A stretch of 64,000 nucleotides of DNA, from the NCBI GenBank assembly GCA_004346645.1, contig SMDA01000006.1, forward strand, positions 46,052-110,051. The letters run 5' to 3'. The notes below the pieces were generated by a model that was not told the DNA's origin, ran no database searches, and saw only the letters and a list, made by a program, of their open reading frames with translations. The translations under genes were made by a program, and so were the position numbers. Positions 1-64,000 of the stretch are shown here, in pieces. The number at the start of each line of letters is the position of its first letter. Within the stretch, counting starts at the first letter, position 1. The stretch is from Gulbenkiania mobilis. Lineage in GTDB: Bacteria > Pseudomonadota > Gammaproteobacteria > Burkholderiales > Chromobacteriaceae.

Positions 1-13
1 GAACTACCACTCC
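1..13 (-). tRNA. tRNA-Asp, 5' end only (cut by window edge)
   Basis: These bases equal the 5' end of the complete tRNA-Asp at 125-201, followed by the same 6-base spacer and the same tRNA-Val. The rest of the gene lies outside the window, so the Val/Asp array continues to the left. Confidence 0.75.
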
Positions 14-19
14 GAACCT

Positions 20-95
20 TGGTGGGCGTTGACGGAGTCGAACCGCCGACATTCTGCTTGTAAGGCAGACGCTCTACCAACTGAGCTAAACGCCC
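20..95 (-). tRNA. tRNA-Val (anticodon UAC)
   Basis: A 76-nt cloverleaf on the minus strand with encoded CCA. The anticodon loop reads CTTACAA, so the anticodon is TAC, which decodes GUA. The D-arm (TAGCTCAGTTGGTAGA) and T-arm (GGTTCGACTCC) are standard. The sequence is identical to the copies at 208-283 and, on the plus strand, at 10671-10746. Confidence 0.97.
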
Positions 96-124
96 GGAAA
101 TCGGGTACTGCTGAATTATGAGGT

Positions 125-201
125 TGGCGGAGTGGACGGGACTCGAACCCGCGACCCCCGGCGTGACAGGCCGGTATTCTAACCAACTGAACTACCACTC
201 C
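125..201 (-). tRNA. tRNA-Asp (anticodon GUC)
   Basis: A 77-nt cloverleaf with CCA and anticodon loop CTGTCAC (GTC). Compared with the plus-strand tRNA-Asp at 10753-10829 it differs by one acceptor-stem pair, T-A here against C-G there. The change is compensatory and keeps the stem paired. Confidence 0.97.
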
Positions 202-207
202 GAACCT

Positions 208-283
208 TGGTGGGCGTTGACGGAGTCGAACCGCCGACATTCTGCTTGTAAGGCAGACGCTCTACCAACTGAGCTAAACGCCC
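208..283 (-). tRNA. tRNA-Val (anticodon UAC)
   Basis: This second copy of the 76-nt tRNA-Val is the first gene of the array in transcription order on the minus strand. Only 6 bases separate it from tRNA-Asp, so the pair must be cut from one precursor. Confidence 0.97.
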
Positions 284-448
284 GATAAGTTCTGCTAATT
301 CGCCGCGTTTTGGTTTGCGTCCGGCGAGGTGGCGAATTAAAACACAGCACTTTGGCTTGCGCAAGAGGGGGCGGTGAAATTGTTCGGTTTGCTCTGGGAC
401 TGCTCCGTTCGAACGACTGTTTTGATTGAATTTTGTCCGACAGAGGGG

Positions 449-478
449 GTGACGATTTTTTCGGGGCTCATGTATGAT
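449..478 (+). promoter_or_regulatory. Possible sigma70 promoter of accA
   Basis: TATGAT at 473-478 resembles a -10 box, with GTGACG at 449-454 as a weak -35 at 18 bases. It lies 33 bases before the accA start. The assignment is by eye only. Confidence 0.35.
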
Positions 479-510
479 TGGCCGCTTATTCTTCTCGGAA
501 GATGGACAGA

Positions 511-1476
511 ATGAAACCAACCTTTCTCGATTTTGAGCAACCGATCGCCGAGCTCGAGAACAAGATCGAAGAATTACGCTTTGTTCAGGACGACTCCGTT
601 CTGGATATCTCCGAAGAAATCGCCCGGCTGCAGAAGAAGAGCCAGGAGCTGACCAAGGCCCTCTACGGCAAACTAACGCCCTGGCAGATTTCGCAGGTGG
701 CGCGTCATCCCCAGCGTCCCTACACCCTGGACTATATCCAGGGCTTGTTCACCGATTTTCACGAACTGCACGGCGACCGCAGCTTTGCGGACGATCCGGC
801 CATCGTCGGTGGCATGGCCCGTTTCAACGGGCAGGCGGTGATGGTGATCGGGCACCAGAAGGGGCGCGACACCAAAGAAAAGATCTATCGCAACTTCGGC
901 ATGCCCCGTCCGGAGGGCTACCGCAAGGCGCTGCGCTTAATGAAGCTGGCCGAAAAGTTTGGCCTGCCCGTAGTGACCTTTGTCGACACCCCCGGCGCCT
1001 ATCCTGGTATCGGCGCCGAAGAGCGGGGCCAGTCTGAGGCCATCGGCCGCAATCTGTACGAAATGGCAAAGCTGCGCGTGCCGGTGATCTGCACGGTGAT
1101 CGGGGAAGGGGGCTCTGGCGGCGCCCTGGCCATCGCCGTGGGTGACTACGTCAACATGCTGCAGTACTCCACCTATTCGGTGATTTCGCCGGAAGGCTGT
1201 GCGTCCATTCTCTGGAAAACCGCCGAGCGCGCATCCGACGCTGCCGAGGCGCTGGGCATCACCGCCAACCGACTCAAGACACTGGGGCTGGTTGATCGCG
1301 TGGTGAGCGAGCCGCTCGGTGGGGCGCACCGCGATCATGCGCAGATGATGAATGCCCTGCGGCGCGTGCTGCAGGAGCAACTGAAGGATCTGAACACCCA
1401 GCCGACGGAGCTACTCCTCAAGAACCGTTTCGATCGCCTGATGCAATATGGCCGCTACCGGGAAGAAGCAGCCTGA
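511..1476 (+). CDS. accA: Acetyl-CoA carboxylase carboxyltransferase, alpha subunit
   Basis: AccA is the alpha half of the carboxyltransferase that moves CO2 from biotin to acetyl-CoA, giving malonyl-CoA for fatty acid synthesis in the cytoplasm. The 321-residue protein begins with the family hallmark [12 protein letters not shown] and carries the crotonase-like core with [19 protein letters not shown] and [10 protein letters not shown]. The open frame extends upstream to 478, but the ATG at 511 fits the family start and has GGAAG about 9 bases before it. The gene overlaps tilS by 29 bases, so translation of the two is probably coupled, an accA-tilS pairing I know from other betaproteobacteria. 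Confidence 0.97.
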
Positions 1477-2788
1477 CCTTCTGCAGCGACTGATCGCCAG
1501 CTGGCCGGAATCTGATTCCGGCCTTTCTGTTTTGGAGGTTGGCTTAAGTGGCGGCTGCGATTCGGTGGTGTTGCTCGACCTGTGCTGTCGCTGGCGGGCT
1601 GAAGGTGGGCCGCAGGTCACGGCCGTGCATGTGCATCATGGGCTCAGCCCCAATGCAGATGCGTGGGCAGACTTCTGTCGGGAGCTGTGTGCGAGTCGGG
1701 GGGTATCCCTGCGCATCGAACACGTCAGCGTAGCCATGGCGGCTGGCAAGAGTGTCGAAGCCGAGGCGCGCAGAGTGCGCTATGCGGCCTTTGCCCGTTC
1801 TTCGGCCAACCTTCTGGTGCTGGCGCATCACTGTGACGACCAAGTGGAAACCGTGTGGCTGCAGGCGCTGCGTGGCGGCGGCCCACGTGCCTTGGCGGCA
1901 ATGCCCGTCTGGCAGCCCGGCGTACACCCCCCGTTATGGCGGCCGCTGCTAGGTGTGCGCCGTGTCGAGATCGAAGCCTATGCCTGCGCGCACGGCCTCT
2001 CGTGGGTGGAGGACGAAAGCAACGACAGTCTCGTTTACCGTCGTAACTGGCTGCGACACACGCTCCTGCCTCAGATTGAAGCGGCCGTGCCGCACTACCG
2101 TAGCCATGCGGTGGGATTGGCGGCCCGTATGGCCGACGCGGCCTCCATCCTTGATGAAGTGGCGGCCGAAGATCTCCAACACGTTTATACAGATGAAGGC
2201 CTGAGCCTGGTAGGCCTGCGGAAGCTGTCGCCTGCTCGGCAGCGTAATCTGCTGCTGACCTGGCTGGAGGGCCTCCACCCGCAGGCCCGCCTGCCGCGGC
2301 CGGAAGAGTTGCGTGTCGTTCAGGGCATGCTGGCCGCGACCCAGCGCTGGCAGAGAGCCATGATGGACGGCTGGCTGGTTTCGGACGGGCAGACGCTACG
2401 TCACCTGAAGGCCGTGGGGTCGGAGAAGACCACTCGGCAAGAAGGGCCTGTGCCTTTACCAGAGGAGGTGCCACGTTGGCGGCCAGAGGGGTGGGGCGGG
2501 TGCATCAGCTGGCAACGCAAGCCGGGTGGGCTGAAGGAGGGCGTCTGGCACGAGGGAAGGGTGTGTCTGAAGCTGCGGGCCGGCGGCGAGCGCCTGCAGC
2601 AGAAGGTTGGCCGAAAGCCACTGAAAACCCTGTTTCAAGAGGCAGGGGTGCCGGCGGTGCTGCGTCCTGGCTGGCCACTGCTGTTTCTGGACGAGGAGCT
2701 TATTGCCGTCGTTGGGGTGGCGGTTTCGTCAGCGTGGCAGGATGACCGCTTAGGCTGGTGGCCCGAGTGGCAGCCCGATGCGTCCTGA
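1448..2788 (+). CDS. tilS: tRNA(Ile)-lysidine synthetase
   Basis: TilS converts the wobble cytidine of the minor tRNA-Ile(CAU) to lysidine, so that it reads AUA and is charged with isoleucine. The 446-residue protein has the PP-loop [10 protein letters not shown] near residue 34, which binds ATP, then [19 protein letters not shown] and RRNWLRH typical of the family, and a C-terminal tRNA-binding region ending near [12 protein letters not shown]. The start overlaps the end of accA. Two copies of the GGTTGGCCGAAR word lie inside the gene (1800-1811 and 2605-2616), in different frames. The gene ends at a bidirectional terminator. Confidence 0.95.
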
Positions 2789-2798
2789 TCGCCTCATG

Positions 2799-2826
2799 AA
2801 AAACGCCCGGAAACTTCCGGGCGTTT
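2799..2826. terminator. Bidirectional terminator, tilS / BAX-inhibitor gene
   Basis: The hairpin AAACGCCCGGAA / TTCCGGGCGTTT has a very short loop and is flanked by A on one side and T on the other. It lies between convergent genes and could stop transcription from both. Confidence 0.8.
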
Positions 2827-2853
2827 GAATGTAAGGCAAGTGCTTCGTTGTGG

Positions 2854-3546
2854 TCAGTCGCGGCTGTTGCCCGAGAAGGCGATCAGCAGCTGCAGCAGGC
2901 TGGAGAACAGGTTGTAAACGCTGATAAAGATCGAAAGCGTGGCGGAGATATAGTTGGTTTCGCCACCGTCCACCACGTTTTTCACTTCCCACATGATCAT
3001 CAGCGAGCTGAAGAGTGCGAAGGCAGCGGCAATGGTCAACTGCAGAGCCGGCAGGCGCAGGAAGATGTTGGCCACGACAGCGATCATCAGCACCACGGCC
3101 CCTACGGTCAGGAACTTGCCCAAGCCCGACAGATCGCGCTTCGTGGTGGTGCCGATTGCGGCCATTACGAAGAACACCGCAGCGGTGGCGCCGCCGGCGG
3201 TCATGATCAGTTGTGGGCCATTGGCCAAACTGAGGGCCACCTGCAGCAAGGGGCCAAGCAGCACGCCCATCACGAAGGTCAGCAAAAGTAGCAGCGCCAC
3301 ACCCACGCCACTGTCACGGTTCTTCTCAACGGCGAAGAAGAGTCCGTAGATCACTGCAAGCATCAGCAGGGTGGAGACGATCGGGCTACCCATCATGAAC
3401 GCAAAGCTCATGTTGGCGCCGACCGCGGCACCAATCACCGTGGGGATCAGCGAAATGGCCAGCAGCATGTAGGTATTGCGCAGTACCTTTTGGCGCACGC
3501 TGCCAACAGACGTCGTCTGGTACTGGGTTTGGAAGGTAGGCTGCAT
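2854..3546 (-). CDS. BAX inhibitor-1 / YccA family integral membrane protein
   Basis: The 230-residue protein is almost entirely hydrophobic, with about seven membrane segments, and belongs to the Bax inhibitor-1 (YccA/YbhL/TMBIM) family. E. coli YccA binds the FtsH protease and restrains it. The start is the ATG at 3546 (MQPTFQTQYQ), preceded by AGGAGA about 8 bases upstream. The open frame runs further back, into the tRNA-Leu gene, and that part is not coding. Visible family features are the N-terminal RNTYMLLAISLIPTVIGA helix and a late SVYNLFSSLLQLL segment. The exact role here is not deducible. Confidence 0.88.
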   Translation of the reverse strand: MQPTFQTQYQTTSVGSVRQKVLRNTYMLLAISLIPTVIGAAVGANMSFAFMMGSPIVSTLLMLAVIYGLFFAVEKNRDSGVGVALLLLLTFVMGVLLGPLLQVALSLANGPQLIMTAGGATAAVFFVMAAIGTTTKRDLSGLGKFLTVGAVVLMIAVVANIFLRLPALQLTIAAAFALFSSLMIMWEVKNVVDGGETNYISATLSIFISVYNLFSSLLQLLIAFSGNSRD

Positions 3547-3722
3547 ATGCGATAGATCTCCTGAGAGGGCAAAACAAGGGATGTTTTTGCTTCTTGTGCG
3601 CAAATAGAGTGCCTGAACCGGAAAAAGTTTCAAGTGCATCGGCCCATTCCGTCTTGCGCGCGTGACTGCGCTGGGGTATCCTGCGCAGCCTCCAAGGGTG
3701 ACAACTGAGACACCCGTCCCGG

Positions 3723-3806
3723 GCGAGGGTGGCGGAATTGGTAGACGCACTGGATTTAGGTTCCAGCGCCTATGGCGTGAGGGTTCGAGTCCCTCCTCTC
3801 GCACCA
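3723..3806 (+). tRNA. tRNA-Leu (anticodon UAG)
   Basis: An 84-nt class II tRNA with the acceptor pair GCGAGGG / CTCTCGC and encoded CCA. The anticodon stem CTGGA/TCCAG encloses TTTAGGT, so the anticodon is TAG, which decodes CUA and other CUN codons. A variable arm (CGCCTATGGCG) is present, as expected for leucine tRNA. Confidence 0.95.
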
Positions 3807-3832
3807 CGCAAGGCTAGGATGCACGCAAAGCA

Positions 3833-3871
3833 TGTAAATTCAAGTAAGTACATGAATTTACAGTTTTATTT
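3833..3871 (+). terminator. AT-rich hairpin after tRNA-Leu
   Basis: A perfect 10-base inverted repeat (TGTAAATTCA / TGAATTTACA) with a 10-base loop is followed by GTTTTATTT. It may end the tRNA-Leu transcript. The stem is AT-rich and therefore weak, and it could instead be an operator. Confidence 0.45.
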
Positions 3872-4111
3872 GTTCTCGCTGCTTGCGTTTTTGCAGGGCT
3901 TCCCGTGTTTGAGTCGCGGTATTCCAGAGTCGTTCCAGGCACTGTCCTAACGCAGGCAGCAAGAGAGCCGCTTTGGGTAAAGGGCTAGAAGCTTGCAAAG
4001 GGACGGTAAGCAAGGGGTGCTTCCCTTGAACTACGTGAAGCACAGCACCAGGCGCTGGGCAGTCTGGACCTGAATCCACTGTTTGCGGCAAACCGCAAAA
4101 GTGGATTTTTT
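3872..4111 (+). ncRNA. Candidate structured non-coding RNA between tRNA-Leu and tig
   Basis: About 240 bases hold no convincing protein gene but fold well on paper. TCTCGCTGCTTGCGTT near 3873-3890 can pair almost fully with AACGCAGGCAGCAAGAGA near 3949-3968. AAGGGG/TTCCCTT and GTGCTT/AAGCAC form smaller hairpins near 4010-4042. The segment ends in a strong factor-independent terminator at 4073-4111. I could not match it to 6S RNA, tmRNA, RNase P RNA or 4.5S RNA by eye, so it is a candidate only. It could alternatively be a long untranslated remnant. Confidence 0.4.
4073..4111 (+). terminator. Strong intrinsic terminator
   Basis: The stem AATCCACT / AGTGGATT holds an inner TTGCGG / CCGCAA stem and is followed by six T. 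It would end a plus-strand transcript starting between tRNA-Leu and here, and it isolates tig from upstream transcription. Confidence 0.8.
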
Positions 4112-4325
4112 GTTGTCCGTCGCCTGCGACAGGCGACGTGCCCGGCGGTTGGAGAAAAACCGGTGTTGCGCTAAACTCGGCCTCTTGATCAAGCCGCACA
4201 CGGGCTGGCTTGGCCGCCGAAGTGGCCCGTCAGAAAGCCCTCCGGTATCTGTGTCGCAGCGCGTCTGGCCGCCGGTATGCTGCCGGTAACATATAAAAGA
4301 TACGAAACACCGTTAAGGATTGGAC

Positions 4326-5633
4326 ATGCAAGTACAGCTGGAAACGTTGAGCACTCTCGAGCGCCGCATCAGCATCACCCTGCCCATGGCCGAAATCGAT
4401 GCCCAAGTTGGCGAGCGCCTCAAGCGCGTAGCCCGCAATGCCAAGATCCAGGGCTTTCGCCCGGGCAAGGCGCCGATGAAAATCGTCGAAATGAATTATG
4501 GTGCGCAAGTGCGCGAGGAAGTGCTCGGCGAGCAGGTCCAGCAGGCCTTCTACAAGGCGGTCGGTGAAGAAAAGCTGCGCGTGGCTGGCTACCCGCGTTT
4601 CGAGCCGGTGAATAATGAGGGCGACAAGGAAACCTTCAAGTTCGCAGCCACTTTCGAGGTTTACCCCGAAGTGAAGGTGGGCGATCTGACCGGCAAGGAC
4701 ATCGAGAAGCCGGTGGCTGAGGTGACCGAGGCAGAGGTTGACAAGACCGTCGACATCCTGCGCAAGCAGCGCACCCGCTACAGCCGTGTCGAGCGCGAGG
4801 CCGCCAGTGGTGACCGCGTAATCATCGACTTCAAGGGCACCATCGATGGCGTACCGTTTGAAGGCGGCTCTGCAGAGAACTTTCCCTTCGTCCTGGGTCA
4901 GGGTCAGATGCTGGCTGACTTCGAGACCGGTGTCACCGGCATGAAAGAAGGCGAGACCAAGAGCGTGGAAGTGTCCTTCCCCGAGGACTATCACGGCAAG
5001 GAAGTGGCCGGTAAGAAGGCCGTGTTCGAAATTACCGTGAAGAACGTGGCTGAAGCCCAGCTGCCGGAAGTGGATGCCGATTTCGCCAAGATGCTCGGCA
5101 TCGCCGACGGCGACGTTGAGAAAATGCGCGCCGAAATTCGCAAAAATGTCGAGCGCGAGAGCAAGCGCCGCCTGTCCGCTCGCGTGAAGGAAAACGTGAT
5201 GCAGGCCCTGCTGGACGTGACCGAGATCGAACTGCCAAAGTCTCTGGTGCAGCTGGAAGTCGGTCGGCTGATCGAACAGGCCCGTCGCGATCTGGAGTCG
5301 CGTGGTATGAAGGTGCAGGACATGCCCTTCCCGCCGGAGCTCTTCCAGCAGCAGGCCGAGCGTCGCGTTGCGCTCGGGCTGATCCTGTCGGAACTGGTTG
5401 AAGCCAATCAGCTGGAAGCCAAGCCCGAGCAGGTCAAGGCCATGATCGAGGAATTTGCCGACAGCTACGAGCAGCCGGAAGAGGTCGTGAAGTGGTATTA
5501 CGCTAGCCCGGACCGCCTGGAAGGCCCGACTTCCATGGTTCTGGAAGACAACGTGGTTGAATTTGTCCTGTCCAAGGCCAATGTTGTTGAAAAGCCGCTG
5601 GCTTTCGACGAACTGATGGGTAACAACGCCTGA
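4326..5633 (+). CDS. tig: Trigger factor, ribosome-bound chaperone and prolyl isomerase
   Basis: Trigger factor sits at the ribosome exit tunnel and shields new chains. The 435-residue protein has the ribosome-binding domain with the signature GFRPGKAP near residue 43, a FKBP-type isomerase domain (residues about 155-240, with DRVIIDFKGTIDGVPFEGG and FVLGQGQML), and a long helical C-terminal chaperone domain. The ATG at 4326 is preferred over the in-frame TTG at 4320 because AAGGA lies 7 bases before the ATG. The gene leads the tig-clpP-clpX cluster, which links folding to degradation. Confidence 0.97.
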   Translation: MQVQLETLSTLERRISITLPMAEIDAQVGERLKRVARNAKIQGFRPGKAPMKIVEMNYGAQVREEVLGEQVQQAFYKAVGEEKLRVAGYPRFEPVNNEGDKETFKFAATFEVYPEVKVGDLTGKDIEKPVAEVTEAEVDKTVDILRKQRTRYSRVEREAASGDRVIIDFKGTIDGVPFEGGSAENFPFVLGQGQMLADFETGVTGMKEGETKSVEVSFPEDYHGKEVAGKKAVFEITVKNVAEAQLPEVDADFAKMLGIADGDVEKMRAEIRKNVERESKRRLSARVKENVMQALLDVTEIELPKSLVQLEVGRLIEQARRDLESRGMKVQDMPFPPELFQQQAERRVALGLILSELVEANQLEAKPEQVKAMIEEFADSYEQPEEVVKWYYASPDRLEGPTSMVLEDNVVEFVLSKANVVEKPLAFDELMGNNA

Positions 5634-5661
5634 TCCTGATCAGGTATAACCGGAGTGGCCG

Positions 5662-6285
5662 ATGAATCTTATGGAACCCCAAGCCTTGAATCTCGTACCG
5701 ATGGTGGTTGAGCAGAGCGGTCGTGGCGAACGCGCCTATGACATCTATTCGCGCCTGCTCAAGGAGCGTATCGTTTTCCTGGTTGGACCCGTAACCGATG
5801 AGTCGGCCAATCTGATCGTTGCACAGCTGCTGTTCCTGGAATCGGAGAACCCGGACAAGGATATTCATCTGTACATTAACTCGCCTGGCGGTTCGATTAC
5901 GGCCGGCATGTCGATCTACGACACGATGAACTTCATCAAGCCGGACGTCTCCACCTTGTGCATCGGCCAAGCCGCAAGCATGGGGGCGTTCCTGCTGTCG
6001 GCAGGGGCCAAGGATAAGCGTTTCGTGCTGCCGAACAGCCGGGTGATGATTCACCAGCCGCTGATCGGCGGGCTGTCCGGTCAGGCCACCGATATCGAGA
6101 TTCATGCTCGCGAGCTTTTGAAGATTAAGGCGCGCATGAACGAACTGATGGCCAAGCACACCGGTCAGCCGATCGAGAAGATCGCCCACGATACCGAGCG
6201 CGACAACTTCATGTCGGCCGAAGAGGCGGTCGAGTACGGTTTGGTGGACAAGATGCTGGCCGCGCGCGACGCTTTGCGCGCCTGA
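5662..6285 (+). CDS. clpP: ATP-dependent Clp protease, proteolytic subunit
   Basis: ClpP forms the barrel-shaped serine protease that degrades proteins fed in by ClpX or ClpA. The 207-residue protein has the catalytic serine in [11 protein letters not shown], the catalytic histidine in MIHQPL and the later aspartate in the [11 protein letters not shown] region. A short N-terminal extension before LVPMVVEQ is typical of the propeptide. GGAG precedes the start. The gene lies 28 bases after tig and 18 before clpX, so the three genes are probably co-transcribed. Confidence 0.97.
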
Positions 6286-6303
6286 TGAAAGGGCTTTACG
6301 CCG

Positions 6304-7578
6304 ATGTCTGATAAGAACGGCAACGAGAAACTGCTTTTCTGCTCGTTTTGCGGCAAGAGCCAGCACGAAGTGCAGCGGCTGATTGCGGGACCTCAGGTCT
6401 TCATTTGTAATGAGTGCGTGGACCTTTGCACCGACATCATCCGCGAAGAGCTGGAAAATGCCACCGTGGGCGAGGCTACTGTTGACGGGGAGGCCTCTCG
6501 CCTTCCCACGCCGCAGGAAATTCGTACCGACCTGGACCAGTACATCATCGGACAGGAGTATGCCAAGAAGACGCTGTCGGTGGCGGTGTACAATCACTAC
6601 AAGCGCTTGCGCACTCCCAGCACACCCGAAGATGTGGAGATTGCCAAGAGCAACATTCTGCTCATCGGTCCCACCGGTTCAGGCAAGACGCTGCTTGCCC
6701 AGTCGCTGGCCCGGCTCCTGGATGTGCCTTTCGTGATTGCCGATGCCACCACGCTGACCGAGGCCGGTTATGTGGGGGAGGATGTCGAACACATCATCCA
6801 GAAGTTGCTGCAGAAATGTGATTACGATGTGGACAAGGCCCAGCGGGGCATCGTTTACATCGACGAGATCGATAAGATTGCACGCAAGTCCGAAAACCCT
6901 TCCATCACTCGGGATGTGTCCGGGGAAGGGGTGCAGCAGGCACTACTCAAGTTGATCGAGGGTACGGTGGCTTCCATCCCGCCGCAAGGGGGGCGCAAGC
7001 ATCCTAACCAAGAGTTCATCCAGGTCGACACTACCAACATCCTGTTCATTTGCGGTGGTGCGTTCGATGGGCTGGACAAGATCATCCGTCGCCGTTCGGA
7101 GAAGGGCGGAATCGGCTTTGGTGCCGAGCTGAGCTCCAAGGACGAAACGCGATCGCTGACAGCGCTGTTCCGCGATGCCGAACCGGAAGATCTGATCAAG
7201 TTCGGCCTGATTCCGGAACTGATTGGGCGTCTGCCAGTGGTAGCCACCTTGGAGGAGCTGGACGAAGAGGCACTGGTCACTATCCTCACCCAGCCAAAGA
7301 ATGCCCTGGTCAAGCAGTATCAGCGCCTCTTCTCGCTAGAAGGTGTGGAACTGGAAGTGCGCCCGTCGGCGCTGCGCACCATCGCCAAGCAGGCACTGGC
7401 GCGCAAGACCGGAGCACGTGGCCTGCGCTCCATCCTCGAGCGGGCTCTGCTGGATACCATGTATGAACTGCCTTCACTGGAGAGTGTCTACAAGGTCGTG
7501 GTGGATGAGAAGGTCATCGAAAAGGGCGAGAAGCCGCTCTACCTGCACAAGGAAGAGGACGGCTTGCAGTCGGCCTAA
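6304..7578 (+). CDS. clpX: ATP-dependent Clp protease, ATP-binding subunit ClpX
   Basis: ClpX is the hexameric unfoldase that selects substrates and threads them into ClpP. The 424-residue protein starts with a four-cysteine zinc-binding domain (CSFCGKS ... CNECVDLC). It then has Walker A GPTGSGKT near residue 120, Walker [10 protein letters not shown], and the pore-loop and sensor regions of the AAA+ fold, ending in the C-terminal small domain with [12 protein letters not shown] clear terminator follows at 7602. Confidence 0.98.
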
Positions 7579-7601
7579 TGCCCACGCCAGCTGTCAGCCA
7601 G

Positions 7602-7630
7602 ACGCCACGGGTAACCGTGGCGTTTTTCTT
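7602..7630 (+). terminator. Terminator of the tig-clpP-clpX cluster
   Basis: ACGCCACGG, a GTAA loop and CCGTGGCGT are followed by TTTTCTTTCT. The hairpin separates clpX from the independently promoted lon gene. Confidence 0.9.
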
Positions 7631-7750
7631 TCTCGTGCGGGGAGTTCCCCCAGTTTGCGCGCCAGACAGCTACGCATGTTTTTTGCAGGAAAGTGCACAA
7701 GCGGTTTTTCGCACTTTTCGTCCCAAATAGAACTGTTTTAGTATGGGGAG

Positions 7751-7778
7751 GTTGATTTGATAGGTTTGCCCCCCATTT
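7751..7778 (+). promoter_or_regulatory. Predicted heat-shock (sigma32) promoter of lon
   Basis: GTTGATT at 7751-7757 and CCCCATTT at 7771-7778 are separated by 13 bases. The second box matches the sigma32 -10 consensus CCCCATNT completely and the first resembles CTTGAAA. It lies 34 bases before the lon start. Lon is a known heat-shock gene, which fits. Confidence 0.6.
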
Positions 7779-7811
7779 CCCTCGGATCGTTCACAAGCAA
7801 GGTTAGGTGAT

Positions 7812-10226
7812 ATGCCGCAACCCGCAGAATTTCCAGAAGACACCGTACTACCCCTTCTTCCATTGAGGGATGTGGTGGTCTTCCCGCACATGGTGATCCC
7901 GCTGTTTGTAGGCCGTACCAAGTCCATCCGTGCGCTCGAGATCGCCATGGACGAGGGCAAGCAGATCCTGCTGGTGGCCCAGCGCAGCGCCGCCAAGGAT
8001 GAGCCGGCTGCAGAAGATCTGCACACCGTTGGAACGGTGGCGACTGTGCTGCAGATGCTGAAGCTGCCCGACGGTACCGTGAAGGTCCTGGTCGAGGGAC
8101 GCCATCGCGCGCTCGTGGACCGCATCGAAGAGAATGAGGAGAGCTTTCTTGCCTCTATCCGCCAAGTGGAGAAAGACGAGGAAGACTCCACCGAGGCTGA
8201 GGCAATGCGTCGTGCATTGCTGGCCCAGTTCGAGAACTACGTCAAGCTGAACAAAAAGCTTCCGCCAGAAATTCTGTCTTCGCTGTCTGGTATCGAGTCT
8301 GCCGGACGCATGGCCGACACTGTGGCCGCCCATCTACCTCTTAAGATCGAACAGAAGCAGGAAATTCTGGAGATGTTCGAGCCGAAGGCACGCCTGGAAC
8401 ACCTGCTGTCGCAGTTGGAAAGCGAAATCGACATCCTGCAGGTGGAAAAGCGCATCCGTGGCCGGGTGAAGCGGCAGATGGAAAAGAGCCAACGCGAGTA
8501 CTACCTGAACGAACAGGTCAAGGCCATCCAGAAAGAGCTGGGGGAACTGGACGAAACCTCCGATCTTGATGAACTTGAGAAACGTATCCGCACCGCCGGC
8601 ATGAGCAAAGAAGCGCGCGACAAGGCCAATGGCGAGCTCAAGAAGCTACGCATGATGTCGCCGATGTCGGCCGAAGCCACGGTGGTGCGCAACTACATTG
8701 ATACCTTGGTCGAGCTTCCCTGGAAGAAGAAGACCAAGATTAACAAGGATATCGCCCAGGCCGAAAGCGTGCTGGACGAGGACCACTTTGGTCTGGAGAA
8801 GGTTAAGGAACGCATCATCGAATACTTGGCCGTACAGCAGCGGGTCGATCAACTCAAGGGGCCAATCCTGTGCCTGGTCGGACCGCCAGGGGTGGGCAAG
8901 ACCTCGCTGGGCGAGTCGATCGCCAAGGCCACCAACCGTAAGTTCATCCGCATGGCGCTGGGTGGCGTGCGAGACGAGGCTGAGATCCGGGGGCATCGAC
9001 GTACCTACATTGGGTCCATGCCGGGCAAGGTGCTACAGAGCATCACCAAGACCGGCGTGAAGAATCCGCTGTTCCTGCTGGATGAAGTGGACAAGATGGG
9101 CGCTGATTTCCGGGGTGATCCGGCTTCGGCACTGCTGGAAGTGCTCGATCCTTCGCAGAACCATGCGTTCGTCGACCATTACGCCGAAGTGGAGTACGAC
9201 CTCTCGGATGTGATGTTCGTTGCGACTGCCAACTCGCTGAACATTCCGCCGGCGCTGCTGGACCGGATGGAGATCATCCGGTTGTCCGGGTACACCGAGG
9301 AAGAAAAGGTCAACATCGCGCTTAAGTACTTGGTGCCCAAGCAGAAAAAGGCCAACGGGTTGGCCGAAGACGAGGTGGTGATCCAAGAGTCCGCAGTGCG
9401 CGATATCATTCGCTACTACACCAGAGAGGCCGGTGTACGCGGGCTGGATCGTGAGATCGCCAAGATCTGCCGCAAGGTAGTCAAGAGCCATGCGGAAGGC
9501 AAGACGCGTTCGGCAAGGACCACAGTAGGGGCCAAGAACCTGGACAAATATCTAGGTGTACGACGCTACGACTACGGCGTGGCGGAAGAGGAAAACCGCA
9601 TCGGCCAGGTCACCGGGCTTGCCTGGACCGAAGTGGGTGGTGAACTGCTGACGGTGGAAGCGGCTGCCTTGCCTGGCAAGGGCAACATCATCCGTACCGG
9701 CCAGCTGGGAGAGGTGATGCAGGAGTCGATTACCGCTGCCATGTCGGTGGTGCGTAGCCGTGCGCAGCGCATGGGCATCCGCGCCGACTTTTACGAAAAG
9801 CACGACATGCATATCCATGTCCCTGAGGGGGCCACCCCTAAGGATGGTCCCTCCGCGGGCATCGCGATGACCACGGCGCTGGTATCGGTACTGACGGGTA
9901 TTCCGGTGCGCAAAGATGTCGCCATGACCGGCGAGATCACTCTGCGGGGTGAGGTGCTGCCGATCGGTGGCCTCAAGGAGAAGCTGCTGGCCGCCCATCG
10001 CGGTGGCATCAAGCATGTGTTGATCCCCAAAGGCAACACCAAAGACCTGGCCGACATCCCGGGTAGTGTGCGACAAAAGCTGGAGATCCATCCTGTGAAG
10101 TGGATCGACGAAGTGCTGGCACTGGCGTTGGAACGCATGCCGGCGCCTCTGGAAGAGGGTGCTTCGAAGGATGTGGCACCGCCCGCCAACGGTCAGGAAC
10201 CTCCCGCTCCCCTCGTAACCCATTGA
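7812..10226 (+). CDS. lon: ATP-dependent protease Lon
   Basis: Lon degrades misfolded and short-lived regulatory proteins in the cytoplasm. The 804-residue protein has the N-terminal substrate domain ([19 protein letters not shown] at its start), a coiled region, the AAA+ module with Walker A GPPGVGKT near residue 359 and Walker B FLLDEVDK, and the serine/lysine protease domain with the catalytic Ser681 in PKDGPSAG. Length and order match the family. A sigma32-like promoter precedes it, and hupB follows under its own promoter. One GGTTGGCCGAAG word lies in frame as G-L-A-E at 9358-9369. Confidence 0.98.
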
Positions 10227-10297
10227 TTCGCGTTCGGGGCTGGCTGTCAAGGCTTCCAGTGCGCATGACAGCGTGGCAGAATGCCGCTGGAAGCCGC

Positions 10298-10327
10298 TTG
10301 ACACAAGGATTTTGGGCTTGTTATAAA
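10298..10327 (+). promoter_or_regulatory. Strong sigma70 promoter of hupB
   Basis: A perfect TTGACA at 10298-10303 and TATAAA at 10322-10327 are spaced by 18 bases. Expected transcription start is near 10334, giving a leader of about 50 bases. Confidence 0.8.
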
Positions 10328-10382
10328 GCAAGCGGTTTTTATCCGAACGACCCAGACCGAAGAACGACGAAAGGGGACTTAC

Positions 10383-10652
10383 GTGAACAAGTCTGAACTG
10401 ATTGATGCGATCGCCGCAGAGGCCGACCTCCCGAAAGGCGCTGCCGCCAAAGCACTGGAAGGCATGATCAACGCCGTAACCGAAGCCCTGAAAAAAGGCG
10501 ATACCGTGACCCTCGTCGGTTTCGGCACCTTCTACGTGGGCGAGCGTGCCGAGCGTAGCGGCCGCAACCCCAAGACCGGCGACACCATCACCATCCCGGC
10601 CGCGCGTTCCCCGAAATTCCGTGCTGGCAAGGCACTGAAAGACGCCCTATAA
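10383..10652 (+). CDS. hupB: DNA-binding protein HU-beta
   Basis: HU is an abundant nucleoid protein that bends and compacts DNA as a dimer. The 89-residue protein starts [11 protein letters not shown] and has the DNA-wrapping arm [26 protein letters not shown], so it is complete. The start codon is GTG, preceded by a run of G (GGGG) about 7 bases upstream. The gene follows lon, as in many proteobacteria. Its stop codon overlaps the -10 box of the downstream tRNA promoter. Confidence 0.97.
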
Positions 10653-10653
10653 T
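10625..10653 (+). promoter_or_regulatory. tRNA promoter inside the end of hupB
   Basis: A perfect TATAAT at 10648-10653 overlaps the hupB stop codon, with a weak -35 TGGCAA at 10625-10630 and 17-base spacing. The segment after the -10 box (CTGCGTC) is GC-rich like a stringently controlled discriminator. It sits 18 bases before tRNA-Val. Confidence 0.6.
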
Positions 10654-10670
10654 CTGCGTCTAGTCTTCCC

Positions 10671-10746
10671 GGGCGTTTAGCTCAGTTGGTAGAGCGTCTG
10701 CCTTACAAGCAGAATGTCGGCGGTTCGACTCCGTCAACGCCCACCA
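10671..10746 (+). tRNA. tRNA-Val (anticodon UAC)
   Basis: This 76-nt gene is identical to the two minus-strand copies at the start of the window. It is the first gene of a Val/Asp pair and is followed after 6 bases by tRNA-Asp. Confidence 0.97.
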
Positions 10747-10752
10747 AGGTCC

Positions 10753-10829
10753 GGAGCGGTAGTTCAGTTGGTTAGAATACCGGCCTGTCACGCCGGGGGT
10801 CGCGGGTTCGAGTCCCGTCCGCTCCGCCA
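10753..10829 (+). tRNA. tRNA-Asp (anticodon GUC)
   Basis: A 77-nt gene with anticodon GTC and CCA. Its acceptor stem has a C-G pair where the copy at 125-201 has T-A. Confidence 0.97.
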
Positions 10830-10840
10830 GATACAGACAA

Positions 10841-10874
10841 AAAGGTGAACGGATCGTCGTTCACCTTTTTTTTT
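10841..10874 (+). terminator. Terminator after tRNA-Val/tRNA-Asp
   Basis: AAAGGTGAAC and GTTCACCTTT flank an 8-base loop and are followed by nine T in all. It ends the tRNA transcript just before ppiD. Confidence 0.92.
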
Positions 10875-10901
10875 ACCGGAACGGCGCTACGCCATACAGC
10901 C

Positions 10902-12737
10902 ATGTTCGAGTTTGTCGAGAACAACAAGTTAGCCATCAAGGTAATCCTGGGGGCGATTGCCCTGACTTTTGTCGGCTTTGGTGTCGGCAGTTACTCTTCC
11001 GTCGTGGAAGATCCCTATCTGGCCAAGGTCGGCCATGCCAAGATCGTAAAGCAGGATCTGGACCGTGCCCTGGAGGGGCGACCGGCTGACGCGGCAGTTC
11101 GTCAGGCGGTACTGGAAAACCTGATCCGTCAGGAGCTGCTGCTTGCCGCTTCCGGTGATGCGCATGTGGCCGTATCGCCGGAACAGCTGCGCCAGGCGAT
11201 CGCCTCCATTCCCGCCTTCCAGGACAACGGTAAATTCAGCCAGGCCAAGTACAAGGAATTCCTGGCCAACCGCTATCCTTCGCCTGCCGCTTTCGAAGCT
11301 CAGGTGCGCCGGGACCTGCTGCTGCAGGGGGCGCTGGCCCCGTTTGCCAACGAACAACTGGTGTCAGGCGCATTGCTGAGTCGCTTGGGACAAGTGATGG
11401 GCGAGACGCGTTTTGTGAGCCGTGCAGTGTTCAATCCGACGGATTACATGACGCAGGCCAAGGTGGACGATGCAGCGGTCAAAGCTTTCTACCAAGCCAA
11501 TACCAAGCGCTTCCAAGCGCCTGAAGCGGTGAGGCTCGAGTACGTCATGCTCACGCAGGAAGCCTTGGCTGAAGCGCAGACCGTCACGGATGCCGAAGTT
11601 CAGCAATACTATGACCAGCATCGCAATGAGTTGACAAGCGAGGAGCGGCGTGTGGCGCACATCCTTCTGGCTGTGCCCAAAGATGCTCCGGCGGCTGCCC
11701 GCGCCAAGGTGCGTGCCGAGGCTGAGGCCTTGCTCAAAGAGGTGCGCGCCAACCCCGGGCGCTTTGGCGAACTGGCCAAGGCCCGTTCGCAGGACCCGGG
11801 CTCTGCCGCCAACGGCGGGGACCTGGGCTTCTTTGGCAAGGGCATGATGGTTAAGCCCTTCGAGGATGTGGCCTTCCGCATGAAGCCGGGGCAGATCAGC
11901 GAGGTGGTGGAAACCGAGTTCGGTTATCACATCCTGCGCCTGGAAGAGGTCAAAGGCGCCGACCTTGCCAAGCTGAAGCCGGAAATCGAGATGAAGCTCA
12001 AGCGCCAGAAGGCGGCCGGACTCTTCCGCAGTCAGAACGAAAAACTGGCTGAGCTTGCCTATCAGCAGCCCAATTCGCTCAAGGCTGTGGCCGAAGGTCT
12101 GAAGCTGGAGATCCAGACCAGCGATTGGGTGGGGCGCGGCGCCCAAGGCGCGCAAGGCGTGCTGGCCAGTCCGAAGGTGCTGGAAGCAGCCTTCAGCGAT
12201 GATGTCATCAAGGGCAAGCACAACAGTGAGCCGGTGGAGGCTGCCAATGGCGTGATGGTGGTGGTGCGTGCCAAGGAGCATCGTCCGGCCCGCCAGCTGC
12301 CCCTTGCCGAAGTGCAGGACGCCATCCGCCAAGAGCTGTTGGCTAAGGAAAGCGCGAAGCTTGCCGAAAAGCAGGGTGAGGCCGTGTTGGCGGCCCTGCG
12401 CCAGGGTACTCAGCCCGCCGGTCTGCCGGCCTTCGGCCAACCCCTGAGTATTTCCAGGCGTGCCCTGGGGGATTTAGGTCTGAACGAAGTCCGTGCTGTG
12501 TTTGCAGTGCCCAGTGGCAAGTTGCCCGGCTATGCCGGCGTGAAGCGTGACAACGGCACTTATGTAATCTACCGGGTGGAAAAGGTAGAGGCCGGGCAGG
12601 CCAGCCAGCCGCAGGAAAAGGCCCAGCTCTCTCAGGTGGTATCCGAGATGTACGCCAACGCCCAGGTGGCGGCTTATCTGGAGTCTCTGCGGCAGAAGTA
12701 CCCGGTAGTCATGGGCAAGCTGGCCACCGAACAGTAA
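10902..12737 (+). CDS. ppiD: Membrane-anchored periplasmic chaperone / peptidyl-prolyl isomerase PpiD
   Basis: PpiD is anchored in the inner membrane near the SecYEG translocon and helps exported proteins fold. The 611-residue protein has a short cytoplasmic start (MFEFVENNKLAIK), one membrane helix at about residues 12-32, a SurA-like N-terminal region, and a parvulin domain with RVAHILL, NGGDLGFFGKGMMVKPFEDVAF split across residues 260-330 and GYHILRLEE. The ATG at 10902 is chosen because it starts right before the anchor helix; the frame extends upstream into the tRNA terminator. The gene order lon-hupB-ppiD is conserved in many proteobacteria. Confidence 0.93.
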   Translation: MFEFVENNKLAIKVILGAIALTFVGFGVGSYSSVVEDPYLAKVGHAKIVKQDLDRALEGRPADAAVRQAVLENLIRQELLLAASGDAHVAVSPEQLRQAIASIPAFQDNGKFSQAKYKEFLANRYPSPAAFEAQVRRDLLLQGALAPFANEQLVSGALLSRLGQVMGETRFVSRAVFNPTDYMTQAKVDDAAVKAFYQANTKRFQAPEAVRLEYVMLTQEALAEAQTVTDAEVQQYYDQHRNELTSEERRVAHILLAVPKDAPAAARAKVRAEAEALLKEVRANPGRFGELAKARSQDPGSAANGGDLGFFGKGMMVKPFEDVAFRMKPGQISEVVETEFGYHILRLEEVKGADLAKLKPEIEMKLKRQKAAGLFRSQNEKLAELAYQQPNSLKAVAEGLKLEIQTSDWVGRGAQGAQGVLASPKVLEAAFSDDVIKGKHNSEPVEAANGVMVVVRAKEHRPARQLPLAEVQDAIRQELLAKESAKLAEKQGEAVLAALRQGTQPAGLPAFGQPLSISRRALGDLGLNEVRAVFAVPSGKLPGYAGVKRDNGTYVIYRVEKVEAGQASQPQEKAQLSQVVSEMYANAQVAAYLESLRQKYPVVMGKLATEQ

Positions 12738-12783
12738 CTTTGAAGGTGAGGCAGACTAGACGGTCTGCCCCTTCAACTGGCAA

Positions 12784-12812
12784 CAAAAAAGGCCCCTTTA
12801 CGGGGCCTTTCT
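12784..12812. terminator. Terminator between ppiD and sodB
   Basis: AAAAAAGGCCCC, a TTTA loop and GGGGCCTTTCT. With A before and T after, it can serve both convergent genes. Confidence 0.85.
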
Positions 12813-12825
12813 GCTGCGGGAGGGA

Positions 12826-13407
12826 TCAGGCGGCGAAGTTCTGTGCCACGAAGTTCCAGTTCACCAGCTTCCAGAAGTTGTCCATGTAGTTGGGGCGGCT
12901 GTTGCGGTAGTCGATGTAGTAGGCATGCTCCCACACGTCACAGGTCAGCAGCGCCGTCTTGTCGCTAGCCAGCGGAGTGGCGGCATTGCTGGTGGAAACC
13001 AGGTCCAGTTCGCCCTGCGGGGTTTTTACCAGCCAGGCCCAGCCGGAGCCAAAAGTGCTGATCGCCACCTGATTGAAAGCTTTCTTGAATTCTTCGAACG
13101 AGCCCCACTTGGCGTTGATGGCCTCGGCCAGCGCACCGGTCGGCTCGCCACCGGCATTGGGTGCCAGGCAGTGCCAGTAGAAGGTGTGGTTCCAGACTTG
13201 GGCGGCATTGTTGAAAATGCCGCCGGAGGACTTTTTCACAATCTCTTCAAGGGAGGCATTCTCAAACTCGGTGCCCTTGATCAGGTTGTTCAGGTTGGTG
13301 ACATAGGTCTGATGGTGCTTGCCGTAGTGGAACTCCAGAGTTTCGCGGGAGATGTGCGGTTCCAGGGCATCCAGGGCGTACGGCAGTTCCGGCAGTTTGT
13401 GTTCCAT
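12826..13407 (-). CDS. sodB: Superoxide dismutase, iron type
   Basis: SodB converts superoxide to hydrogen peroxide and oxygen in the cytoplasm. The 193-residue protein starts [15 protein letters not shown] and has the metal ligands in [17 protein letters not shown] and [11 protein letters not shown]. The glutamine in NNAAQVWNH and the FGSGWAWLV segment are iron-type marks. Two ATG codons stand in tandem (13410 and 13407). The second is preferred because AAGGAG then sits at a better distance and known relatives begin with it. A promoter is visible upstream. Confidence 0.96.
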
Positions 13408-13460
13408 CATGCTCTCCTTGTTGAGAAAGTAAGCCGCTTAGGCGGTTGGCCTAAACCGTC

Positions 13461-13489
13461 ATTTTACTGGAAGGGCCGTTTCTGGCCAA
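13461..13489 (-). promoter_or_regulatory. Possible sigma70 promoter of sodB
   Basis: On the minus strand TTGGCC (13484-13489) and TAAAAT (13461-13466) are 17 bases apart, about 55 bases upstream of the sodB start. Confidence 0.5.
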
Positions 13490-13684
13490 TAGTTGACTAA
13501 ATAAGTAGACTAAAGGCCGGGCCTGTGGCAGGCGTGGCCGTGTTTGCCGGTAGCGTGTGCCAGGACGCTCGCGTATGCCGATTGCTTCATTTGCATGCCC
13601 GAGGGTTCGGCGCTGGCAAGCCTGTTAGAATTGCACCTCCGATTTCCTTGCGGCTGTCCGTACAGCCGCCGCAGAAACCCCCAG

Positions 13685-15094
13685 ATGAACGAACTGATAG
13701 ACACCGTGATGGACAGCGCAACGCTGGCCATCCGCACCCCGCCGCATTCTGTCGAGGCCGAGCAATCCGTGCTAGGTGGCCTGCTGCTCGACAACAGTGC
13801 CTGGGACAAGATTGCAGACGTCGTGGCCGAAGGCGACTTCTACCGGCAGGATCACCGGCTCATCTACAAGGAGATCGCCAAACTCATCGAGCAATCACGG
13901 CCGGCCGACGTAGTGACGGTGGCCGAAAGCCTCGACAAGAGCGCTGAGCTGGTGAATGCCGGCGGGCTGGCCTATCTGGCCTCGCTGGCGCAAAACACGC
14001 CTTCGGCTGCCAACATTCGCCGCTATGCCGAGATTGTGCGTGAGCGCTCGATCATGCGCCAGCTTGCGCAGGTGGGGACCGAAATCGCTGAGTCGGCCTA
14101 TGCGCCGATGGGTCGGGATGCCGCCCAGCTGCTGGACGAAGCAGAGGGCAAGGTGTTCCAGATCGCCGAATCCACCGCCAAGTCCAAGCAGGGCTTCCTG
14201 GAAATGCCCAACCTGCTCAAGGAGGTGGTGGAGCGCATCGACATGCTTTACAGCCGCGACAACCCCGACGAGGTGACCGGCATCCCCACCGGTTTCATCG
14301 ATCTGGATAGCAAGACCTCCGGCTTGCAGCCTGGTGACCTGATCATCGTGGCTGGGCGTCCGTCGATGGGCAAGACGGCCTTCTCGATGAATATTGCCGA
14401 GCATGTGGCCGTGGAGCAGCACTTGCCGGTGGCCGTGTTCTCGATGGAGATGGGGGGTGCCCAGCTGGTGATGCGTATGCTCGGGTCGGTCGGTCGGCTG
14501 GACCAGCACGTGCTACGCACCGGCAAGCTGCAGGACGAGGACTGGAGCAAGCTGACCTACGCCATCGGCAAGCTCTCCGATGCGCCGATGTACATCGATG
14601 AGACCCCCGCTCTGACTGCGCTGGAACTGCGCGCCCGGGCGCGCCGCCTGGCCCGCCAGCACGGCGGAAAGCTGGGCCTGATCGTCATCGACTATCTGCA
14701 GCTGATGTCCGGCTCTGGCCGGGGCGACAACCGAACCGCGGAGCTGGGCGAGATTTCCCGTGGTCTGAAGGGGCTGGCGAAGGAGTTGCAGGTACCGGTG
14801 ATCGCACTGTCGCAGCTCTCGCGCGCAGTGGAACAGCGTCCCAACAAACGCCCGATGATGTCCGACCTACGTGAATCCGGCGCGATCGAGCAGGATGCCG
14901 ACCTGATCATTTTCATGTACCGGGACGAGTACTACAATCCGGACACCCCGGAAAAGGGGTTGGCCGAAGCGATCATCGGCAAGCACCGGAACGGCCCCAC
15001 GGGCACGGTGCGGCTGGCGTTCCTCGGACATTACGCCAAGTTCGACAATGCCGCTCTGCATGGTGCGCAGGGCTGGGCGGACAATGATTCCTAA
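13685..15094 (+). CDS. dnaB: Replicative DNA helicase DnaB
   Basis: DnaB is the hexameric helicase that opens the replication fork. The 469-residue protein has the N-terminal domain (PPHSVEAEQSVLGGLLLD) that contacts primase and the RecA-like C-terminal domain with Walker A GRPSMGKTAF near residue 224 and LIVIDYLQLMSG. Length equals that of the E. coli protein. The open frame starts at 13544, but the first 47 residues look non-coding and the ATG at 13685 begins a normal N-terminus. The ribosome site is weak. GGTTGGCCGAAG occurs at 14958-14969. Confidence 0.97.
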   Translation: MNELIDTVMDSATLAIRTPPHSVEAEQSVLGGLLLDNSAWDKIADVVAEGDFYRQDHRLIYKEIAKLIEQSRPADVVTVAESLDKSAELVNAGGLAYLASLAQNTPSAANIRRYAEIVRERSIMRQLAQVGTEIAESAYAPMGRDAAQLLDEAEGKVFQIAESTAKSKQGFLEMPNLLKEVVERIDMLYSRDNPDEVTGIPTGFIDLDSKTSGLQPGDLIIVAGRPSMGKTAFSMNIAEHVAVEQHLPVAVFSMEMGGAQLVMRMLGSVGRLDQHVLRTGKLQDEDWSKLTYAIGKLSDAPMYIDETPALTALELRARARRLARQHGGKLGLIVIDYLQLMSGSGRGDNRTAELGEISRGLKGLAKELQVPVIALSQLSRAVEQRPNKRPMMSDLRESGAIEQDADLIIFMYRDEYYNPDTPEKGLAEAIIGKHRNGPTGTVRLAFLGHYAKFDNAALHGAQGWADNDS

Positions 15095-15108
15095 GCCGGG
15101 AGGGCGAC

Positions 15109-15417
15109 ATGAGCTTTTTCGACAAGCATGTTTTCATTTGCACCAACCAGCGTTCGGGCTGCGAAGACTGCTGTGCCAATCACGGCACGCCTGCACTGCT
15201 GGGCTATTTCAAGGACCGCGTAAAGGCGGCAGGGCTGGCCGGACCCGGCAAGGTGCGCGTTTCCAAGGCGGGGTGCCTGGGACGCTGTGATGACGGACCG
15301 GTGATGGTGATCTACCCGGAGGCGGTGTGGTACACCTTTGTCGATACCGAGGACCTGGATGAAATCCTGGACAGTCACCTCCGACAGGGCCGGGTGGTGG
15401 AAAGGCTGCGTGTCTGA
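15109..15417 (+). CDS. Thioredoxin-like [2Fe-2S] ferredoxin
   Basis: The 102-residue protein matches the small thioredoxin-fold ferredoxins. It has FICTNQR and CCANHG near the N-terminus (Cys11, Cys18, Cys21 and Cys22 region) and KAGCLGRCDDGPVMVIYPE, which supplies the later cysteines for a [2Fe-2S] cluster. GGGAGG precedes the ATG. It is 14 bases after dnaB, and its stop overlaps the start of the next gene, so it is probably translated together with the hydrolase. Electron partner and role are unknown. Confidence 0.85.
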   Translation: MSFFDKHVFICTNQRSGCEDCCANHGTPALLGYFKDRVKAAGLAGPGKVRVSKAGCLGRCDDGPVMVIYPEAVWYTFVDTEDLDEILDSHLRQGRVVERLRV

Positions 15418-16025
15418 TGCTGAAACACCCTCCCAAGACCGTGATCGCCGGGCCTGTGGGCCGGCTGGATACCATCGTTGTGGCCCCGGAAACGCCGCCC
15501 AGCGGGATCGCGGTGATCTGCCATCCCAACCCGCTGCAAGGCGGCACCCATTCCAACAAGGTGGTGCAGACCGCTGCCAAGGCGTTGTCACAGATGGGGT
15601 ACGTCTGCTACTGCCCCAACCTGCGGGGCGTCGGGGAGAGCGAGGGCTTGCACGACCATGGCGTCGGCGAGGTGGACGACGTGCTGGCGGTGGTGGCGCA
15701 TGCGCGCAGCCTGCACGGTGATCTGCCGCTGGCGCTGGCGGGGTTCTCGTTTGGCGGCTTTGTGGCGGCCCGTGCCCGCGAGCGCGTCACGTCCGACAAG
15801 TTGTTGCTGATGGGCGTGGCCGTCGGGAAGTACGCCATTCCCACCCCCCCGGTGCCGGCAGACACCTTGGTGATCCATGGCGAGAAAGATGAGGTGATTC
15901 CGCTGTCGGCGGTGCTGGACTGGGCCCGTCCGCAAGCCTTGCCGGTGATTGTGTTTCCGGGGACCGGTCACTTCTTTCACGGGCGGCTTGTGCCGCTGGC
16001 GCAGACCATCCAGCGCTGCTGGTAA
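15417..16025 (+). CDS. Alpha/beta-hydrolase family protein
   Basis: The 202-residue protein has HPNPLQGGTHSNKVV at its oxyanion region, the nucleophile elbow GFSFGGF, a late aspartate in HGEKDEVIPL and the histidine in GTGHFFHGRL, so the catalytic triad is complete. It resembles the small YgbI/YpfH-like hydrolases common in proteobacteria whose substrates are unknown. Its ATG overlaps the TGA of the ferredoxin gene (TGATG), a sign of coupled translation. A terminator follows. Confidence 0.85.
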   Translation: MLKHPPKTVIAGPVGRLDTIVVAPETPPSGIAVICHPNPLQGGTHSNKVVQTAAKALSQMGYVCYCPNLRGVGESEGLHDHGVGEVDDVLAVVAHARSLHGDLPLALAGFSFGGFVAARARERVTSDKLLLMGVAVGKYAIPTPPVPADTLVIHGEKDEVIPLSAVLDWARPQALPVIVFPGTGHFFHGRLVPLAQTIQRCW

Positions 16026-16042
16026 ACGCCATTGCATGCAAG

Positions 16043-16076
16043 ACGGGCAGCCCACAGGCTGCCCGTTTTCTTTTCG
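16043..16076. terminator. Terminator with an uptake-like word at its end
   Basis: ACGGGCAGCC and GGCTGCCCGT form a stem followed by TTTCTTTTC. The last bases run into the word TTTCGGCCAACC (16072-16083). It separates the hydrolase from the convergent rnk gene. Confidence 0.85.
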
Positions 16077-16108
16077 GCCAACCCTTGGACTGGGGCGGTA
16101 TCGGCCGG

Positions 16109-16489
16109 TCAGGCGGTGACCGCCTCAATGGTCAGGATGGTGTGCGCGCCCGAGGGCAACGGCCAACGGATGCGCTGGCCGACCGACAGCCCGAGCAGTG
16201 CGCTGCCTACTGGGGCCAGCACCGAGATGCGGCCCTGTTCGGCATCGGCCTCATGCGGGTACACCAGCGTCATCTCGCGGCAGGGGCCGTCCTCTTGCGA
16301 GAATCGGACGCGGCGGTGCATGGCCACCACATCCCCAGGCAAGGCGTCGTCCTCCACTACGTGGGCACGGTCCAGTTCTGCCTCCAGTGCGCGGCCGGCC
16401 TCGGTTTGGCCCGCCGCGCCTGCAAGCAGGGTACTCAGACGCTCGAGGTCCCTCGTGGAAACGGTGATGCTGGGCTGTTGGATGGACAT
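16109..16489 (-). CDS. rnk: Regulator of nucleoside diphosphate kinase, GreA-like
   Basis: Rnk is a small GreA/GreB-like protein that binds RNA polymerase; in E. coli it affects nucleoside diphosphate kinase levels. The 126-residue protein has an N-terminal helical hairpin with ALEAELDRAHVV, and a C-terminal FKBP-like domain with TLVYP, ISVLAPVGSALLGLSVGQ and W-LPSG, as in the E. coli protein. The start at 16489 (MSIQQPS) has a strong AGGAGGT 6 bases upstream. It lies downstream of map on the same strand but behind a terminator. Confidence 0.88.
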   Translation of the reverse strand: MSIQQPSITVSTRDLERLSTLLAGAAGQTEAGRALEAELDRAHVVEDDALPGDVVAMHRRVRFSQEDGPCREMTLVYPHEADAEQGRISVLAPVGSALLGLSVGQRIRWPLPSGAHTILTIEAVTA

Positions 16490-16528
16490 GTTATACCTCC
16501 TCGTGGTTGCGCCTTGCTGGCGGCTTGC

Positions 16529-16562
16529 CAAAAAGCAGAAGGCGTGGCCCCGGCCACGCCTT
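16529..16562 (-). terminator. Terminator of map
   Basis: On the minus strand AAGGCGTGGCC and GGCCACGCCTT form a stem with almost no loop, followed by CTGCTTTTT. It lies between map and rnk. Confidence 0.7.
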
Positions 16563-16598
16563 CCTTCCGTTTCCGTCCCCGCTGGCGGGGCGGCTTCA

Positions 16599-17399
16599 TC
16601 AGTGCCTGAAAACCGGTTTGGGCGGCGTGCCCTCCGACGTGGTAAGGATCTCGTAGCCGGTTTCGGTGACCAGGACGGTGTGCTCCCACTGGGCGGAAAG
16701 GCTGCGGTCCTTGGTCACCACCGTCCAGCCATCGCCCAGGATGCGCAGATGGCGCTTGCCCTGGTTGATCATCGGCTCAATGGTGAAGATCATCCCCGCC
16801 TGGAGTCCCAGCCCGGTGCCAGGCCGGCCGTAGTGCAGGATCTGCGGTTCTTCGTGGAATTTCTTGCCGATGCCGTGGCCGCAGAATTCCTGCACCACGC
16901 TGTAGCCGGCGTTTTCTGCATGCTGCTGGATGGCATAGCCAATGTCTCCCAGGCGCGCGCCCGGCTTCACCTTTTCGATCCCTTTCCACATGCATTCGTA
17001 GGTGATCTTGCACAGGCGGCGGGCGTGTTCGCTCACCTCGCCCACGTAGAACATCCGGCTGGTATCGCCGTGGTAGCCATCCTTGATCACGGTGATGTCC
17101 ATATTCATGATGTCGCCGCTCTTGAGCGGCTTGTCATTGGGGATGCCGTGGCAGATGACGTGGTTGATCGAGGTGCAGATCGACTTGGGGTAGGGGTTGC
17201 TGCCGTCCGGAGCGTAGTTGAGCGGAGCGGGAATGGTGCCCTGTACGTTCACCATGTAGTCGTGGCAGAGGCGGTCCAGCTCTTCCGTGGTCACGCCAGG
17301 TTTCACGAATGGGGTGATGTAGTCCAGCACTTCGGCTGCCAGGCGGCCGGCTACGCGCATCTTCTCGATGTCTTCCGGGGTTTTGAGGGTGATAGCCAT
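16599..17399 (-). CDS. map: Methionine aminopeptidase, type I
   Basis: Map removes the initiator methionine from new proteins. The 266-residue protein has the five metal ligands in MDITVIKDGYHGDTSRMF (two Asp), CGHGIGKKFHEEPQ (His), FTIEPM (Glu) and WEHTVLVT (Glu). It has no N-terminal extension, so it is the type Ia form. The ATG at 17399 is chosen; a TTG one codon earlier is in frame. It is not next to rpsB here, where it is often found. Confidence 0.96.
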   Translation of the reverse strand: MAITLKTPEDIEKMRVAGRLAAEVLDYITPFVKPGVTTEELDRLCHDYMVNVQGTIPAPLNYAPDGSNPYPKSICTSINHVICHGIPNDKPLKSGDIMNMDITVIKDGYHGDTSRMFYVGEVSEHARRLCKITYECMWKGIEKVKPGARLGDIGYAIQQHAENAGYSVVQEFCGHGIGKKFHEEPQILHYGRPGTGLGLQAGMIFTIEPMINQGKRHLRILGDGWTVVTKDRSLSAQWEHTVLVTETGYEILTTSEGTPPKPVFRH

Positions 17400-17509
17400 C
17401 AATCGTCAGCTCGGTTTTCCATTGCAATAAACAATGATAACAAATCCCGCCGCGAAGGGGCAGCCGGCCCAGAGGCGGGCCGCCCGGTAAGGTTTTCGGC
17501 AAAAGCTGT

Positions 17510-18397
17510 CTAACGGACGCCGTGGTGGGTGAACCATTCGAGCATCCGTGCCCAGCCGTCTGTGGCGGCGGGCGCGTTGTAGCTGGGTCGGTAGTCGGCA
17601 TTGAAGCCGTGGCCGGCGTCGGGGTATACGCGAATCTCGGAACGCGCCGGCGCGTTCAGCAGCGCAGCGCGCATCGCCTCGATGGTGTCGTGTGGGATGC
17701 TGGCATCCTCGCCGCCATAAAGGCCCAGCACCGGTACCTTGAGGCGTGTCGCCACGTCGACCGGCTGGATGGGCGTGTTCTCGGTCCGCTCGGCGGCCAG
17801 CTTACCGTACCAGGCCACTCCGGCCTTCAGGCGTGGGTTGTGGTCGGCGTACAGCCAGACGATGCGTCCACCCCAGCAGAAGCCAGTCACCGCGGCACGC
17901 TCGCTGTCTCCCCCGTTGGCCGAAGCCCAGGCGAGGGTGGCATCGAGATCAGCCATTACCTGCTGGTCCGGCACCCGGCTGACCAGCTTCGAGACCAGGT
18001 CGCCGATAGCCTTGTAAGCCCGCGGGTCCCCTTGGCGAAAGTAGAGTTCCGGCGCGATGGCCAGATAGCCTGACTTGGCCAAGCGCCGGCACAGATCCTG
18101 AATGTGTTCGTGCACACCGAAGACCTCCTGCACCACCAGCACCACCGGCAATAGCCCCTTGGCCTCGGCGGGGCGTGCCTGATAGGCGGGCAGCATACCG
18201 CTGCTGACCGGGATGGCAACTGTCGAGGTGAGCAGGCCGGTACCGTCGGTGGTAATCGCGCCGGCCATCACAGGCTGGACTGCCATGGCAAAACCCGAGG
18301 CGAGGGTAAATGACAGGAAAGCCCGACGCCCGTCATTGTGAGCCGAGGCCTGGGTACGTTCGGTGGGAAGAGTCTGGTTGTCTTTATCGATCGTCAT
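17510..18397 (-). CDS. Exported dienelactone hydrolase family protein
   Basis: The 295-residue protein has the dienelactone hydrolase fold, with the cysteine nucleophile in GFCWGGR, an aspartate in LYGGEDASIP and the histidine in PDAGHGFNADYR. It begins with a twin-arginine-like signal: Arg24-Arg25 before AFLSFTLASGFAMAVQPVMAGA, so it is probably exported folded. AGGAG precedes the ATG at 18397. Substrate is unknown; related proteins hydrolyse lactones or esters. A GTTGGCCGAAG word lies inside (17915-17925). Confidence 0.85.
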   Translation of the reverse strand: MTIDKDNQTLPTERTQASAHNDGRRAFLSFTLASGFAMAVQPVMAGAITTDGTGLLTSTVAIPVSSGMLPAYQARPAEAKGLLPVVLVVQEVFGVHEHIQDLCRRLAKSGYLAIAPELYFRQGDPRAYKAIGDLVSKLVSRVPDQQVMADLDATLAWASANGGDSERAAVTGFCWGGRIVWLYADHNPRLKAGVAWYGKLAAERTENTPIQPVDVATRLKVPVLGLYGGEDASIPHDTIEAMRAALLNAPARSEIRVYPDAGHGFNADYRPSYNAPAATDGWARMLEWFTHHGVR

Positions 18398-18462
18398 GGG
18401 GGTCTCCTGTCGTGCCCGCCGCAATGGTCGGTGCGACGGTGGCGGTGGCAAGGCGCGCCCAG

Positions 18463-19020
18463 TTACTGCAGTGGCGGAGCTTCTTCTTCCGGGGGCGCGG
18501 GGCGCAGGGTGCGGCGGATGGCATCCAGGTCCGACAGCACCTGCCAGGTCAGATGGTCCAGACGGCGATGAAGTTCATCAATCGAAGCGTCCGCCTTCAG
18601 GTTTACCTCGAAATCGCGCAGCATTGTCATCCGGTCACGCGCGGCTTGCCGGTTCTGCGACATCATGATGATCGGGGCTTGGATCGCGGCCAGCATCGAC
18701 AGCACGAGGTTGAGAAACACGTAAGGGTAGGGGTCGAATGCCCGCGCTCCGAGGATCTCGGTGTTGACGAGCGCCCAGCCGAACAGGAAAGCCCCGAACA
18801 GCGTGATGAAGGTCCACGAACCACCGAATTCGGCTACACGGTCGGCTAGCCGCTCGCCGAAAGTCAGCCCAGGGTCGTGCAGGGGCTGGTCGCTGCGGTT
18901 GGCCTGCAGCTTGCGGGCGATTCGCAGCAGGGCGTGCCTTTCCCGGTCGGTCAGGTCGTTTACGCCGGTGTGGAGCAGGTGTTCTGCAAGGTAGCGGATG
19001 TGTTTGTTGTCTTGGGTCAT
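18463..19020 (-). CDS. DUF1003 family membrane protein
   Basis: The 185-residue protein has a soluble N-terminus, two membrane helices (FGGSWTFITLFGAFLFGW and PYVFLNLVLSMLAAIQAPIIMM) and a soluble, charged C-terminus with MSQNRQAARDR. This arrangement and these words mark the DUF1003 family, whose function is unknown. AAGGAG stands 8 bases before the ATG at 19020. It is upstream of the exported hydrolase on the same strand, 65 bases apart. Confidence 0.85.
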   Translation of the reverse strand: MTQDNKHIRYLAEHLLHTGVNDLTDRERHALLRIARKLQANRSDQPLHDPGLTFGERLADRVAEFGGSWTFITLFGAFLFGWALVNTEILGARAFDPYPYVFLNLVLSMLAAIQAPIIMMSQNRQAARDRMTMLRDFEVNLKADASIDELHRRLDHLTWQVLSDLDAIRRTLRPAPPEEEAPPLQ

Positions 19021-19181
19021 GCTGCATCTCCTTGGGGCTCTCTGGCTAACGGTCGGCAACGCCGGAGGTTGACGTCCTGCCCGGTTCCGGCAGAAGCGGG
19101 CGCGCCTCCGTCATCCGGTGGATGGGCAAATCCGCCGGCTCGCCTACAATGAGGCTTTTACTGCCACGGGATTGTCGTCTG

Positions 19182-19592
19182 ATGACCACCCTGAAAGATT
19201 TTTCCCAGTTACTGCAGGCTGCGCGCCAGCAGAGTAGCCCGCAGCGCCTGCTGTTCGTGTTCGTGGACGCAGTCCTGCCCGAGGATGCCACCCCGGAGGA
19301 GCGTCTGCATTTCGAACGTGGCGAAGGCGGCGTACTTGAACCGATGCTATGCGTGGACAAGCACCCGGATGAAGTGGGCGATTTTGACGCGCTGCGCGAG
19401 GAGTCCGAAGCCACCGGGCAGCCATGGCTGATGGTGTTCGTGGCGGCGCTCTCGGGTAAGGGCAGCGAGCCGCCCTCGGCCGAAGAGGTGGACCAGGCAC
19501 TCAAGCGCATGGTGCAGACGGTGCGCACCGGCGGTGACATCAGCCGCTATGTGGCCTTCGGACGCGACGGAGAGCCGGTGCGCTTCTATTGA
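19182..19592 (+). CDS. Conserved hypothetical protein
   Basis: The 136-residue protein has LLFVFVDAVLPEDATPEE, PMLCVDKHPDEVGDF and WLMVFVAALSG. I recognise it as a small conserved protein of beta- and gammaproteobacteria, sometimes mislabelled in databases as a ribonucleotide reductase subunit, but no function is established. No signal peptide or membrane segment is seen. The start at 19182 (MTTLKDFSQLL) is the first that avoids a proline- and arginine-rich upstream run. Confidence 0.75.
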   Translation: MTTLKDFSQLLQAARQQSSPQRLLFVFVDAVLPEDATPEERLHFERGEGGVLEPMLCVDKHPDEVGDFDALREESEATGQPWLMVFVAALSGKGSEPPSAEEVDQALKRMVQTVRTGGDISRYVAFGRDGEPVRFY

Positions 19593-19675
19593 GCGGGCGT
19601 GACCTGGGCGGCCGCTTATGGTTAACTTGTCGGACGGGCAGCGATAAGCCCTTGGCATACCGACACGGAGAACCC

Positions 19676-19990
19676 ATGGAGCAGCAATTCAGCAACGTCA
19701 GCGTCAGCAAGAAGGCGAATGTTTATTTCGAAGGCAAGTGCGTCAGCCATGCCATTACCCTGCCCGATGGCAGTCGCAAGTCGGTTGGGGTGATCCTGCC
19801 GGGCAAGCTGGTGTTCAACACCGCTGCGCCGGAGGTGATCGAGGTCATCGAGGGGGTCTGTAGCGTCACGCTTGCGGGGCAGACCACCGCCAGCGATTAC
19901 CGCGCGGGCGACGCCTTCCATGTCGAGGCCGACAGCAGTTTCACCATCGAGGTGAGCGAGACGCTGCACTATGTGTGCCATTACGGCTGA
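19676..19990 (+). CDS. ppnP: Pyrimidine/purine nucleoside phosphorylase
   Basis: PpnP (formerly YaiE, DUF1255) phosphorolyses several nucleosides to base and sugar phosphate. The 104-residue cupin-like protein has FSNVSVSKKANVYFEGKC at its start, SVGVILPG, GDAFHVEADSSFTIEV and ends LHYVCHYG, all family marks. CGGAG precedes the ATG at 19676. A terminator lies 20 bases after the stop. Confidence 0.9.
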   Translation: MEQQFSNVSVSKKANVYFEGKCVSHAITLPDGSRKSVGVILPGKLVFNTAAPEVIEVIEGVCSVTLAGQTTASDYRAGDAFHVEADSSFTIEVSETLHYVCHYG

Positions 19991-20009
19991 GCCGTCTGGC
20001 GGACAGGAC

Positions 20010-20036
20010 AAGGCGACCCACGGGTCGCCTTTTTTG
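20010..20036. terminator. Terminator after ppnP
   Basis: AAGGCGACCC and GGGTCGCCTT flank a short loop and are followed by TTTT. It separates convergent genes. Confidence 0.88.
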
Positions 20037-20040
20037 CGTG

Positions 20041-21351
20041 TCAGGCTTCGATGGCCGAGGCGGACAGGGTGTGCAGGTGATGTGCCATCGCCTCACGCAC
20101 CTTTAGGGCCGCGGAGCTTTCCAGCCGGGCAGCATCCCAGTTGAGATTGAGCGTCATCTCGCCGCGCCAGGTGCTGACCGCGGTGAAAAGCGGCTGGTAG
20201 GGCATCGGGCACAGTGCAAAAGACAGACGTTCTACCGTCAGCCCCTCCAGCAGGGCGGGACCTTCGATCACGCCCACATTGCTGACGAGCGAGGACGGCG
20301 GCGTGGCGAGCACTGCCTCGCCAAACGCGGCCAGGCCGGCGTCGGTGGCGGGCAGGGCAATCAGCGGCGCCATCATCTCATACAGCAGATGGCCGTCTCC
20401 GCGCTCGCGCTGCAGACGGATGTCATCGCTCAATGTCCGGGCCAGGTCCTTGAGGTCGGCGCCCGGCATCACGTGCGCGTTGGTGGTGAGCAGGCTGACA
20501 TAAAAGCCCGGCGTGGCCGGACTGACCGGCTCCACCAAGCTGGCGCGCAGATCCACCGGGCTCGTCAGCGACAGGACGTGCGCGGCGGCATCCCCAAACG
20601 TCTGACAGAGTGCCAAAAGTTGCGCAGCACCGATCAGACCGTGCACCGTGGTGCCTGCCGCGCGGGCGCAGCGTTGCAGGGCGCTGGTCGTCGGAGCCGA
20701 CAACAGGATGCGCGCCAGAGCGGGGTGGGCCGGGTTGGCCGAAGGCCGGTGCGCTGGCAGCGTCTCGGGGCGGCCGTGGCGCTTGAGCGCGGCCTTGCGT
20801 GCCTGACGCACCGACTGCGCCGCCTCACCGCGAGCCTCCGCCTGCCACTGTGGCGGATAAAGCGCATGCAGGGGCGGGTGGAGCGGATGTGTGGTCTCTA
20901 CCTGCTCGCCAGCCGCAGCTGCGAGCACCTCTTGGAGGAAAGCCATGGCCGACCGGCCATCGGCAATGGCGTGGTGGAAGGTCAGGGCCAGCCAGCCTCC
21001 GCCTTCGGCGGGCAACCACAGTGCACGGATCAGTGGCGCTTCGTTGGGCTGAAAGCGCCAGGCCAGCGTGGCGGCCAGCGCATCCTCGCGGGCGGTGGTG
21101 ACCTGTACCGCCAAGGGGATGGGTGTGACGTCCGGCACGAATTCCAGGTCGCCGGCCGCGGACCGGTCGATGCGCACCCGGGCCATCGGATGGCAGGCCT
21201 GTACACGGTCGAGTGCAGCCTTGAGCGTGGCGGGCTCCACGTGACCGGCCAGTTCGGCCAGGACAAGGAAGTTCATGGTGGAGAGCCGGTCCAGCATCCA
21301 GAAGAAGCGTTCGGCCGGGTCCAGCGGGCGGGCAGGGGCGGTAACGGGCAT
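20041..21351 (-). CDS. Condensation-fold acyltransferase (wax-ester/alcohol acyltransferase-like)
   Basis: The 436-residue protein has the catalytic motif HHAIADG near residue 132, typical of the chloramphenicol-acetyltransferase/condensation superfamily that includes wax ester synthases, Pap proteins and alcohol acetyltransferases. It starts with RPLDPAERFFWMLDRL and has a late SNVGVIEGP, both seen in this group. Substrate cannot be told. The start at 21351 lies 19 bases after the GST gene on the same strand, so the two are probably one transcript. An ATG at 21399 is an alternative that would overlap that gene. Confidence 0.75.
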   Translation of the reverse strand: MPVTAPARPLDPAERFFWMLDRLSTMNFLVLAELAGHVEPATLKAALDRVQACHPMARVRIDRSAAGDLEFVPDVTPIPLAVQVTTAREDALAATLAWRFQPNEAPLIRALWLPAEGGGWLALTFHHAIADGRSAMAFLQEVLAAAAGEQVETTHPLHPPLHALYPPQWQAEARGEAAQSVRQARKAALKRHGRPETLPAHRPSANPAHPALARILLSAPTTSALQRCARAAGTTVHGLIGAAQLLALCQTFGDAAAHVLSLTSPVDLRASLVEPVSPATPGFYVSLLTTNAHVMPGADLKDLARTLSDDIRLQRERGDGHLLYEMMAPLIALPATDAGLAAFGEAVLATPPSSLVSNVGVIEGPALLEGLTVERLSFALCPMPYQPLFTAVSTWRGEMTLNLNWDAARLESSAALKVREAMAHHLHTLSASAIEA

Positions 21352-21370
21352 GACGGTTGCGTCTAGAAAA

Positions 21371-22054
21371 TCAATCGGGCGAACGGAGCGCAAAACCATA
21401 TTCGCCGCCTTTTTCCAGCGCCCGCTGGTAGGCGGGGCGATCGCGGATGCGGGTGAGAAAGGCACGGATGGCCGGGTAGCGCTCTACCTGCTGCATGCTA
21501 GCCGCTGCCGCCTCCAGCGGGAAGCTCATCTGTATGTCGGCTGCCGTCAGTTCGTCTCCGGCGAACCAGCCGCTGGTGGCCAGGCTGGTTTCGATGTGGG
21601 CGAAGTGCTGGGCCAGTTGTGGCTGCAGATAGCGCTCGCTCACGCTGCGGGCGATCATGCCGGTCATGGGCCGCAGCAGCACCGGCATCGGCGGATGCGA
21701 CAGGCGCGAGAACACCAGCTTCATCAGCAGCAAGGGCATCAGCGAGCCTTCGGCGTAGTGTAGCCAATAGGTGTACTGCCTTCTTGCCGGGGTGCCCACG
21801 GCCGGCTTGAGCCGGCCAGCCCCGTAGGTGTCGACCAGGTATTCGATGATGGCGCCCGATTCTGCGACGGTGATGTCGCCATCGGTGACGACCGGTGCCT
21901 TGCCCAAGGGGTGCACGCCCTTCAGGGTGCGCGGCGCGAGCAGGGTTTCCGGGTTGCGCTGGTAGGGACGAATCTCATAGGGCACGCCCAATTCTTCGAG
22001 CAGCCACAGGATGCGCTGCGAGCGCGAGTTGTTCAGGTGGTGGACGGTCAGCAC
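21371..22054 (-). CDS. Glutathione S-transferase family protein
   Basis: The 227-residue protein has a thioredoxin-like N-terminal half with LTVHHLNNSRSQRILWLLEELGVPYE, the cis-proline in GKAPVV and the ESGAIIEYL glutathione-binding segment, followed by an all-helical C-terminal half. It resembles bacterial GSTs in which Ser or Asn near the N-terminus acts on glutathione. The GTG at 22054 is chosen because AAGGA precedes it at 6 bases; an ATG at 22075 is also in frame. It heads a two-gene unit with the acyltransferase. Confidence 0.85.
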   Translation of the reverse strand: MLTVHHLNNSRSQRILWLLEELGVPYEIRPYQRNPETLLAPRTLKGVHPLGKAPVVTDGDITVAESGAIIEYLVDTYGAGRLKPAVGTPARRQYTYWLHYAEGSLMPLLLMKLVFSRLSHPPMPVLLRPMTGMIARSVSERYLQPQLAQHFAHIETSLATSGWFAGDELTAADIQMSFPLEAAAASMQQVERYPAIRAFLTRIRDRPAYQRALEKGGEYGFALRSPD

Positions 22055-22244
22055 GGGGGTTCCTTGTTGCAACATACGGGGGCATGCTAAACGAGGCCCT
22101 CTGCCCTCACCAGCGAGCGCCGTCGCCGTACAGCATGGCTGAAGGCGTACAATGACGCCAGAATGCGTGAAAGGGCCGGCCAAGAGCCCCCCACCACACT
22201 GTTTACCAGCAGGGCACGATCATCCGTGCTCAGGGAGCCAGCCG

Positions 22245-22772
22245 ATGAAGACGCTCAACGAACACCTGATCCAGTATGCGGCCTACCATCGCGACCGCCG
22301 CAACATTCTCACCCACTTCTTCGGCATCCCGCTGATCGTGATCGCTGTCGCTGCGCTTCTGGGCCGTCCCCAGTGGGCGCTGGGGCCGCTGTTGTTGACG
22401 CCGGCGCACGCGGCCGTCCTCGCCACGCTGGTGTACTACTTCCGGCTGGACCGAGGCTTTGGCTGGGCGATGCTGGCCTTCATGGGGTTGGCACTCTGGG
22501 CAGGGGTGGCGGTGGCCGCCATGCCCACCCCACTGTGGCTGGTGGTGGCTGCCGGACTTTTCCTGATGGGGTGGATGCTGCAGTTCCTGGGTCATCTGTT
22601 CGAAGGGCGCAAGCCGGCTTTCGTAGACGACCTGATCGGCCTCTTGATCGGTCCGCTGTTCATCGTGGCCGAGTGGGCGTTCATGCTGGGCTGGCGGCGC
22701 GAGGTAGCCACCCAAATCGAGGCGGCAGCGGGGCCGGTGCGCCAGGGGCGCAGGTTGAAACTGCCAGCCTGA
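22245..22772 (+). CDS. DUF962 / Mpo1-like membrane protein
   Basis: The 175-residue protein begins MKTLNEHLIQYAAYHRDRRN, followed by about four membrane helices, and has NILTHFFGIPL and FLGHLFEGRKPAFVDD. The two histidine clusters (HYxxHRD-like and GH-FEG-PA) mark the DUF962 family. Its yeast member Mpo1 is an iron-dependent dioxygenase of 2-hydroxy fatty acids; the bacterial role is not known. GGGAG precedes the ATG. Confidence 0.85.
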   Translation: MKTLNEHLIQYAAYHRDRRNILTHFFGIPLIVIAVAALLGRPQWALGPLLLTPAHAAVLATLVYYFRLDRGFGWAMLAFMGLALWAGVAVAAMPTPLWLVVAAGLFLMGWMLQFLGHLFEGRKPAFVDDLIGLLIGPLFIVAEWAFMLGWRREVATQIEAAAGPVRQGRRLKLPA

Positions 22773-22788
22773 TCCGTTCTTGCAAACG

Positions 22789-22821
22789 CACGGCCCCGGT
22801 CCAGCCAGGACCGGGGCCGTG
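22789..22821. terminator. Long GC-rich terminator hairpin
   Basis: CACGGCCCCGGTCC and GGACCGGGGCCGTG form a perfect 14-base stem with a 4- to 5-base loop between convergent genes. The T run after it is poor, so efficiency on the plus strand is uncertain. Confidence 0.65.
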
Positions 22822-22840
22822 TTCGCTTTGTAGTGCTGCC

Positions 22841-23602
22841 TTACTTCTGTTTGAAGGTGAAGGCGGTGGATGCAGCTTTCTTGGACGATACGGTCAGTTT
22901 GCGGGTCTGCTCTTGACCGTTGACGGCGGCCGTGACGCGATAGCTACCGGCCGGTAGCTTGGCATACAGCAGCGGGCCGGTGGAAACGGTATCCAGAACC
23001 GTCTGACCCTTGGCGTTCACGACGCGCACCTGCACGTCGGCCAGATATTCGCCGGTGGGTGCGGCAAAGGTCAGCTTAAGGTTGTAGCCGCGGGCGCTGT
23101 TCATCGCCTTCTGCGAGGCATCGCCCACCCCCCCGGAGATGTACTCCACCCCTTGCTCGGAGGTCATCGGCTTGGGCAGTAGCGACTGGGTGTCGGGAAC
23201 ACCTTGGGCCGGCATTTTCCCAGGCTGGCCTTGCATCTGGCTCTGTTGCCCGTGCATCGGGGTATGCGGCTGCTGTGCTTGGCTGCCCTGACCATGCACT
23301 TGCCCCTGCGAGGCAGGCTGGCCTTGGCCGATACGGTAATCCTGGGTATTGGTGCCACCTTGACCATTCGTGGTAGTGGTGACGGTGTCGGTGGTGCTGT
23401 ACTGCTGTACCGGCACACCGCCGGGCTGGGCAACTACGGTACCGTCCGGCAGCACGCTGACGCTGGACGGGTCCACCGGGGTGAGGGTGGTGGTTTCGCT
23501 CACCACCGTGGTGGTGGCCGAGGCGGCCATTGCGGGGCCTGCGGCCAGGGCCATCAGGGCAGCGATGGTGAGAGTTTTTACGGCAGTCATCGGTTTTTTC
23601 AT
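22841..23602 (-). CDS. Exported protein with Gln/Gly-rich middle and carboxypeptidase-regulatory-like tail
   Basis: The 253-residue protein starts with a clear signal peptide (MKKPMTAVKTLTIAALMALAAGPAMA). A threonine/valine-rich stretch follows, then a low-complexity segment full of Gln, Gly, Met and His, for example QGQVHGQGSQAQQPHTPMHG. The C-terminal 90 residues look like a small beta-sandwich (LADVQVRVVNAKGQTVLDTVSTGPLL, split; PAGSYRVTAAVNGQEQTRKL), as in carboxypeptidase-regulatory or DUF4198-like domains. AAGGAAA precedes the ATG at 23602. Location is likely periplasmic; function is unknown. Confidence 0.75.
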   Translation of the reverse strand: MKKPMTAVKTLTIAALMALAAGPAMAASATTTVVSETTTLTPVDPSSVSVLPDGTVVAQPGGVPVQQYSTTDTVTTTTNGQGGTNTQDYRIGQGQPASQGQVHGQGSQAQQPHTPMHGQQSQMQGQPGKMPAQGVPDTQSLLPKPMTSEQGVEYISGGVGDASQKAMNSARGYNLKLTFAAPTGEYLADVQVRVVNAKGQTVLDTVSTGPLLYAKLPAGSYRVTAAVNGQEQTRKLTVSSKKAASTAFTFKQK

Positions 23603-23721
23603 CGGTCGGTTTCCTTTCTTGTCAAAAGACATGCCTTCCCGGGCGTGCGCAGCACGGGAAGAGACGGCAGAAAACCATTGGCAAAACCGATGCCTGCCAG
23701 CCATGGCCGTAGAATAAACCC

Positions 23722-24243
23722 TTAAGGATCAGCAGGCTGGCGGGCAGACGAAGCAGGCTGAGACATGTCCACGCTGCGCGGGGGGCGCCGGGTGAGTGCG
23801 AGAAAGCGTGCCAGTGATCGTGGGGCAAAGCGAGGGGTTCGGTATTGATAAGCGGATGGCATAGCACGGCTTCGGCCAACCAGAGCCGGCGGTTCAACAC
23901 TATCTCCACGGCACTGTCCGGATCGTTGAAGGCCGCCAGCAGCGTGACGGCCACCGGGGTCAGACCCCGAATGATGCAGGAGCCCGTCCGCCGAGGCCAG
24001 GCGCAGCCTCTTTACTTCCAGCACATCGGAAAGTAGCCGCAGGTCGGCAGTGGCAGTGGCGGGAAGCGCGCGCAGGAAATGGCGCCGTCCCTTGACCTCG
24101 CAGAGGAACAGGTTCTTGGTTTCGGCCCCCGGTAGTTCCGGCGCGAGGTGCCACGCGTCCTCGCAGGTGTAGACCGGCGGATGCTCGAAGCGGCTGTACG
24201 TCAGCCCATGCAGAGGCAGAAAGCGGGCCAGGGCGTCTTTCAT
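23722..24243 (-). pseudogene. YbaK/prolyl-tRNA deacylase-like gene, frameshifted
   Basis: The N-terminal half, from MKDALARFLPLHGLTYSRFEH to VLEVKRLRLASADGLLHH, reads in one frame. The C-terminal half (TPVAVTLLAAFNDPDSAVEIVLNRRLW, split, and HPLINTEPLALPHDHWHAF) reads in another from about 23975 on. Removing one T there joins them. The last residues may return to the first frame near 23800. Such proteins hydrolyse mischarged tRNA-Pro (YbaK/ProX type). This could be a real decay or a base-calling error. A CTTCGGCCAACC word lies within (23870-23881). Confidence 0.7.
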
Positions 24244-24253
24244 GTCGCAAGCA

Positions 24254-24541
24254 CTAAGGCCGGCGTCTTGCGCCGGTGCGCCCGTGGCCGGTACGGGGCG
24301 CTGCTTTGGCACGGGAGGCCGAAGGTGCGGCTGGCCCGGCTTCCAGCGGGTGCAAATCCTCCGTCGCAGGCTCGGTTACCATGGGCAGCGGTGCCTGCAG
24401 TGGGATGGGGGACTGATGAGGGAGACGGTGCCCCGGGGGCTGCACCGGTAGCGGTGCCGAAGCCTCCCTTAGCAAGGGCTGCCCGTGGGCAGGTTGGCTA
24501 CCGGCCAGCACCAGCAGCATCAAAGTGGGAACAGGTTTCAT
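24254..24541 (-). CDS. Small putative exported protein
   Basis: The 95-residue frame starts MKPVPTLMLLVLAGSQPAHG, which looks like a signal peptide, and continues proline- and alanine-rich without a recognisable domain. It ends 10 bases before the YbaK-like gene on the same strand. No good ribosome site is seen and the GC-rich context makes chance frames common, so this gene is doubtful. Confidence 0.35.
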   Translation of the reverse strand: MKPVPTLMLLVLAGSQPAHGQPLLREASAPLPVQPPGHRLPHQSPIPLQAPLPMVTEPATEDLHPLEAGPAAPSASRAKAAPRTGHGRTGARRRP

Positions 24542-24549
24542 GATGGGGT

Positions 24550-24968
24550 CGCTTGGGCGGCAGGGTCCGATGCCTCCAGCGTAGTGTGAGGCCGCCGTGC
24601 CGGCCAGTGAAGCACCCCGAAATCAGCCAAAGGCAGGAGACGCAGGCCGCACTCAGGCAGGCTTACGTGTGGAAACGGCTATGCCGGCTTCTGAGGCAGG
24701 ACAGACATTGGCTGTCCATGCCCGGCGGGCCGGTGCCGTACCTCGGCATCCCTCTCGCCCAGAATGGCCCCTCCCTATGCCCAGCCGGAAGACTGTATGT
24801 TTGTACGGTGACGGCTTAATTTTGAATCGGGCCGGCAGCGGGCGCCGGGTAACCGCGAGCGTTCCGGCACGTTCCGGATGGGCCTGTCGGGCAGGGCGCC
24901 GTGCCGTTGCCCCCACCGTCTGGGCGCCGGGTGGGTGCGCACCGCACGAAGCGCTTCGGCCAACGTGG
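24550..24968. other. No gene recognised
   Basis: About 420 GC-rich bases between the small exported frame and the LysR gene hold only short frames without family resemblance. CTTCGGCCAACG, a near-match to the repeated word, lies at 24954-24965, 3 bases after the LysR stop. Confidence 0.5.
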
Positions 24969-27082
<2,114 letters not shown>

Positions 27083-27094
27083 GGCGAGTCTGGC

Positions 27095-27943
27095 ATGAGC
27101 ACACTGGAATGCCTGTCCAGCCAGCGCGCCTTCGGCGGCTGGCACAAGCGCTACCGGCATCGGTCGGTTTCTACCGGGACCGACATGGTTTTTGCCGTCT
27201 ACCTGCCGCCGCAGACCGCCGAAGGCCGCAAGGTGCCGGTGCTGTACTGGCTGTCGGGGCTAACCTGTACCGATGAGAACTTCGCCACCAAGGCTGGTGC
27301 ACAGCGGGTGGCCGCCGAGCTCGGGCTGGCTCTCGTCATGCCGGACACCAGCCCACGCGGTGCGGAAGTGGCGGATGCGGAGGGCTACGACCTGGGCCAA
27401 GGGGCGTCATTCTACGTCAATGCGACCGAGGCGCCGTGGTCGGCACACTACAGGATGTACGACTATGTCGCCACCGAGCTGCCCGCGCTGGTGGAGGCGC
27501 ACTTCCCGGTGACGGCGCAGCGTTCGGTCAGCGGCCATTCCATGGGCGGGCACGGTGCGCTGATGCTGGCGCTGCGCAATCCCGGACGTTACTGCTCGGT
27601 CTCGGCGTTCTCGCCCATCGTCAACCCCTGTGACGTGCCCTGGGGGCAAAAGGCCTTTGCCGCCTATCTGGGCAACGATCGCTCGGCCTGGGCGGCGTAC
27701 GACAGCATTCGGCTGCTCGCCACCCATGCTGTCTCACTACCGGCGCTGGTGGACCAAGGCGAGGCCGACAGCTTCCTGGGCGAGCAATTGCAGCCTGAGG
27801 TGCTGGTCGCCGCGGCACGGAAGGCGGGCTGGCCGCTGGAGTTACGCATGCAGCCAGGCTACGACCACAGCTACTACTTCGTGGCCAGTTTCATCGAGGC
27901 GCATCTGCACTTTCACGCCCGGCATCTGTACGCCGAGCGCTGA
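27095..27943 (+). CDS. frmB: S-formylglutathione hydrolase
   Basis: FrmB splits S-formylglutathione into formate and glutathione, the second step of formaldehyde detoxification. The 282-residue esterase-D-like protein has the nucleophile elbow [10 protein letters not shown] with Ser149 region, the aspartate in [10 protein letters not shown] and the histidine in [22 protein letters not shown] near residue 50 is a family mark. It is in one unit with frmA. A short inverted pair of the repeated 12-base word lies 52 bases after the stop. Confidence 0.96.
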
Positions 27944-27994
27944 AGCGTCGCGTTGCTCAAGGGCCTGTGCGAACGGGCCCTTCTTCGTTCTCGA

Positions 27995-28018
27995 GTTGGC
28001 CGAAACCTTCGGCCAACC
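27995..28018. repeat. Inverted pair of the TTGGCCGAA word
   Basis: GTTGGCCGAA, a 3-base loop (ACC) and TTCGGCCAAC form a perfect 10-base stem downstream of frmB. The right arm is the full CTTCGGCCAACC (28007-28018). It may work as a terminator, although no T run follows. Confidence 0.8.
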
Positions 28019-28140
28019 CTGCGGGCGGCTGCCACTTCTACCGGGCAGCCGCCTCCGCCTGCACGCTGGCCTATGCTGCGGACGCGGCCAAACGCCGCCG
28101 CTGTGGTAGAGTCGCGCCCGTCAGATCGTGGAGATGCAAC

Positions 28141-28719
28141 ATGGAATCGGTAGTCCGCTTCATTCTGGAAATCGACAGGCTCAAAGGCGTGACGCGCAAG
28201 ACGCGCCCGCTGGGGCTGGACAGGCAGGAAAACTCTGCCGAACACAGCTGGCAGATCGCACTGTTGGCCGCCTCGCTCGCGCCGTATGCCGACTCGCCGG
28301 TGGACATCGACCGGGTGATCCGCATGCTGCTGCTGCACGACATCGGTGAAATCGAAACTGGCGACACCATCGTCTACGCCGAGGAGGGATGGGAGGAGCG
28401 CAAGGCGGCCGAGCTTGCCGCCGTCACACGCATATTCGGCCTGTTGCCCGAGGCACAGGCCGCAGAGTTCCTGGGGCTGTGGCACGAGTTCGAGGCTGCC
28501 CAGACGCCGGAAGCACGCTTTGCACACGCGGCCGATCGGGCCATGCCGGTGCTGCTGAACCTGGCCAACAACGGCCAGAGCTGGCGCGAGAACGGGATCA
28601 GCCATGCGCGCGTGGTGCGCCGCATCGGCCCGCCGATCCAAGCCGGCTGCCCCCGGCTGTGGGCGTATCTCGAAGCGCAGCTGGAAACGGCACGCCAGCA
28701 GGGCTTGTTCGGCGCCTAG
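28141..28719 (+). CDS. HD-domain phosphohydrolase (HDDC2/YfbR-like)
   Basis: The 192-residue protein has the HD metal motif order: His in SAEHSWQIALLA, His-Asp in LLLHDIGEIETGD and a later Asp in AADRAMPVL. Proteins of this type (YfbR, HDDC2) are 5'-deoxynucleotidases or related phosphatases. IDRLKGVTRKTRPLGLDR at the start is typical of the group. GGAG precedes the ATG at 28141. Exact substrate is not determined. Confidence 0.85.
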   Translation: MESVVRFILEIDRLKGVTRKTRPLGLDRQENSAEHSWQIALLAASLAPYADSPVDIDRVIRMLLLHDIGEIETGDTIVYAEEGWEERKAAELAAVTRIFGLLPEAQAAEFLGLWHEFEAAQTPEARFAHAADRAMPVLLNLANNGQSWRENGISHARVVRRIGPPIQAGCPRLWAYLEAQLETARQQGLFGA

Positions 28720-28941
28720 CGCCCGCCGCCTTTCAGGCAGCCCCCGCCTTCAGCGTAAATGGGCGCAAGCGGGTGCGTAGGCGGCGCGCCGGCTTCGGCC
28801 AACGCTGTGAGCCGTCCAGGCCAGCCGGACCATGAGGGCGGCCTTGAGATCCCTGGGCTGCTCGGGGCAGGCGCAAGGCTTGCTTCTGTGCAGCGCAGGC
28901 CCCGTCCGGGGCGTGCCTGTCTGCCACCTCAAGGAGTATCC

Positions 28942-29481
28942 ATGCAAGAAGCCGCCAAGCCCACCGTTGCCGTTCCCGCAGGCATGGATGACGAAACCCT
29001 GGCCTTTGCCCAGCAGGTATTCCAGCTGGTGCGTCTGGGTGATGCCGTCCGTTTGCGTCCTCTGCTGGGAAAGGGGGTGCCGCCCAACCTGCGCAACCAG
29101 CGCGGAGACAGCCTGCTCATGCTCGCCTGCTATCACGGGCATCTGGAAACCGCCCGCGCCCTGCTGGAGCATGGCGCTGATCCGGAAGTGGCCAACGACA
29201 TGGGGCAGAAGCCGCTGGCCGGCGCGGCTTTCAAGGGCTTTGTGGACGTGGTGCAGCTGCTGCTTGATCACGGCGCCGATCCGGAAAGTGCCTCACCGGA
29301 TGGCAAGACGGCGCTGATGCTGGCGGCGATGTTCAACCGGGTGGACGTGACTACGCTGCTGCTGAACCATGGCGCCGATGCGGCGGCCCGCGACCTGCGC
29401 GGCGCTTCCGCGCTGGATGCGGCGCTGGCGCTCGGAGCGCCTGACACGCCGGCCCTGCTGGCGCGCTATCTGCCTGCCTGA
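28942..29481 (+). CDS. Ankyrin-repeat protein
   Basis: The 179-residue protein has about four ankyrin repeats from residue 25 on, each with the form G-D-S/K-LMLA-YHGHLETARALLEHGADPE. No signal peptide is visible, so it is probably cytoplasmic, and a binding role is likely. AAGGAG stands before the ATG at 28942. In proteobacteria such small ankyrin proteins often sit near catalase or redox genes; the neighbour here is a nitroreductase on the other strand. Confidence 0.88.
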   Translation: MQEAAKPTVAVPAGMDDETLAFAQQVFQLVRLGDAVRLRPLLGKGVPPNLRNQRGDSLLMLACYHGHLETARALLEHGADPEVANDMGQKPLAGAAFKGFVDVVQLLLDHGADPESASPDGKTALMLAAMFNRVDVTTLLLNHGADAAARDLRGASALDAALALGAPDTPALLARYLPA

Positions 29482-29500
29482 GCGGCAGGCTGTTCTTTCC

Positions 29501-30154
29501 TTACAGCCGGGTGATGACGCTGTCGGCTGGCAGGCGGGATTTGGGCAGGCGTGCGTTGAAGTCCTCGGCGCTGCGCTTGCCCAACGCCACGATCACCGCA
29601 CTGACGAGGCCACGCTCGCGCAAGCCCAGCGCCTCATCCATCACCTTCTGGTCAAAGCCCTCGATCGGGCAGGCGTCGATGCCCAGCGCTGCCGCGCCCA
29701 AGAGCAGCGTGCCGACCGCGAGATAGACCTGCTTTTCCATCCAGTGCTGTGCATCCCGTAGTTCGAATCGGTGCATATTGACGAAGTGTGCGCGGCCTCG
29801 CTGCTGGCCAGCCTGCGCGGCTTCGTCGGCAAAGCGGCCGTCGCGGGCCTCCTGCGCCAGCACCGCATCAAGGTGGGCATCGTCTGCCATCGCCCGCGTG
29901 CAGAACACCACTACATGGGAGGCATTGCGCACTTTGGCTTCATTGAAGGCATAGGCGCCTGCTGTGGCGCGCGCCACACGGGCCTTGCCTTCGTCGCTGG
30001 AGGCGATAAAGAAATGCCAGGGCTGCAGGTTGGTGGAGGAGGGGCTGAAACGCAGCAGCGTTTCGATCTGGGTTACCTGCTCTGCGCTCAGGCGGAAGGT
30101 GGGGTCGAAAGCCTTGGTGGTGTAGCGGCGGCAGGCCAGTTCAGCAATGTCCAT
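29501..30154 (-). CDS. Oxygen-insensitive NAD(P)H nitroreductase / flavin reductase (NfsB-like)
   Basis: The 217-residue protein starts MDIAELACRRYTTKAFDP and has RFSPSSTNLQPWHF (FMN-binding Arg, Ser), EKQVYLAVGTLLLGAAALGIDACPIEGF split across residues 132-165 and a C-terminal LPKSRLP, all of the NfsB/FRase I family. Such enzymes use FMN and NAD(P)H to reduce nitroaromatics, quinones or dihydropteridine. It is divergent from a LysR gene, which probably regulates it. Confidence 0.9.
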   Translation of the reverse strand: MDIAELACRRYTTKAFDPTFRLSAEQVTQIETLLRFSPSSTNLQPWHFFIASSDEGKARVARATAGAYAFNEAKVRNASHVVVFCTRAMADDAHLDAVLAQEARDGRFADEAAQAGQQRGRAHFVNMHRFELRDAQHWMEKQVYLAVGTLLLGAAALGIDACPIEGFDQKVMDEALGLRERGLVSAVIVALGKRSAEDFNARLPKSRLPADSVITRL

Positions 30155-30274
30155 GGTTCGGTCTCGTGTGATTTGCAATGTTGGTCTTGGCCGTCCGGCC
30201 AGGCCGGACGGGACAGGTGCTATCATCGTCTTATTGTTCAGATTGAAAAACTGCCATTCTTTTTAACCACTTTC

Positions 30275-31252
30275 ATGCTGGATTTGAAAATGCAGGGCTT
30301 GCAGGATCTGGAGGTTTTCGTTCGTGCAGTCGATGCCGGCAGCCTGTCGGGGGCAGCCCGACAGCTGGGAGTAACACCAGCGGCGGCCAGCGCTGCGGTG
30401 AAGCGTCTTGAAGCTGAGCTGCAGGCCCCCCTGCTGGTGCGCTCCACCCGCAGTCTGCGGTTGACGCCGCAGGGCGAGCTGTTCCTCGCCCATTGCCGCC
30501 AGGCGCTGGAGCTGCTGGCCACCGGACGTGACGCTGTGCAAGGTGGGCAGCAGGTGATGCGTGGCTTGCTGCAGCTGTCCCTGCCGTCGGATCTGGGCCG
30601 CAACGTCATCCTGGCTTGGCTGGACGCCTTCCAGGCGCAGCATCCGCAGGTCACACTGCGCGTGCAGCTTTCGGACCGGCTGGCTGATATCTACCGGCAG
30701 CCGGTGGACCTGGCGGTGCGCTATGGTGCGCCGTCGGACTCCAGCCTGATCGCGCTGCCCCTGGCGGCTTTCAACCGTCGGGTATTGTGTGCCGCGCCCG
30801 CCTACTTGGCCCGTGCCGGCTATCCAGGCACCCCCCACGAGCTGGAGCGGCACAATTGCCTGTGTTACATCCTGGGTGAAGAGCTGCACAGCGTCTGGCG
30901 TTTTGAGCGGGAAGGCGAAGTGGCGACGGTGACGGTGCGTGGGGACCGCATGGCCGACGACGGCGAGGCCGTGCGGCGCTGGGCGGTGGCAGGGCATGGC
31001 ATCGCCTACAAGTCGGCGTTGGACGTGGCCGACGACCTGCAGACCGGCCGGCTGGTGCGTTTATGTGGGGAATGGCAAGGTGAAGCGGCGCCGCTCAACC
31101 TGCTGTGCGCCGACCGGCGCCAGCTCAGCCCGGTGGTACAGGCGCTGCGCGGCTTTCTTACCGAACGGCTGGCCCGGCGGGCAGCCGGCACGGTACCGGC
31201 AGCGCCCCCTGCTTCGGCCAACCCTGAGGCGGCCTTCCCCGTTGGCGGCTAG
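30275..31252 (+). CDS. LysR-family regulator, divergent from the nitroreductase
   Basis: The 325-residue protein has the N-terminal helix-turn-helix (FVRAVDAGSLSGAARQLGVT, AASAAVKRLEAELQAPLL) and a CrgA/TsaR-like effector domain (DLAVRYGAPSDSSLIALPLA). The ATG at 30275 (MLDLKMQGLQDLEVF) is used; 30290 is an alternative. It faces away from the nitroreductase gene with 120 bases between, and ends with a low-complexity tail that carries a CTTCGGCCAACC word (31212-31223). Its last 4 bases overlap the end of the convergent methylase gene. Confidence 0.87.
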   Translation: MLDLKMQGLQDLEVFVRAVDAGSLSGAARQLGVTPAAASAAVKRLEAELQAPLLVRSTRSLRLTPQGELFLAHCRQALELLATGRDAVQGGQQVMRGLLQLSLPSDLGRNVILAWLDAFQAQHPQVTLRVQLSDRLADIYRQPVDLAVRYGAPSDSSLIALPLAAFNRRVLCAAPAYLARAGYPGTPHELERHNCLCYILGEELHSVWRFEREGEVATVTVRGDRMADDGEAVRRWAVAGHGIAYKSALDVADDLQTGRLVRLCGEWQGEAAPLNLLCADRRQLSPVVQALRGFLTERLARRAAGTVPAAPPASANPEAAFPVGG

Positions 31253-32316
31253 CCGGCCGAAGGCGCAGCCCCGGCGCTCGCCTTGCGGCGCAGCAGGCGG
31301 CTATGGTCGATCAGCCCGGCCGCCCGCGCCCGCAGCTGCCCGCAGCCGCCTTCCACCTCTTGACCCGCCGAGTCGCGGATCTTGGTAAGAATGCCATGGC
31401 TCTGCAGGTACCGACGGATGGTCTCGATGCGGGCGCTGCTGGGGCGACGGTAGCTGTCGCCCACCACGCTGTTGTAAGGGATAAGGTTGAGCACGCCGTA
31501 TCGGCCTTTGAGCAGGCCTACCGCTGCATCGAGCTCTTCCTGAGTGTCGTTGATGCCGGCCAGCAGCGTCCACTGGTACTGGATGGGATAGTCCACCAGA
31601 CGGGCATAGGCTTCACCCTGCGCCACCAGCGCCTCGGGTGTGATGCGCGGCGCGCGTGGCAGCAGCTGAGCACGCAGGTCGGCCCGCGTGGTGTGTAGCG
31701 ACAGGGCCAGCGCCGGCCGCACCGCCAGCGTCGGCAGCCGCTGGAACACCCGGGCGTCGCCCACGGTCGAGAACACCAGGTTCTTGTGGCCGATGTTGCC
31801 GTCGGTGCCAAGCAGCTGGATGGCCTCCAGTACGTTGTCCAGATTGTGGGCCGGCTCGCCCATCCCCATGAACACCACCTTCTTTACCGGACGCAGCCGT
31901 CGCGCCAGCGCCACCTGCGCCACGATCTCGGCACTGCCCAGCTGACGCAGCAGGCCGCTCTTACCGGTCATGCAGAAAGTGCAGCCCACCGCGCAGCCTA
32001 CCTGGCTGGAAACGCACAGGCCGTCGCGTGGCAACAACACGCTCTCTACCAGTTGGTCGTCGGCCAGAGCAACAAGCAGCCGCAGGGAGCCGTCCGCGGC
32101 CGCATGCTGCGCATGGATGCGGGCCAGTGTGTCCAGAGTGTGGCTCACCTGTGGCAGGCCTTCGCGCACCACACGCGGGAAATAGTGCTCGCCCCGCTGA
32201 CGCAAGGTGCCGTGATCGAGCGGCAGCCCCTTGAGCCAGGCGCGGGTGATGCGGCCGATATGGCAGGGTCGGGCACCGATGTCGGCCAGTGCCTGGTGGA
32301 AATCCTGGATGCGCAT
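31249..32316 (-). CDS. Radical-SAM RNA methyltransferase of the RlmN/Cfr family
   Basis: The 355-residue protein has the radical-SAM cluster motif CAVGCTFC near residue 109, GMGEPAHNLDNV, the SAM-binding STVGDAR, SLHTTRADLRAQLLP, and the late conserved cysteine in EGGCGQL that resolves the methyl adduct in RlmN. RlmN methylates C2 of A2503 of 23S rRNA and A37 of some tRNAs; Cfr acts on C8. CAVGCTFCMTG differs from the CRMGCRFC form usual in main RlmN, so this is probably a divergent second member. Target is not certain. Confidence 0.82.
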   Translation of the reverse strand: MRIQDFHQALADIGARPCHIGRITRAWLKGLPLDHGTLRQRGEHYFPRVVREGLPQVSHTLDTLARIHAQHAAADGSLRLLVALADDQLVESVLLPRDGLCVSSQVGCAVGCTFCMTGKSGLLRQLGSAEIVAQVALARRLRPVKKVVFMGMGEPAHNLDNVLEAIQLLGTDGNIGHKNLVFSTVGDARVFQRLPTLAVRPALALSLHTTRADLRAQLLPRAPRITPEALVAQGEAYARLVDYPIQYQWTLLAGINDTQEELDAAVGLLKGRYGVLNLIPYNSVVGDSYRRPSSARIETIRRYLQSHGILTKIRDSAGQEVEGGCGQLRARAAGLIDHSRLLRRKASAGAAPSAG

Positions 32317-32410
32317 GTGAATACGGGCAGGGCGGTGAGGATGACAGGCGCGCAGGATACACCAAGCACGCCACCGCTGCAGACGTGGCCCGCTCTTGCT
32401 CGGTTTGCGC

Positions 32411-33814
32411 TCAGGCGCGTCGGCCGTACCGCAGCCCCCATACTGTTGCCAGCACGGCCAGACCCAGCACGAGAATGGCGAGGCTGAAGGTGTAGGCCAG
32501 CGCGTGACGCAGCGCGAAGGCGGAGGCGTGCGCCGGGTCCCGGCCGCCTGCTGCCCCGGCAAAGGCCGACCCCATCAGCGTAGCCCCGGTGATCAGGCCC
32601 AGATGGCGTGCGAGGTTGAGCAGGCCGCTTGCCAGCCCACGCTGCGCCGGGCCGGCAGTGCCCAGCACTTGGGTGTTGTTGGACGTCTGGAAGAATGCGT
32701 AACCGCCTGTCAGCCCGGCCAAGGACAGCGCATACCCCAGTGCTCCGCCTGTTGGGGCCTGCAAGACCAAGGCCGCACACCCCCCGGCCATGCCGGCAAG
32801 CCCGGCCAGCGCCATGCGCGGCGCACCCAGCCGGTCCACGCAACGTCCGGCAGGCCAGGCGCACAGAGCCGCCACCAGCGGGCCCAGCGCCATGACCGCG
32901 CCAAGCGGTGCGGCCTCCAGCCTCAGGGCGCCCGACAGGTAGAAGGGGCCGGCCACCAGCGTGGCCATCATTACACTGGCAACTGCGGCGCTGGTGACCA
33001 GCCCGCTGGCTAACAGCGGATCTCGCAGCAGGGCCAGTTTCAGCAGCGGATGCGGGCTTCGGCCAAGGTGAAGCACCAAGCCCGTGCCGGTTGCGACTGC
33101 GCACGCCAGCAGCATGAGGCGTGGAGCGGCAGGGGCTTCGGCCCGCGCTGTCATGGCCAGCGCATAAACTGCCAGCGTAGCTGCGAGGAGCAGGCTGCCT
33201 CCCCAATCGAACGGCGTGGCCAGCTGCGCACGCGGCAGGTCGGGTGGCAGGTGAAGCCACAGCAGGCCCCAGGCCAGCAGGCCCAGCGGCACTTGGGCCA
33301 GGAACAGGGCCTGCCATCCGCCAAGCGCGAGCAGGGCTCCCCCTACGGCCGGCCCCAATGCCGTACCCAGCGCCGATACCGTCCCCAGCAGCCCCACTAT
33401 CCGGCCCGCCCGCTCCGTCGTCACCAGCGCATGGGCGGCGGCCAGGCTGAGTGCCATCATCACTGCCGCGCCCACCCCCTGCAGGGCCCGCGCGCCGATT
33501 ACCACCGGCAAACGCGGTACTGCACCAATGGCCGCCGACAGCGTGAAGAGCGCCACGCCGGCCAGCAACAGCCGCCGTGGGCCGGTGAGGTCCCCCAGAC
33601 GGCCCGCGCTGACGATCACCGTGGTCAGCGCCAAGAGATAGGCCACCACCACCCACTGCACCTGGACAAATGGTGCGTGAAAGGCGGCTGCCAGCGCGGG
33701 GAGGGCTACAGGGGCGATGCTGGTACCCAGCGAGGACAACAGCGATACCAGCGCCAGGCTGGTCAGCGCCGCCCGTGGAGGGCGTAAGGTCGGAGGAAGA
33801 GAGGGTAGGGTCAT
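32411..33814 (-). CDS. MFS efflux transporter, 14-helix DHA2 type
   Basis: The 467-residue protein is hydrophobic throughout with about 14 helices. It has motif A as GRLGDLTGPRRLLLAG, motif C-like GTALGPAVGGALLALGGW and LVLQAPTG in the later half, which match drug:H+ antiporters of the DHA2 family. GGAG precedes the ATG at 33814. A LysR gene is divergent at 33991, a common arrangement for substrate-induced efflux. Substrate is unknown. GGTTGGCCGAAG lies in the gap between them (33885-33896). Confidence 0.88.
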   Translation of the reverse strand: MTLPSLPPTLRPPRAALTSLALVSLLSSLGTSIAPVALPALAAAFHAPFVQVQWVVVAYLLALTTVIVSAGRLGDLTGPRRLLLAGVALFTLSAAIGAVPRLPVVIGARALQGVGAAVMMALSLAAAHALVTTERAGRIVGLLGTVSALGTALGPAVGGALLALGGWQALFLAQVPLGLLAWGLLWLHLPPDLPRAQLATPFDWGGSLLLAATLAVYALAMTARAEAPAAPRLMLLACAVATGTGLVLHLGRSPHPLLKLALLRDPLLASGLVTSAAVASVMMATLVAGPFYLSGALRLEAAPLGAVMALGPLVAALCAWPAGRCVDRLGAPRMALAGLAGMAGGCAALVLQAPTGGALGYALSLAGLTGGYAFFQTSNNTQVLGTAGPAQRGLASGLLNLARHLGLITGATLMGSAFAGAAGGRDPAHASAFALRHALAYTFSLAILVLGLAVLATVWGLRYGRRA

Positions 33815-33990
33815 GGGTATCTCCGGACGCGGGAAGAATCGGAGCCCCCAGCGGGGCCACGCCCTGCGGCCTTTTCCGCTGCAGGGTTGGCCGAAGCGTA
33901 AGTCGTGGCCAGTGCGGGCGGAAGACGCATGGATTGCAAGTGACACCTGCGTCCGGTGCACGCATGAGGGCAGGGTGCTAAGCTGTCGCG

Positions 33991-34881
33991 ATGACCTCCC
34001 CCGACTTCAACCTTCTGATCGCTCTGGAAGCGCTGCTGGACACCGGCAGCGTGGCCGGAGCCGCCCGGCGACTGGGTCTGAGCGCTTCTGCGATGAGCCG
34101 CACCCTGCAGCGGCTGCGCGACACCACGGGCGACCCCTTACTGGTGCGCTCCGGACGGGGCCTGGTGCCCACGCCCCGGGCGTTGGCTTTGCGTGCGCGC
34201 GTGGGTGGACTGGTCCAGGAAGTCGGCCAGATGTTGCGCCCGGCCGCGCCCTTGGACCTATCCACCGTCCGGCAACGCTTCACCGTGCTGTGCAGCGACG
34301 GATTCGTGGAGAATTTCGGCGCCGCTCTGTTGGCTCGGGTGGCCGCCGAAGCGCCAGGCATTCATCTGCATTTTCGCCCCAAGGGGCAGCGCAGCAATGC
34401 ACCCTTGCGCGAAGGGGCCGCCGATCTGGAAATCGGTGTGGTCGGTGCCACCACTGCGCCCGACTTCCATGCTCGTGCCCTGTTCCGAGACCGCTTCGTT
34501 GCTGTTGTCAGGGCCGGTCATCCACTGGACAAGGCAGGGCTCACCCCGACCGAGTACGCTGCAGAACGCCACGTAGTCGACGACCGTCACGCCCCGGCGC
34601 AGGACCCGGTGGATGGCGCCCTGAGCGCGCTGGGGTTGGCGCGCACCATCGTGGCCACGGTGGGCGGCTTTGCCCCGGCGCTGGCACTGGTGCGCGACGC
34701 CGGTCTCGTGGCCACCGTACCCGAGCACCACACCCGCCATCTGCGGCAGGGTCTGTCGGTCATCCCCTTGCCCGTGGCCCTGCCGGACATCACGGTGTCG
34801 ATGTTATGGCCGCCGCGGCTGGATGCAGACCCGCTCCACTGCTGGCTGCGTGGTGTGGTACACGCGGTCTGTGCCGGCTGA
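33991..34881 (+). CDS. LysR-family regulator, divergent from the MFS pump
   Basis: The 296-residue protein is NodD/SyrM-like. It has an N-terminal helix-turn-helix (FNLLIALEALLDTGSVAGAA, RRLGLSASAMSRTLQRLRD) with FVENFG and FRDRFVAVVRAGHPL in the effector domain. It probably controls the efflux gene at 32411-33814. No strong ribosome site is seen before the ATG, which may be nearly leaderless. Confidence 0.87.
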   Translation: MTSPDFNLLIALEALLDTGSVAGAARRLGLSASAMSRTLQRLRDTTGDPLLVRSGRGLVPTPRALALRARVGGLVQEVGQMLRPAAPLDLSTVRQRFTVLCSDGFVENFGAALLARVAAEAPGIHLHFRPKGQRSNAPLREGAADLEIGVVGATTAPDFHARALFRDRFVAVVRAGHPLDKAGLTPTEYAAERHVVDDRHAPAQDPVDGALSALGLARTIVATVGGFAPALALVRDAGLVATVPEHHTRHLRQGLSVIPLPVALPDITVSMLWPPRLDADPLHCWLRGVVHAVCAG

Positions 34882-34996
34882 GAGCCTGCGTCCGCATGCC
34901 GTCATAAAGGCGCACAGGGACAGTCCGCTTTCGAAGAGCGCGAGCCGTACCGTGCCGCTTGCTACAATCTGCCCCATCCTTTCGGTTTCTCATTCC

Positions 34997-36217
34997 ATGC
35001 GCATTCTTCACACCTCCGACTGGCATCTGGGCCAGCATTTCATGGGCAAGACCCGGCATGCCGAGCATCAGGCCTTTATCGACTGGCTCGTTCGGCAGGT
35101 GGACGCACACGCGGTGGACGCCGTGCTGGTGGCCGGTGACATCTTCGATACCGGCGCGCCCCCCAGCTACGCGCGTGAACTCTACAACCGGCTGGTAGTG
35201 GACTTGCATCGCGCCGGGGTGGCACTGCTGCTCTTGGGCGGCAACCACGACTCGGTGGCCACGCTGGAAGAGAGTCGTCCTGTGCTGTCGTGCCTGGGGG
35301 TGACGGTGGTGCCCGCCCTGGCTGAAGACCCGGCCCGGCAGGTGCTCACCCTGTGCCGGCGCGATGGTTCCCCCGGGGCCATCGTCTGCGCCATCCCTTT
35401 CATCCGTCCGCGCGACGTGCTGCACAGCCAGTCGGGCCAAAGTGCGGAGGACAAGCAGCGCGCGCTGCAGGAAGCGATCCGCCATCACTACCAGAGGGTG
35501 CACGACCACGCGTGCCGACAGCGTGAGGCGCTGGGGCAGGCGCTGCCGATTGTGGCCACCGGGCACCTGACCACGGTAGGCGCCAGCGCCAGCGAGTCGG
35601 TGCGCGAGATCTACGTGGGCAGTCTGGAGGCTTTTCCGACCGCTGCCTTCCCACCGGCCGATTACATCGCACTGGGGCATATCCACCGACCGCAGAAGGT
35701 GGGCGGGCTGGACCATGTGCGTTACTGTGGTGCCCCGATTCCGCTCAGCTTCGACGAAACCGGCCAGCGCAAGGAGGTGCTGCTGGTGGAGCTTCAGACG
35801 GGAGCCCCGGCACGCGTGCATCCACTGGAGGTCCCGTGCTTCCAGCCGCTGGCGTCGGTACGCGGCACGCTCGCCGAGCTGGAGATCGCCATCCACCAGG
35901 CCGCAGGCCTGGCCCTGCCGGAGAAGCCGGTCTGGCTGGAAGTCACCGTTCGGGGCGACGATTACCTTTCGGATCTGCAGGCACGGGTGCAGCAGATTGC
36001 GCAAGGGCTGCCAGTGGAAGTGCTGCGCCTGCGCCGGGAGCGCACCCAGACGGCCGGGGCATTGCACGCCGCCGAGCGCGAGACGCTGGACGAATTGACC
36101 CCGTTCGAGGTGTTCGACAAGCGAATGGCGCAGGAGACACTGGACGAAGCCCTGCAGGTACGGCTGCGTGCGTGCTACCGCAGCGTGGTGGACAGCCTGA
36201 CGGAGGGCGCAGCATGA
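34997..36217 (+). CDS. sbcD: Exonuclease subunit SbcD (Mre11-like)
   Basis: SbcD is the nuclease of the SbcCD complex, which cuts DNA hairpins and protein-blocked ends. The 406-residue protein has the Mre11 phosphoesterase motifs [30 protein letters not shown] and LGHIHRPQ in order, with all metal-binding His/Asp present. The ATG at 34997 starts the usual [12 protein letters not shown]. Its stop overlaps the sbcC start (ATGA). Confidence 0.95.
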
Positions 36218-39200
36218 AGATCCTTACTCTGCGGCTGAAGAACCTCAACGCGCTCAAGGGCGAGTGGAAGATCGACTTCACCCGCGCGCCCTTTCGCGAC
36301 AACGGGCTTTTTGCAATCACCGGCCCCACGGGGGCGGGCAAGTCCACCCTGCTGGACGCGATCTGTCTGGCGCTCTATCACGAAACGCCACGCCTCAAGA
36401 CGGTTTCTGCCTCCACCAACGAGATCATGACCCGTCATACCGCCGATTGCCTGGCCGAGGTGGAGTTCGAGGTGCAGGGCCAGGTGTACCGGGCGTTCTG
36501 GAGCCAGCGCCGCGCACGTGACAAGGCCGATGGCCAGCTGCAGGCACCCAAGGTGGAACTGGCGGATGGCAACGGCACCATCCTCACCACCCACATCAAT
36601 GACAAGCTGCGGCGCATGGAGTCGATTACCGGGCTGGATTTTGGCCGGTTCACCAAGTCCATGCTGCTGGCGCAGGGCGGGTTTGCCGCCTTCCTCAACG
36701 CCAGCGCCAATGATCGTGCCGAGCTTCTGGAGCAGCTGACGGGCACCGAGATCTACGGCCATATCTCGCAGCGGGTGTTCGAGGCCGCCCGCAGCGCCCA
36801 GCAGGCGCTGGAGCAGCTGCGCGCCCGGGCCGAAGGGGTGGAGCTGCTGTCGGACGAACGCCGTCAGGCCATGCAGCAGGAAGTGGGCGAGCGGATCGGA
36901 CAGCTTGCCACTCTGCAGGAGGCGCTGGTCCGCACGCAGAGACTCCGGCAGTGGCGGTACGATCTGGAGCAAGCAGAGCAGGCGTTGCGGCAGGCAAGGT
37001 TGGCCGAAGCCTCCGCCGAGGCTGCCCTGCACGCCGCGAGCCCCCAATTGAAGCCTCTTGCCCAGGCTGCCCCTGCCGAAGCCTTACGCCCGCTCTACCA
37101 GGCATGGCAGGATGCCACCACATGCGAAGCCCGCACGCGCGCAGCCTTGGTTACCGCCGATGCGGCCCTGCAAGATGCACAGCAGCAGGCGCTGGTCGGC
37201 CACTGGCAGGCCAAGGCCGTGGCGGACGCCCTCGCCGCCGCAGCCTGCGCACAGCACGGCCGCGCCCGGGATGCGCTGGCGGGGGAGGAGGCGTGGCTGA
37301 AGGCCCATGCACACTTCGGTGTGTTGGGAGAAGCGCTGAGCGGCTGGCGCAGCCGTCACGAACAGATCGAACAGGGGCGCCAGCAGCATGCACACCTGCT
37401 GGCCCAGCTTGAGGCCCAAGCAGACACCCTGGCCGGTGCCAAAGCGCGCCTATGCGCACAGCAGCAGACCCTGCAGGCCGCCCAGGCCGCCCACACCCGC
37501 AGTCAAACCGGCGTCCGCTCCGCCGAAGCGGCAGTGGAGGCGCTGCTGTCCGGCCGGTCACTGGCGGCTTTGCGGACGGCGTGGCAACGTTGTCAGGGCA
37601 GGGTGCAAGACTGGCAGCAACTCGTGGAACTGGCTGCACAGCTACGCCAGCAAGCCGCACGACAGGCGCAGGCGGCTGCACGGTTGGCCGAAACCCGGCA
37701 GCAGCATGCGGCCGGCCAGGTGTCGCGTGAAGCACTGCGGCTGGCGTACCGCCGATTGAAGGAGCAGGTGGAGGACAAGCGCCGCCTGCTGGAGCAGGAG
37801 CAGCGCATCCAGAGCTTGGAGGCCCATCGTGCCCGCCTGCAGCCTGGAGCAGCCTGCCCGCTGTGTGGGGCGCTGGACCATCCGGGCATCCAGGCATATC
37901 AGGCGCTGGATGTTTCTGCAACGGCGCGTGCATTGCAGGAAAAGCAAGACCAGTTGCAGCAGCTGGAGGCCCGCGGGCTGGCTGCTGCCGGCGAGGTGGC
38001 CCGGCTGGAAGGCCAGCTGGCACAACAACAGACCGAGCTGGAGACCTTGAAAGCCAGCCTGGACCAAGCACACGAACGCTGGATGACGCTGGCCGGGTCG
38101 CTGGGGGTGGAGGCGGAGCAATGGCAGGGCGCCGAGCAGCTGGCCCAGGCGCTGCAACAGGCACGACAGGACGCCACCCATAGCCAGGCAACGCTGCAGC
38201 AGGCCGAGGCTGCGGAACAGGCCCTCGGCGCTGCCCGGCAGCAGGAAGCGCATTGCGCCTCCGCCCTGCAGACGGCGCACAGTCAGCAGGCACTGCTGCA
38301 GGAAGGTGTCACCCATGCCGCCAGTCGCCTGGCCGACCTGCAGGCACAGGCCCATGCCACCGGCCGCAGCCTGCAGGAGGCTGAGGCCGATTTGCTGCAG
38401 GCGATTGCCGGGCAGGGCTTTGTGATCGAAGGCGAGATGGCGCTGTGGCTACAGGCCCGGCAGCACGACTGGCAAAGCTGGCTCGCCCGACAGCAGGCAC
38501 GACAGCAATGCGCTGCCGACCTGCTGCGCCTGCAGGCCGCGGCCACACAGGCCGAAGACGCGGCGCAGTCCTGGCAGGCCCGTTGCGAAAAGCTCGGGAT
38601 AGGGCCAGCCGAAACGGTCCGCCCGGGCGAAGTCACCCCGGCGGTGCTGGCTGCCTGCAGCGACCAGGTCGAGACCCTGACCGCCACCGTGTCGCGGCTG
38701 CAGGGCCAGCAGGCGCAGTTGCAGGCCGACCTGCAGGCACAGCAGCAGTCCGCCAGCCAGGCTCGAACGGACTGGCTGGCAGCGCTGGAGGCCAGCCCGT
38801 TTGCCGATACCCCTGCTTTTCTGCAGGCCCTGCTGCCTGCCGAAGAACGACGCAGGCTGGAAACATTGCAGCGCGCGCTGCACGATGACCTTGCTCGCAG
38901 TCAGGCGGTGCGCCAGGCCGCAGAGACTACGCTGGCAGGCCTGCAGGCGCAGGCCCTTACCACGATGGACCTGCCCACGCTCGATCAGGCCCTCGCGGAC
39001 CTGGATGCGCGCCGTCAGACGCTCTCTGGCGAACAGGGGGCCCTGCAGGCCCTGCTGCACGAGGATGCCCAGCGCCGGCAGCAGCAGTCTGTGCTATGGC
39101 AGCAGATCGCCCTGCAAGCGGAAGAGGCCGACATCTGGCAGCGGCTCAACAGCCTGATTGGCTCACGCGAGGGAGACAAGTACCGGCGCTTTGCCCAAGG

Positions 39201-39633
39201 GCTGACGCTGGATCACCTGCTGCACCTGGCCAACCGGCACCTGCTGCGTTTGCAGGGCCGCTACCAGCTGCGCCGCCGGACCGGGGGCGAGCTGGAGCTG
39301 GAAATCGTCGATACTTGGCAGGCAGACGTGGCGCGCGACACCCGCACCCTGTCCGGCGGCGAGAGTTTCCTGGTCAGCCTGGCTCTGGCGCTGGGCCTGT
39401 CCGATCTCGTCAGCCACAAGGCTTCCATCGATTCGTTGTTCCTCGACGAAGGATTCGGCACGCTCGATGCCGAAACGCTGGACGTGGCGCTCGACGCACT
39501 GGATGCGCTCAATGCCAGCGGCAAATCCATCGGCGTGATCAGCCATGTGGAGAGCCTGAAGGAGCGCATTGCGGTGCAGATAAGACTGAAGCCCTTGGGT
39601 GGAGGCGGGTTGTCAGTGCTGGAAGTCGGCTGA
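36214..39633 (+). CDS. sbcC: Exonuclease subunit SbcC (Rad50-like ATPase)
   Basis: SbcC is the SMC-like ATPase partner of SbcD. The 1139-residue protein has Walker [13 protein letters not shown] near residue 37, two very long glutamine- and alanine-rich coiled coils, the zinc hook CPLCGA near residue 549, and a C-terminal ABC head with [20 protein letters not shown] (signature) and [11 protein letters not shown] (Walker B). It overlaps sbcD by 4 bases. Two GGTTGGCCGAAR words lie in the coiled coil (36998 and 37682), both read as R-L-A-E. Confidence 0.96.
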
Positions 39634-39740
39634 CCTGAGGCCTCTCTAACCTCGATAACGTGTAGACCGGCTGCTGTGCCGCGCGGTGGGCTCACGGCCG
39701 GGCAGGGGACGCGGAGGGGCGTGGTCCTTTGTCCGGGCCG

Positions 39741-39770
39741 GGCGATAACTGTGCTGTATAAGTTATCGCC
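39741..39770. repeat. Perfect inverted repeat, 10-base arms
   Basis: GGCGATAACT and AGTTATCGCC are separated by GTGCTGTATA. Arms are centred 20 bases apart, two helical turns, as expected for a dimeric repressor site. No T run follows, so an operator is more likely than a terminator. Confidence 0.6.
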
Positions 39771-40309
39771 AGCCTGCGCCCCCGTGCTTCCTGCCAAGGA
39801 AGATCCAGGCCCTGCGGCAGGGCTGCAGCCGCTGCACCGGTACAGAACACCTGCCACCTTTCCTGCGCACGGTGCTCTCCTGCAGGCTTCGGCCAACCTT
39901 TCGGTTTCCGCCCGACTTCTGCCCGCCCTGCGCTCTCATCCGCTATAGCACGCCCCATCCGGCTTGCCGGGCTTCACTACGCCAAGCCCAACGAATTGTC
40001 GGGTGGTGCGATGTTTTCTGCTCCTGTCATTTCTTTGCCGAAACACAAACAAACTTCAGAATGGCGGTTTTAAAAGACACTACTGTCCCAAAAAGAAAAC
40101 CGCATGGCGCATTGATGTCTTTTTGCGTTGTTTAAAGCAAAATTAGGTTTTTAGAGCCGGGTCTCGGCAAATGATATAGCGTAGCTATATGATTGAATCC
40201 GGAACGGCAGTTTAATGGTTATTTATAAGATGATAAATACGTAGATTCAGCAATGACGGACCTGTACGCATCTGGAATTATGATCCGGATCTTTTTTTAA
40301 GAAACCGTG

Positions 40310-40338
40310 TTGACAATGCCTGGGTGGCCGCTCATAAA
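40310..40338 (+). promoter_or_regulatory. Promoter of the triple RidA gene
   Basis: A perfect TTGACA at 40310-40315 and CATAAA at 40333-40338 are 17 bases apart. The predicted leader is about 105 bases. Confidence 0.6.
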
Positions 40339-40451
40339 ATCCCGCCACGTCATACCCACCGCCCGTAAAAACGTGGCAAATGTCGATAACGTAACGGGTG
40401 GCGTGCCTGGCACGCCAATTACCCCACTCACATCAATCAGGTGATCATCTC

Positions 40452-41723
40452 ATGAGCGGCTATAACGCAGTCCTGGCAAGAAATACTGAAAAAGCCCCCA
40501 AGGCCATCGGTCCCTATTCGCATACCGTCGCCTTCTCGCATTACAACAACCTGTCGGCCCAATTGCCGGTCGACCCCGCTACGGGCAAGCTGGTCAGCGG
40601 CGGTGTGAAAGAGCAAGCCGAACAGTGCTTCAAGAACATCAAGGCCATCGTTGAGAGCATCGATCACGTCATGGACGACGTGGTGCGCATCACCATTTTC
40701 GTGAAGAACATTGCCGACCTGGAAACGGTCAGCCAGGTGTACAAAACCTTCTTCCCGATCTATGTGCCGGCGCTGACCACCGTTGCCGTGTCGGCTCTGC
40801 CGCTGAATGCGCTGGTACAGGTAGAAGCGCTGGTTTCCAACGGCGAAGGCACCATCCCCAATGCCCCCCAGGCCGGTGATCTGGTGAAACTGGCCCGCAA
40901 TACCGAAGCAGCTCCGCAAAGCCCGCTGTCCACCCAGACCGTGGCGTTCTCGCATTACAACAACATCACGGCCCAGCTGCCCATCGATCCGAAATCCGGC
41001 AAGCTGGTGGCAGGTGGTGTCAAGGAGCAGGCTGCGCAGTGCTTCCGCAACGTCAAGGCCATTCTGGAAGGCATCGACGTACCGTTTGACGACATCGTCA
41101 AGATCAACGTGTTCCTCAAGAACCTGGCCGACATCGATGCAGTGAACGAGGTTTACACCACCTTCTTCCCGGATTCCGCCATCGCCCGCGCTGTGGCCTA
41201 CATGCCTGCACGCACTGTGATCGCCGTGGCCGCCCTGCCGATGGACGCCCTGGTGCAGATCGAAGCTGTGGTATCGCATGGCGACGGCACCCCGCCTCAG
41301 GCTGTTGAAGACCGTCACGGCATCGTCATCAAGCCGAACAACACCGAGGCCGCCCCGAAGAACCCGCTGTCCACTCAGACCGTGGCCTTCTCCCACTACA
41401 ACCACATCTCTGCCCAACTGCCGCTGGACGTGAAGACCGGCGCACTCGTCGCTGGTGGCGTAAAGGAACAGGCCGCACAGTGCCTGCAGCACATCAAGAC
41501 CATCGTGGAAAGCATCGGCCACGTCATGGGCGATGTGGTCAAGGTCAACGTGTTCCTCAAGAACATCGAGGACATGGAAGCGGTGGACGAAGCTTATGCC
41601 GCCTACTTCCCTGGCGGTGTACCTGCCCGCCGTACCGTGGGCGTATCGGCCCTGCCGCACGACGCGCTGGTGCAGATCGATGCGGTAGTGTCGCACGCAG
41701 AAGGCACTGCACCGAAAGCCTGA
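40452..41723 (+). CDS. Triple RidA (YjgF/YER057c/UK114) domain protein
   Basis: The 423-residue protein consists of three full RidA-like domains in tandem, at about residues 5-131, 148-276 and 298-416. Each has TVAFSHYN, AQLP-D-TG-LV-GGVKEQA-QC and a final ALP-DALVQ-(E/D)A. Classical RidA is a trimer of about 128-residue chains that hydrolyses reactive enamine/imine intermediates, so this chain could fold as its own trimer. The arginine of the VARLP motif needed for that reaction is alanine in all three domains (residues 115, 261, 400). Function is therefore open. It has its own promoter and terminator. Confidence 0.9.
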   Translation: MSGYNAVLARNTEKAPKAIGPYSHTVAFSHYNNLSAQLPVDPATGKLVSGGVKEQAEQCFKNIKAIVESIDHVMDDVVRITIFVKNIADLETVSQVYKTFFPIYVPALTTVAVSALPLNALVQVEALVSNGEGTIPNAPQAGDLVKLARNTEAAPQSPLSTQTVAFSHYNNITAQLPIDPKSGKLVAGGVKEQAAQCFRNVKAILEGIDVPFDDIVKINVFLKNLADIDAVNEVYTTFFPDSAIARAVAYMPARTVIAVAALPMDALVQIEAVVSHGDGTPPQAVEDRHGIVIKPNNTEAAPKNPLSTQTVAFSHYNHISAQLPLDVKTGALVAGGVKEQAAQCLQHIKTIVESIGHVMGDVVKVNVFLKNIEDMEAVDEAYAAYFPGGVPARRTVGVSALPHDALVQIDAVVSHAEGTAPKA

Positions 41724-41745
41724 GGGGTTCTATCGTGGTAAAGGG

Positions 41746-41771
41746 CTGAAAACGCAGCATCGCGTTTTCAG
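41746..41771 (+). terminator. First hairpin after the triple RidA gene
   Basis: CTGAAAACGC and GCGTTTTCAG form a perfect 10-base stem with a 6-base loop, 22 bases after the stop. It has no T run of its own and stands directly before a second hairpin. Confidence 0.6.
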
Positions 41772-41775
41772 GGAA

Positions 41776-41805
41776 AGAAGCCGGATGATTCCGGCTTCTT
41801 TTTTT
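41776..41805 (+). terminator. Terminator of the triple RidA gene
   Basis: AAGAAGCCGG, an ATGATT loop and CCGGCTTCTT are followed by TTTTT. It is a strong intrinsic terminator, and it marks the left edge of the accessory islet. Confidence 0.92.
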
Positions 41806-41852
41806 GATGAAAGGTATCTAGAAAAGTTGGAGTGATTCAAAACGATATCGCG

Positions 41853-42491
41853 CTAGCCCCTCTTTGCTTGGATGGCCTCGAGCATCGCGTCCCCGATTTC
41901 ATGATCTCCGCCCTCCTTGAGCGCCTGACCGGCGCCCAGGATGTCACGGTTTTCCTCATCTTGCCCCAGCTTGCTCTTGCCAACGAGCTGGGTGATGTCG
42001 ATCTGCACGCCGACGATTCGCTGCAGCAAGCCAGCGATGTAGTCGCCGGGGGCGTCGGTCATCTTCCACGGGGCGGGTTGCGACGCCTCGTGGGTGCGGG
42101 TCAGCCGGGCCACCACGCCCCTGACGAAGTTCTCATCATCGTAAAAACGGATTCTGCCGTAGGCGTGGGCGACGATGTAGTTCCATGTCGGCACTTGTCG
42201 ATGCGACTCGTGTTTGCTCGGATACCAATTGGGCGAGACGTAGGCATCGCCCGCTCGAAACACCGCCAGCACTTCCGCGCCGCTCTCGACGTCCTGCCAT
42301 AAGGGGTTGGCACGCGCGATATGCGCTCGCAGCACGCCGAGTTCGCCTTCGTTTGCCGACAGCTCGAACGGCAGATGGTTGGCGTCCAGCCCGTTTTGGC
42401 CGTACGTGATCAGGGTGCCGAGCGGATGCCGGGCTATGCACTCGTGCAGGACCTCGGTGCGAGACTCGTTGATATGAGCGGGTAAGTACAT
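41853..42491 (-). CDS. PaiB-like FMN-binding protein
   Basis: The 212-residue protein starts MYLPAHINES and has HPLGTLIT, LPFEL, RANPLW, SPNWYPSK, VPTWNYIVAHAYG and a late AGLLQRIVGVQIDI, which mark the PaiB/FMN-binding negative transcriptional regulator family (split-barrel flavin-binding fold). Many members have no proven regulatory role. It is the last gene of a minus-strand unit after the B3/4 gene and the LysE pseudogene, facing away from the XRE-cupin regulator. Confidence 0.85.
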   Translation of the reverse strand: MYLPAHINESRTEVLHECIARHPLGTLITYGQNGLDANHLPFELSANEGELGVLRAHIARANPLWQDVESGAEVLAVFRAGDAYVSPNWYPSKHESHRQVPTWNYIVAHAYGRIRFYDDENFVRGVVARLTRTHEASQPAPWKMTDAPGDYIAGLLQRIVGVQIDITQLVGKSKLGQDEENRDILGAGQALKEGGDHEIGDAMLEAIQAKRG

Positions 42492-42556
42492 GTGTCGGTT
42501 CCATGCCGGGTTGGTAGGGGCTTGAATGGCGGGCCCGCGTGTTGTCCATCCGCCAC

Positions 42557-43176
42557 TCAAGACTCGCGATTCGCTATCGCGACCAGCACGCTGAGGGCCA
42601 GCATGGTGACGCCAGAGCAACGGGACAGCAGCCGTTGCCGCGCCGCCTTAGCCGAGCCGGACGCGAGAATGCGGTTTGCCGCGAAAACGGCGATCAGATC
42701 CACCAGGCTATTCAGCAGCACGCAGACGGTTCCGAGTAGGATGAATTGCGGGGCCAGCGCGTGCTGGGTGGAAACGAATTGCGGGAGGAAGGCGAGGAAG
42801 AACATCGCTGTCTTCACGTTGAGCACTTCGACGACCACACCATCCCGCCATGCCTTGCGGGCTCCTGCGCGCGGGACGATGGGTGTTTCCAGAGGCTCTG
42901 TCTTGGACGCCAGGATCCGGATGCCGAGATGGACCAGATAGGCCGCTCCCAGTACTTCACGGCCGCGAAGGCGAAAGCCGACTGGGCAATCAGCAACGAC
43001 AGGCCGAGCGCGGCCGCCAAGACGTGTACCATGCCGCCAACGGCGGTACCCAATGTGGATTTGATGCCTTCGGCCCGCCCGCCAGAGACAGTGCAGGCGA
43101 CGACATAGGCGATGCCGGGCCCCGGGGTTATAGCCAACAGGGTGGCAGCGAGCAAGAAAGTCAGGGATGGCAGCAT
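42557..43176 (-). pseudogene. LysE/RhtB-type amino acid exporter, frameshifted
   Basis: The N-terminal part (MLPSLTFLLAATLLAITPGP to QSAFAFAAVKY) and the C-terminal part (VVVEVLNVKTAMFFLAFLPQ to SVLVAIANRES) are in different frames. Adding one base near 42950 joins them and restores a normal linker reading YLGAAYLVHLGIRILASK. The full product would have the six helices of the LysE/RhtB family. A single-base loss explains the break; base-calling error cannot be excluded. It lies 19 bases after the B3/4 gene. Confidence 0.8.
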
Positions 43177-43195
43177 GGTCGGCGTCCTGTGTCGG

Positions 43196-43891
43196 CTATG
43201 GGGCCCCGAAGCCGATCAGCGTCGACGCGATGGCGGCACCCGGCATCATCAGCCGTAGCCCTTGGGTCAATTGATCGCCGGCCTCGTGCAGCGCCTCGAG
43301 CGGCATCGCTGGGAGGCTCTCCAGAATGAACCACATCTGCTTTGCTTCGGCATTGAGTCGGGTCCTAACGCCTTGCCGCCAGTTCCAGCGTCGGCAGGTT
43401 ACGCCGGCGTCGTCGCGCCAGACGACTTCGCCCGCCTCGGGGGATTCGTGGGCCAGCGCGCCGTCTTTCATGGTGTCGAAGTGTTCGGCACCCTCCGCGA
43501 TGGTCAGCCGGGGTGTGCCGACATAGGCGGCGTAGTTCTCGCCGCCGACGGGAACGGCGTACTGGAGGCTGATAGCGTTATACAGGTCGACCACCGGGTC
43601 GATGCTCGACAGCCCGCCGTCGCGCAGTACCCGCTTACGTAATGCTTCGGCGGAACACGGCGTGCGCTGCGGCTTGGCGCCGAATTGCCTGAACACCTCG
43701 GCCCAAGCCACCAGATGGGCCTCGCTCCAAGCGGCCCCTCCTGTAAGCAGCAATTGGCAGGCGCGGCGCAGTGCCTCGCCTGCCACGTCCGGGTTGACGA
43801 TCGGAGCTGCGTTAACGCTGAGGCTGAGCGCCCGGAAGCCGGGAGCGAGGCTGGCGATCCGCGGGTCGATTGACGGTGAAACAGAGAACAT
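43196..43891 (-). CDS. B3/4 domain protein (tRNA synthetase-like editing fold)
   Basis: The 231-residue protein has IASLAPGFRALSLSVNAAPI, PVVDLYNAISLQYAVPVGGE and GEVVWRDDAGVTCRRWNWRQG, which match free-standing B3/B4 domains of the kind found in the phenylalanyl-tRNA synthetase beta chain. Such proteins may edit mischarged aminoacyl-tRNA, though this is not shown for this clade. The ATG at 43891 has AAGGA 7 bases upstream and is preferred to 43918. It is divergent from the XRE-cupin regulator and leads the unit B3/4, LysE, PaiB. Confidence 0.82.
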   Translation of the reverse strand: MFSVSPSIDPRIASLAPGFRALSLSVNAAPIVNPDVAGEALRRACQLLLTGGAAWSEAHLVAWAEVFRQFGAKPQRTPCSAEALRKRVLRDGGLSSIDPVVDLYNAISLQYAVPVGGENYAAYVGTPRLTIAEGAEHFDTMKDGALAHESPEAGEVVWRDDAGVTCRRWNWRQGVRTRLNAEAKQMWFILESLPAMPLEALHEAGDQLTQGLRLMMPGAAIASTLIGFGAP

Positions 43892-43907
43892 TGGAGAATC
43901 CTTTGGT

Positions 43908-43966
43908 GACCGATTCATTCTAATTTACCGACCAATGGCAAAAAAAGTCAATATATCGACCGATTC
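43908..43966. promoter_or_regulatory. Repeated GACCGATTC sites between B3/4 gene and XRE-cupin gene
   Basis: GACCGATTC occurs exactly at 43908-43916 and 43958-43966, and a related ACCGACCA lies between at 43927-43934. The first and second lie in the 43-base gap between the divergent starts and the third lies just inside the regulator gene. They may be operator sites for the XRE-cupin protein. Confidence 0.4.
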
Positions 43967-44540
43967 GGGCGCCGATGTGCAAAGCGTCAGCGAGGCGGTT
44001 GCCGCCAGGCTCAAGGAACACCGGAAAAAGCAGAAGCTCTCGCTGGACGAGCTATCGCGGCGCACGGGCGTCAGCAAGGGCATGCTGGTAGAGATCGAGA
44101 AATGCGCCGCCAACCCCAGCATCGCCATCCTGTGCAAGATCGCGGCGGCACTCGGTGTGTCGGTGGCGGATATCGTGAACGTCGCGAGCGCACCCGCGGT
44201 ACACCTGATTGAGGGTCAGGACATCCCGACCCTGTGGACGGGACCCAAGGGGGGGGGCGCCAGGCTGCTAGCGGGCACCTCGGGGCCCAACATGATCGAG
44301 CTGTGGCGCTGGGAAATGCCGCCGGGGGAGTTATTCGAATCGCCCGGCCATCCACAGGGGACGTTCGAGCTTTTCCATGTGGAGCAAGGTCAGCTGACGC
44401 TGACGGTGGAGCAAATCGAGCTGATCGTTCCCGCCGGCTGCTCGGCGGTGGCCAAGACCGACGTGCCGCATCGCTATGCGAATCAGGGCGACAGCACTCT
44501 GATGTTCACGATGACTGTCGCGGAGCTTCACAAGGTATGA
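43935..44540 (+). CDS. XRE-family regulator with C-terminal cupin domain
   Basis: The 201-residue protein has a helix-turn-helix of the XRE type (LKEHRKKQKLSLDELSRRTG, VSKGMLVEIEKCAANPSIAIL split) and a cupin sensor domain (FELFHVEQGQLTLTVE, VPHRYANQG). Such regulators usually sense an amino acid or small metabolite and control a neighbouring transporter. Here the divergent LysE exporter is the natural target, and its loss by frameshift may have left the regulator without its main partner. Confidence 0.88.
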   Translation: MAKKVNISTDSGADVQSVSEAVAARLKEHRKKQKLSLDELSRRTGVSKGMLVEIEKCAANPSIAILCKIAAALGVSVADIVNVASAPAVHLIEGQDIPTLWTGPKGGGARLLAGTSGPNMIELWRWEMPPGELFESPGHPQGTFELFHVEQGQLTLTVEQIELIVPAGCSAVAKTDVPHRYANQGDSTLMFTMTVAELHKV

Positions 44541-44728
44541 ACGGTCTGAATCGCCCCCATTTTCTAATTCCTTATTTTCCAGCCGCCGGCCGAGACGGGC
44601 ACTCTGGACGCTACTGAGGAGTTTCCGTGAATGGCTCTCCGCCATGCCAATCCCAATGGCTGGGGGATGGGCTGCTGCCGGTTTGAAGTACACCTTGTTA
44701 AGGTGTGAAGTTGAATCGGAGGTGGTTT

Positions 44729-45016
44729 ATGGCAACGAGAAGGCTGTTCAGCCGCGAGTTCAAGCTTGAGGCAGTCAAGCTGGTCGCTGAGTGTGGTGTG
44801 TCCGTGGCGTAAGGGGCCAAAGATCTGGATGTTCATAAGAACGTCCTGCGCAAATGGGTCCGGGATGCAAAGGCTGACCCGCAGTACGCCTTCCTTGGCC
44901 AAGGCGTGATGAAGCCAGAGATAGCCGAGCTGAAGCGCCTACGCAAGAAAATGCCAAGCTCAAGATGGAGCGTGACCTGCTGAAAAAGCGGCGGGCTATT
45001 TCGCCAAGGAGTTGAT
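44729..45016 (+). pseudogene. IS3-family orfA, broken
   Basis: The frame starts MATRRLFSREFKLEAVKLVA after GGAGGTG and meets a TAA at 44810-44812 where related proteins have Gln (VAQAAKDL). Beyond it DLDVHKNVLRKWVRDAKADP continues in frame, then base losses near 44950 and 44990 disrupt the leucine-zipper part (KLKMERDLLKK). At least three lesions are visible. Confidence 0.85.
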
Positions 45017-45861
45017 GTGAAGTTCGGCTTCATGGCGAAGCACCGAGGGGCCTGGCCTGTGGCGATGATGTACGAGGCGCTCGGTGTGTCCCGCAGTGGC
45101 TTTTATGCTTGGCTATCGAGGCCGCAAAGCCAACGCTGCCGCGATGATGAGGAGATGGCGCCGCATGTACGCCACAGTTTCATTGCAAGTGACCGCACCT
45201 ACGGCGCCAGACGCGTCTGGTTCGACATGCTGGAGCTTGGCTATGAGAGTGGCCTGCATCGCATTGAGCGGCTCATGCGTGCGCAAGCACCGCAGGCGCG
45301 GATTGCCCCAGGACAAAGGTGAGCGCAGCGTCATTACACGGCAACGTGCCGGACAGAGAGTTCACCGCTGCAGCCCCCAATCAGAAGTGGGTGGCCGACT
45401 TCACCTATATCTGGACAGCGCAAGGCTGGTTGTATGCTGCTGTGGTGCTAGACTTGTATTCCCGTCGGATCGTGGGCTGGTCGATGCAAGACAGCATGAC
45501 ATCGCAGTTGGTGGCGGACGACTTGATGATGGCTGTGTGGCGGCAAGGCAAACCGATGGCCGTGCTGCATCACTCCGACCAAGGCAGCCAGTACACCAGC
45601 AAGCAGTTCCAAGATTTGCTCAAGGAGCACGGCATCACCGGCAGCATGAGTCGTGCGGGCGAGGTGTGGGACAACTCGGCCATGGAGAGCCTCTTCAGTT
45701 CAAGGAAGACCGAGCGCATTGCCAGGAAGGTCTGCCGCAGCCGAGAGCAGGCCCGGGCGGACGTGTTCGATTACATTGAGCGCTTTTATAACCCCAGGCG
45801 GCGCCATTCGACGCTCGGCTACGTCAGTCCGATACAGTTCGAGAAAGCTCAAGAAGCTTAG
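45017..45861 (+). pseudogene. IS3-family orfB transposase, frameshifted
   Basis: The first part (MKFGFMAKHRGAWPVAMMYE to RLMRAQAPQARIAPGQ, 45017-45322) and the second (DREFTAAAPNQKWVADFTYI to YVSPIQFEKAQEA, up to 45861) are in different frames, broken near 45290. The catalytic DDE residues remain in DFTYIWTAQGW, HSDQGSQYTS and NSAMESLFSS. The usual MESFFSSLKTE reads MESLFSSRKTE. Confidence 0.88.
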
Positions 45862-45891
45862 GTCGGTGTCCACGACACCGGCATCAGCCCA

Positions 45892-46240
45892 GCTTACTGT
45901 TTTCTTCCTTGATTTCTCTTACGCACCAAGGCGTATACAGCCTATCCAAGCTCCCTTCTGATGGATCGGCTCTTTACTAAATTGCGTGATGATTAAAAGG
46001 GTCAAACTCGAATTTTTCAGCATGGGTTTTACAAAGGGGGAGGGTGAGGTGTCGTTCAACTCCGAGCCCACCTTGCGAATGCCCGCTTTCAGTACAAGTC
46101 CCGAATGATTGCCCCTGGCCGACAGTGGGTCCGGCCAGCACATCAACATGACCGTCAATCATTCGTAGCAGCCGTGCTAGCACAAAAGCATGAATGATCA
46201 TTTTGGTTTTAAACGCATGTCCTAAAAAATAGCCCATGCG
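45892..46240. other. Islet remnant without recognised gene
   Basis: About 350 bases of lower GC content than the core genome lie between the IS3 element and the terminator at 46241. Only short frames are open and none resembles a family I know. The segment may be the inside of a second, mostly deleted mobile element. Confidence 0.5.
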
Positions 46241-46268
46241 AAAGCCCCATCAAGGATGGGGCTTTTTT
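46241..46268 (+). terminator. Intrinsic terminator in the islet
   Basis: AAAGCCCCATC and GATGGGGCTTT form a stem with a 3-base loop, followed by TTTG on the plus strand. It would end plus-strand transcription before the convergent nrdB gene. Confidence 0.8.
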
Positions 46269-46286
46269 GTGCTGAACTCAACTAGA

Positions 46287-46367
46287 GTGCAACTTTATGT
46301 GTCGTCGAGTGCAAGCTTATCTATCGTTCTGGCAAGCTTATGTGTCGCTCGACACGATTTTGTGTCA
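46287..46367. mobile_element. Probable end of an IS21-like element, abutting nrdB
   Basis: Three imperfect 18-base direct repeats with consensus GCAAGCTTATGTGTCG lie at 46287-46304, 46309-46326 and 46330-46347, spaced 22 and 21 bases. They are followed by GTGTCG/CGACAC and end TGTGTCA, which overlaps the nrdB stop codon. Multiple 20-22-base spaced repeats at a tip are typical of IS21-family ends. No transposase of that family is left and no opposite end was found. Confidence 0.55.
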
Positions 46368-47447
46368 ATCCCAGCTCAGCGCGCCGCCTGTCTGGTACTC
46401 GGTCACACGCGTCTCAAAGAAGTTTTTCTCTTTCTTCAGGTCGATCATCTCGCTCATCCACGGGAAGGGGTTGTTTACCCCCGGGAAGAGCTGATCCAGG
46501 CCAATCTGCTGCATGCGGCGGTTGCAGATGAAACGCAGGTATTCCTTGAACATGCTGGCATTTAGGCCCAGCACGCCGCGCGGCATGGTGTCCTCGGCGT
46601 AGGCGTATTCCAGGTCCACGGCCTTGCGGAAGAGGTCGGTCACTTCGGCCTTGAACTGCTCTGTCCAGATTTCCGGCTGTTCCAACTTGATGGTGTTGAT
46701 CAGGTCGATGCCGAAATTGCAGTGCATGGATTCGTCGCGCAGGATGTACTGGTACTGCTCGGCGGCGCCGGTCATCTTGTTCTGGCGGCCCAGCGCCAGG
46801 ATCTGCACGAAGCCCACGTAGAAGAACAGGCCTTCCATGATGCAGGCGAACACGATCAGGCTCTTGAGCAGCTTCTGGTCGTTTTCCAGCGTGCCGGTCT
46901 TGAATTCCGGGTTGCACAGTACGTCGATGAACGGAATCAGAAATTCATCCTTGTCACGGATGGACTTGATCTCGTGGTAGGCATTGAACACCTCGCCTTC
47001 ATCCAGGCCCAGGCTTTCCACGATGTACTGGTAGGCGTGGGTGTGGATCGCTTCGTCGAAGGCCTGGCGTAGCAGGAACTGGCGGCATTCCGGGCTGGTG
47101 ATCTGGCGGTAGGTGCCCAGCACGATGTTATTGGCGGCCAGGCTGTCGGCAGTGACGAAGAAGCCGAGGTTGCGCTTGACGATGCGCATCTCGTCCTCGG
47201 TGAGCTGGCCGGTCTTCCACTGCTCGATGTCGCGCTGCATGTTCACTTCCTGCGGCATCCAGTGGTTGGCGCACTGGGCAAGGTACTTCTCCCAGGCCCA
47301 CTTGTGCTTGAAGGGTACGAGCTGGTTGACGTCGGTGGTGCCGTTGATGACCTTCTTGTCCACCACGTTGACGCGGCCGGTGCCGTGGGCGTCCATGGAG
47401 TTGGCGGTGGGGGCGGCCAGTGGGGTGTCGTCGAAACTCAGGCTCAT
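46365..47447 (-). CDS. nrdB: Ribonucleoside-diphosphate reductase, beta subunit (radical-generating)
   Basis: NrdB holds the di-iron/tyrosyl radical that starts reduction of ribonucleotides by NrdA. The 360-residue protein has [14 protein letters not shown], the iron ligands in [11 protein letters not shown] (Glu, His and the radical Tyr), a second EGLFFYVGF and DESMHCNFG. The C-terminus [10 protein letters not shown], needed to bind NrdA, is complete and its stop touches the mobile-element end. It follows nrdA in one direction with 181 bases between, where an inverted pair of the repeated word lies. Confidence 0.96.
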
Positions 47448-47560
47448 CGGGGTCTCCGTATCTTTTCAATCGTGGATGTACTGTGGTGTCTGGCGCGCCG
47501 TCTGGTGGGAGGGCGCCGCGTCCATTCAGAAACCGCCTGGAACAAGCGGCTTGAGAATGT

Positions 47561-47587
47561 AGGTTGGCCGAAGGCTTCGGCCAACCT
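47561..47587. repeat. Perfect inverted pair of GGTTGGCCGAAG between nrdA and nrdB
   Basis: GGTTGGCCGAAG (47562-47573), one base, then CTTCGGCCAACC (47575-47586), with a further A/T pair outside. The perfect arms can form a hairpin in the nrdA-nrdB transcript. There is no long T run, so it may act as an mRNA stabiliser or attenuator rather than a full terminator. Confidence 0.85.
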
Positions 47588-47628
47588 TGGGCCGCTCCGG
47601 CGTTGCCGGGGCGGCATCCGTCAGGCAG

Positions 47629-50499
47629 TTACTGGCAGGCCTCGCAGTCCGGGTTGTCGATGCTGCAGAACTTGGCATCGGTGGCCGGGGTATTGTCCAC
47701 CGTGGCGGCTGGGGCTGCGGCTGTCGGTGCGCTGCTGCCCACACCACCGGCAGCCGGTACGGCGTTCAGCTCGCCACCGCGGCCAGTGGATTTCTCGGCA
47801 TTGGAGGCGGCCAAGGTGCGCAGGTAGTAGGTGGTCTTCAGGCCCTTCACCCACGCATGCTTGTACAGTTCGTCCAGCTTTTTCCCCGATGCGCCGGCCA
47901 TGTAGAGGTTGAGGCTCTGTGCCTGGTCGATCCACTTCTGGCGGCGGCTGGCCGCTTCCACCAGCCATTTCGGGTCGATCTCGAAGGCAGTGGCATAGAT
48001 GGCCTTCAGCTCGGACGGAATGCGGTCGATGCGCCCCAGGCTGCCGTCAAAGTATTTCAGGTCGGCGACCATCACTTCGTCCCACAGGCCCAGCTTCTTC
48101 AGATCGCGCACCAGATGTTCGTTGGTGACGGTGAATTCGCCGGACAGGTTGGATTTGACGAACAGGTTCTGGTACGTGGGCTCGATGCTGGCCGACACGC
48201 CAATGATGTTGGCGATGGTGGCAGTCGGGGCGATGGCCAGGACGTTGGAGTTGCGCATACCGTGCTTGGCAATACGCTCGCGCAAGGCGTTCCAGTTCAT
48301 GCGCTCGGTGCGGTCCACCTCCACATAGCCGCCGCGCTCGGCCGCCAGGAGGTTGATGCTGTCCTGCGGCAGGATGCCGCGATCCCACAGGCTACCTTTG
48401 TAGGAGGGGTAGCGGCCCCGCTCTTCGGCCAGCTCGGTGGAGGCCCAGTAGGCGTAGTACGCCACCATTTCCATGGATTCGTCGGCGAAGTCCACGGCCG
48501 CGTCGGAGGCATAGGCGATGCGTTTGGCGTGCAGGCAGTCCTGGAAGCCCATGATGCCCATGCCCACCGGGCGGTGCTTCAGGTTGGAATTACGCGCCTT
48601 TTTCACCGGGTAAAAGTTGATGTCGATGACGTTGTCCAGCATGCGCAGTGCGGTCTTCACGGTGCGCTGCAGCTTTTCCTGATCCAGCGAGCCGTCCGCC
48701 TTGAGGTGCGCGGCCAGGTTGACCGAGCCCAGATTGCACACTGCGATCTCGTCATCGTTGGTGTTGAGCGTGATCTCGGTGCAGAGGTTGGAGCTGTGCA
48801 CCACGCCCATATGCTGCTGCGGGCTGCGGATGTTGCACGGGTCCTTGAAGGTGATCCACGGGTGGCCGGTTTCGAACAGCATGGTCAGCATCTTGCGCCA
48901 CAGGCTTAGCGCCGGGATCTGCTTGAATACCTTCAGCTCGCCGCGCTTGCCCTTGGCCTCGTAGGCGGTGTAGGCCTTTTCGAAGGCCTGGCCGTAGAGG
49001 TCGTGCAGATCCGGCGTCTCGGAGGGGGAGAACAGGCTCCACTCGCCCCCTTCCATCACACGTTTCATGAACAGGTCCGGAATCCAGTTGGCGGTGTTCA
49101 TGTCGTGGGTACGGCGGCGGTCGTCACCAGTGTTCTTGCGCAGCTCGAGAAATTCCTCGATGTCGGCGTGCCAGGTTTCCAGATAGGCGCACACCGCGCC
49201 CTTGCGCTTGCCGCCCTGGTTGACGGCCACGGCGGTGTCGTTGACCACCTTCAGGAACGGCACCACGCCCTGCGACTTGCCGTTGGTGCCCTTGATGTGG
49301 CTGCCCATGGCGCGCACTGGCGTCCAGTCGTTGCCCAGGCCGCCGGCAAACTTGGACAGCAGTGCGTTGTCCTTGATGCCTTCGTAGATGCCGTCCAGGT
49401 CGTCGGCGATCGTCGTCAGGTAGCAGCTGGACAGCTGGCTGCGGCGGGTGCCAGAGTTGAACAGCGTGGGGGTGGACGACATGAAGTCGAAACTGGAGAG
49501 GATGTTGTAGAACTCGATGGCGCGCGCCTCGCGCTCTACCTCGTTCAGGGCCAGGCCCATCGCCACGCGCATGTAGAACGCCTGCGGCATCTCGATGCGG
49601 GTGCCATCCACGTGCAGGAAGTAGCGGTCGTACAGGGTCTGCAGGCCGAGGTAGCCGAACTTGAGGTCACGCTCGGCATCGAGCGCCGCGCCCAGTCGCG
49701 CCAGGTCGAACTCGCCCAGACGCTCGTCCAGCAGTTCGGCCTCGATGCCCTTGCGGATGTAGCTGGGGAAGTAGTGCGCGTACTGGATGCGCATTTCCTC
49801 CTGGCTGACGGCCTCGTCCAGGATTTCCAGGCGGATATTGTTCAGCAGCAGGCGGGCGGTGACGTAGTCGTAGGCCGGGTCCTGCTCGATCATGGCGCGG
49901 GCGGCCAGGATGGAGGATTTGTTCACCTCCTCTTCCGAGACGCCGTCATAAATATTCTTTAGCGTCTCGGTCAGGATGGCGTCCACGTCGGTTTCGGCCA
50001 ACCCTTGGCAGGCGGACTCGATGGTGGCGCGCAGACGGGCCACGTCCAGCGGCATCTTGCGGCCATCCTTGCGCACTACGTTGATCTGGATCTGCGTCAG
50101 CGCCTCGCCCCGGGCGGCGCGCTCCTGCGCGCGCTGTTCGCGGTACAGCACGTAGGCGCGGGCCACATCATGTTCGCCGGCACGCATCAGTGACAGCTCG
50201 ACCTGGTCCTGGATGTCTTCGATGTGGATGGCGCCGCCTTCGGGCTTGCGGCGCATCAGGGCGTTCACCACCTGTTCGGTCAGGTGTGCCACCTTGTCGC
50301 GGATGCTGGCGGAGGTAGCGCTCTGCTGGCCCATCACGGCCAGGAAGGCCTTGGTGACGGCAATGGAGATTTTCACCGGCTCAAAAGGCACCACTGCGCC
50401 GTTGCGGCGGATGGTCTTGTACTGGCTATAGTCGGCTTCCGGGGCGGCGGAGCGGCCGAGTTCGGCGGCGATCTGCCCATCAAAGGTCGTCGGTTGCAT
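47629..50499 (-). CDS. nrdA: Ribonucleoside-diphosphate reductase, alpha subunit
   Basis: NrdA reduces ribonucleoside diphosphates to deoxy forms. The 956-residue protein has an N-terminal ATP-cone (IRRNGAVVPFEPVKISIAV) for allosteric control, SSCYLTTI and SSNLCTEITL with active-site Cys, Asn and Glu, NVLAIAPTATIANIIG split, and a C-terminal CSIDNPDCEACQ whose cysteines pass electrons from thioredoxin. A proline/alanine-rich linker precedes that tail. The ATG at 50499 has GAGG upstream; the longer frame is not coding. An NrdR-like box lies upstream. Confidence 0.96.
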   Translation of the reverse strand: MQPTTFDGQIAAELGRSAAPEADYSQYKTIRRNGAVVPFEPVKISIAVTKAFLAVMGQQSATSASIRDKVAHLTEQVVNALMRRKPEGGAIHIEDIQDQVELSLMRAGEHDVARAYVLYREQRAQERAARGEALTQIQINVVRKDGRKMPLDVARLRATIESACQGLAETDVDAILTETLKNIYDGVSEEEVNKSSILAARAMIEQDPAYDYVTARLLLNNIRLEILDEAVSQEEMRIQYAHYFPSYIRKGIEAELLDERLGEFDLARLGAALDAERDLKFGYLGLQTLYDRYFLHVDGTRIEMPQAFYMRVAMGLALNEVEREARAIEFYNILSSFDFMSSTPTLFNSGTRRSQLSSCYLTTIADDLDGIYEGIKDNALLSKFAGGLGNDWTPVRAMGSHIKGTNGKSQGVVPFLKVVNDTAVAVNQGGKRKGAVCAYLETWHADIEEFLELRKNTGDDRRRTHDMNTANWIPDLFMKRVMEGGEWSLFSPSETPDLHDLYGQAFEKAYTAYEAKGKRGELKVFKQIPALSLWRKMLTMLFETGHPWITFKDPCNIRSPQQHMGVVHSSNLCTEITLNTNDDEIAVCNLGSVNLAAHLKADGSLDQEKLQRTVKTALRMLDNVIDINFYPVKKARNSNLKHRPVGMGIMGFQDCLHAKRIAYASDAAVDFADESMEMVAYYAYWASTELAEERGRYPSYKGSLWDRGILPQDSINLLAAERGGYVEVDRTERMNWNALRERIAKHGMRNSNVLAIAPTATIANIIGVSASIEPTYQNLFVKSNLSGEFTVTNEHLVRDLKKLGLWDEVMVADLKYFDGSLGRIDRIPSELKAIYATAFEIDPKWLVEAASRRQKWIDQAQSLNLYMAGASGKKLDELYKHAWVKGLKTTYYLRTLAASNAEKSTGRGGELNAVPAAGGVGSSAPTAAAPAATVDNTPATDAKFCSIDNPDCEACQ

Positions 50500-50582
50500 G
50501 GTGCCCTCTGTTCGGTGGTGGGACAGGGTCGATGTGCCCTGTGGACAAAACTGTTGAAAAACTGTGAGCGGCCTGTGTACAA

Positions 50583-50598
50583 ACACAATATGTACTGT
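50583..50598 (-). promoter_or_regulatory. NrdR-like box upstream of nrdA
   Basis: ACACAATATGTACTGT resembles the NrdR consensus ACACWATATAGTGT and lies 84 bases before the nrdA start. NrdR normally uses two boxes; a second one is not convincing here. Confidence 0.5.
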
Positions 50599-50672
50599 TT
50601 GTACTGCCAAACGGTCGCAAATTCTAGTGGTTAAGGTAGGCGGGCACAAGGCCTTGACAGAGCCGGGAAAAA

Positions 50673-50712
50673 CGCAAAACCGCGCCGTTTCTGGCTTTGC
50701 GCCGGTTTTGCG
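50673..50712. repeat. Inverted repeat CGCAAAACCG ... CGGTTTTGCG
   Basis: Perfect 10-base arms at 50673-50682 and 50703-50712 are separated by 20 bases, so their centres are 30 bases apart (three turns). It lies in the 373-base gap between nrdA and pgeF and could be an operator or a cruciform. No gene is seen in this gap. Confidence 0.5.
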
Positions 50713-50841
50713 AAATGAAGCGGCGCGAGGGTGGGAGAAGGGAAAAATCGCTTGAGCCTTGATCCGCAAGGCTTCGGCAGGATGATGCACGTATGCTACA
50801 TGGCTGTGACGCCAGAGAGGTGTGGCATGGCTGCCACGGGG

Positions 50842-50873
50842 ATAAAAAGCCACCCCGCAGGGTGGCTTTTTAT
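50842..50873. terminator. Terminator of pgeF
   Basis: ATAAAAAGCCACCC, a CGCA loop and GGGTGGCTTTTTAT. On the minus strand it ends in TTTTTAT directly after the pgeF stop. Confidence 0.9.
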
Positions 50874-51613
50874 CAGGTCTCCAGCCAGATCAGGCTGGCC
50901 ATGCGGCCGCTGGTGCCGTCGCGTCGGTAGGAGTAGAAGCGTTCGCGGTCGATGACGGTGCAGAAGTCGCCACCGTAGACGGCGTCCACTCCAAGACGCC
51001 CCAGCCGCTTACGGGCCAAGGCGTAGATGTCGGCGAGGTATTTGTCGTCACCGATGGGAGTGAAGGCACTGGCTGCCGACGCGTCGCGCTCTAAAAAGGC
51101 CGCGCGTACTTCGGCGCCCACTTCGAAGGCGTCCGGTCCGATGGCCGGGCCCAGCCAAGCCAGTACTTCTCCCAGTGCGACCTGCATGGCCGCCACGGTC
51201 GCTTCAATGACTCCGTTGCATAGCCCGCGCCACCCGGCGTGGGCGGCAGCCACCACGGTGCCCGCGCGGTCGCACAGCAGTACCGGCAGGCAGTCCGCCG
51301 TCATGACCACACTCACCAGCCCGGGCGCATGGGCAACGCTGGCGTCCGCTTCGGGCGGAGTGCCGCCAGTGTAGCGGGCCAGATCAAGCACCTGGGTGCC
51401 ATGCACCTGCTGCAGCCATACGGGTTCGGCCGGAAGATGACTGCGTAGCCGAGCGCGGTTGGCCGAAACATGGACGGGGTCGTCGCCTACGTGATCGCCC
51501 AGGTTCAGACCGGCCCAAGGGCCTTGGCTGACGCCGCCTGCGCGGGTAGTGATGAGCGTGCGCACCGTAGCAGGGGCTGGCCAGTCCGCCTGCAACCACT
51601 CATTCACGGACAT
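50873..51613 (-). CDS. pgeF: Peptidoglycan editing factor / multicopper-like purine nucleoside phosphorylase (YfiH)
   Basis: PgeF removes wrongly incorporated serine from peptidoglycan precursors in E. coli, and related proteins act on purine nucleosides. The 246-residue protein has TTRAGGVS, QQVHG, MTADCLPVLL and AAHAGWRGL with the metal-binding His/Cys/His. The start at 51613 is preceded by an unusually complete Shine-Dalgarno (GGAGGTGAT) inside the end of rluD, with which it overlaps by 14 bases. The pair rluD-pgeF is common in proteobacteria. Confidence 0.92.
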   Translation of the reverse strand: MSVNEWLQADWPAPATVRTLITTRAGGVSQGPWAGLNLGDHVGDDPVHVSANRARLRSHLPAEPVWLQQVHGTQVLDLARYTGGTPPEADASVAHAPGLVSVVMTADCLPVLLCDRAGTVVAAAHAGWRGLCNGVIEATVAAMQVALGEVLAWLGPAIGPDAFEVGAEVRAAFLERDASAASAFTPIGDDKYLADIYALARKRLGRLGVDAVYGGDFCTVIDRERFYSYRRDGTSGRMASLIWLET

Positions 51614-52697
51614 AGATCACCTCCACATCGCCGTCGTCCTCGTCATCGTCGTCCCAATCTTCCCCTTCCCAGTCTTCGGACGCTTCGGCAGGGCGCATGC
51701 GCTCGCCTTCCTCGGCGCGCAGCGTGGCCAAAAGCGCCTTCATGTCATCCGGTAAGGGGGCATTCCAATGGGCTTCCCGCCCTGTCACAGGGTGGATCAG
51801 CGACAGTTTGTAGGCGTGCAGCGCCTGCCGCCCCAAGGCCCGGACGGCAGCGGCAAGTGCCTCGGGCATGGGGTGGCGCGGATTGCCGTAAACCGGGTCG
51901 CCCGCCAGCGGATGGCCGGCTTCCCGCATGTGTACGCGAATCTGGTGGGTGCGTCCCGTCTCCAGCTGGCATTCCACATAAGAGTGCGTGGCAAAGCGCA
52001 TCAGCACGCGCACATGGGTGATCGCCGGCTTGCCGCCGTACTTCAGCACTGCCATGCGCAGCCGGTTGTTGGGGTCGCGGCCGATCTGCGTCTCGATCTT
52101 GCCGTCGAAGGGCACTACGCCATCAGCAATGGCACGATAGATACGCTTCACGGTGCGGGCCTGCAGCTGACGCACCAGGTCGGTTTGGGCTGCCATGGTC
52201 TTGGCGACCACCATCAGGCCGCTGGTGTCCTTGTCCAGACGGTGCACGATGCCAGCGCGCGGCAGCTGTGCCAGGGCAGGGCAATGGTGCAGCAGACCGT
52301 TGAGCAGCGTGCCCGTCCAGTTGCCGGCGGCCGGGTGCACCACCAGTCCTGCGGGTTTGTTGATGACGATGAGGTCATCGTCTTCATAGATGATGGGCAG
52401 ATCCATCGGTTCAGGCGCAAAGGCCACGGCCTCCGGCAGGGTGCCAGGCACCACTTCTACCTGCTCGCCGCCAAGGAGACGGGTCTTGGGCTGGCCGGGT
52501 GCGCCATCCACGCTGACCTTGCCTTCCTTGATCCACTGGGTGAGGCGGCTGCGCGAGTACTCGGGCATCAGACGGGCCAGCGCGGCATCCAGGCGTTCCC
52601 CGCACAGGGAGGAGGGGATATCCAGCACAACAGGTGCGGATACCTCGTTTTCCGAGATATCGCTATAATCTTCGGAATCAAAATAAGGATCGGTCAT
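51600..52697 (-). CDS. rluD: 23S rRNA pseudouridine synthase D
   Basis: RluD makes pseudouridines 1911, 1915 and 1917 in helix 69 of 23S rRNA. The 365-residue protein has an acidic N-terminal lead, an S4 domain (LDAALARLMPEYSRSRLTQWI), the catalytic Asp in GIVHRLDKDTSGLMVVAKT, and LETGRTHQIRVHM. It ends in an acidic Glu/Asp-rich tail beyond the usual length. Its ATG at 52697 overlaps the bamD ATG on the other strand, and no ribosome site is visible before it. Confidence 0.93.
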   Translation of the reverse strand: MTDPYFDSEDYSDISENEVSAPVVLDIPSSLCGERLDAALARLMPEYSRSRLTQWIKEGKVSVDGAPGQPKTRLLGGEQVEVVPGTLPEAVAFAPEPMDLPIIYEDDDLIVINKPAGLVVHPAAGNWTGTLLNGLLHHCPALAQLPRAGIVHRLDKDTSGLMVVAKTMAAQTDLVRQLQARTVKRIYRAIADGVVPFDGKIETQIGRDPNNRLRMAVLKYGGKPAITHVRVLMRFATHSYVECQLETGRTHQIRVHMREAGHPLAGDPVYGNPRHPMPEALAAAVRALGRQALHAYKLSLIHPVTGREAHWNAPLPDDMKALLATLRAEEGERMRPAEASEDWEGEDWDDDDEDDGDVEVIYVRE

Positions 52698-53487
52698 GAA
52701 AAGATACGTTGCAGCTATGTTGGTGGCGCTGGGACTCGCCGGTTGTGCGACCACGGACACCCATGACGAAACGCGCGGCTGGACCGTGGAGCGTTTGTAC
52801 AGCGAAGCCCGCGAAGAGTTGAATAGCGGCAATTATAGCCGTGCCGTCAAGCTCTACGAAACGCTGGAAGCGCGTTATCCGTATGGCCGCTTTGCACAGC
52901 AGGCGCAGATGGACCTGGCCTACACCCACTACAAGGATAACGAGCCGGAGCTGGCCATCGCTGCAGCCGACCGCTTCATCAAGCTGCACCCCACCCATCC
53001 CAACCTTGACTACCTCTACTACTTGAAGGGCCTGGTCTACTACAACGATGACTCCGGGCTGCTCTCCAAGTGGGCCGGGCAGGACATGAGCGAGCGCGAC
53101 CCCAAGGCCACCCGCGAGGCCTTCATTGCCTTCCGCGAGCTGACCAGCCGTTACCCGCAAAGCAAGTACGCCGCCGATGCCACCGAGAAGATGGGGCGCC
53201 TGGTGCAGGCGCTGGGTGGGCATGAGATGCATGTGGCCCGCTATTACATGAAGCGGGGCGCTTACCTCGCCGCCGCCAACCGGGCCCAGACGGTGATCAA
53301 GGAGTACGCCAACACCGGCTACAACGAGGAAGCACTGGCCCTGATGGCCGTGGCCTACGACAAGCTGGGCATGGCCGATCTGTCCAACGACGCCAAGCGC
53401 GTGCTGGCGCTCAACTACCCGAACAGCGCCTATCTGCGCAACGGGTGGAAGGTGGAAGAGATGCCGTGGTGGCGGTTCTGGAAATGA
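52696..53487 (+). CDS. bamD: Outer membrane assembly lipoprotein BamD (ComL)
   Basis: BamD is an essential lipoprotein of the BAM complex that inserts beta-barrel proteins into the outer membrane; in Neisseria it was named ComL because of a link to transformation. The 263-residue protein has the lipobox LAGC at about residue 17, several tetratricopeptide-like helices (SGNYSRAVKLYETLEARYP) and a C-terminal EEMPWWRFWK. AAGGA precedes the ATG. It is head to head with rluD. A CTTCGGCCAACC word follows 6 bases after the stop. Confidence 0.94.
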   Translation: MKRYVAAMLVALGLAGCATTDTHDETRGWTVERLYSEAREELNSGNYSRAVKLYETLEARYPYGRFAQQAQMDLAYTHYKDNEPELAIAAADRFIKLHPTHPNLDYLYYLKGLVYYNDDSGLLSKWAGQDMSERDPKATREAFIAFRELTSRYPQSKYAADATEKMGRLVQALGGHEMHVARYYMKRGAYLAAANRAQTVIKEYANTGYNEEALALMAVAYDKLGMADLSNDAKRVLALNYPNSAYLRNGWKVEEMPWWRFWK

Positions 53488-53524
53488 ACAGGCTTCGGCC
53501 AACCCTGCCCATCGGCGGGGCATG

Positions 53525-53557
53525 AAAAACGGGTCGCAATGCGACCCGTTTTTTTGG
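53525..53557. terminator. Terminator between bamD and pgaD
   Basis: AAAACGGGTCGC and GCGACCCGTTTT form a stem with an AAT loop region, followed by TTT. A before and T after suit both converging genes. Confidence 0.9.
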
Positions 53558-53571
53558 GCCTGCCGTAGGAG

Positions 53572-54003
53572 TCAGGCGCGGCGTTCGATACGGATGATGC
53601 GCCCGTGATCGTCGTGATGGACCACCGTGATGGAAGCTTCACGCGCGGCGGCCAGCTCCTCTTCCGGCAAACCGAAGTGGCTGGCGTACTCCGTGATCTC
53701 GCGGCTAGGCTGGGCGTCGCTCACTCGGCGTGCCGGCAAGCGCGACCACAGCAGCAGGGTACCCGAGGTGCCTACCAAGGCGTACACCGAATGCTCCAGC
53801 GAGCCGGGGGCCAGGCTCGCAGCCATCTTCAGCACCACGCTGTGATAGTTGGCGCCAAAGCCGTACACCCAGTTGCCAAAATTGACGAACGGCCGCCACA
53901 GGTAAAGCCAGCCTGCCCACAGAGCGGCGGTGGATGCGTTCGAAAGCAGGCGCTGGCTCCAGCTGAGCTGGTCCCGGGCGTTGATGATCAGGTTGTCGGA
54001 CAT
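53572..54003 (-). CDS. pgaD: Poly-N-acetylglucosamine synthesis protein PgaD
   Basis: PgaD is the small inner-membrane partner of the PgaC synthase; in E. coli the PgaC-PgaD pair is switched on by cyclic di-GMP. The 143-residue protein has two membrane helices (NASTAALWAGWLYLWRPFVN and YALVGTSGTLLLWSRL) after a short NARDQLSWSQ lead, the usual PgaD layout. It follows pgaC by 34 bases and is the last gene of the unit. Confidence 0.8.
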   Translation of the reverse strand: MSDNLIINARDQLSWSQRLLSNASTAALWAGWLYLWRPFVNFGNWVYGFGANYHSVVLKMAASLAPGSLEHSVYALVGTSGTLLLWSRLPARRVSDAQPSREITEYASHFGLPEEELAAAREASITVVHHDDHGRIIRIERRA

Positions 54004-54037
54004 CGTCTTTTCTGCAGCCTCAATACAAGTTGCGGGT

Positions 54038-55333
54038 TCAAGACCCCTGCGAAGGGGGGTTATCTGATTTAACGCGGATACCCCGGTCGGGGCTGACCCA
54101 GCGCGCTCTTTTTCCGTCGCCACGGCGCAGCACTTTGGGAAAGGCGGTGACCGTGGAAGCGATGTTGATGATCCAGAACACCAACGGGTACCAGATCATC
54201 CAGTAGTAATTGCGCCCCAGCCCCTTGTCGTAGTGGCTGTCCAGCCACTTGCTCAGGGCAAACTGGAACAGGCAGGTCGCCCCAAGGATGATGCCGCTCC
54301 ACTGCGGAATCAGCGGCGAGCCGACTGCGGGCACCGTGCCAGCGGGAAGCACCAGACTCGCCATCCACAGCAGCGTCGTCAACAGCATCAGGTAGGACCA
54401 CACCAGGCTCAGGCATAGCTCCAGCATCAGTGGCCACAGATGGTTTTGGCTGGGGCGCCCGAGGATGGTGAGGTTTTTCAGCAGCACCTGCGCGCCGCCC
54501 ATGGCCCAGCGCAGGCGCTGCTTCCACAGGCCCTTGAGGGTTTCGGGCATCAGGATCCACACCAGTGCCTTGGGTTCGAAACGCACGTCCCACCCGGCAC
54601 GCTGCAGCTTCCAGGTGATGTCGATGTCCTCGGTCAGCATGTCCGGGCTCCAGTAGCCCACTTCGTGCACCGCTGATCGGCGGAAGGCAGTGATGACGCC
54701 GGAGACGGTGAACAGTCGGCCGAAACTGCGCTGCGCCCGCTTGATCATGCCCACAATGGATGAGAACTCGCCCACTTGCACCCGGCCCAGCAGTGTGGAG
54801 CGGTTGCGGATGCGCGGGTTGCCGGTGACGGCCGCCACGTCCGGTGCCTGCACGAAATGCCGCACCATCCAGTGCGCCGCATACGGGTCCAGCAGTGCAT
54901 CCCCGTCGATGCACAGCAGGATGTCGTGACGGGCTACCAAGCTGCCGGCCTGCAGGGCCATGGCCTTGCCTTGGTTTTGTGCCAGGTGCACCACCCGCAG
55001 GCGAGGATGGCGGGCGGCCAGCCGGTCCAGCACCTCGCCGGTGTTGTCGCGGCTGCCGTCATTGATGGCGATGACCTCGAAGTCCGGATAGTCCAGCTTC
55101 AGCGCATGGCTGATGGTTTCTTCGGCGTTTTCCCCCTCATTGAAGCAGGGGATCAGTACGCTGACCGGCGGGGTGCCGGGCAGCGAAACCGGCCGGTTGT
55201 ACGGCCCGTCGCGCCGCTCGTGCCGCCAGTAGAAGAGGGCGGCGCCCACCATCCACAGGTAGGACATGAACAGCGGATAGTAGTACACGAAGCCCAGGAG
55301 GCCCTGCCAGAGGGTTTTCATCAGATTCGGCAT
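54038..55333 (-). CDS. pgaC: Poly-beta-1,6-N-acetylglucosamine synthase PgaC
   Basis: PgaC is a family 2 glycosyltransferase that polymerises UDP-GlcNAc into an exported biofilm polysaccharide. The 431-residue protein has an N-terminal membrane helix, VSVLIPCFNEGENAEETI, INDGSRDNT, the DGDALLD and TEDIDITW acidic motifs, the QRLRWAMGG motif of processive enzymes and further helices at the end. GTG stands one codon before the ATG at 55333. It follows pgaB by 14 bases. Confidence 0.94.
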   Translation of the reverse strand: MPNLMKTLWQGLLGFVYYYPLFMSYLWMVGAALFYWRHERRDGPYNRPVSLPGTPPVSVLIPCFNEGENAEETISHALKLDYPDFEVIAINDGSRDNTGEVLDRLAARHPRLRVVHLAQNQGKAMALQAGSLVARHDILLCIDGDALLDPYAAHWMVRHFVQAPDVAAVTGNPRIRNRSTLLGRVQVGEFSSIVGMIKRAQRSFGRLFTVSGVITAFRRSAVHEVGYWSPDMLTEDIDITWKLQRAGWDVRFEPKALVWILMPETLKGLWKQRLRWAMGGAQVLLKNLTILGRPSQNHLWPLMLELCLSLVWSYLMLLTTLLWMASLVLPAGTVPAVGSPLIPQWSGIILGATCLFQFALSKWLDSHYDKGLGRNYYWMIWYPLVFWIINIASTVTAFPKVLRRGDGKRARWVSPDRGIRVKSDNPPSQGS

Positions 55334-55347
55334 CACGTCCGGTCAGG

Positions 55348-57312
55348 TCAGGGCAGTTGCGGGGCGTTCGGTTTGCTGGCAAAGACGGGCTTGAGCACTG
55401 CCGGATCCGGATGGTCGCGGTGCAAGGCGTCCGGATAGTAGCCCACATGTTTCACGCCCCAGCCATACAGCATCTTGATGGTGTCGGCCATTTCCTTGCT
55501 GGGCACGGGTTCGTTGTTGCGCCAGTCGATCGCCTGCAGTTCGAACACGGTCTTGCTCAGTCCTTTGGGGTATTCGGAAACGCGCTCGAAGATTTCCCGA
55601 TAGAAAGCCTTCGGGTCCTGTGCGTTCTCCATATAGGGCATGGCCATGATGGCAGTAAAATCGTAGTTGTTCAGCGAGTTTTCAAGCGCCTGCGAGTACC
55701 ACACTTCGGAGCGCGGATTGAGTGCCACGCTGGCGTAAAGGTTCCGTGCCGTCTTCAGGCCGGGATGGTCCTGTCGCACCACGTCCGCCAGTTCACGGGC
55801 GAAGTTGTCGAGCGCGTTGATCTTGAGAATTGTCCAGCGTCCAAGCAGGCTGTCGCTGGCACGGATCGCCTGTAGGTCCTGCGGCAGCCCCCAGGCCTTG
55901 TAGGTGGCCAGCGCCCAGGGGCTGGCATCCTCGTAGTCGGACAGGGTCACGTCGTCGTGGAACAGCAGCCCTTCAAAGGGCGCGGCACGGGCCAGGTCCT
56001 GGTAGATCTCGCGGATGGCCTGCCGGGCACGCGGCGAGAAGGGCGAAAGCCGCGGGTAGCCCATCGAGACATGGTTGGCCTTGTTGGGCTGTGTAACCAC
56101 TTTGTCGCCTGCTGCAGGATCCTTGGCCGGCAGCTCGAAGGCGAGCATCGGCATCCAGGCGTACAGGCGCTTCACCGGCGTGCGGGTGCGGATCTGCCAG
56201 GCTACACGGTTGAAGAGGTCAGCACGCATCGGCAGGTGGCGATTGGGGAAGTAAACGGCATCGGCTGCGCCGTTGCCGTCGGGGTCGGCATAAGCCTGCA
56301 GGTAGACAGTGTTGACGCCCATGGCAACAATGCGGTCGAGCAGATGGCCGAGGTTGCGCTCCTGTTGGGCCGGGTCCGGGTCATAGATGTAGTCCAGGTC
56401 GACATGCATGATCTTGGCCGGACGATCGTTATCGGTCAGGCCTGCGTCGCGGATTTCCAGCTCGTTGCGCAGGTCCCAAAGCGTGTAGCCGCTTTCGATC
56501 AGGACACGGCGCAGCCCGGTCAGTGGGGTATGGCTGTCGTTGGGGCCGTCGTCCAGGGTGAAGCCGACCGGCATGCCCAACTGCTGGGCGGCAGCCACGG
56601 TGGTGGTGTTGTAGCTGCCGTAGGGCCAGGCAATGGCTCGGGGGCGCTGACCGGTGTGCCGGTAAAGCACTTCATTGTTGTGGCGCAGGTCGTCCAGCAC
56701 GCGCTGCCGGTAGACGGCCTCGTTCTCATAGTGCTTCTGGTCGGTCAGATAGCGGCGCGTGGTGGCGGCTGGCTCCATGTTGCCCTGGGGGTTGGCGCGG
56801 ATGCCTTCATGCATGGAGTGGCTGTGGCTGGCCACCTCGACCAGTCCGCTTTCGGTCATTTCCTTGATTTGCGCCCACGACAGCAGGTCGCTGCGGGGTA
56901 CTGCCTTGCCGTCGAAGCTGACGGTGCCGCTTTCCGGTTCCAGCCACTTGCCCACCAGGGCAATTACCGCGGGGGCGTGAAAGAGCTTCAGCGTAGGGTA
57001 GGCGTGGTCATACACAGAACGGTAGCCGTCGTCGAAGGTCAACAGCACGGCCTTGGGGGGAAGGGGTTTCTTGCCCTGGCGATCGGCAATCACATCCCCC
57101 AGGCCGACGAAGTGGTAACCGTTGTTCTTGAGCCAGTCCATCTGGCGGACGAAGTTGGTCGGGGAGACCGCATAATCCGGAACCAGGGCCTGATTCTTCT
57201 CGGCGATTTCGTGGTAGCTGAGGATGGTCAGTTTGGCGGGCGCGGCCAGTGCGCAGGCGGCCACGAACTGCAGCGCAATGGCCAGCAGCAGGGAACGTAA
57301 ACGTTTCGTCAT
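55348..57312 (-). CDS. pgaB: Poly-N-acetylglucosamine N-deacetylase PgaB
   Basis: PgaB partly deacetylates the polymer in the periplasm and helps it leave the cell. The 654-residue protein has a signal peptide ending LQFVAACALAAP, possibly with a lipid-anchor cysteine. Next comes a polysaccharide-deacetylase domain with ILSYHEI, LLTFDDGY and ASHSHSMHEG, then the C-terminal hydrolase-like domain with VDLDYIYDPDPAQQERN and FHDDVTLSDYED. It is the first gene of pgaBCD. The outer-membrane porin gene pgaA, usually upstream, is not here. Confidence 0.93.
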   Translation of the reverse strand: MTKRLRSLLLAIALQFVAACALAAPAKLTILSYHEIAEKNQALVPDYAVSPTNFVRQMDWLKNNGYHFVGLGDVIADRQGKKPLPPKAVLLTFDDGYRSVYDHAYPTLKLFHAPAVIALVGKWLEPESGTVSFDGKAVPRSDLLSWAQIKEMTESGLVEVASHSHSMHEGIRANPQGNMEPAATTRRYLTDQKHYENEAVYRQRVLDDLRHNNEVLYRHTGQRPRAIAWPYGSYNTTTVAAAQQLGMPVGFTLDDGPNDSHTPLTGLRRVLIESGYTLWDLRNELEIRDAGLTDNDRPAKIMHVDLDYIYDPDPAQQERNLGHLLDRIVAMGVNTVYLQAYADPDGNGAADAVYFPNRHLPMRADLFNRVAWQIRTRTPVKRLYAWMPMLAFELPAKDPAAGDKVVTQPNKANHVSMGYPRLSPFSPRARQAIREIYQDLARAAPFEGLLFHDDVTLSDYEDASPWALATYKAWGLPQDLQAIRASDSLLGRWTILKINALDNFARELADVVRQDHPGLKTARNLYASVALNPRSEVWYSQALENSLNNYDFTAIMAMPYMENAQDPKAFYREIFERVSEYPKGLSKTVFELQAIDWRNNEPVPSKEMADTIKMLYGWGVKHVGYYPDALHRDHPDPAVLKPVFASKPNAPQLP

Positions 57313-57540
57313 TGCAAGTATTCGGTGGGTCCAGGATGGGGCGGCGGACCGGGCCGCTCCAGGGGTGTAACAGGGCCTGCCGCGTTGCGGGCGGGCCGGG
57401 CTGCGATTCTAGCAGGCTTGTCGCTGGTGCAGCGCAATAAAGCGGGCTAACCGGCAGGCCACCATCGTCTTGTGTTGCAAAACCCGCCAGCGTGCGCCCG
57501 GTCCGTGCTGCTGGCCGTGGGTTTACCCTTGCCTAACGCA

Positions 57541-57580
57541 TGAAAAAGAAAAAGGTGGACATCGGTCCACCTTGTTTTTC
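57541..57580 (-). terminator. Terminator of glnB
   Basis: On the minus strand AAGGTGGAC, a CGAT loop and GTCCACCTT are followed by TTTCTTTTTC. An uptake-like CTTCGGCCAACC word (57580-57591) stands directly between it and the glnB stop. Confidence 0.88.
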
Positions 57581-57599
57581 TTCGGCCAACCTGCCTGGT

Positions 57600-57956
<357 letters not shown>

Positions 57957-58008
57957 TCACCTTATGCGCCGTCGATTGTCGCCTGTAGGACGAAACCTTG
58001 GAACGGCC

Positions 58009-58037
58009 TTAATTTTCAAGGGGGTTTGCTGTATTAT
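58009..58037 (+). promoter_or_regulatory. Possible promoter of purL
   Basis: TATTAT at 58032-58037 is a good -10 box with a weak TTAATT at 58009-58014 and 17-base spacing. It overlaps an in-frame ATG at 58036, which argues that translation starts later, at 58072. Confidence 0.45.
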
Positions 58038-58071
58038 GACGCGCTTTGATGATACTTGTCGCGGGTGTCGA

Positions 58072-61000
58072 ATGTCGCACATTCTCAAGCTGCGGGGCGG
58101 AGTTGCTCTGTCCCGGTTCCGTCTCGATAAACTTCAGGAGCGCGCACGCGAAGCCGGCCTGCCGGAGCTGGCCATTGCCAGCGAGTACTGGCACTTTGCC
58201 GAATGCACGCGTGCCTTGGCCCCGGAAGAGCAGGCGGTACTGGACAAGCTGCTGACCTACGGCGAAGCGCCTCTGATCACCGTGCCCACCGGCGAGATGT
58301 TCCTGGTGACCCCTCGCCTGGGTACGCTCTCGCCCTGGGCCTCCAAGGCGACCGACATTGCCGTGCATTGCGGCCTGGAGGCCGTGGCGCGCATCGAGCG
58401 CGGCATCGCTTACCACGTCACCCCGACCCGGCCGCTGTCCGACGCGGAGCGGCGCGTGTTGACGGGCCTGCTGCACGACCGCATGACGGAAACGGTGCTG
58501 GCTTCCCTGGACGATGCCGATCGCCTCTTCACCCACATCGATCCGCAGCCGATGTCTACCGTGGACATCCTCGGCGGTGGACGTGCGGCACTGGCTTCGG
58601 CCAACCTTTCGCTGGGCCTGGCCCTGTCCGAGGACGAGATCGACTACCTGGTCGAGAACTTCCAGCGCCTGGGCCGCAATCCCAGCGACGTCGAACTGAT
58701 GATGTTCGCGCAGGCCAACTCCGAGCATTGCCGCCACAAAATCTTCAACGCCGAGTTCGTGATCGACGGCGAGAAGATGGCCAAGTCCCTGTTCCGCATG
58801 ATCCGTGACACCCACGACGCCCACCCGCAGGGCACGCTGGTGGCCTACAAGGACAACGCCTCGGTCATCGAAGGCGGCTTCATCGACCGCTTCTACCCGA
58901 CCCCGGGCAGTCATGTCTACGGCTACACCACCGAGCCGACGCACATCCTGATGAAGGTGGAAACCCACAACCACCCGACGGCCATCTCGCCCTTCCCGGG
59001 CGCCTCCACCGGCTCCGGCGGCGAGATCCGCGACGAGGGGGCCACCGGGCGTGGCTCGCGCCCCAAGGCAGGCCTGACCGGCTTTTCGGTGTCCAACCTC
59101 AACATTCCCGGCTTCAGGCAGCCTTGGGAGACTTACAGTGATACCCAGGCCGAGTACGGTCGCCCCGGTCGTATCGCCTCCGCCCTGGAAATCATGCTCG
59201 AGGGGCCGATCGGCGGCGCCGCCTTCAACAATGAATTCGGACGTCCCAACCTTGCCGGTTACTTCCGCACCTTCGAGGAAGTGGTCGACGGCGAAATGCG
59301 CGGTTATCACAAGCCGATCATGCTCGCCGGCGGCGTGGGAAACATTCAGCAGCAGCAGATCCACAAGAACGAGATCCCGGAAGGCGCACTACTGATCCAG
59401 CTGGGCGGCCCCGGGCTGCTGATCGGCCTGGGCGGGGGGGCGGCCTCCTCGATGGACACCGGCGCCAACAGCGAGAATCTGGACTTCGACTCTGTGCAAC
59501 GGGGGAACCCGGAAATTCAGCGCCGCTGCCAGGAAGTGATCGACCGCTGCTGGCAGATGGGCGAACACAACCCGATCCAATCGATTCATGACGTCGGCGC
59601 GGGCGGCCTGTCGAATGCTTTCCCCGAGCTGGTGAACGATGCCGGCCGTGGCGCCATCTTCGAGCTGCGCAAAGTGCATCTCGAGGAAAAGGGCATGAGC
59701 CCGATGCAGATCTGGTCCAACGAGTCGCAGGAACGTTATGTCCTGGCCATCCTGCCAGACGATCTCGACACCTTCCGAGCCCTGTGTGAGCGCGAGCGCT
59801 GCCCGTTCGCCGTGCTCGGCGTGGCTACCGACGACGGCCACCTGCAAGTGCGTGACGACGTGTTCGATAACAAACCGGTGGACATGCCGCTGGAAGTGCT
59901 GCTGGGCAAGCCACCGCGCATGACCCGCGACGTGACCACGGTGACGCCGGAGTTCCGGGTGTTCGACGCCTCGCGCTTCCCGCTCAAGGAAACCGCCTAC
60001 CGTGTGCTGCGCCTGCCGTCGGTGGCCGACAAGAGCTTTCTGATCACCATCGGCGACCGCACCGTGGGTGGCATGACCGCACGCGACCAGATGGTGGGCC
60101 GCTGGCAGGTACCGGTTGCAGATGTGGCCGTAACCGCCATGGGTTTCAACTCCTATCGTGGCGAAGCCATGGCCGTGGGCGAACGCACCCCCGCCGCACT
60201 GTTTAATGCGCCTGCATCCGGCCGCATGGCGGTTGGCGAGGCGCTGACCAATCTGGCAGCCGCCTATGTCGGCCACATTGAAAATGCGAAGCTTTCGGCC
60301 AACTGGATGGCTGCTGCCGGTCATCCGGGCGAGGATGCCAACCTCTATCGCACCGTGGAGGCGGTTTCCACGTTCTGCCAGGAAATCGGCGTCAGCATCC
60401 CGGTGGGCAAGGATTCGCTGTCGATGAAGACGGTATGGGAAGAGGCCGGAGAGAAGAAGGCGGTGACGGCGCCGCTGTCGCTGATCATTTCCGCCTTCGC
60501 TCCTGTTGAAGACGTACGCAAGACAGTGACGCCGGCACTGGTGGAAGACAAGGATACTGACCTGATCCTGATCGACCTGGGCTACGGCCGCTGCCGTCTG
60601 GCAGGCTCCGCCTACGCTCAGGTATGGAAGTGGATGAACGGGCGCACACCGGACATCGAGAGTCCCAGCCAGCTTGTCACCTTCTTCAATACCATCCAGA
60701 CGCTGCTGCGCGACAACCTGCTGCTGGCCTACCACGACCGCTCCGACGGTGGTCTCTTCACCACCTTGGCCGAAATGATGTTCGCGGGCCACGTGGGGGT
60801 TTCCATTGACCTGCAGGAGCTGGTCGTTGAACGCCGCAACACCCAGCGCATCATCGATGATTTTGTGCAGCCGACGCCGGACGCGGCGACCCATGCGCGC
60901 ATCATGCGCGTGCTCTTCAATGAAGAACTTGGGGCCGTACTGCAGGTTAAGAAGGCCGACACTGCCGAGGTGATCGCCCGCTTCATGAAGGCCGGCATCG

Positions 61001-62028
61001 GGCGCGAGCTCTTCGTGCTGGGCAAGGTCAACAGTAAAGACCGCTTCATCATCAAGCACAAGGGTGTCGAGCTCTTCAACGAGTCGCGTATCGACCTGCA
61101 TCGTGCCTGGTCGGAAACCAGCTACCGCATGCAACGCTTGCGAGACAATCCGGCCGGCGCCGACAGCGAATACGCACTGCTGTCCGACCCCAAGGCGCGT
61201 GGGCTGTTCGCCGAGCTGAGCTTCAACGTCAACGAGAACCCGGCTGCGCCTTTCGTTACCACCGGGGCCCGCCCGCGGGTGGCGATCCTGCGCGAGCAGG
61301 GCGTCAATGGCCAGATCGAGATGGGTGCCGCCTTCGACCGTGCGGGCTTTGAAGCGGTGGACGTGCACATGAGCGACGTGATCGCCGGGCGTGTGTCGCT
61401 GGCCGATTTCAAAGGACTGGCGGCCTGCGGCGGCTTCAGCTACGGCGATGTGCTGGGGGCCGGCGAGGGCTGGGCGAAGAGCATTCTCTTCAACCCGCGT
61501 GCCCGGACCGAGTTCGAGGCCTTCTTCGGGCGCAAAGACACTTTCGCCTTGGGGGTGTGTAACGGTTGTCAGATGATGTCCAACCTGTCGGGCATCATCC
61601 CGGGGGCGGAGCACTGGCCAAAATTCCATCGCAATGCCTCGGAGCAGTTCGAGGCACGGTTCAGCATGGTGGAAGTGCCCGCCTCGCCGTCGATCTTCCT
61701 TGCCGACATGGCAGGCAGCCGTCTGCCGGTGGTGGTGAGCCACGGCGAGGGTCGTGCGGTGTTTGCGGCTGGGGCGCAGGAGAAGGCACTGGTAGCGTTG
61801 CGCTACATTGATGGGGCGGGGCAGCCGACAGAAACCTACCCGCTCAACCCCAATGGCTCGCCGGCGGGGATTACCGGGGTGACCACAGAGGATGGCCGTT
61901 TCACCATCATGATGCCGCATCCGGAGCGGGTGTTCCGTACCGTTCTCAACAGCTGGCATCCTGAGGGCTGGGGCGAAAACGGGGCCTGGTTCCGCATGTT
62001 CGCATCCGCCCGCCGCTGGGTGGGTTGA
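58072..62028 (+). CDS. purL: Phosphoribosylformylglycinamidine synthase
   Basis: PurL makes FGAM from FGAR, ATP and glutamine in purine synthesis. The 1318-residue protein is the large single-chain form: N-terminal domain, FGAM synthase with two AIRS-like halves ([37 protein letters not shown] split, and [10 protein letters not shown]), and a C-terminal glutaminase with the nucleophile in GVCNGCQMM near residue 1163 and the His in [17 protein letters not shown] at 58072 is the normal start. One CTTCGGCCAACC (58595-58606) and two near-matches lie within. Confidence 0.97.
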
Positions 62029-62050
62029 GCTGGTTCGGTAGGTTACAAAA

Positions 62051-62077
62051 ACGGGCGCCAGGGCGCCCGTTTTTTAT
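62051..62077 (+). terminator. Terminator of purL
   Basis: ACGGGCGCC, an AGG loop and GCGCCCGT are followed by TTTTT. Confidence 0.92.
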
Positions 62078-62094
62078 GGCCCCGCCTGAGAAGG

Positions 62095-62523
62095 CTAGTG
62101 GTCCGCGGCCGCAGCATAAAGGTTGCGCGGTCCGAAGGCGCCGGGAAGTAGCGCTTCCAGCGTGGTGTCGATATGGTCCGGTCCGTCGCAAATGGCACGA
62201 ACCGCCATGGCAGGTCCAAATTCATTGAGCACCTGACGGCAGGCGCCGCAGGGCGGGGTGGGCGTGGCGGTGGGAGTGTAGATGCAAACGGCTACGATTT
62301 CGTCCATGCCGCCGTTGATACGGGCCGAGAATACTGCAGTGCGTTCGGCGCAATTGGTCACCCCGTAGGCCGCATTTTCGATGTTGCATCCGGGAAAGAG
62401 GCGCCCGTCACGCGTGAGTACGGCGGCCCCCACGGCAAACCGGCTGTAGGGCACGTAGGCCAGACGGGCTGCGTCCCGGGCGGCCTGTTCGAGCGCTGTC
62501 CATTGTTCAGGCGTAGGCATCAT
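62095..62523 (-). CDS. cdd: Cytidine deaminase
   Basis: Cdd deaminates cytidine and deoxycytidine to uridine forms in pyrimidine salvage. The 142-residue protein is the short, tetrameric type, with the substrate-binding AVGAAVLTRDGRLFPGCNIENAA (split) and the zinc site CAERTA (Cys and catalytic Glu) plus PPCGACRQ (two Cys). AAGGA lies 6 bases before the first of two tandem ATG codons (62523 and 62520). Confidence 0.94.
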   Translation of the reverse strand: MMPTPEQWTALEQAARDAARLAYVPYSRFAVGAAVLTRDGRLFPGCNIENAAYGVTNCAERTAVFSARINGGMDEIVAVCIYTPTATPTPPCGACRQVLNEFGPAMAVRAICDGPDHIDTTLEALLPGAFGPRNLYAAAADH

Positions 62524-62682
62524 GTCGTCCTTGTATGCTGGGAGGCGGATGGTGCGCGCTGCCTTTGGCAAGGTCAATACATCGGCGGTGATATTTCGAA
62601 TTCATAATACATTTCCATAGAATAACCATATGGGTTGGCAGGGTTTCATGGTATTGTTCGGCATTGTCTTAGCCGCGCACAC

Positions 62683-62696
62683 TTGACTCAAATCAA
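62683..62696. promoter_or_regulatory. FNR-like site upstream of the globin sensor gene
   Basis: TTGACTCAAATCAA matches the FNR/ANR consensus TTGATNNNNATCAA at nine of ten fixed positions, 45 bases before the start of the sensor gene. Oxygen control would fit a haem-based sensor. Confidence 0.5.
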
Positions 62697-62740
62697 TTTG
62701 CGTGCATTGCCGCCCTTGGCGGTCCTTGACTGAACAACGC

Positions 62741-64000
62741 ATGAGCATCCAATCCCTGCCACCGCTCGAATCCCTATGCCGTTATGTCGGTTTGCGTGCA
62801 CAGCATCTGGCGCTGCTCGCCGAGCATGCCGAACAGCTGCTGGGCAACCCCGATGCGCTGGGCAAGACTTTCTATTGGTATCTCCTCAAGAACACTGAGA
62901 CTGCCGACTCGCTGCTGGCCCTACCGTCCGAGCGGCTGAACGGACTGGTAACCTCCCAGGTGCGCTACTTCGGCGCCTTGCTGCGGCAGCCGCTGGACGT
63001 GGCGCAGGCAGAGCGGGTACGGGCCTTGGGCGCGCTCCATCACCGGCTGGGGATTAGCATGGTGTGGATGACCGGAGCATACGAGCGTTATCTCATCCAT
63101 ACCCAAGAGCGGATCGAGGACCTGGACCTGCCTCCGCCCTCGCGCCGGCTTCTGGAGGAGGCGGTACGCAAGCGGGTGCTGGTGGACATGATGCTGCAAC
63201 TGCAGGGTTACCAGCGTGGCCTAGACAGCTACGCCGAGGCCCAGCAGCAGTATCTACGTTCCATGTCACGGCTGTATGCGCTTTCCAGCAGTGTCAGTCT
63301 GGCGATCGTGCATGCGACCGACCGACGCGCCCTGTTCGATGCCATCTGTCGGGTATGCATCGAAGAAGGCGGATTCCGCTACGCGATGATCGGCTGGGTG
63401 GACGAGGCCAGCGAGCTCGTAGAACCGGTCTCCGCCGCCGGCGCCGACCTTGGCGACTTTGCCGACCGGATCCATGTGTCGCTCCGGGCCGATACGGCCT
63501 TCGGCCAAGGGCCGACCGGGCGTGCGCTGCGTTCGGGTCAGATCGAGGTGGTCAATAACGTCTGTGAGGACAGCTCGCTGGAGCCGTGGCGGCCATTGCT
63601 GGAGGCGCAGGGCATCGGCAGCATGCTGGTGGCGCCGCTGATGCTGCACGGACGGGCCGCCGCTTCGCTCGCCGTCTATGCGCACGAGCCCGATTTCTTC
63701 GATACCTCCAAGCGGCAGCTGATGGCCACACTGGCCAGCGAGATCGGCCATGCTCTGGAGCGCTTGGACGCAGTGGAGCGCAGCACGCGCGCCGAACAGA
63801 AGGTGGCCTACCTGACCAGCTACGATGCGCTGACGGGTCTGCCGAACCGGCAGCTGATGCTGGATCGTATCGACCAGTTGCTGATGTATGTGCACGAAGG
63901 CCACGAAGTGGTGGTACTCACATTGGTCGTCGAAGGCTTTGACGAGATCAATGCCCGGATCGGTCATGCCCGCGGCGACATGGTGCTGTGCGAAGTGGCC
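62741..64000 (+). CDS. Globin-coupled sensor with GAF and GGDEF domains (5' part; runs off the window)
   Basis: The frame is open from the ATG at 62741 to the window end (420 codons seen). Residues about 10-165 resemble the protoglobin sensor fold, with FYWYLLKNTETADSLL and a proximal-histidine region ALHHRLGISMVW near residue 100. A GAF-like domain follows (VSLAIVHATDRRALFDAICR at its start, GIGSMLVAPLML). At about residue 362 a diguanylate cyclase domain begins (YDALTGLPNRQLMLDRID). The GG(D/E)EF active site lies beyond the window, so activity cannot be judged. An EAL domain may follow. Confidence 0.85.
   Translation, partial: MSIQSLPPLESLCRYVGLRAQHLALLAEHAEQLLGNPDALGKTFYWYLLKNTETADSLLALPSERLNGLVTSQVRYFGALLRQPLDVAQAERVRALGALHHRLGISMVWMTGAYERYLIHTQERIEDLDLPPPSRRLLEEAVRKRVLVDMMLQLQGYQRGLDSYAEAQQQYLRSMSRLYALSSSVSLAIVHATDRRALFDAICRVCIEEGGFRYAMIGWVDEASELVEPVSAAGADLGDFADRIHVSLRADTAFGQGPTGRALRSGQIEVVNNVCEDSSLEPWRPLLEAQGIGSMLVAPLMLHGRAAASLAVYAHEPDFFDTSKRQLMATLASEIGHALERLDAVERSTRAEQKVAYLTSYDALTGLPNRQLMLDRIDQLLMYVHEGHEVVVLTLVVEGFDEINARIGHARGDMVLCEVA

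Follow-up and report, generated by a model that had tools for sequence, protein, structure and literature searches.

The window analysed here is a stretch of 64,000 nucleotides of the Gulbenkiania mobilis genome. An exact 12-mer, GGTTGGCCGAAR, occurs 21 times in it (9 plus, 12 minus) and its 9-base core, TTGGCCGAA, 29 times; the counts of the preliminary description (the same 21 copies with the same strand split, and a core found about 29 times) were reproduced. In 100 shuffles of the window, the mean number of copies of GGTTGGCCGAAR was 0.01 and no shuffle reached 21. The span 1800..63510 previously given for these copies is right at its start, where the first copy lies, but not at its end: no exact 12-mer lies beyond the copy at 58595-58606, and the end at 63510 reflects the core alone, present at 63500-63508. 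The copies are as follows.

1800..1811, minus: copy GGTTGGCCGAAG, within a tilS-like gene
2605..2616, plus: copy GGTTGGCCGAAA, within the same tilS-like gene
9358..9369, plus: copy GGTTGGCCGAAG, within lon (endopeptidase La)
12431..12442, minus: copy GGTTGGCCGAAG, within a peptidylprolyl-isomerase-like gene
14958..14969, plus: copy GGTTGGCCGAAG, within dnaB (replicative helicase)
16072..16083, minus: copy GGTTGGCCGAAA, intergenic, about 27 bp past the end of a GreA/Rnk-type gene
20733..20744, plus: copy GGTTGGCCGAAG, within an acyltransferase-like gene (the family match is under the cut-off)
23870..23881, minus: copy GGTTGGCCGAAG, within a tRNA-editing domain frame (23722-24312, minus)
27996-28004, strand opposite to the next copy: neighbouring core-only copy
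28007..28018, minus: copy GGTTGGCCGAAG, intergenic, about 64 bp past an esterase gene
31212..31223, minus: copy GGTTGGCCGAAG, within a LysR-type regulator gene
33885..33896, plus: copy GGTTGGCCGAAG, within an MFS transporter gene (minus, about 32411-33961)
36998..37009, plus: copy GGTTGGCCGAAG, within sbcC
37682..37693, plus: copy GGTTGGCCGAAA, within sbcC
39887..39898, minus: copy GGTTGGCCGAAG, intergenic, about 254 bp past sbcC
47562..47573, plus: intergenic; left arm of an inverted pair formed with the next copy, about 56 bp past the end of nrdA
47575..47586, minus: right arm of this pair, complementary to the left arm (a hairpin would form)
49992..50003, minus: copy GGTTGGCCGAAA, within nrdA
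51457..51468, plus: copy GGTTGGCCGAAA, within a polyphenol-oxidoreductase (Cu-oxidase_4) gene
53493..53504, minus: copy GGTTGGCCGAAG, intergenic, 6 bp downstream of a YfiO-type lipoprotein gene
57580..57591, minus: copy GGTTGGCCGAAG, intergenic, before purL
58595..58606, minus: copy GGTTGGCCGAAG, within purL (FGAM synthetase)

Several copies are indeed intergenic; their number comes to 7 out of 21 here, vs. eight as first described. The gene finder gave 9/21, from which two Pfam-supported genes that it had missed must be subtracted, i.e., the MFS transporter gene (copy 33885) and the tRNA-editing domain gene (copy 23870). In a genome sample, 46 of 150 copies are localized outside called genes, 12.6% being expected; it must be kept in mind that the gene finder is crude and missed at least two genes of the window, so that 46/150 is an upper figure and the expectation is inflated too. 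The sample contains 7 close opposite-strand pairs (0.5 expected), i.e., 14 of the 150 copies. Such inverted pairs sit between genes and their arms would form hairpins; inverted pairs able to form stem-loops and an intergenic enrichment are also characteristic of neisserial DNA uptake sequences (DUS).

The whole genome (2,870,308 bases, 63.7% GC) contains 847 copies of the 12-letter word, distributed 427/420 by strand, while the control, i.e., the word reversed but not complemented, has 2 (1 + 1). In the sample, 150 copies were counted for a Markov expectation of 0.6-1.4, and the top over-represented word is GGTTGGCCGAA. Hundreds of copies, in both orientations and far above expectation, are thus found here as for neisserial DUS. 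A single prophage-like stretch was sampled and has no copy of the word. The two outcomes that had been named as contrary to an uptake signal, i.e., no enrichment outside the window and a strong strand bias, did not occur.

Copies inside genes had been described in several frames, often with TTG for leucine, and this was taken to indicate selection on the DNA and not on the protein. The sample agrees: all six reading frames are used; Leu-Ala-Glu is spelled TTG GCC GAA in 90 of 209 cases, for 3.8 predicted by codon use; SAN is spelled TCG GCC AAC in 52 of 61 (6.6 expected). A word present every 3 kb leaves a footprint in the proteins, seen as an excess of Leu-Ala-Glu tripeptides (209 vs. 113 predicted by composition, i.e., nearly twofold). 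An artefact at the protein or structure level (L-A-E peptide, terminator hairpin element or small mobile repeat) could account for the 47 of 104 intragenic copies that read L-A-E and for the hairpin-capable pairs. However, use of six frames and codon choice reject a peptide-driven word, and the flanks carry almost no information past about four bases; the probability of such an artefact is close to nil. Chi and KOPS motifs are also short and frequent chromosomal words, and they are oriented along replication. A motif of this kind, or another one linked to replication or recombination, would fit a word that is genome-wide and present in dnaB, sbcC and nrdA among others. On the contrary, no orientation bias along the replichore was found, either in the genome-wide strand count or relative to GC skew in the sample (78 vs. 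72 copies, p 0.68; Spearman 0.06, p 0.78). These strand tests, the inverted pairs between genes and the existence of lineage dialects one or two bases apart make this reading very unlikely.

The dialects were obtained by comparing the 61 genomes of a family that includes Pseudogulbenkiania, Crenobacter, Aquitalea and Chromobacterium, here called Chromobacteriaceae. Crenobacter and Pseudogulbenkiania belong to one family in the genome set; NCBI places them in Neisseriaceae and Chromobacteriaceae, respectively. Twenty-three genomes are enriched in one of three spellings: (i) the AA dialect, GGTTGGCCGAA, in 8 genomes; (ii) the AG dialect, GGTTGGCCGAG, in 2; (iii) the CA dialect, GGTTGGCCGCA, in 13, with 1,141-1,510 copies each. 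The dialects are lineage-specific, as those of neisserial DUS. Low counts are found in G011 (100 copies) and G018 (93 copies, none in its 50-kb sample). None of the three dialects is enriched in the other 38 genomes. No DUS-like word of comparable excess was found in four pools from word-free genomes (g6, 137 kb; g7, 273 kb; g8, 75 kb; g9, 82 kb), which are small or partly made of orthologous loci, contain other over-represented words and could hold a sparse dialect. Outside the family, in a search that covered the AA and CA dialects, genome G216 has 19 copies of GGTTGGCCGMA vs. 0 for the control.

A ComP-type pilin is present in all 23 word-enriched genomes. It is also matched in 34 of the 38 word-free ones (with a profile of which 9 of 10 rows come from word-carrying genomes), and therefore does not predict the word by itself. 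In Gulbenkiania mobilis, this pilin matches PF16732 (ComP_DUS) with 53.6 bits for a cut-off of 27.3. Its best match in sequence and fold is ComP, the receptor of neisserial uptake sequences (PDB 5HZ7, 2NBA, 2M3K), 2NBA being its nearest solved relative (first, 6.5e-9); it has the ComP fold. The mature chain has only two Cys, which form one C-terminal pair, and stops three residues past the second one; neither the two disulfides nor the DD-region of neisserial ComP are found. The gene adjoins pilY1 and closes a minor-pilin cluster (GspH/FimT-type, pilin, PilW, PilX, PilY1). ComEC and DprA genes are present, and the comP, comEC and dprA matches are free of stop codons. ComEC and DprA are not specific, since, of 14 control genomes, 12 also match the ComEC family and 10 the DprA family.

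PF16732 alone was discarded as a marker, as it finds a match in 61/61 family genomes. Two loop residues of the ComP-type pilin, K68 and D103 in the numbering of P0001, track the word, each in 44 of the 46 rows of an alignment that omits 11 of the 34 matched pilins of word-free genomes (3 not extracted, 8 not fetched). The association fails in G005 (T at 68), G009 (no Asp), G058 and G063. This association corresponds to about three independent changes; of the three pairs available to the pairs test, a single one lies on well-supported branches, so that significance is out of reach.

It could be supposed that a DUS-type word is read by another pilin (PilE-like C4:334855, a FimT-type or another minor pilin) and not by the ComP-type one. 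The genome contains ten GFxxxE-type pilins, of which eight are split evenly between two minor-pilin clusters and two lie outside them; the ComP_DUS cut-off is passed by two pilins, and FimT is reported to mediate DNA uptake elsewhere (PMC8897410). C4:334855 has the best PF16732 score (59.3 bits), but its 17 PDB matches are other pilins without any ComP chain, and it was rejected as receptor. Moreover, in G002 and G011, both word-enriched, the ComP-type pilin is the sole PF16732 match at E 0.001. A different reader is accordingly improbable. The word could also be a relic which formerly guided uptake and no longer works in Gulbenkiania mobilis. Loss is plausible, since in sister genera (Chromobacterium group) 9 of 10 g6 genomes have the ComP-type pilin without the word, and the low counts of G011 and G018 go in the same direction. 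Decayed copies do not build up, however: the one-mismatch variants at core positions 5-11 number 10 for a background expectation of about 8, vs. 150 exact copies; the stop-free comP, comEC and dprA matches also speak against it. This reading is quite improbable.

The best-supported reading is that, as first suggested, the word is the uptake signal of another lineage: GGTTGGCCGAA and its two variants, which mark 23 of 61 genomes, are very probably a DUS-type uptake sequence that would be read by the predicted ComP-type minor pilin on type IV pili. This rests on a word that is genome-wide, balanced between strands, independent of GC skew in the sample, present in all frames and in intergenic hairpins, missing from the one prophage-like stretch sampled, spelled in dialects and accompanied by the pilin in 23/23 genomes; binding, uptake and the identity of the reader are inferred. 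Type IV pili with the ComP-type pilin would bind extracellular DNA containing the word, and pilus retraction would bring this DNA in. One strand would cross via ComEC and, with DprA and recombination, replace the resident copy. More frequent uptake of word-bearing DNA would then maintain and propagate the word as a kin mark. Such a system would resemble the one of the meningococcus and its relatives.

It is also rather probable that an uptake code proper to Chromobacteriaceae and their closest relatives exists, in which a word devoid of CTG, spelled in three dialects, is read by a ComP with one disulfide and no DD-region. If so: (i) the DUS-ComP partnership is older than the dialect-bearing Neisseriaceae, and the CTG core is not universal to it; (ii) the absence of the word in Chromobacterium and most Aquitalea is mirrored in their retained ComP-type pilin, which lacks two DNA-contact residues, one basic and the other acidic. 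With three spellings in 23 naturally paired receptors and dialects, and 34 genomes that have a ComP-type pilin without the word, the family is a comparative set for identifying the reading residues. Self-DNA preference becomes open to study beyond host-bound Neisseria.

Pasteurellaceae USS have a AAGTGCGGT-type core and T-rich flanks. The same kind of function is proposed here, but the top word is GGTTGGCCGAA, in another class of bacteria, and no T-rich flank is observed. In the open PMC papers searched, no description of the word as an uptake sequence was found; it may stand in Table S1D of PMC3630211 as an over-represented 10-mer (GTTGGCCGAA).

The likeness to neisserial DUS, as described by Frye et al. 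2013 (PMC3630211), includes a length of 10-12 bp and hundreds of copies or more, which occur in either orientation, both inside genes and between them, and also as inverted pairs. The dialects likewise follow genera, and the genomes concerned encode a ComP-type pilin. The 12-letter word is identical to AG-simDUS of Neisseriaceae at 9 of 12 positions, and the C that precedes the last A in GGTTGGCCGCA parallels AA-king3DUS (letters from PMC10715097). In every dialect of Frye et al., positions +6 to +8 form a CTG core and +10 is A. In contrast, +6 to +8 is CCG in all three dialects here, and the AG dialect, unlike AA and CA, has no final A (+10). That source also counts Lutiella nitroferrum 2002 as one of five genomes that lack an obvious DUS; this strain, Pseudogulbenkiania ferrooxidans for NCBI (G001), contains 584 copies of the word.

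The pilin shares with neisserial ComP a helix plus five strands, and a F-K..S..WP.LP stretch is common in the alpha1-beta1 loop. As of 2025, the ComP-DUS complex had no structure (PMC12061091). Neisserial ComP has two disulfides, reported as crucial for DUS binding, and a disulfide-held DD-region, whereas the pilin described here has one C-terminal cysteine pair and no counterpart of this region. Two working rules, the need for the CTG core and the need for both disulfides, are challenged by the family.

The count of 21 exact copies of GGTTGGCCGAAR in the window (9 plus, 12 minus) was reproduced, vs. 0.01 in dinucleotide shuffles, and the 9-base core, put at about 29 copies by the preliminary description, was counted 29 times. 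The enrichment extends beyond the window: the 2,870,308-base assembly of Gulbenkiania mobilis (21 contigs) contains 847 copies (427 forward, 420 reverse), vs. 2 for the pattern read backwards as a control. Since GGTTGGCCGMA has 962 copies and GGTTGGCCGCA only 5, the 11-mer GGTTGGCCGAA has about 957, i.e., one per 3 kb. In a 461-kb sample of this genome (the window and 20 stretches), GGTTGGCCGAA is the most over-represented 11-mer, with 150 copies vs. 1.4 (order-4 Markov model) or 0.6 (order-3) expected. The strand bias which the preliminary description considered adverse to an uptake role is seen neither in the genome-wide counts nor relative to GC skew in the sample (78 vs. 72).

A simple, purpose-written gene finder called 406 genes in the sample (87.4% coding), with 104 of the 150 copies inside and 46 outside. 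The intergenic excess (46/150 vs. 12.6% uncalled, p 5e-9) is likely real but of uncertain size, as missed genes raise both figures. Indeed, 2 of the 9 «outside» copies in the window fall in Pfam-supported genes, and the eight intergenic copies previously described there are corrected to 7. For 28 of the 46 copies, the nearest gene end is a stop codon at 60 bp or less. Opposite copies 3 to 7 bases apart (spacing on the 11-mer) form seven pairs in the sample vs. 0.5 expected; each lies outside called genes and is predicted to form a hairpin. One of these pairs lies in the window:
47562-47586, both strands, inverted pair of the word beyond nrdA, potential hairpin.
It must also be mentioned that a single reading frame of the window (40398-41723) has three tandem Rid-family (TIGR00004) matches.

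Within genes all six frames are used, which agrees with the several frames noted before; L-A-E (47 of 104) and S-A-N (36) predominate. Leu-Ala-Glu is spelled TTG GCC GAA in 90 of 209 cases (3.8 expected) and Ser-Ala-Asn TCG GCC AAC in 52 of 61 (6.6 expected). This skewed codon choice means that selection acts on DNA, as previously proposed from the use of TTG for leucine. The two tripeptides reach 1.8 and 2.7 times, respectively, their composition-predicted frequency in the G. mobilis samples: the DNA word shapes protein sequence in this genome.

In the sample, the flanks of GGTTGGCCGAA show a weak preference for A or G before the word and for G or A following it, with almost none past four bases. 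One-change variants amount to 76 copies, 54 of them with the change in one of the first two positions. Those altered at positions 5 to 11 stay at background level (10 seen vs. about 8 expected), which argues for present maintenance of the core. The 20-kb stretch C5:100001-120000 (L052) has zero copies vs. 6.5 expected from the sample density. It is a prophage-like region (with genes for phage baseplate J and for minor tail protein, GC skew −0.092), set apart by absence of the word, as would be expected were acquired DNA to lack it.

Comparison with related genomes, suggested as a check in the preliminary description, was made on a family of 61 genomes in 10 genera, here named Chromobacteriaceae (the NCBI family is Chromobacteriaceae for Pseudogulbenkiania but Neisseriaceae for Crenobacter). 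Three spelling dialects were found in 23 of them. Besides G. mobilis, GGTTGGCCGAAR occurs in G009 (622 copies), Pseudogulbenkiania ferrooxidans 2002 (584), the uncultured Aquitalea MAG G005 (579), P. subflava DSM 22618 (466), Neisseriaceae bacterium JH1-16 (394), Crenobacter oryzisoli (100) and a Pseudogulbenkiania MAG (93); the remaining 53 genomes have 18 or fewer. The AG dialect, GGTTGGCCGAG, has 1,030 copies in G012, 729 in C. luteus and at most 53 (C. oryzisoli) in the rest. GGTTGGCCGCA has 1,141 to 1,510 copies in each of the 13 genomes of genus g5 and at most 22 elsewhere in the family. The other 38 genomes are enriched in none of the three dialects (g6, 9/10; g7, 19/19; g8, 6/6; g9, 4/4). 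G005, the sole g6 genome with the word, has either kept the ancestral state or been misplaced. In G012, eight GGTTGGCCGAAG copies foreign to its AG dialect lie on one strand of C1:1158708-1165803, including two pairs 42 bases apart, perhaps within a repetitive gene. Beyond the family, none of 291 same-order genomes exceeds 30 copies of GGTTGGCCGMA, and the top one has 27 in the control; G216, from another family, has 19 vs. 0 in the reversed control.

Counts, dialects and placement are matters of observation; a role of the word in uptake and its reading by the ComP-type pilin are inferred, with strong circumstantial support. The pilin alignment has 46 rows (all 23 from genomes with the word, and 23 of the 34 pilins matched in genomes without). 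Residue 68 is Lys or Arg in 22 of 23 pilins with the word vs. 1 of 23 without, and residue 103 is Asp in the same proportions; in the structure model these residues sit in the alpha1-beta1 and beta1-beta2 loops. The ComP tree has only about three switches between presence and absence of the word, thus shared ancestry could yield this association. The most telling contrast is G005 (word, Asp; Lys absent) vs. its congeners (no word, no Asp).

Except for G005, the genomes of g6, like those of g7, have a ComP-type pilin and none of the three dialects. The ComP query also matched four Chromobacterium records, and the C. sphagni ComP is identical to that of a g7 genome (G060). G009 has a tandem pair of ComP-like pilin genes (C3:1518747-1519636), the more ComP-like one without Asp. 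In G. mobilis, a second minor-pilin cluster (C4:334000-341700) has a PilY1 domain and a four-cysteine PilE-like pilin, which outscores the ComP-type pilin for ComP_DUS (PF16732).

The likeness of the word to the neisserial AG-simDUS (9/12 positions) is suggestive only, as 209 of 20,000 shuffled words match equally well. Frye et al. (PMC3630211) reported no obvious DUS in the five genomes that they examined from this neighbourhood, one of which is Lutiella nitroferrum 2002 (P. ferrooxidans in current NCBI naming); over-represented 10-mers are listed in their supplement. The same paper gives CTG (+6 to +8) and A (+10) as conserved among dialects, CTG alterations nearly abolishing transformation in N. 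meningitidis; the word has CCG instead. According to PMC12061091, two disulfides of neisserial ComP, one holding the DD-region, are crucial for binding, whereas the pilin described here has one C-terminal cysteine pair, and in G. mobilis its chain terminates three residues later. Additional helix cysteines in the pilins of G005, G071 and G076 differ in position from the neisserial ones. Since these two defining neisserial features differ, the system is classed as a variant of DUS-ComP: the word and the ComP-type pilin are predicted to work like that pair, and GGTTGGCCGAAR is very probably a DUS-type uptake word read by this pilin.
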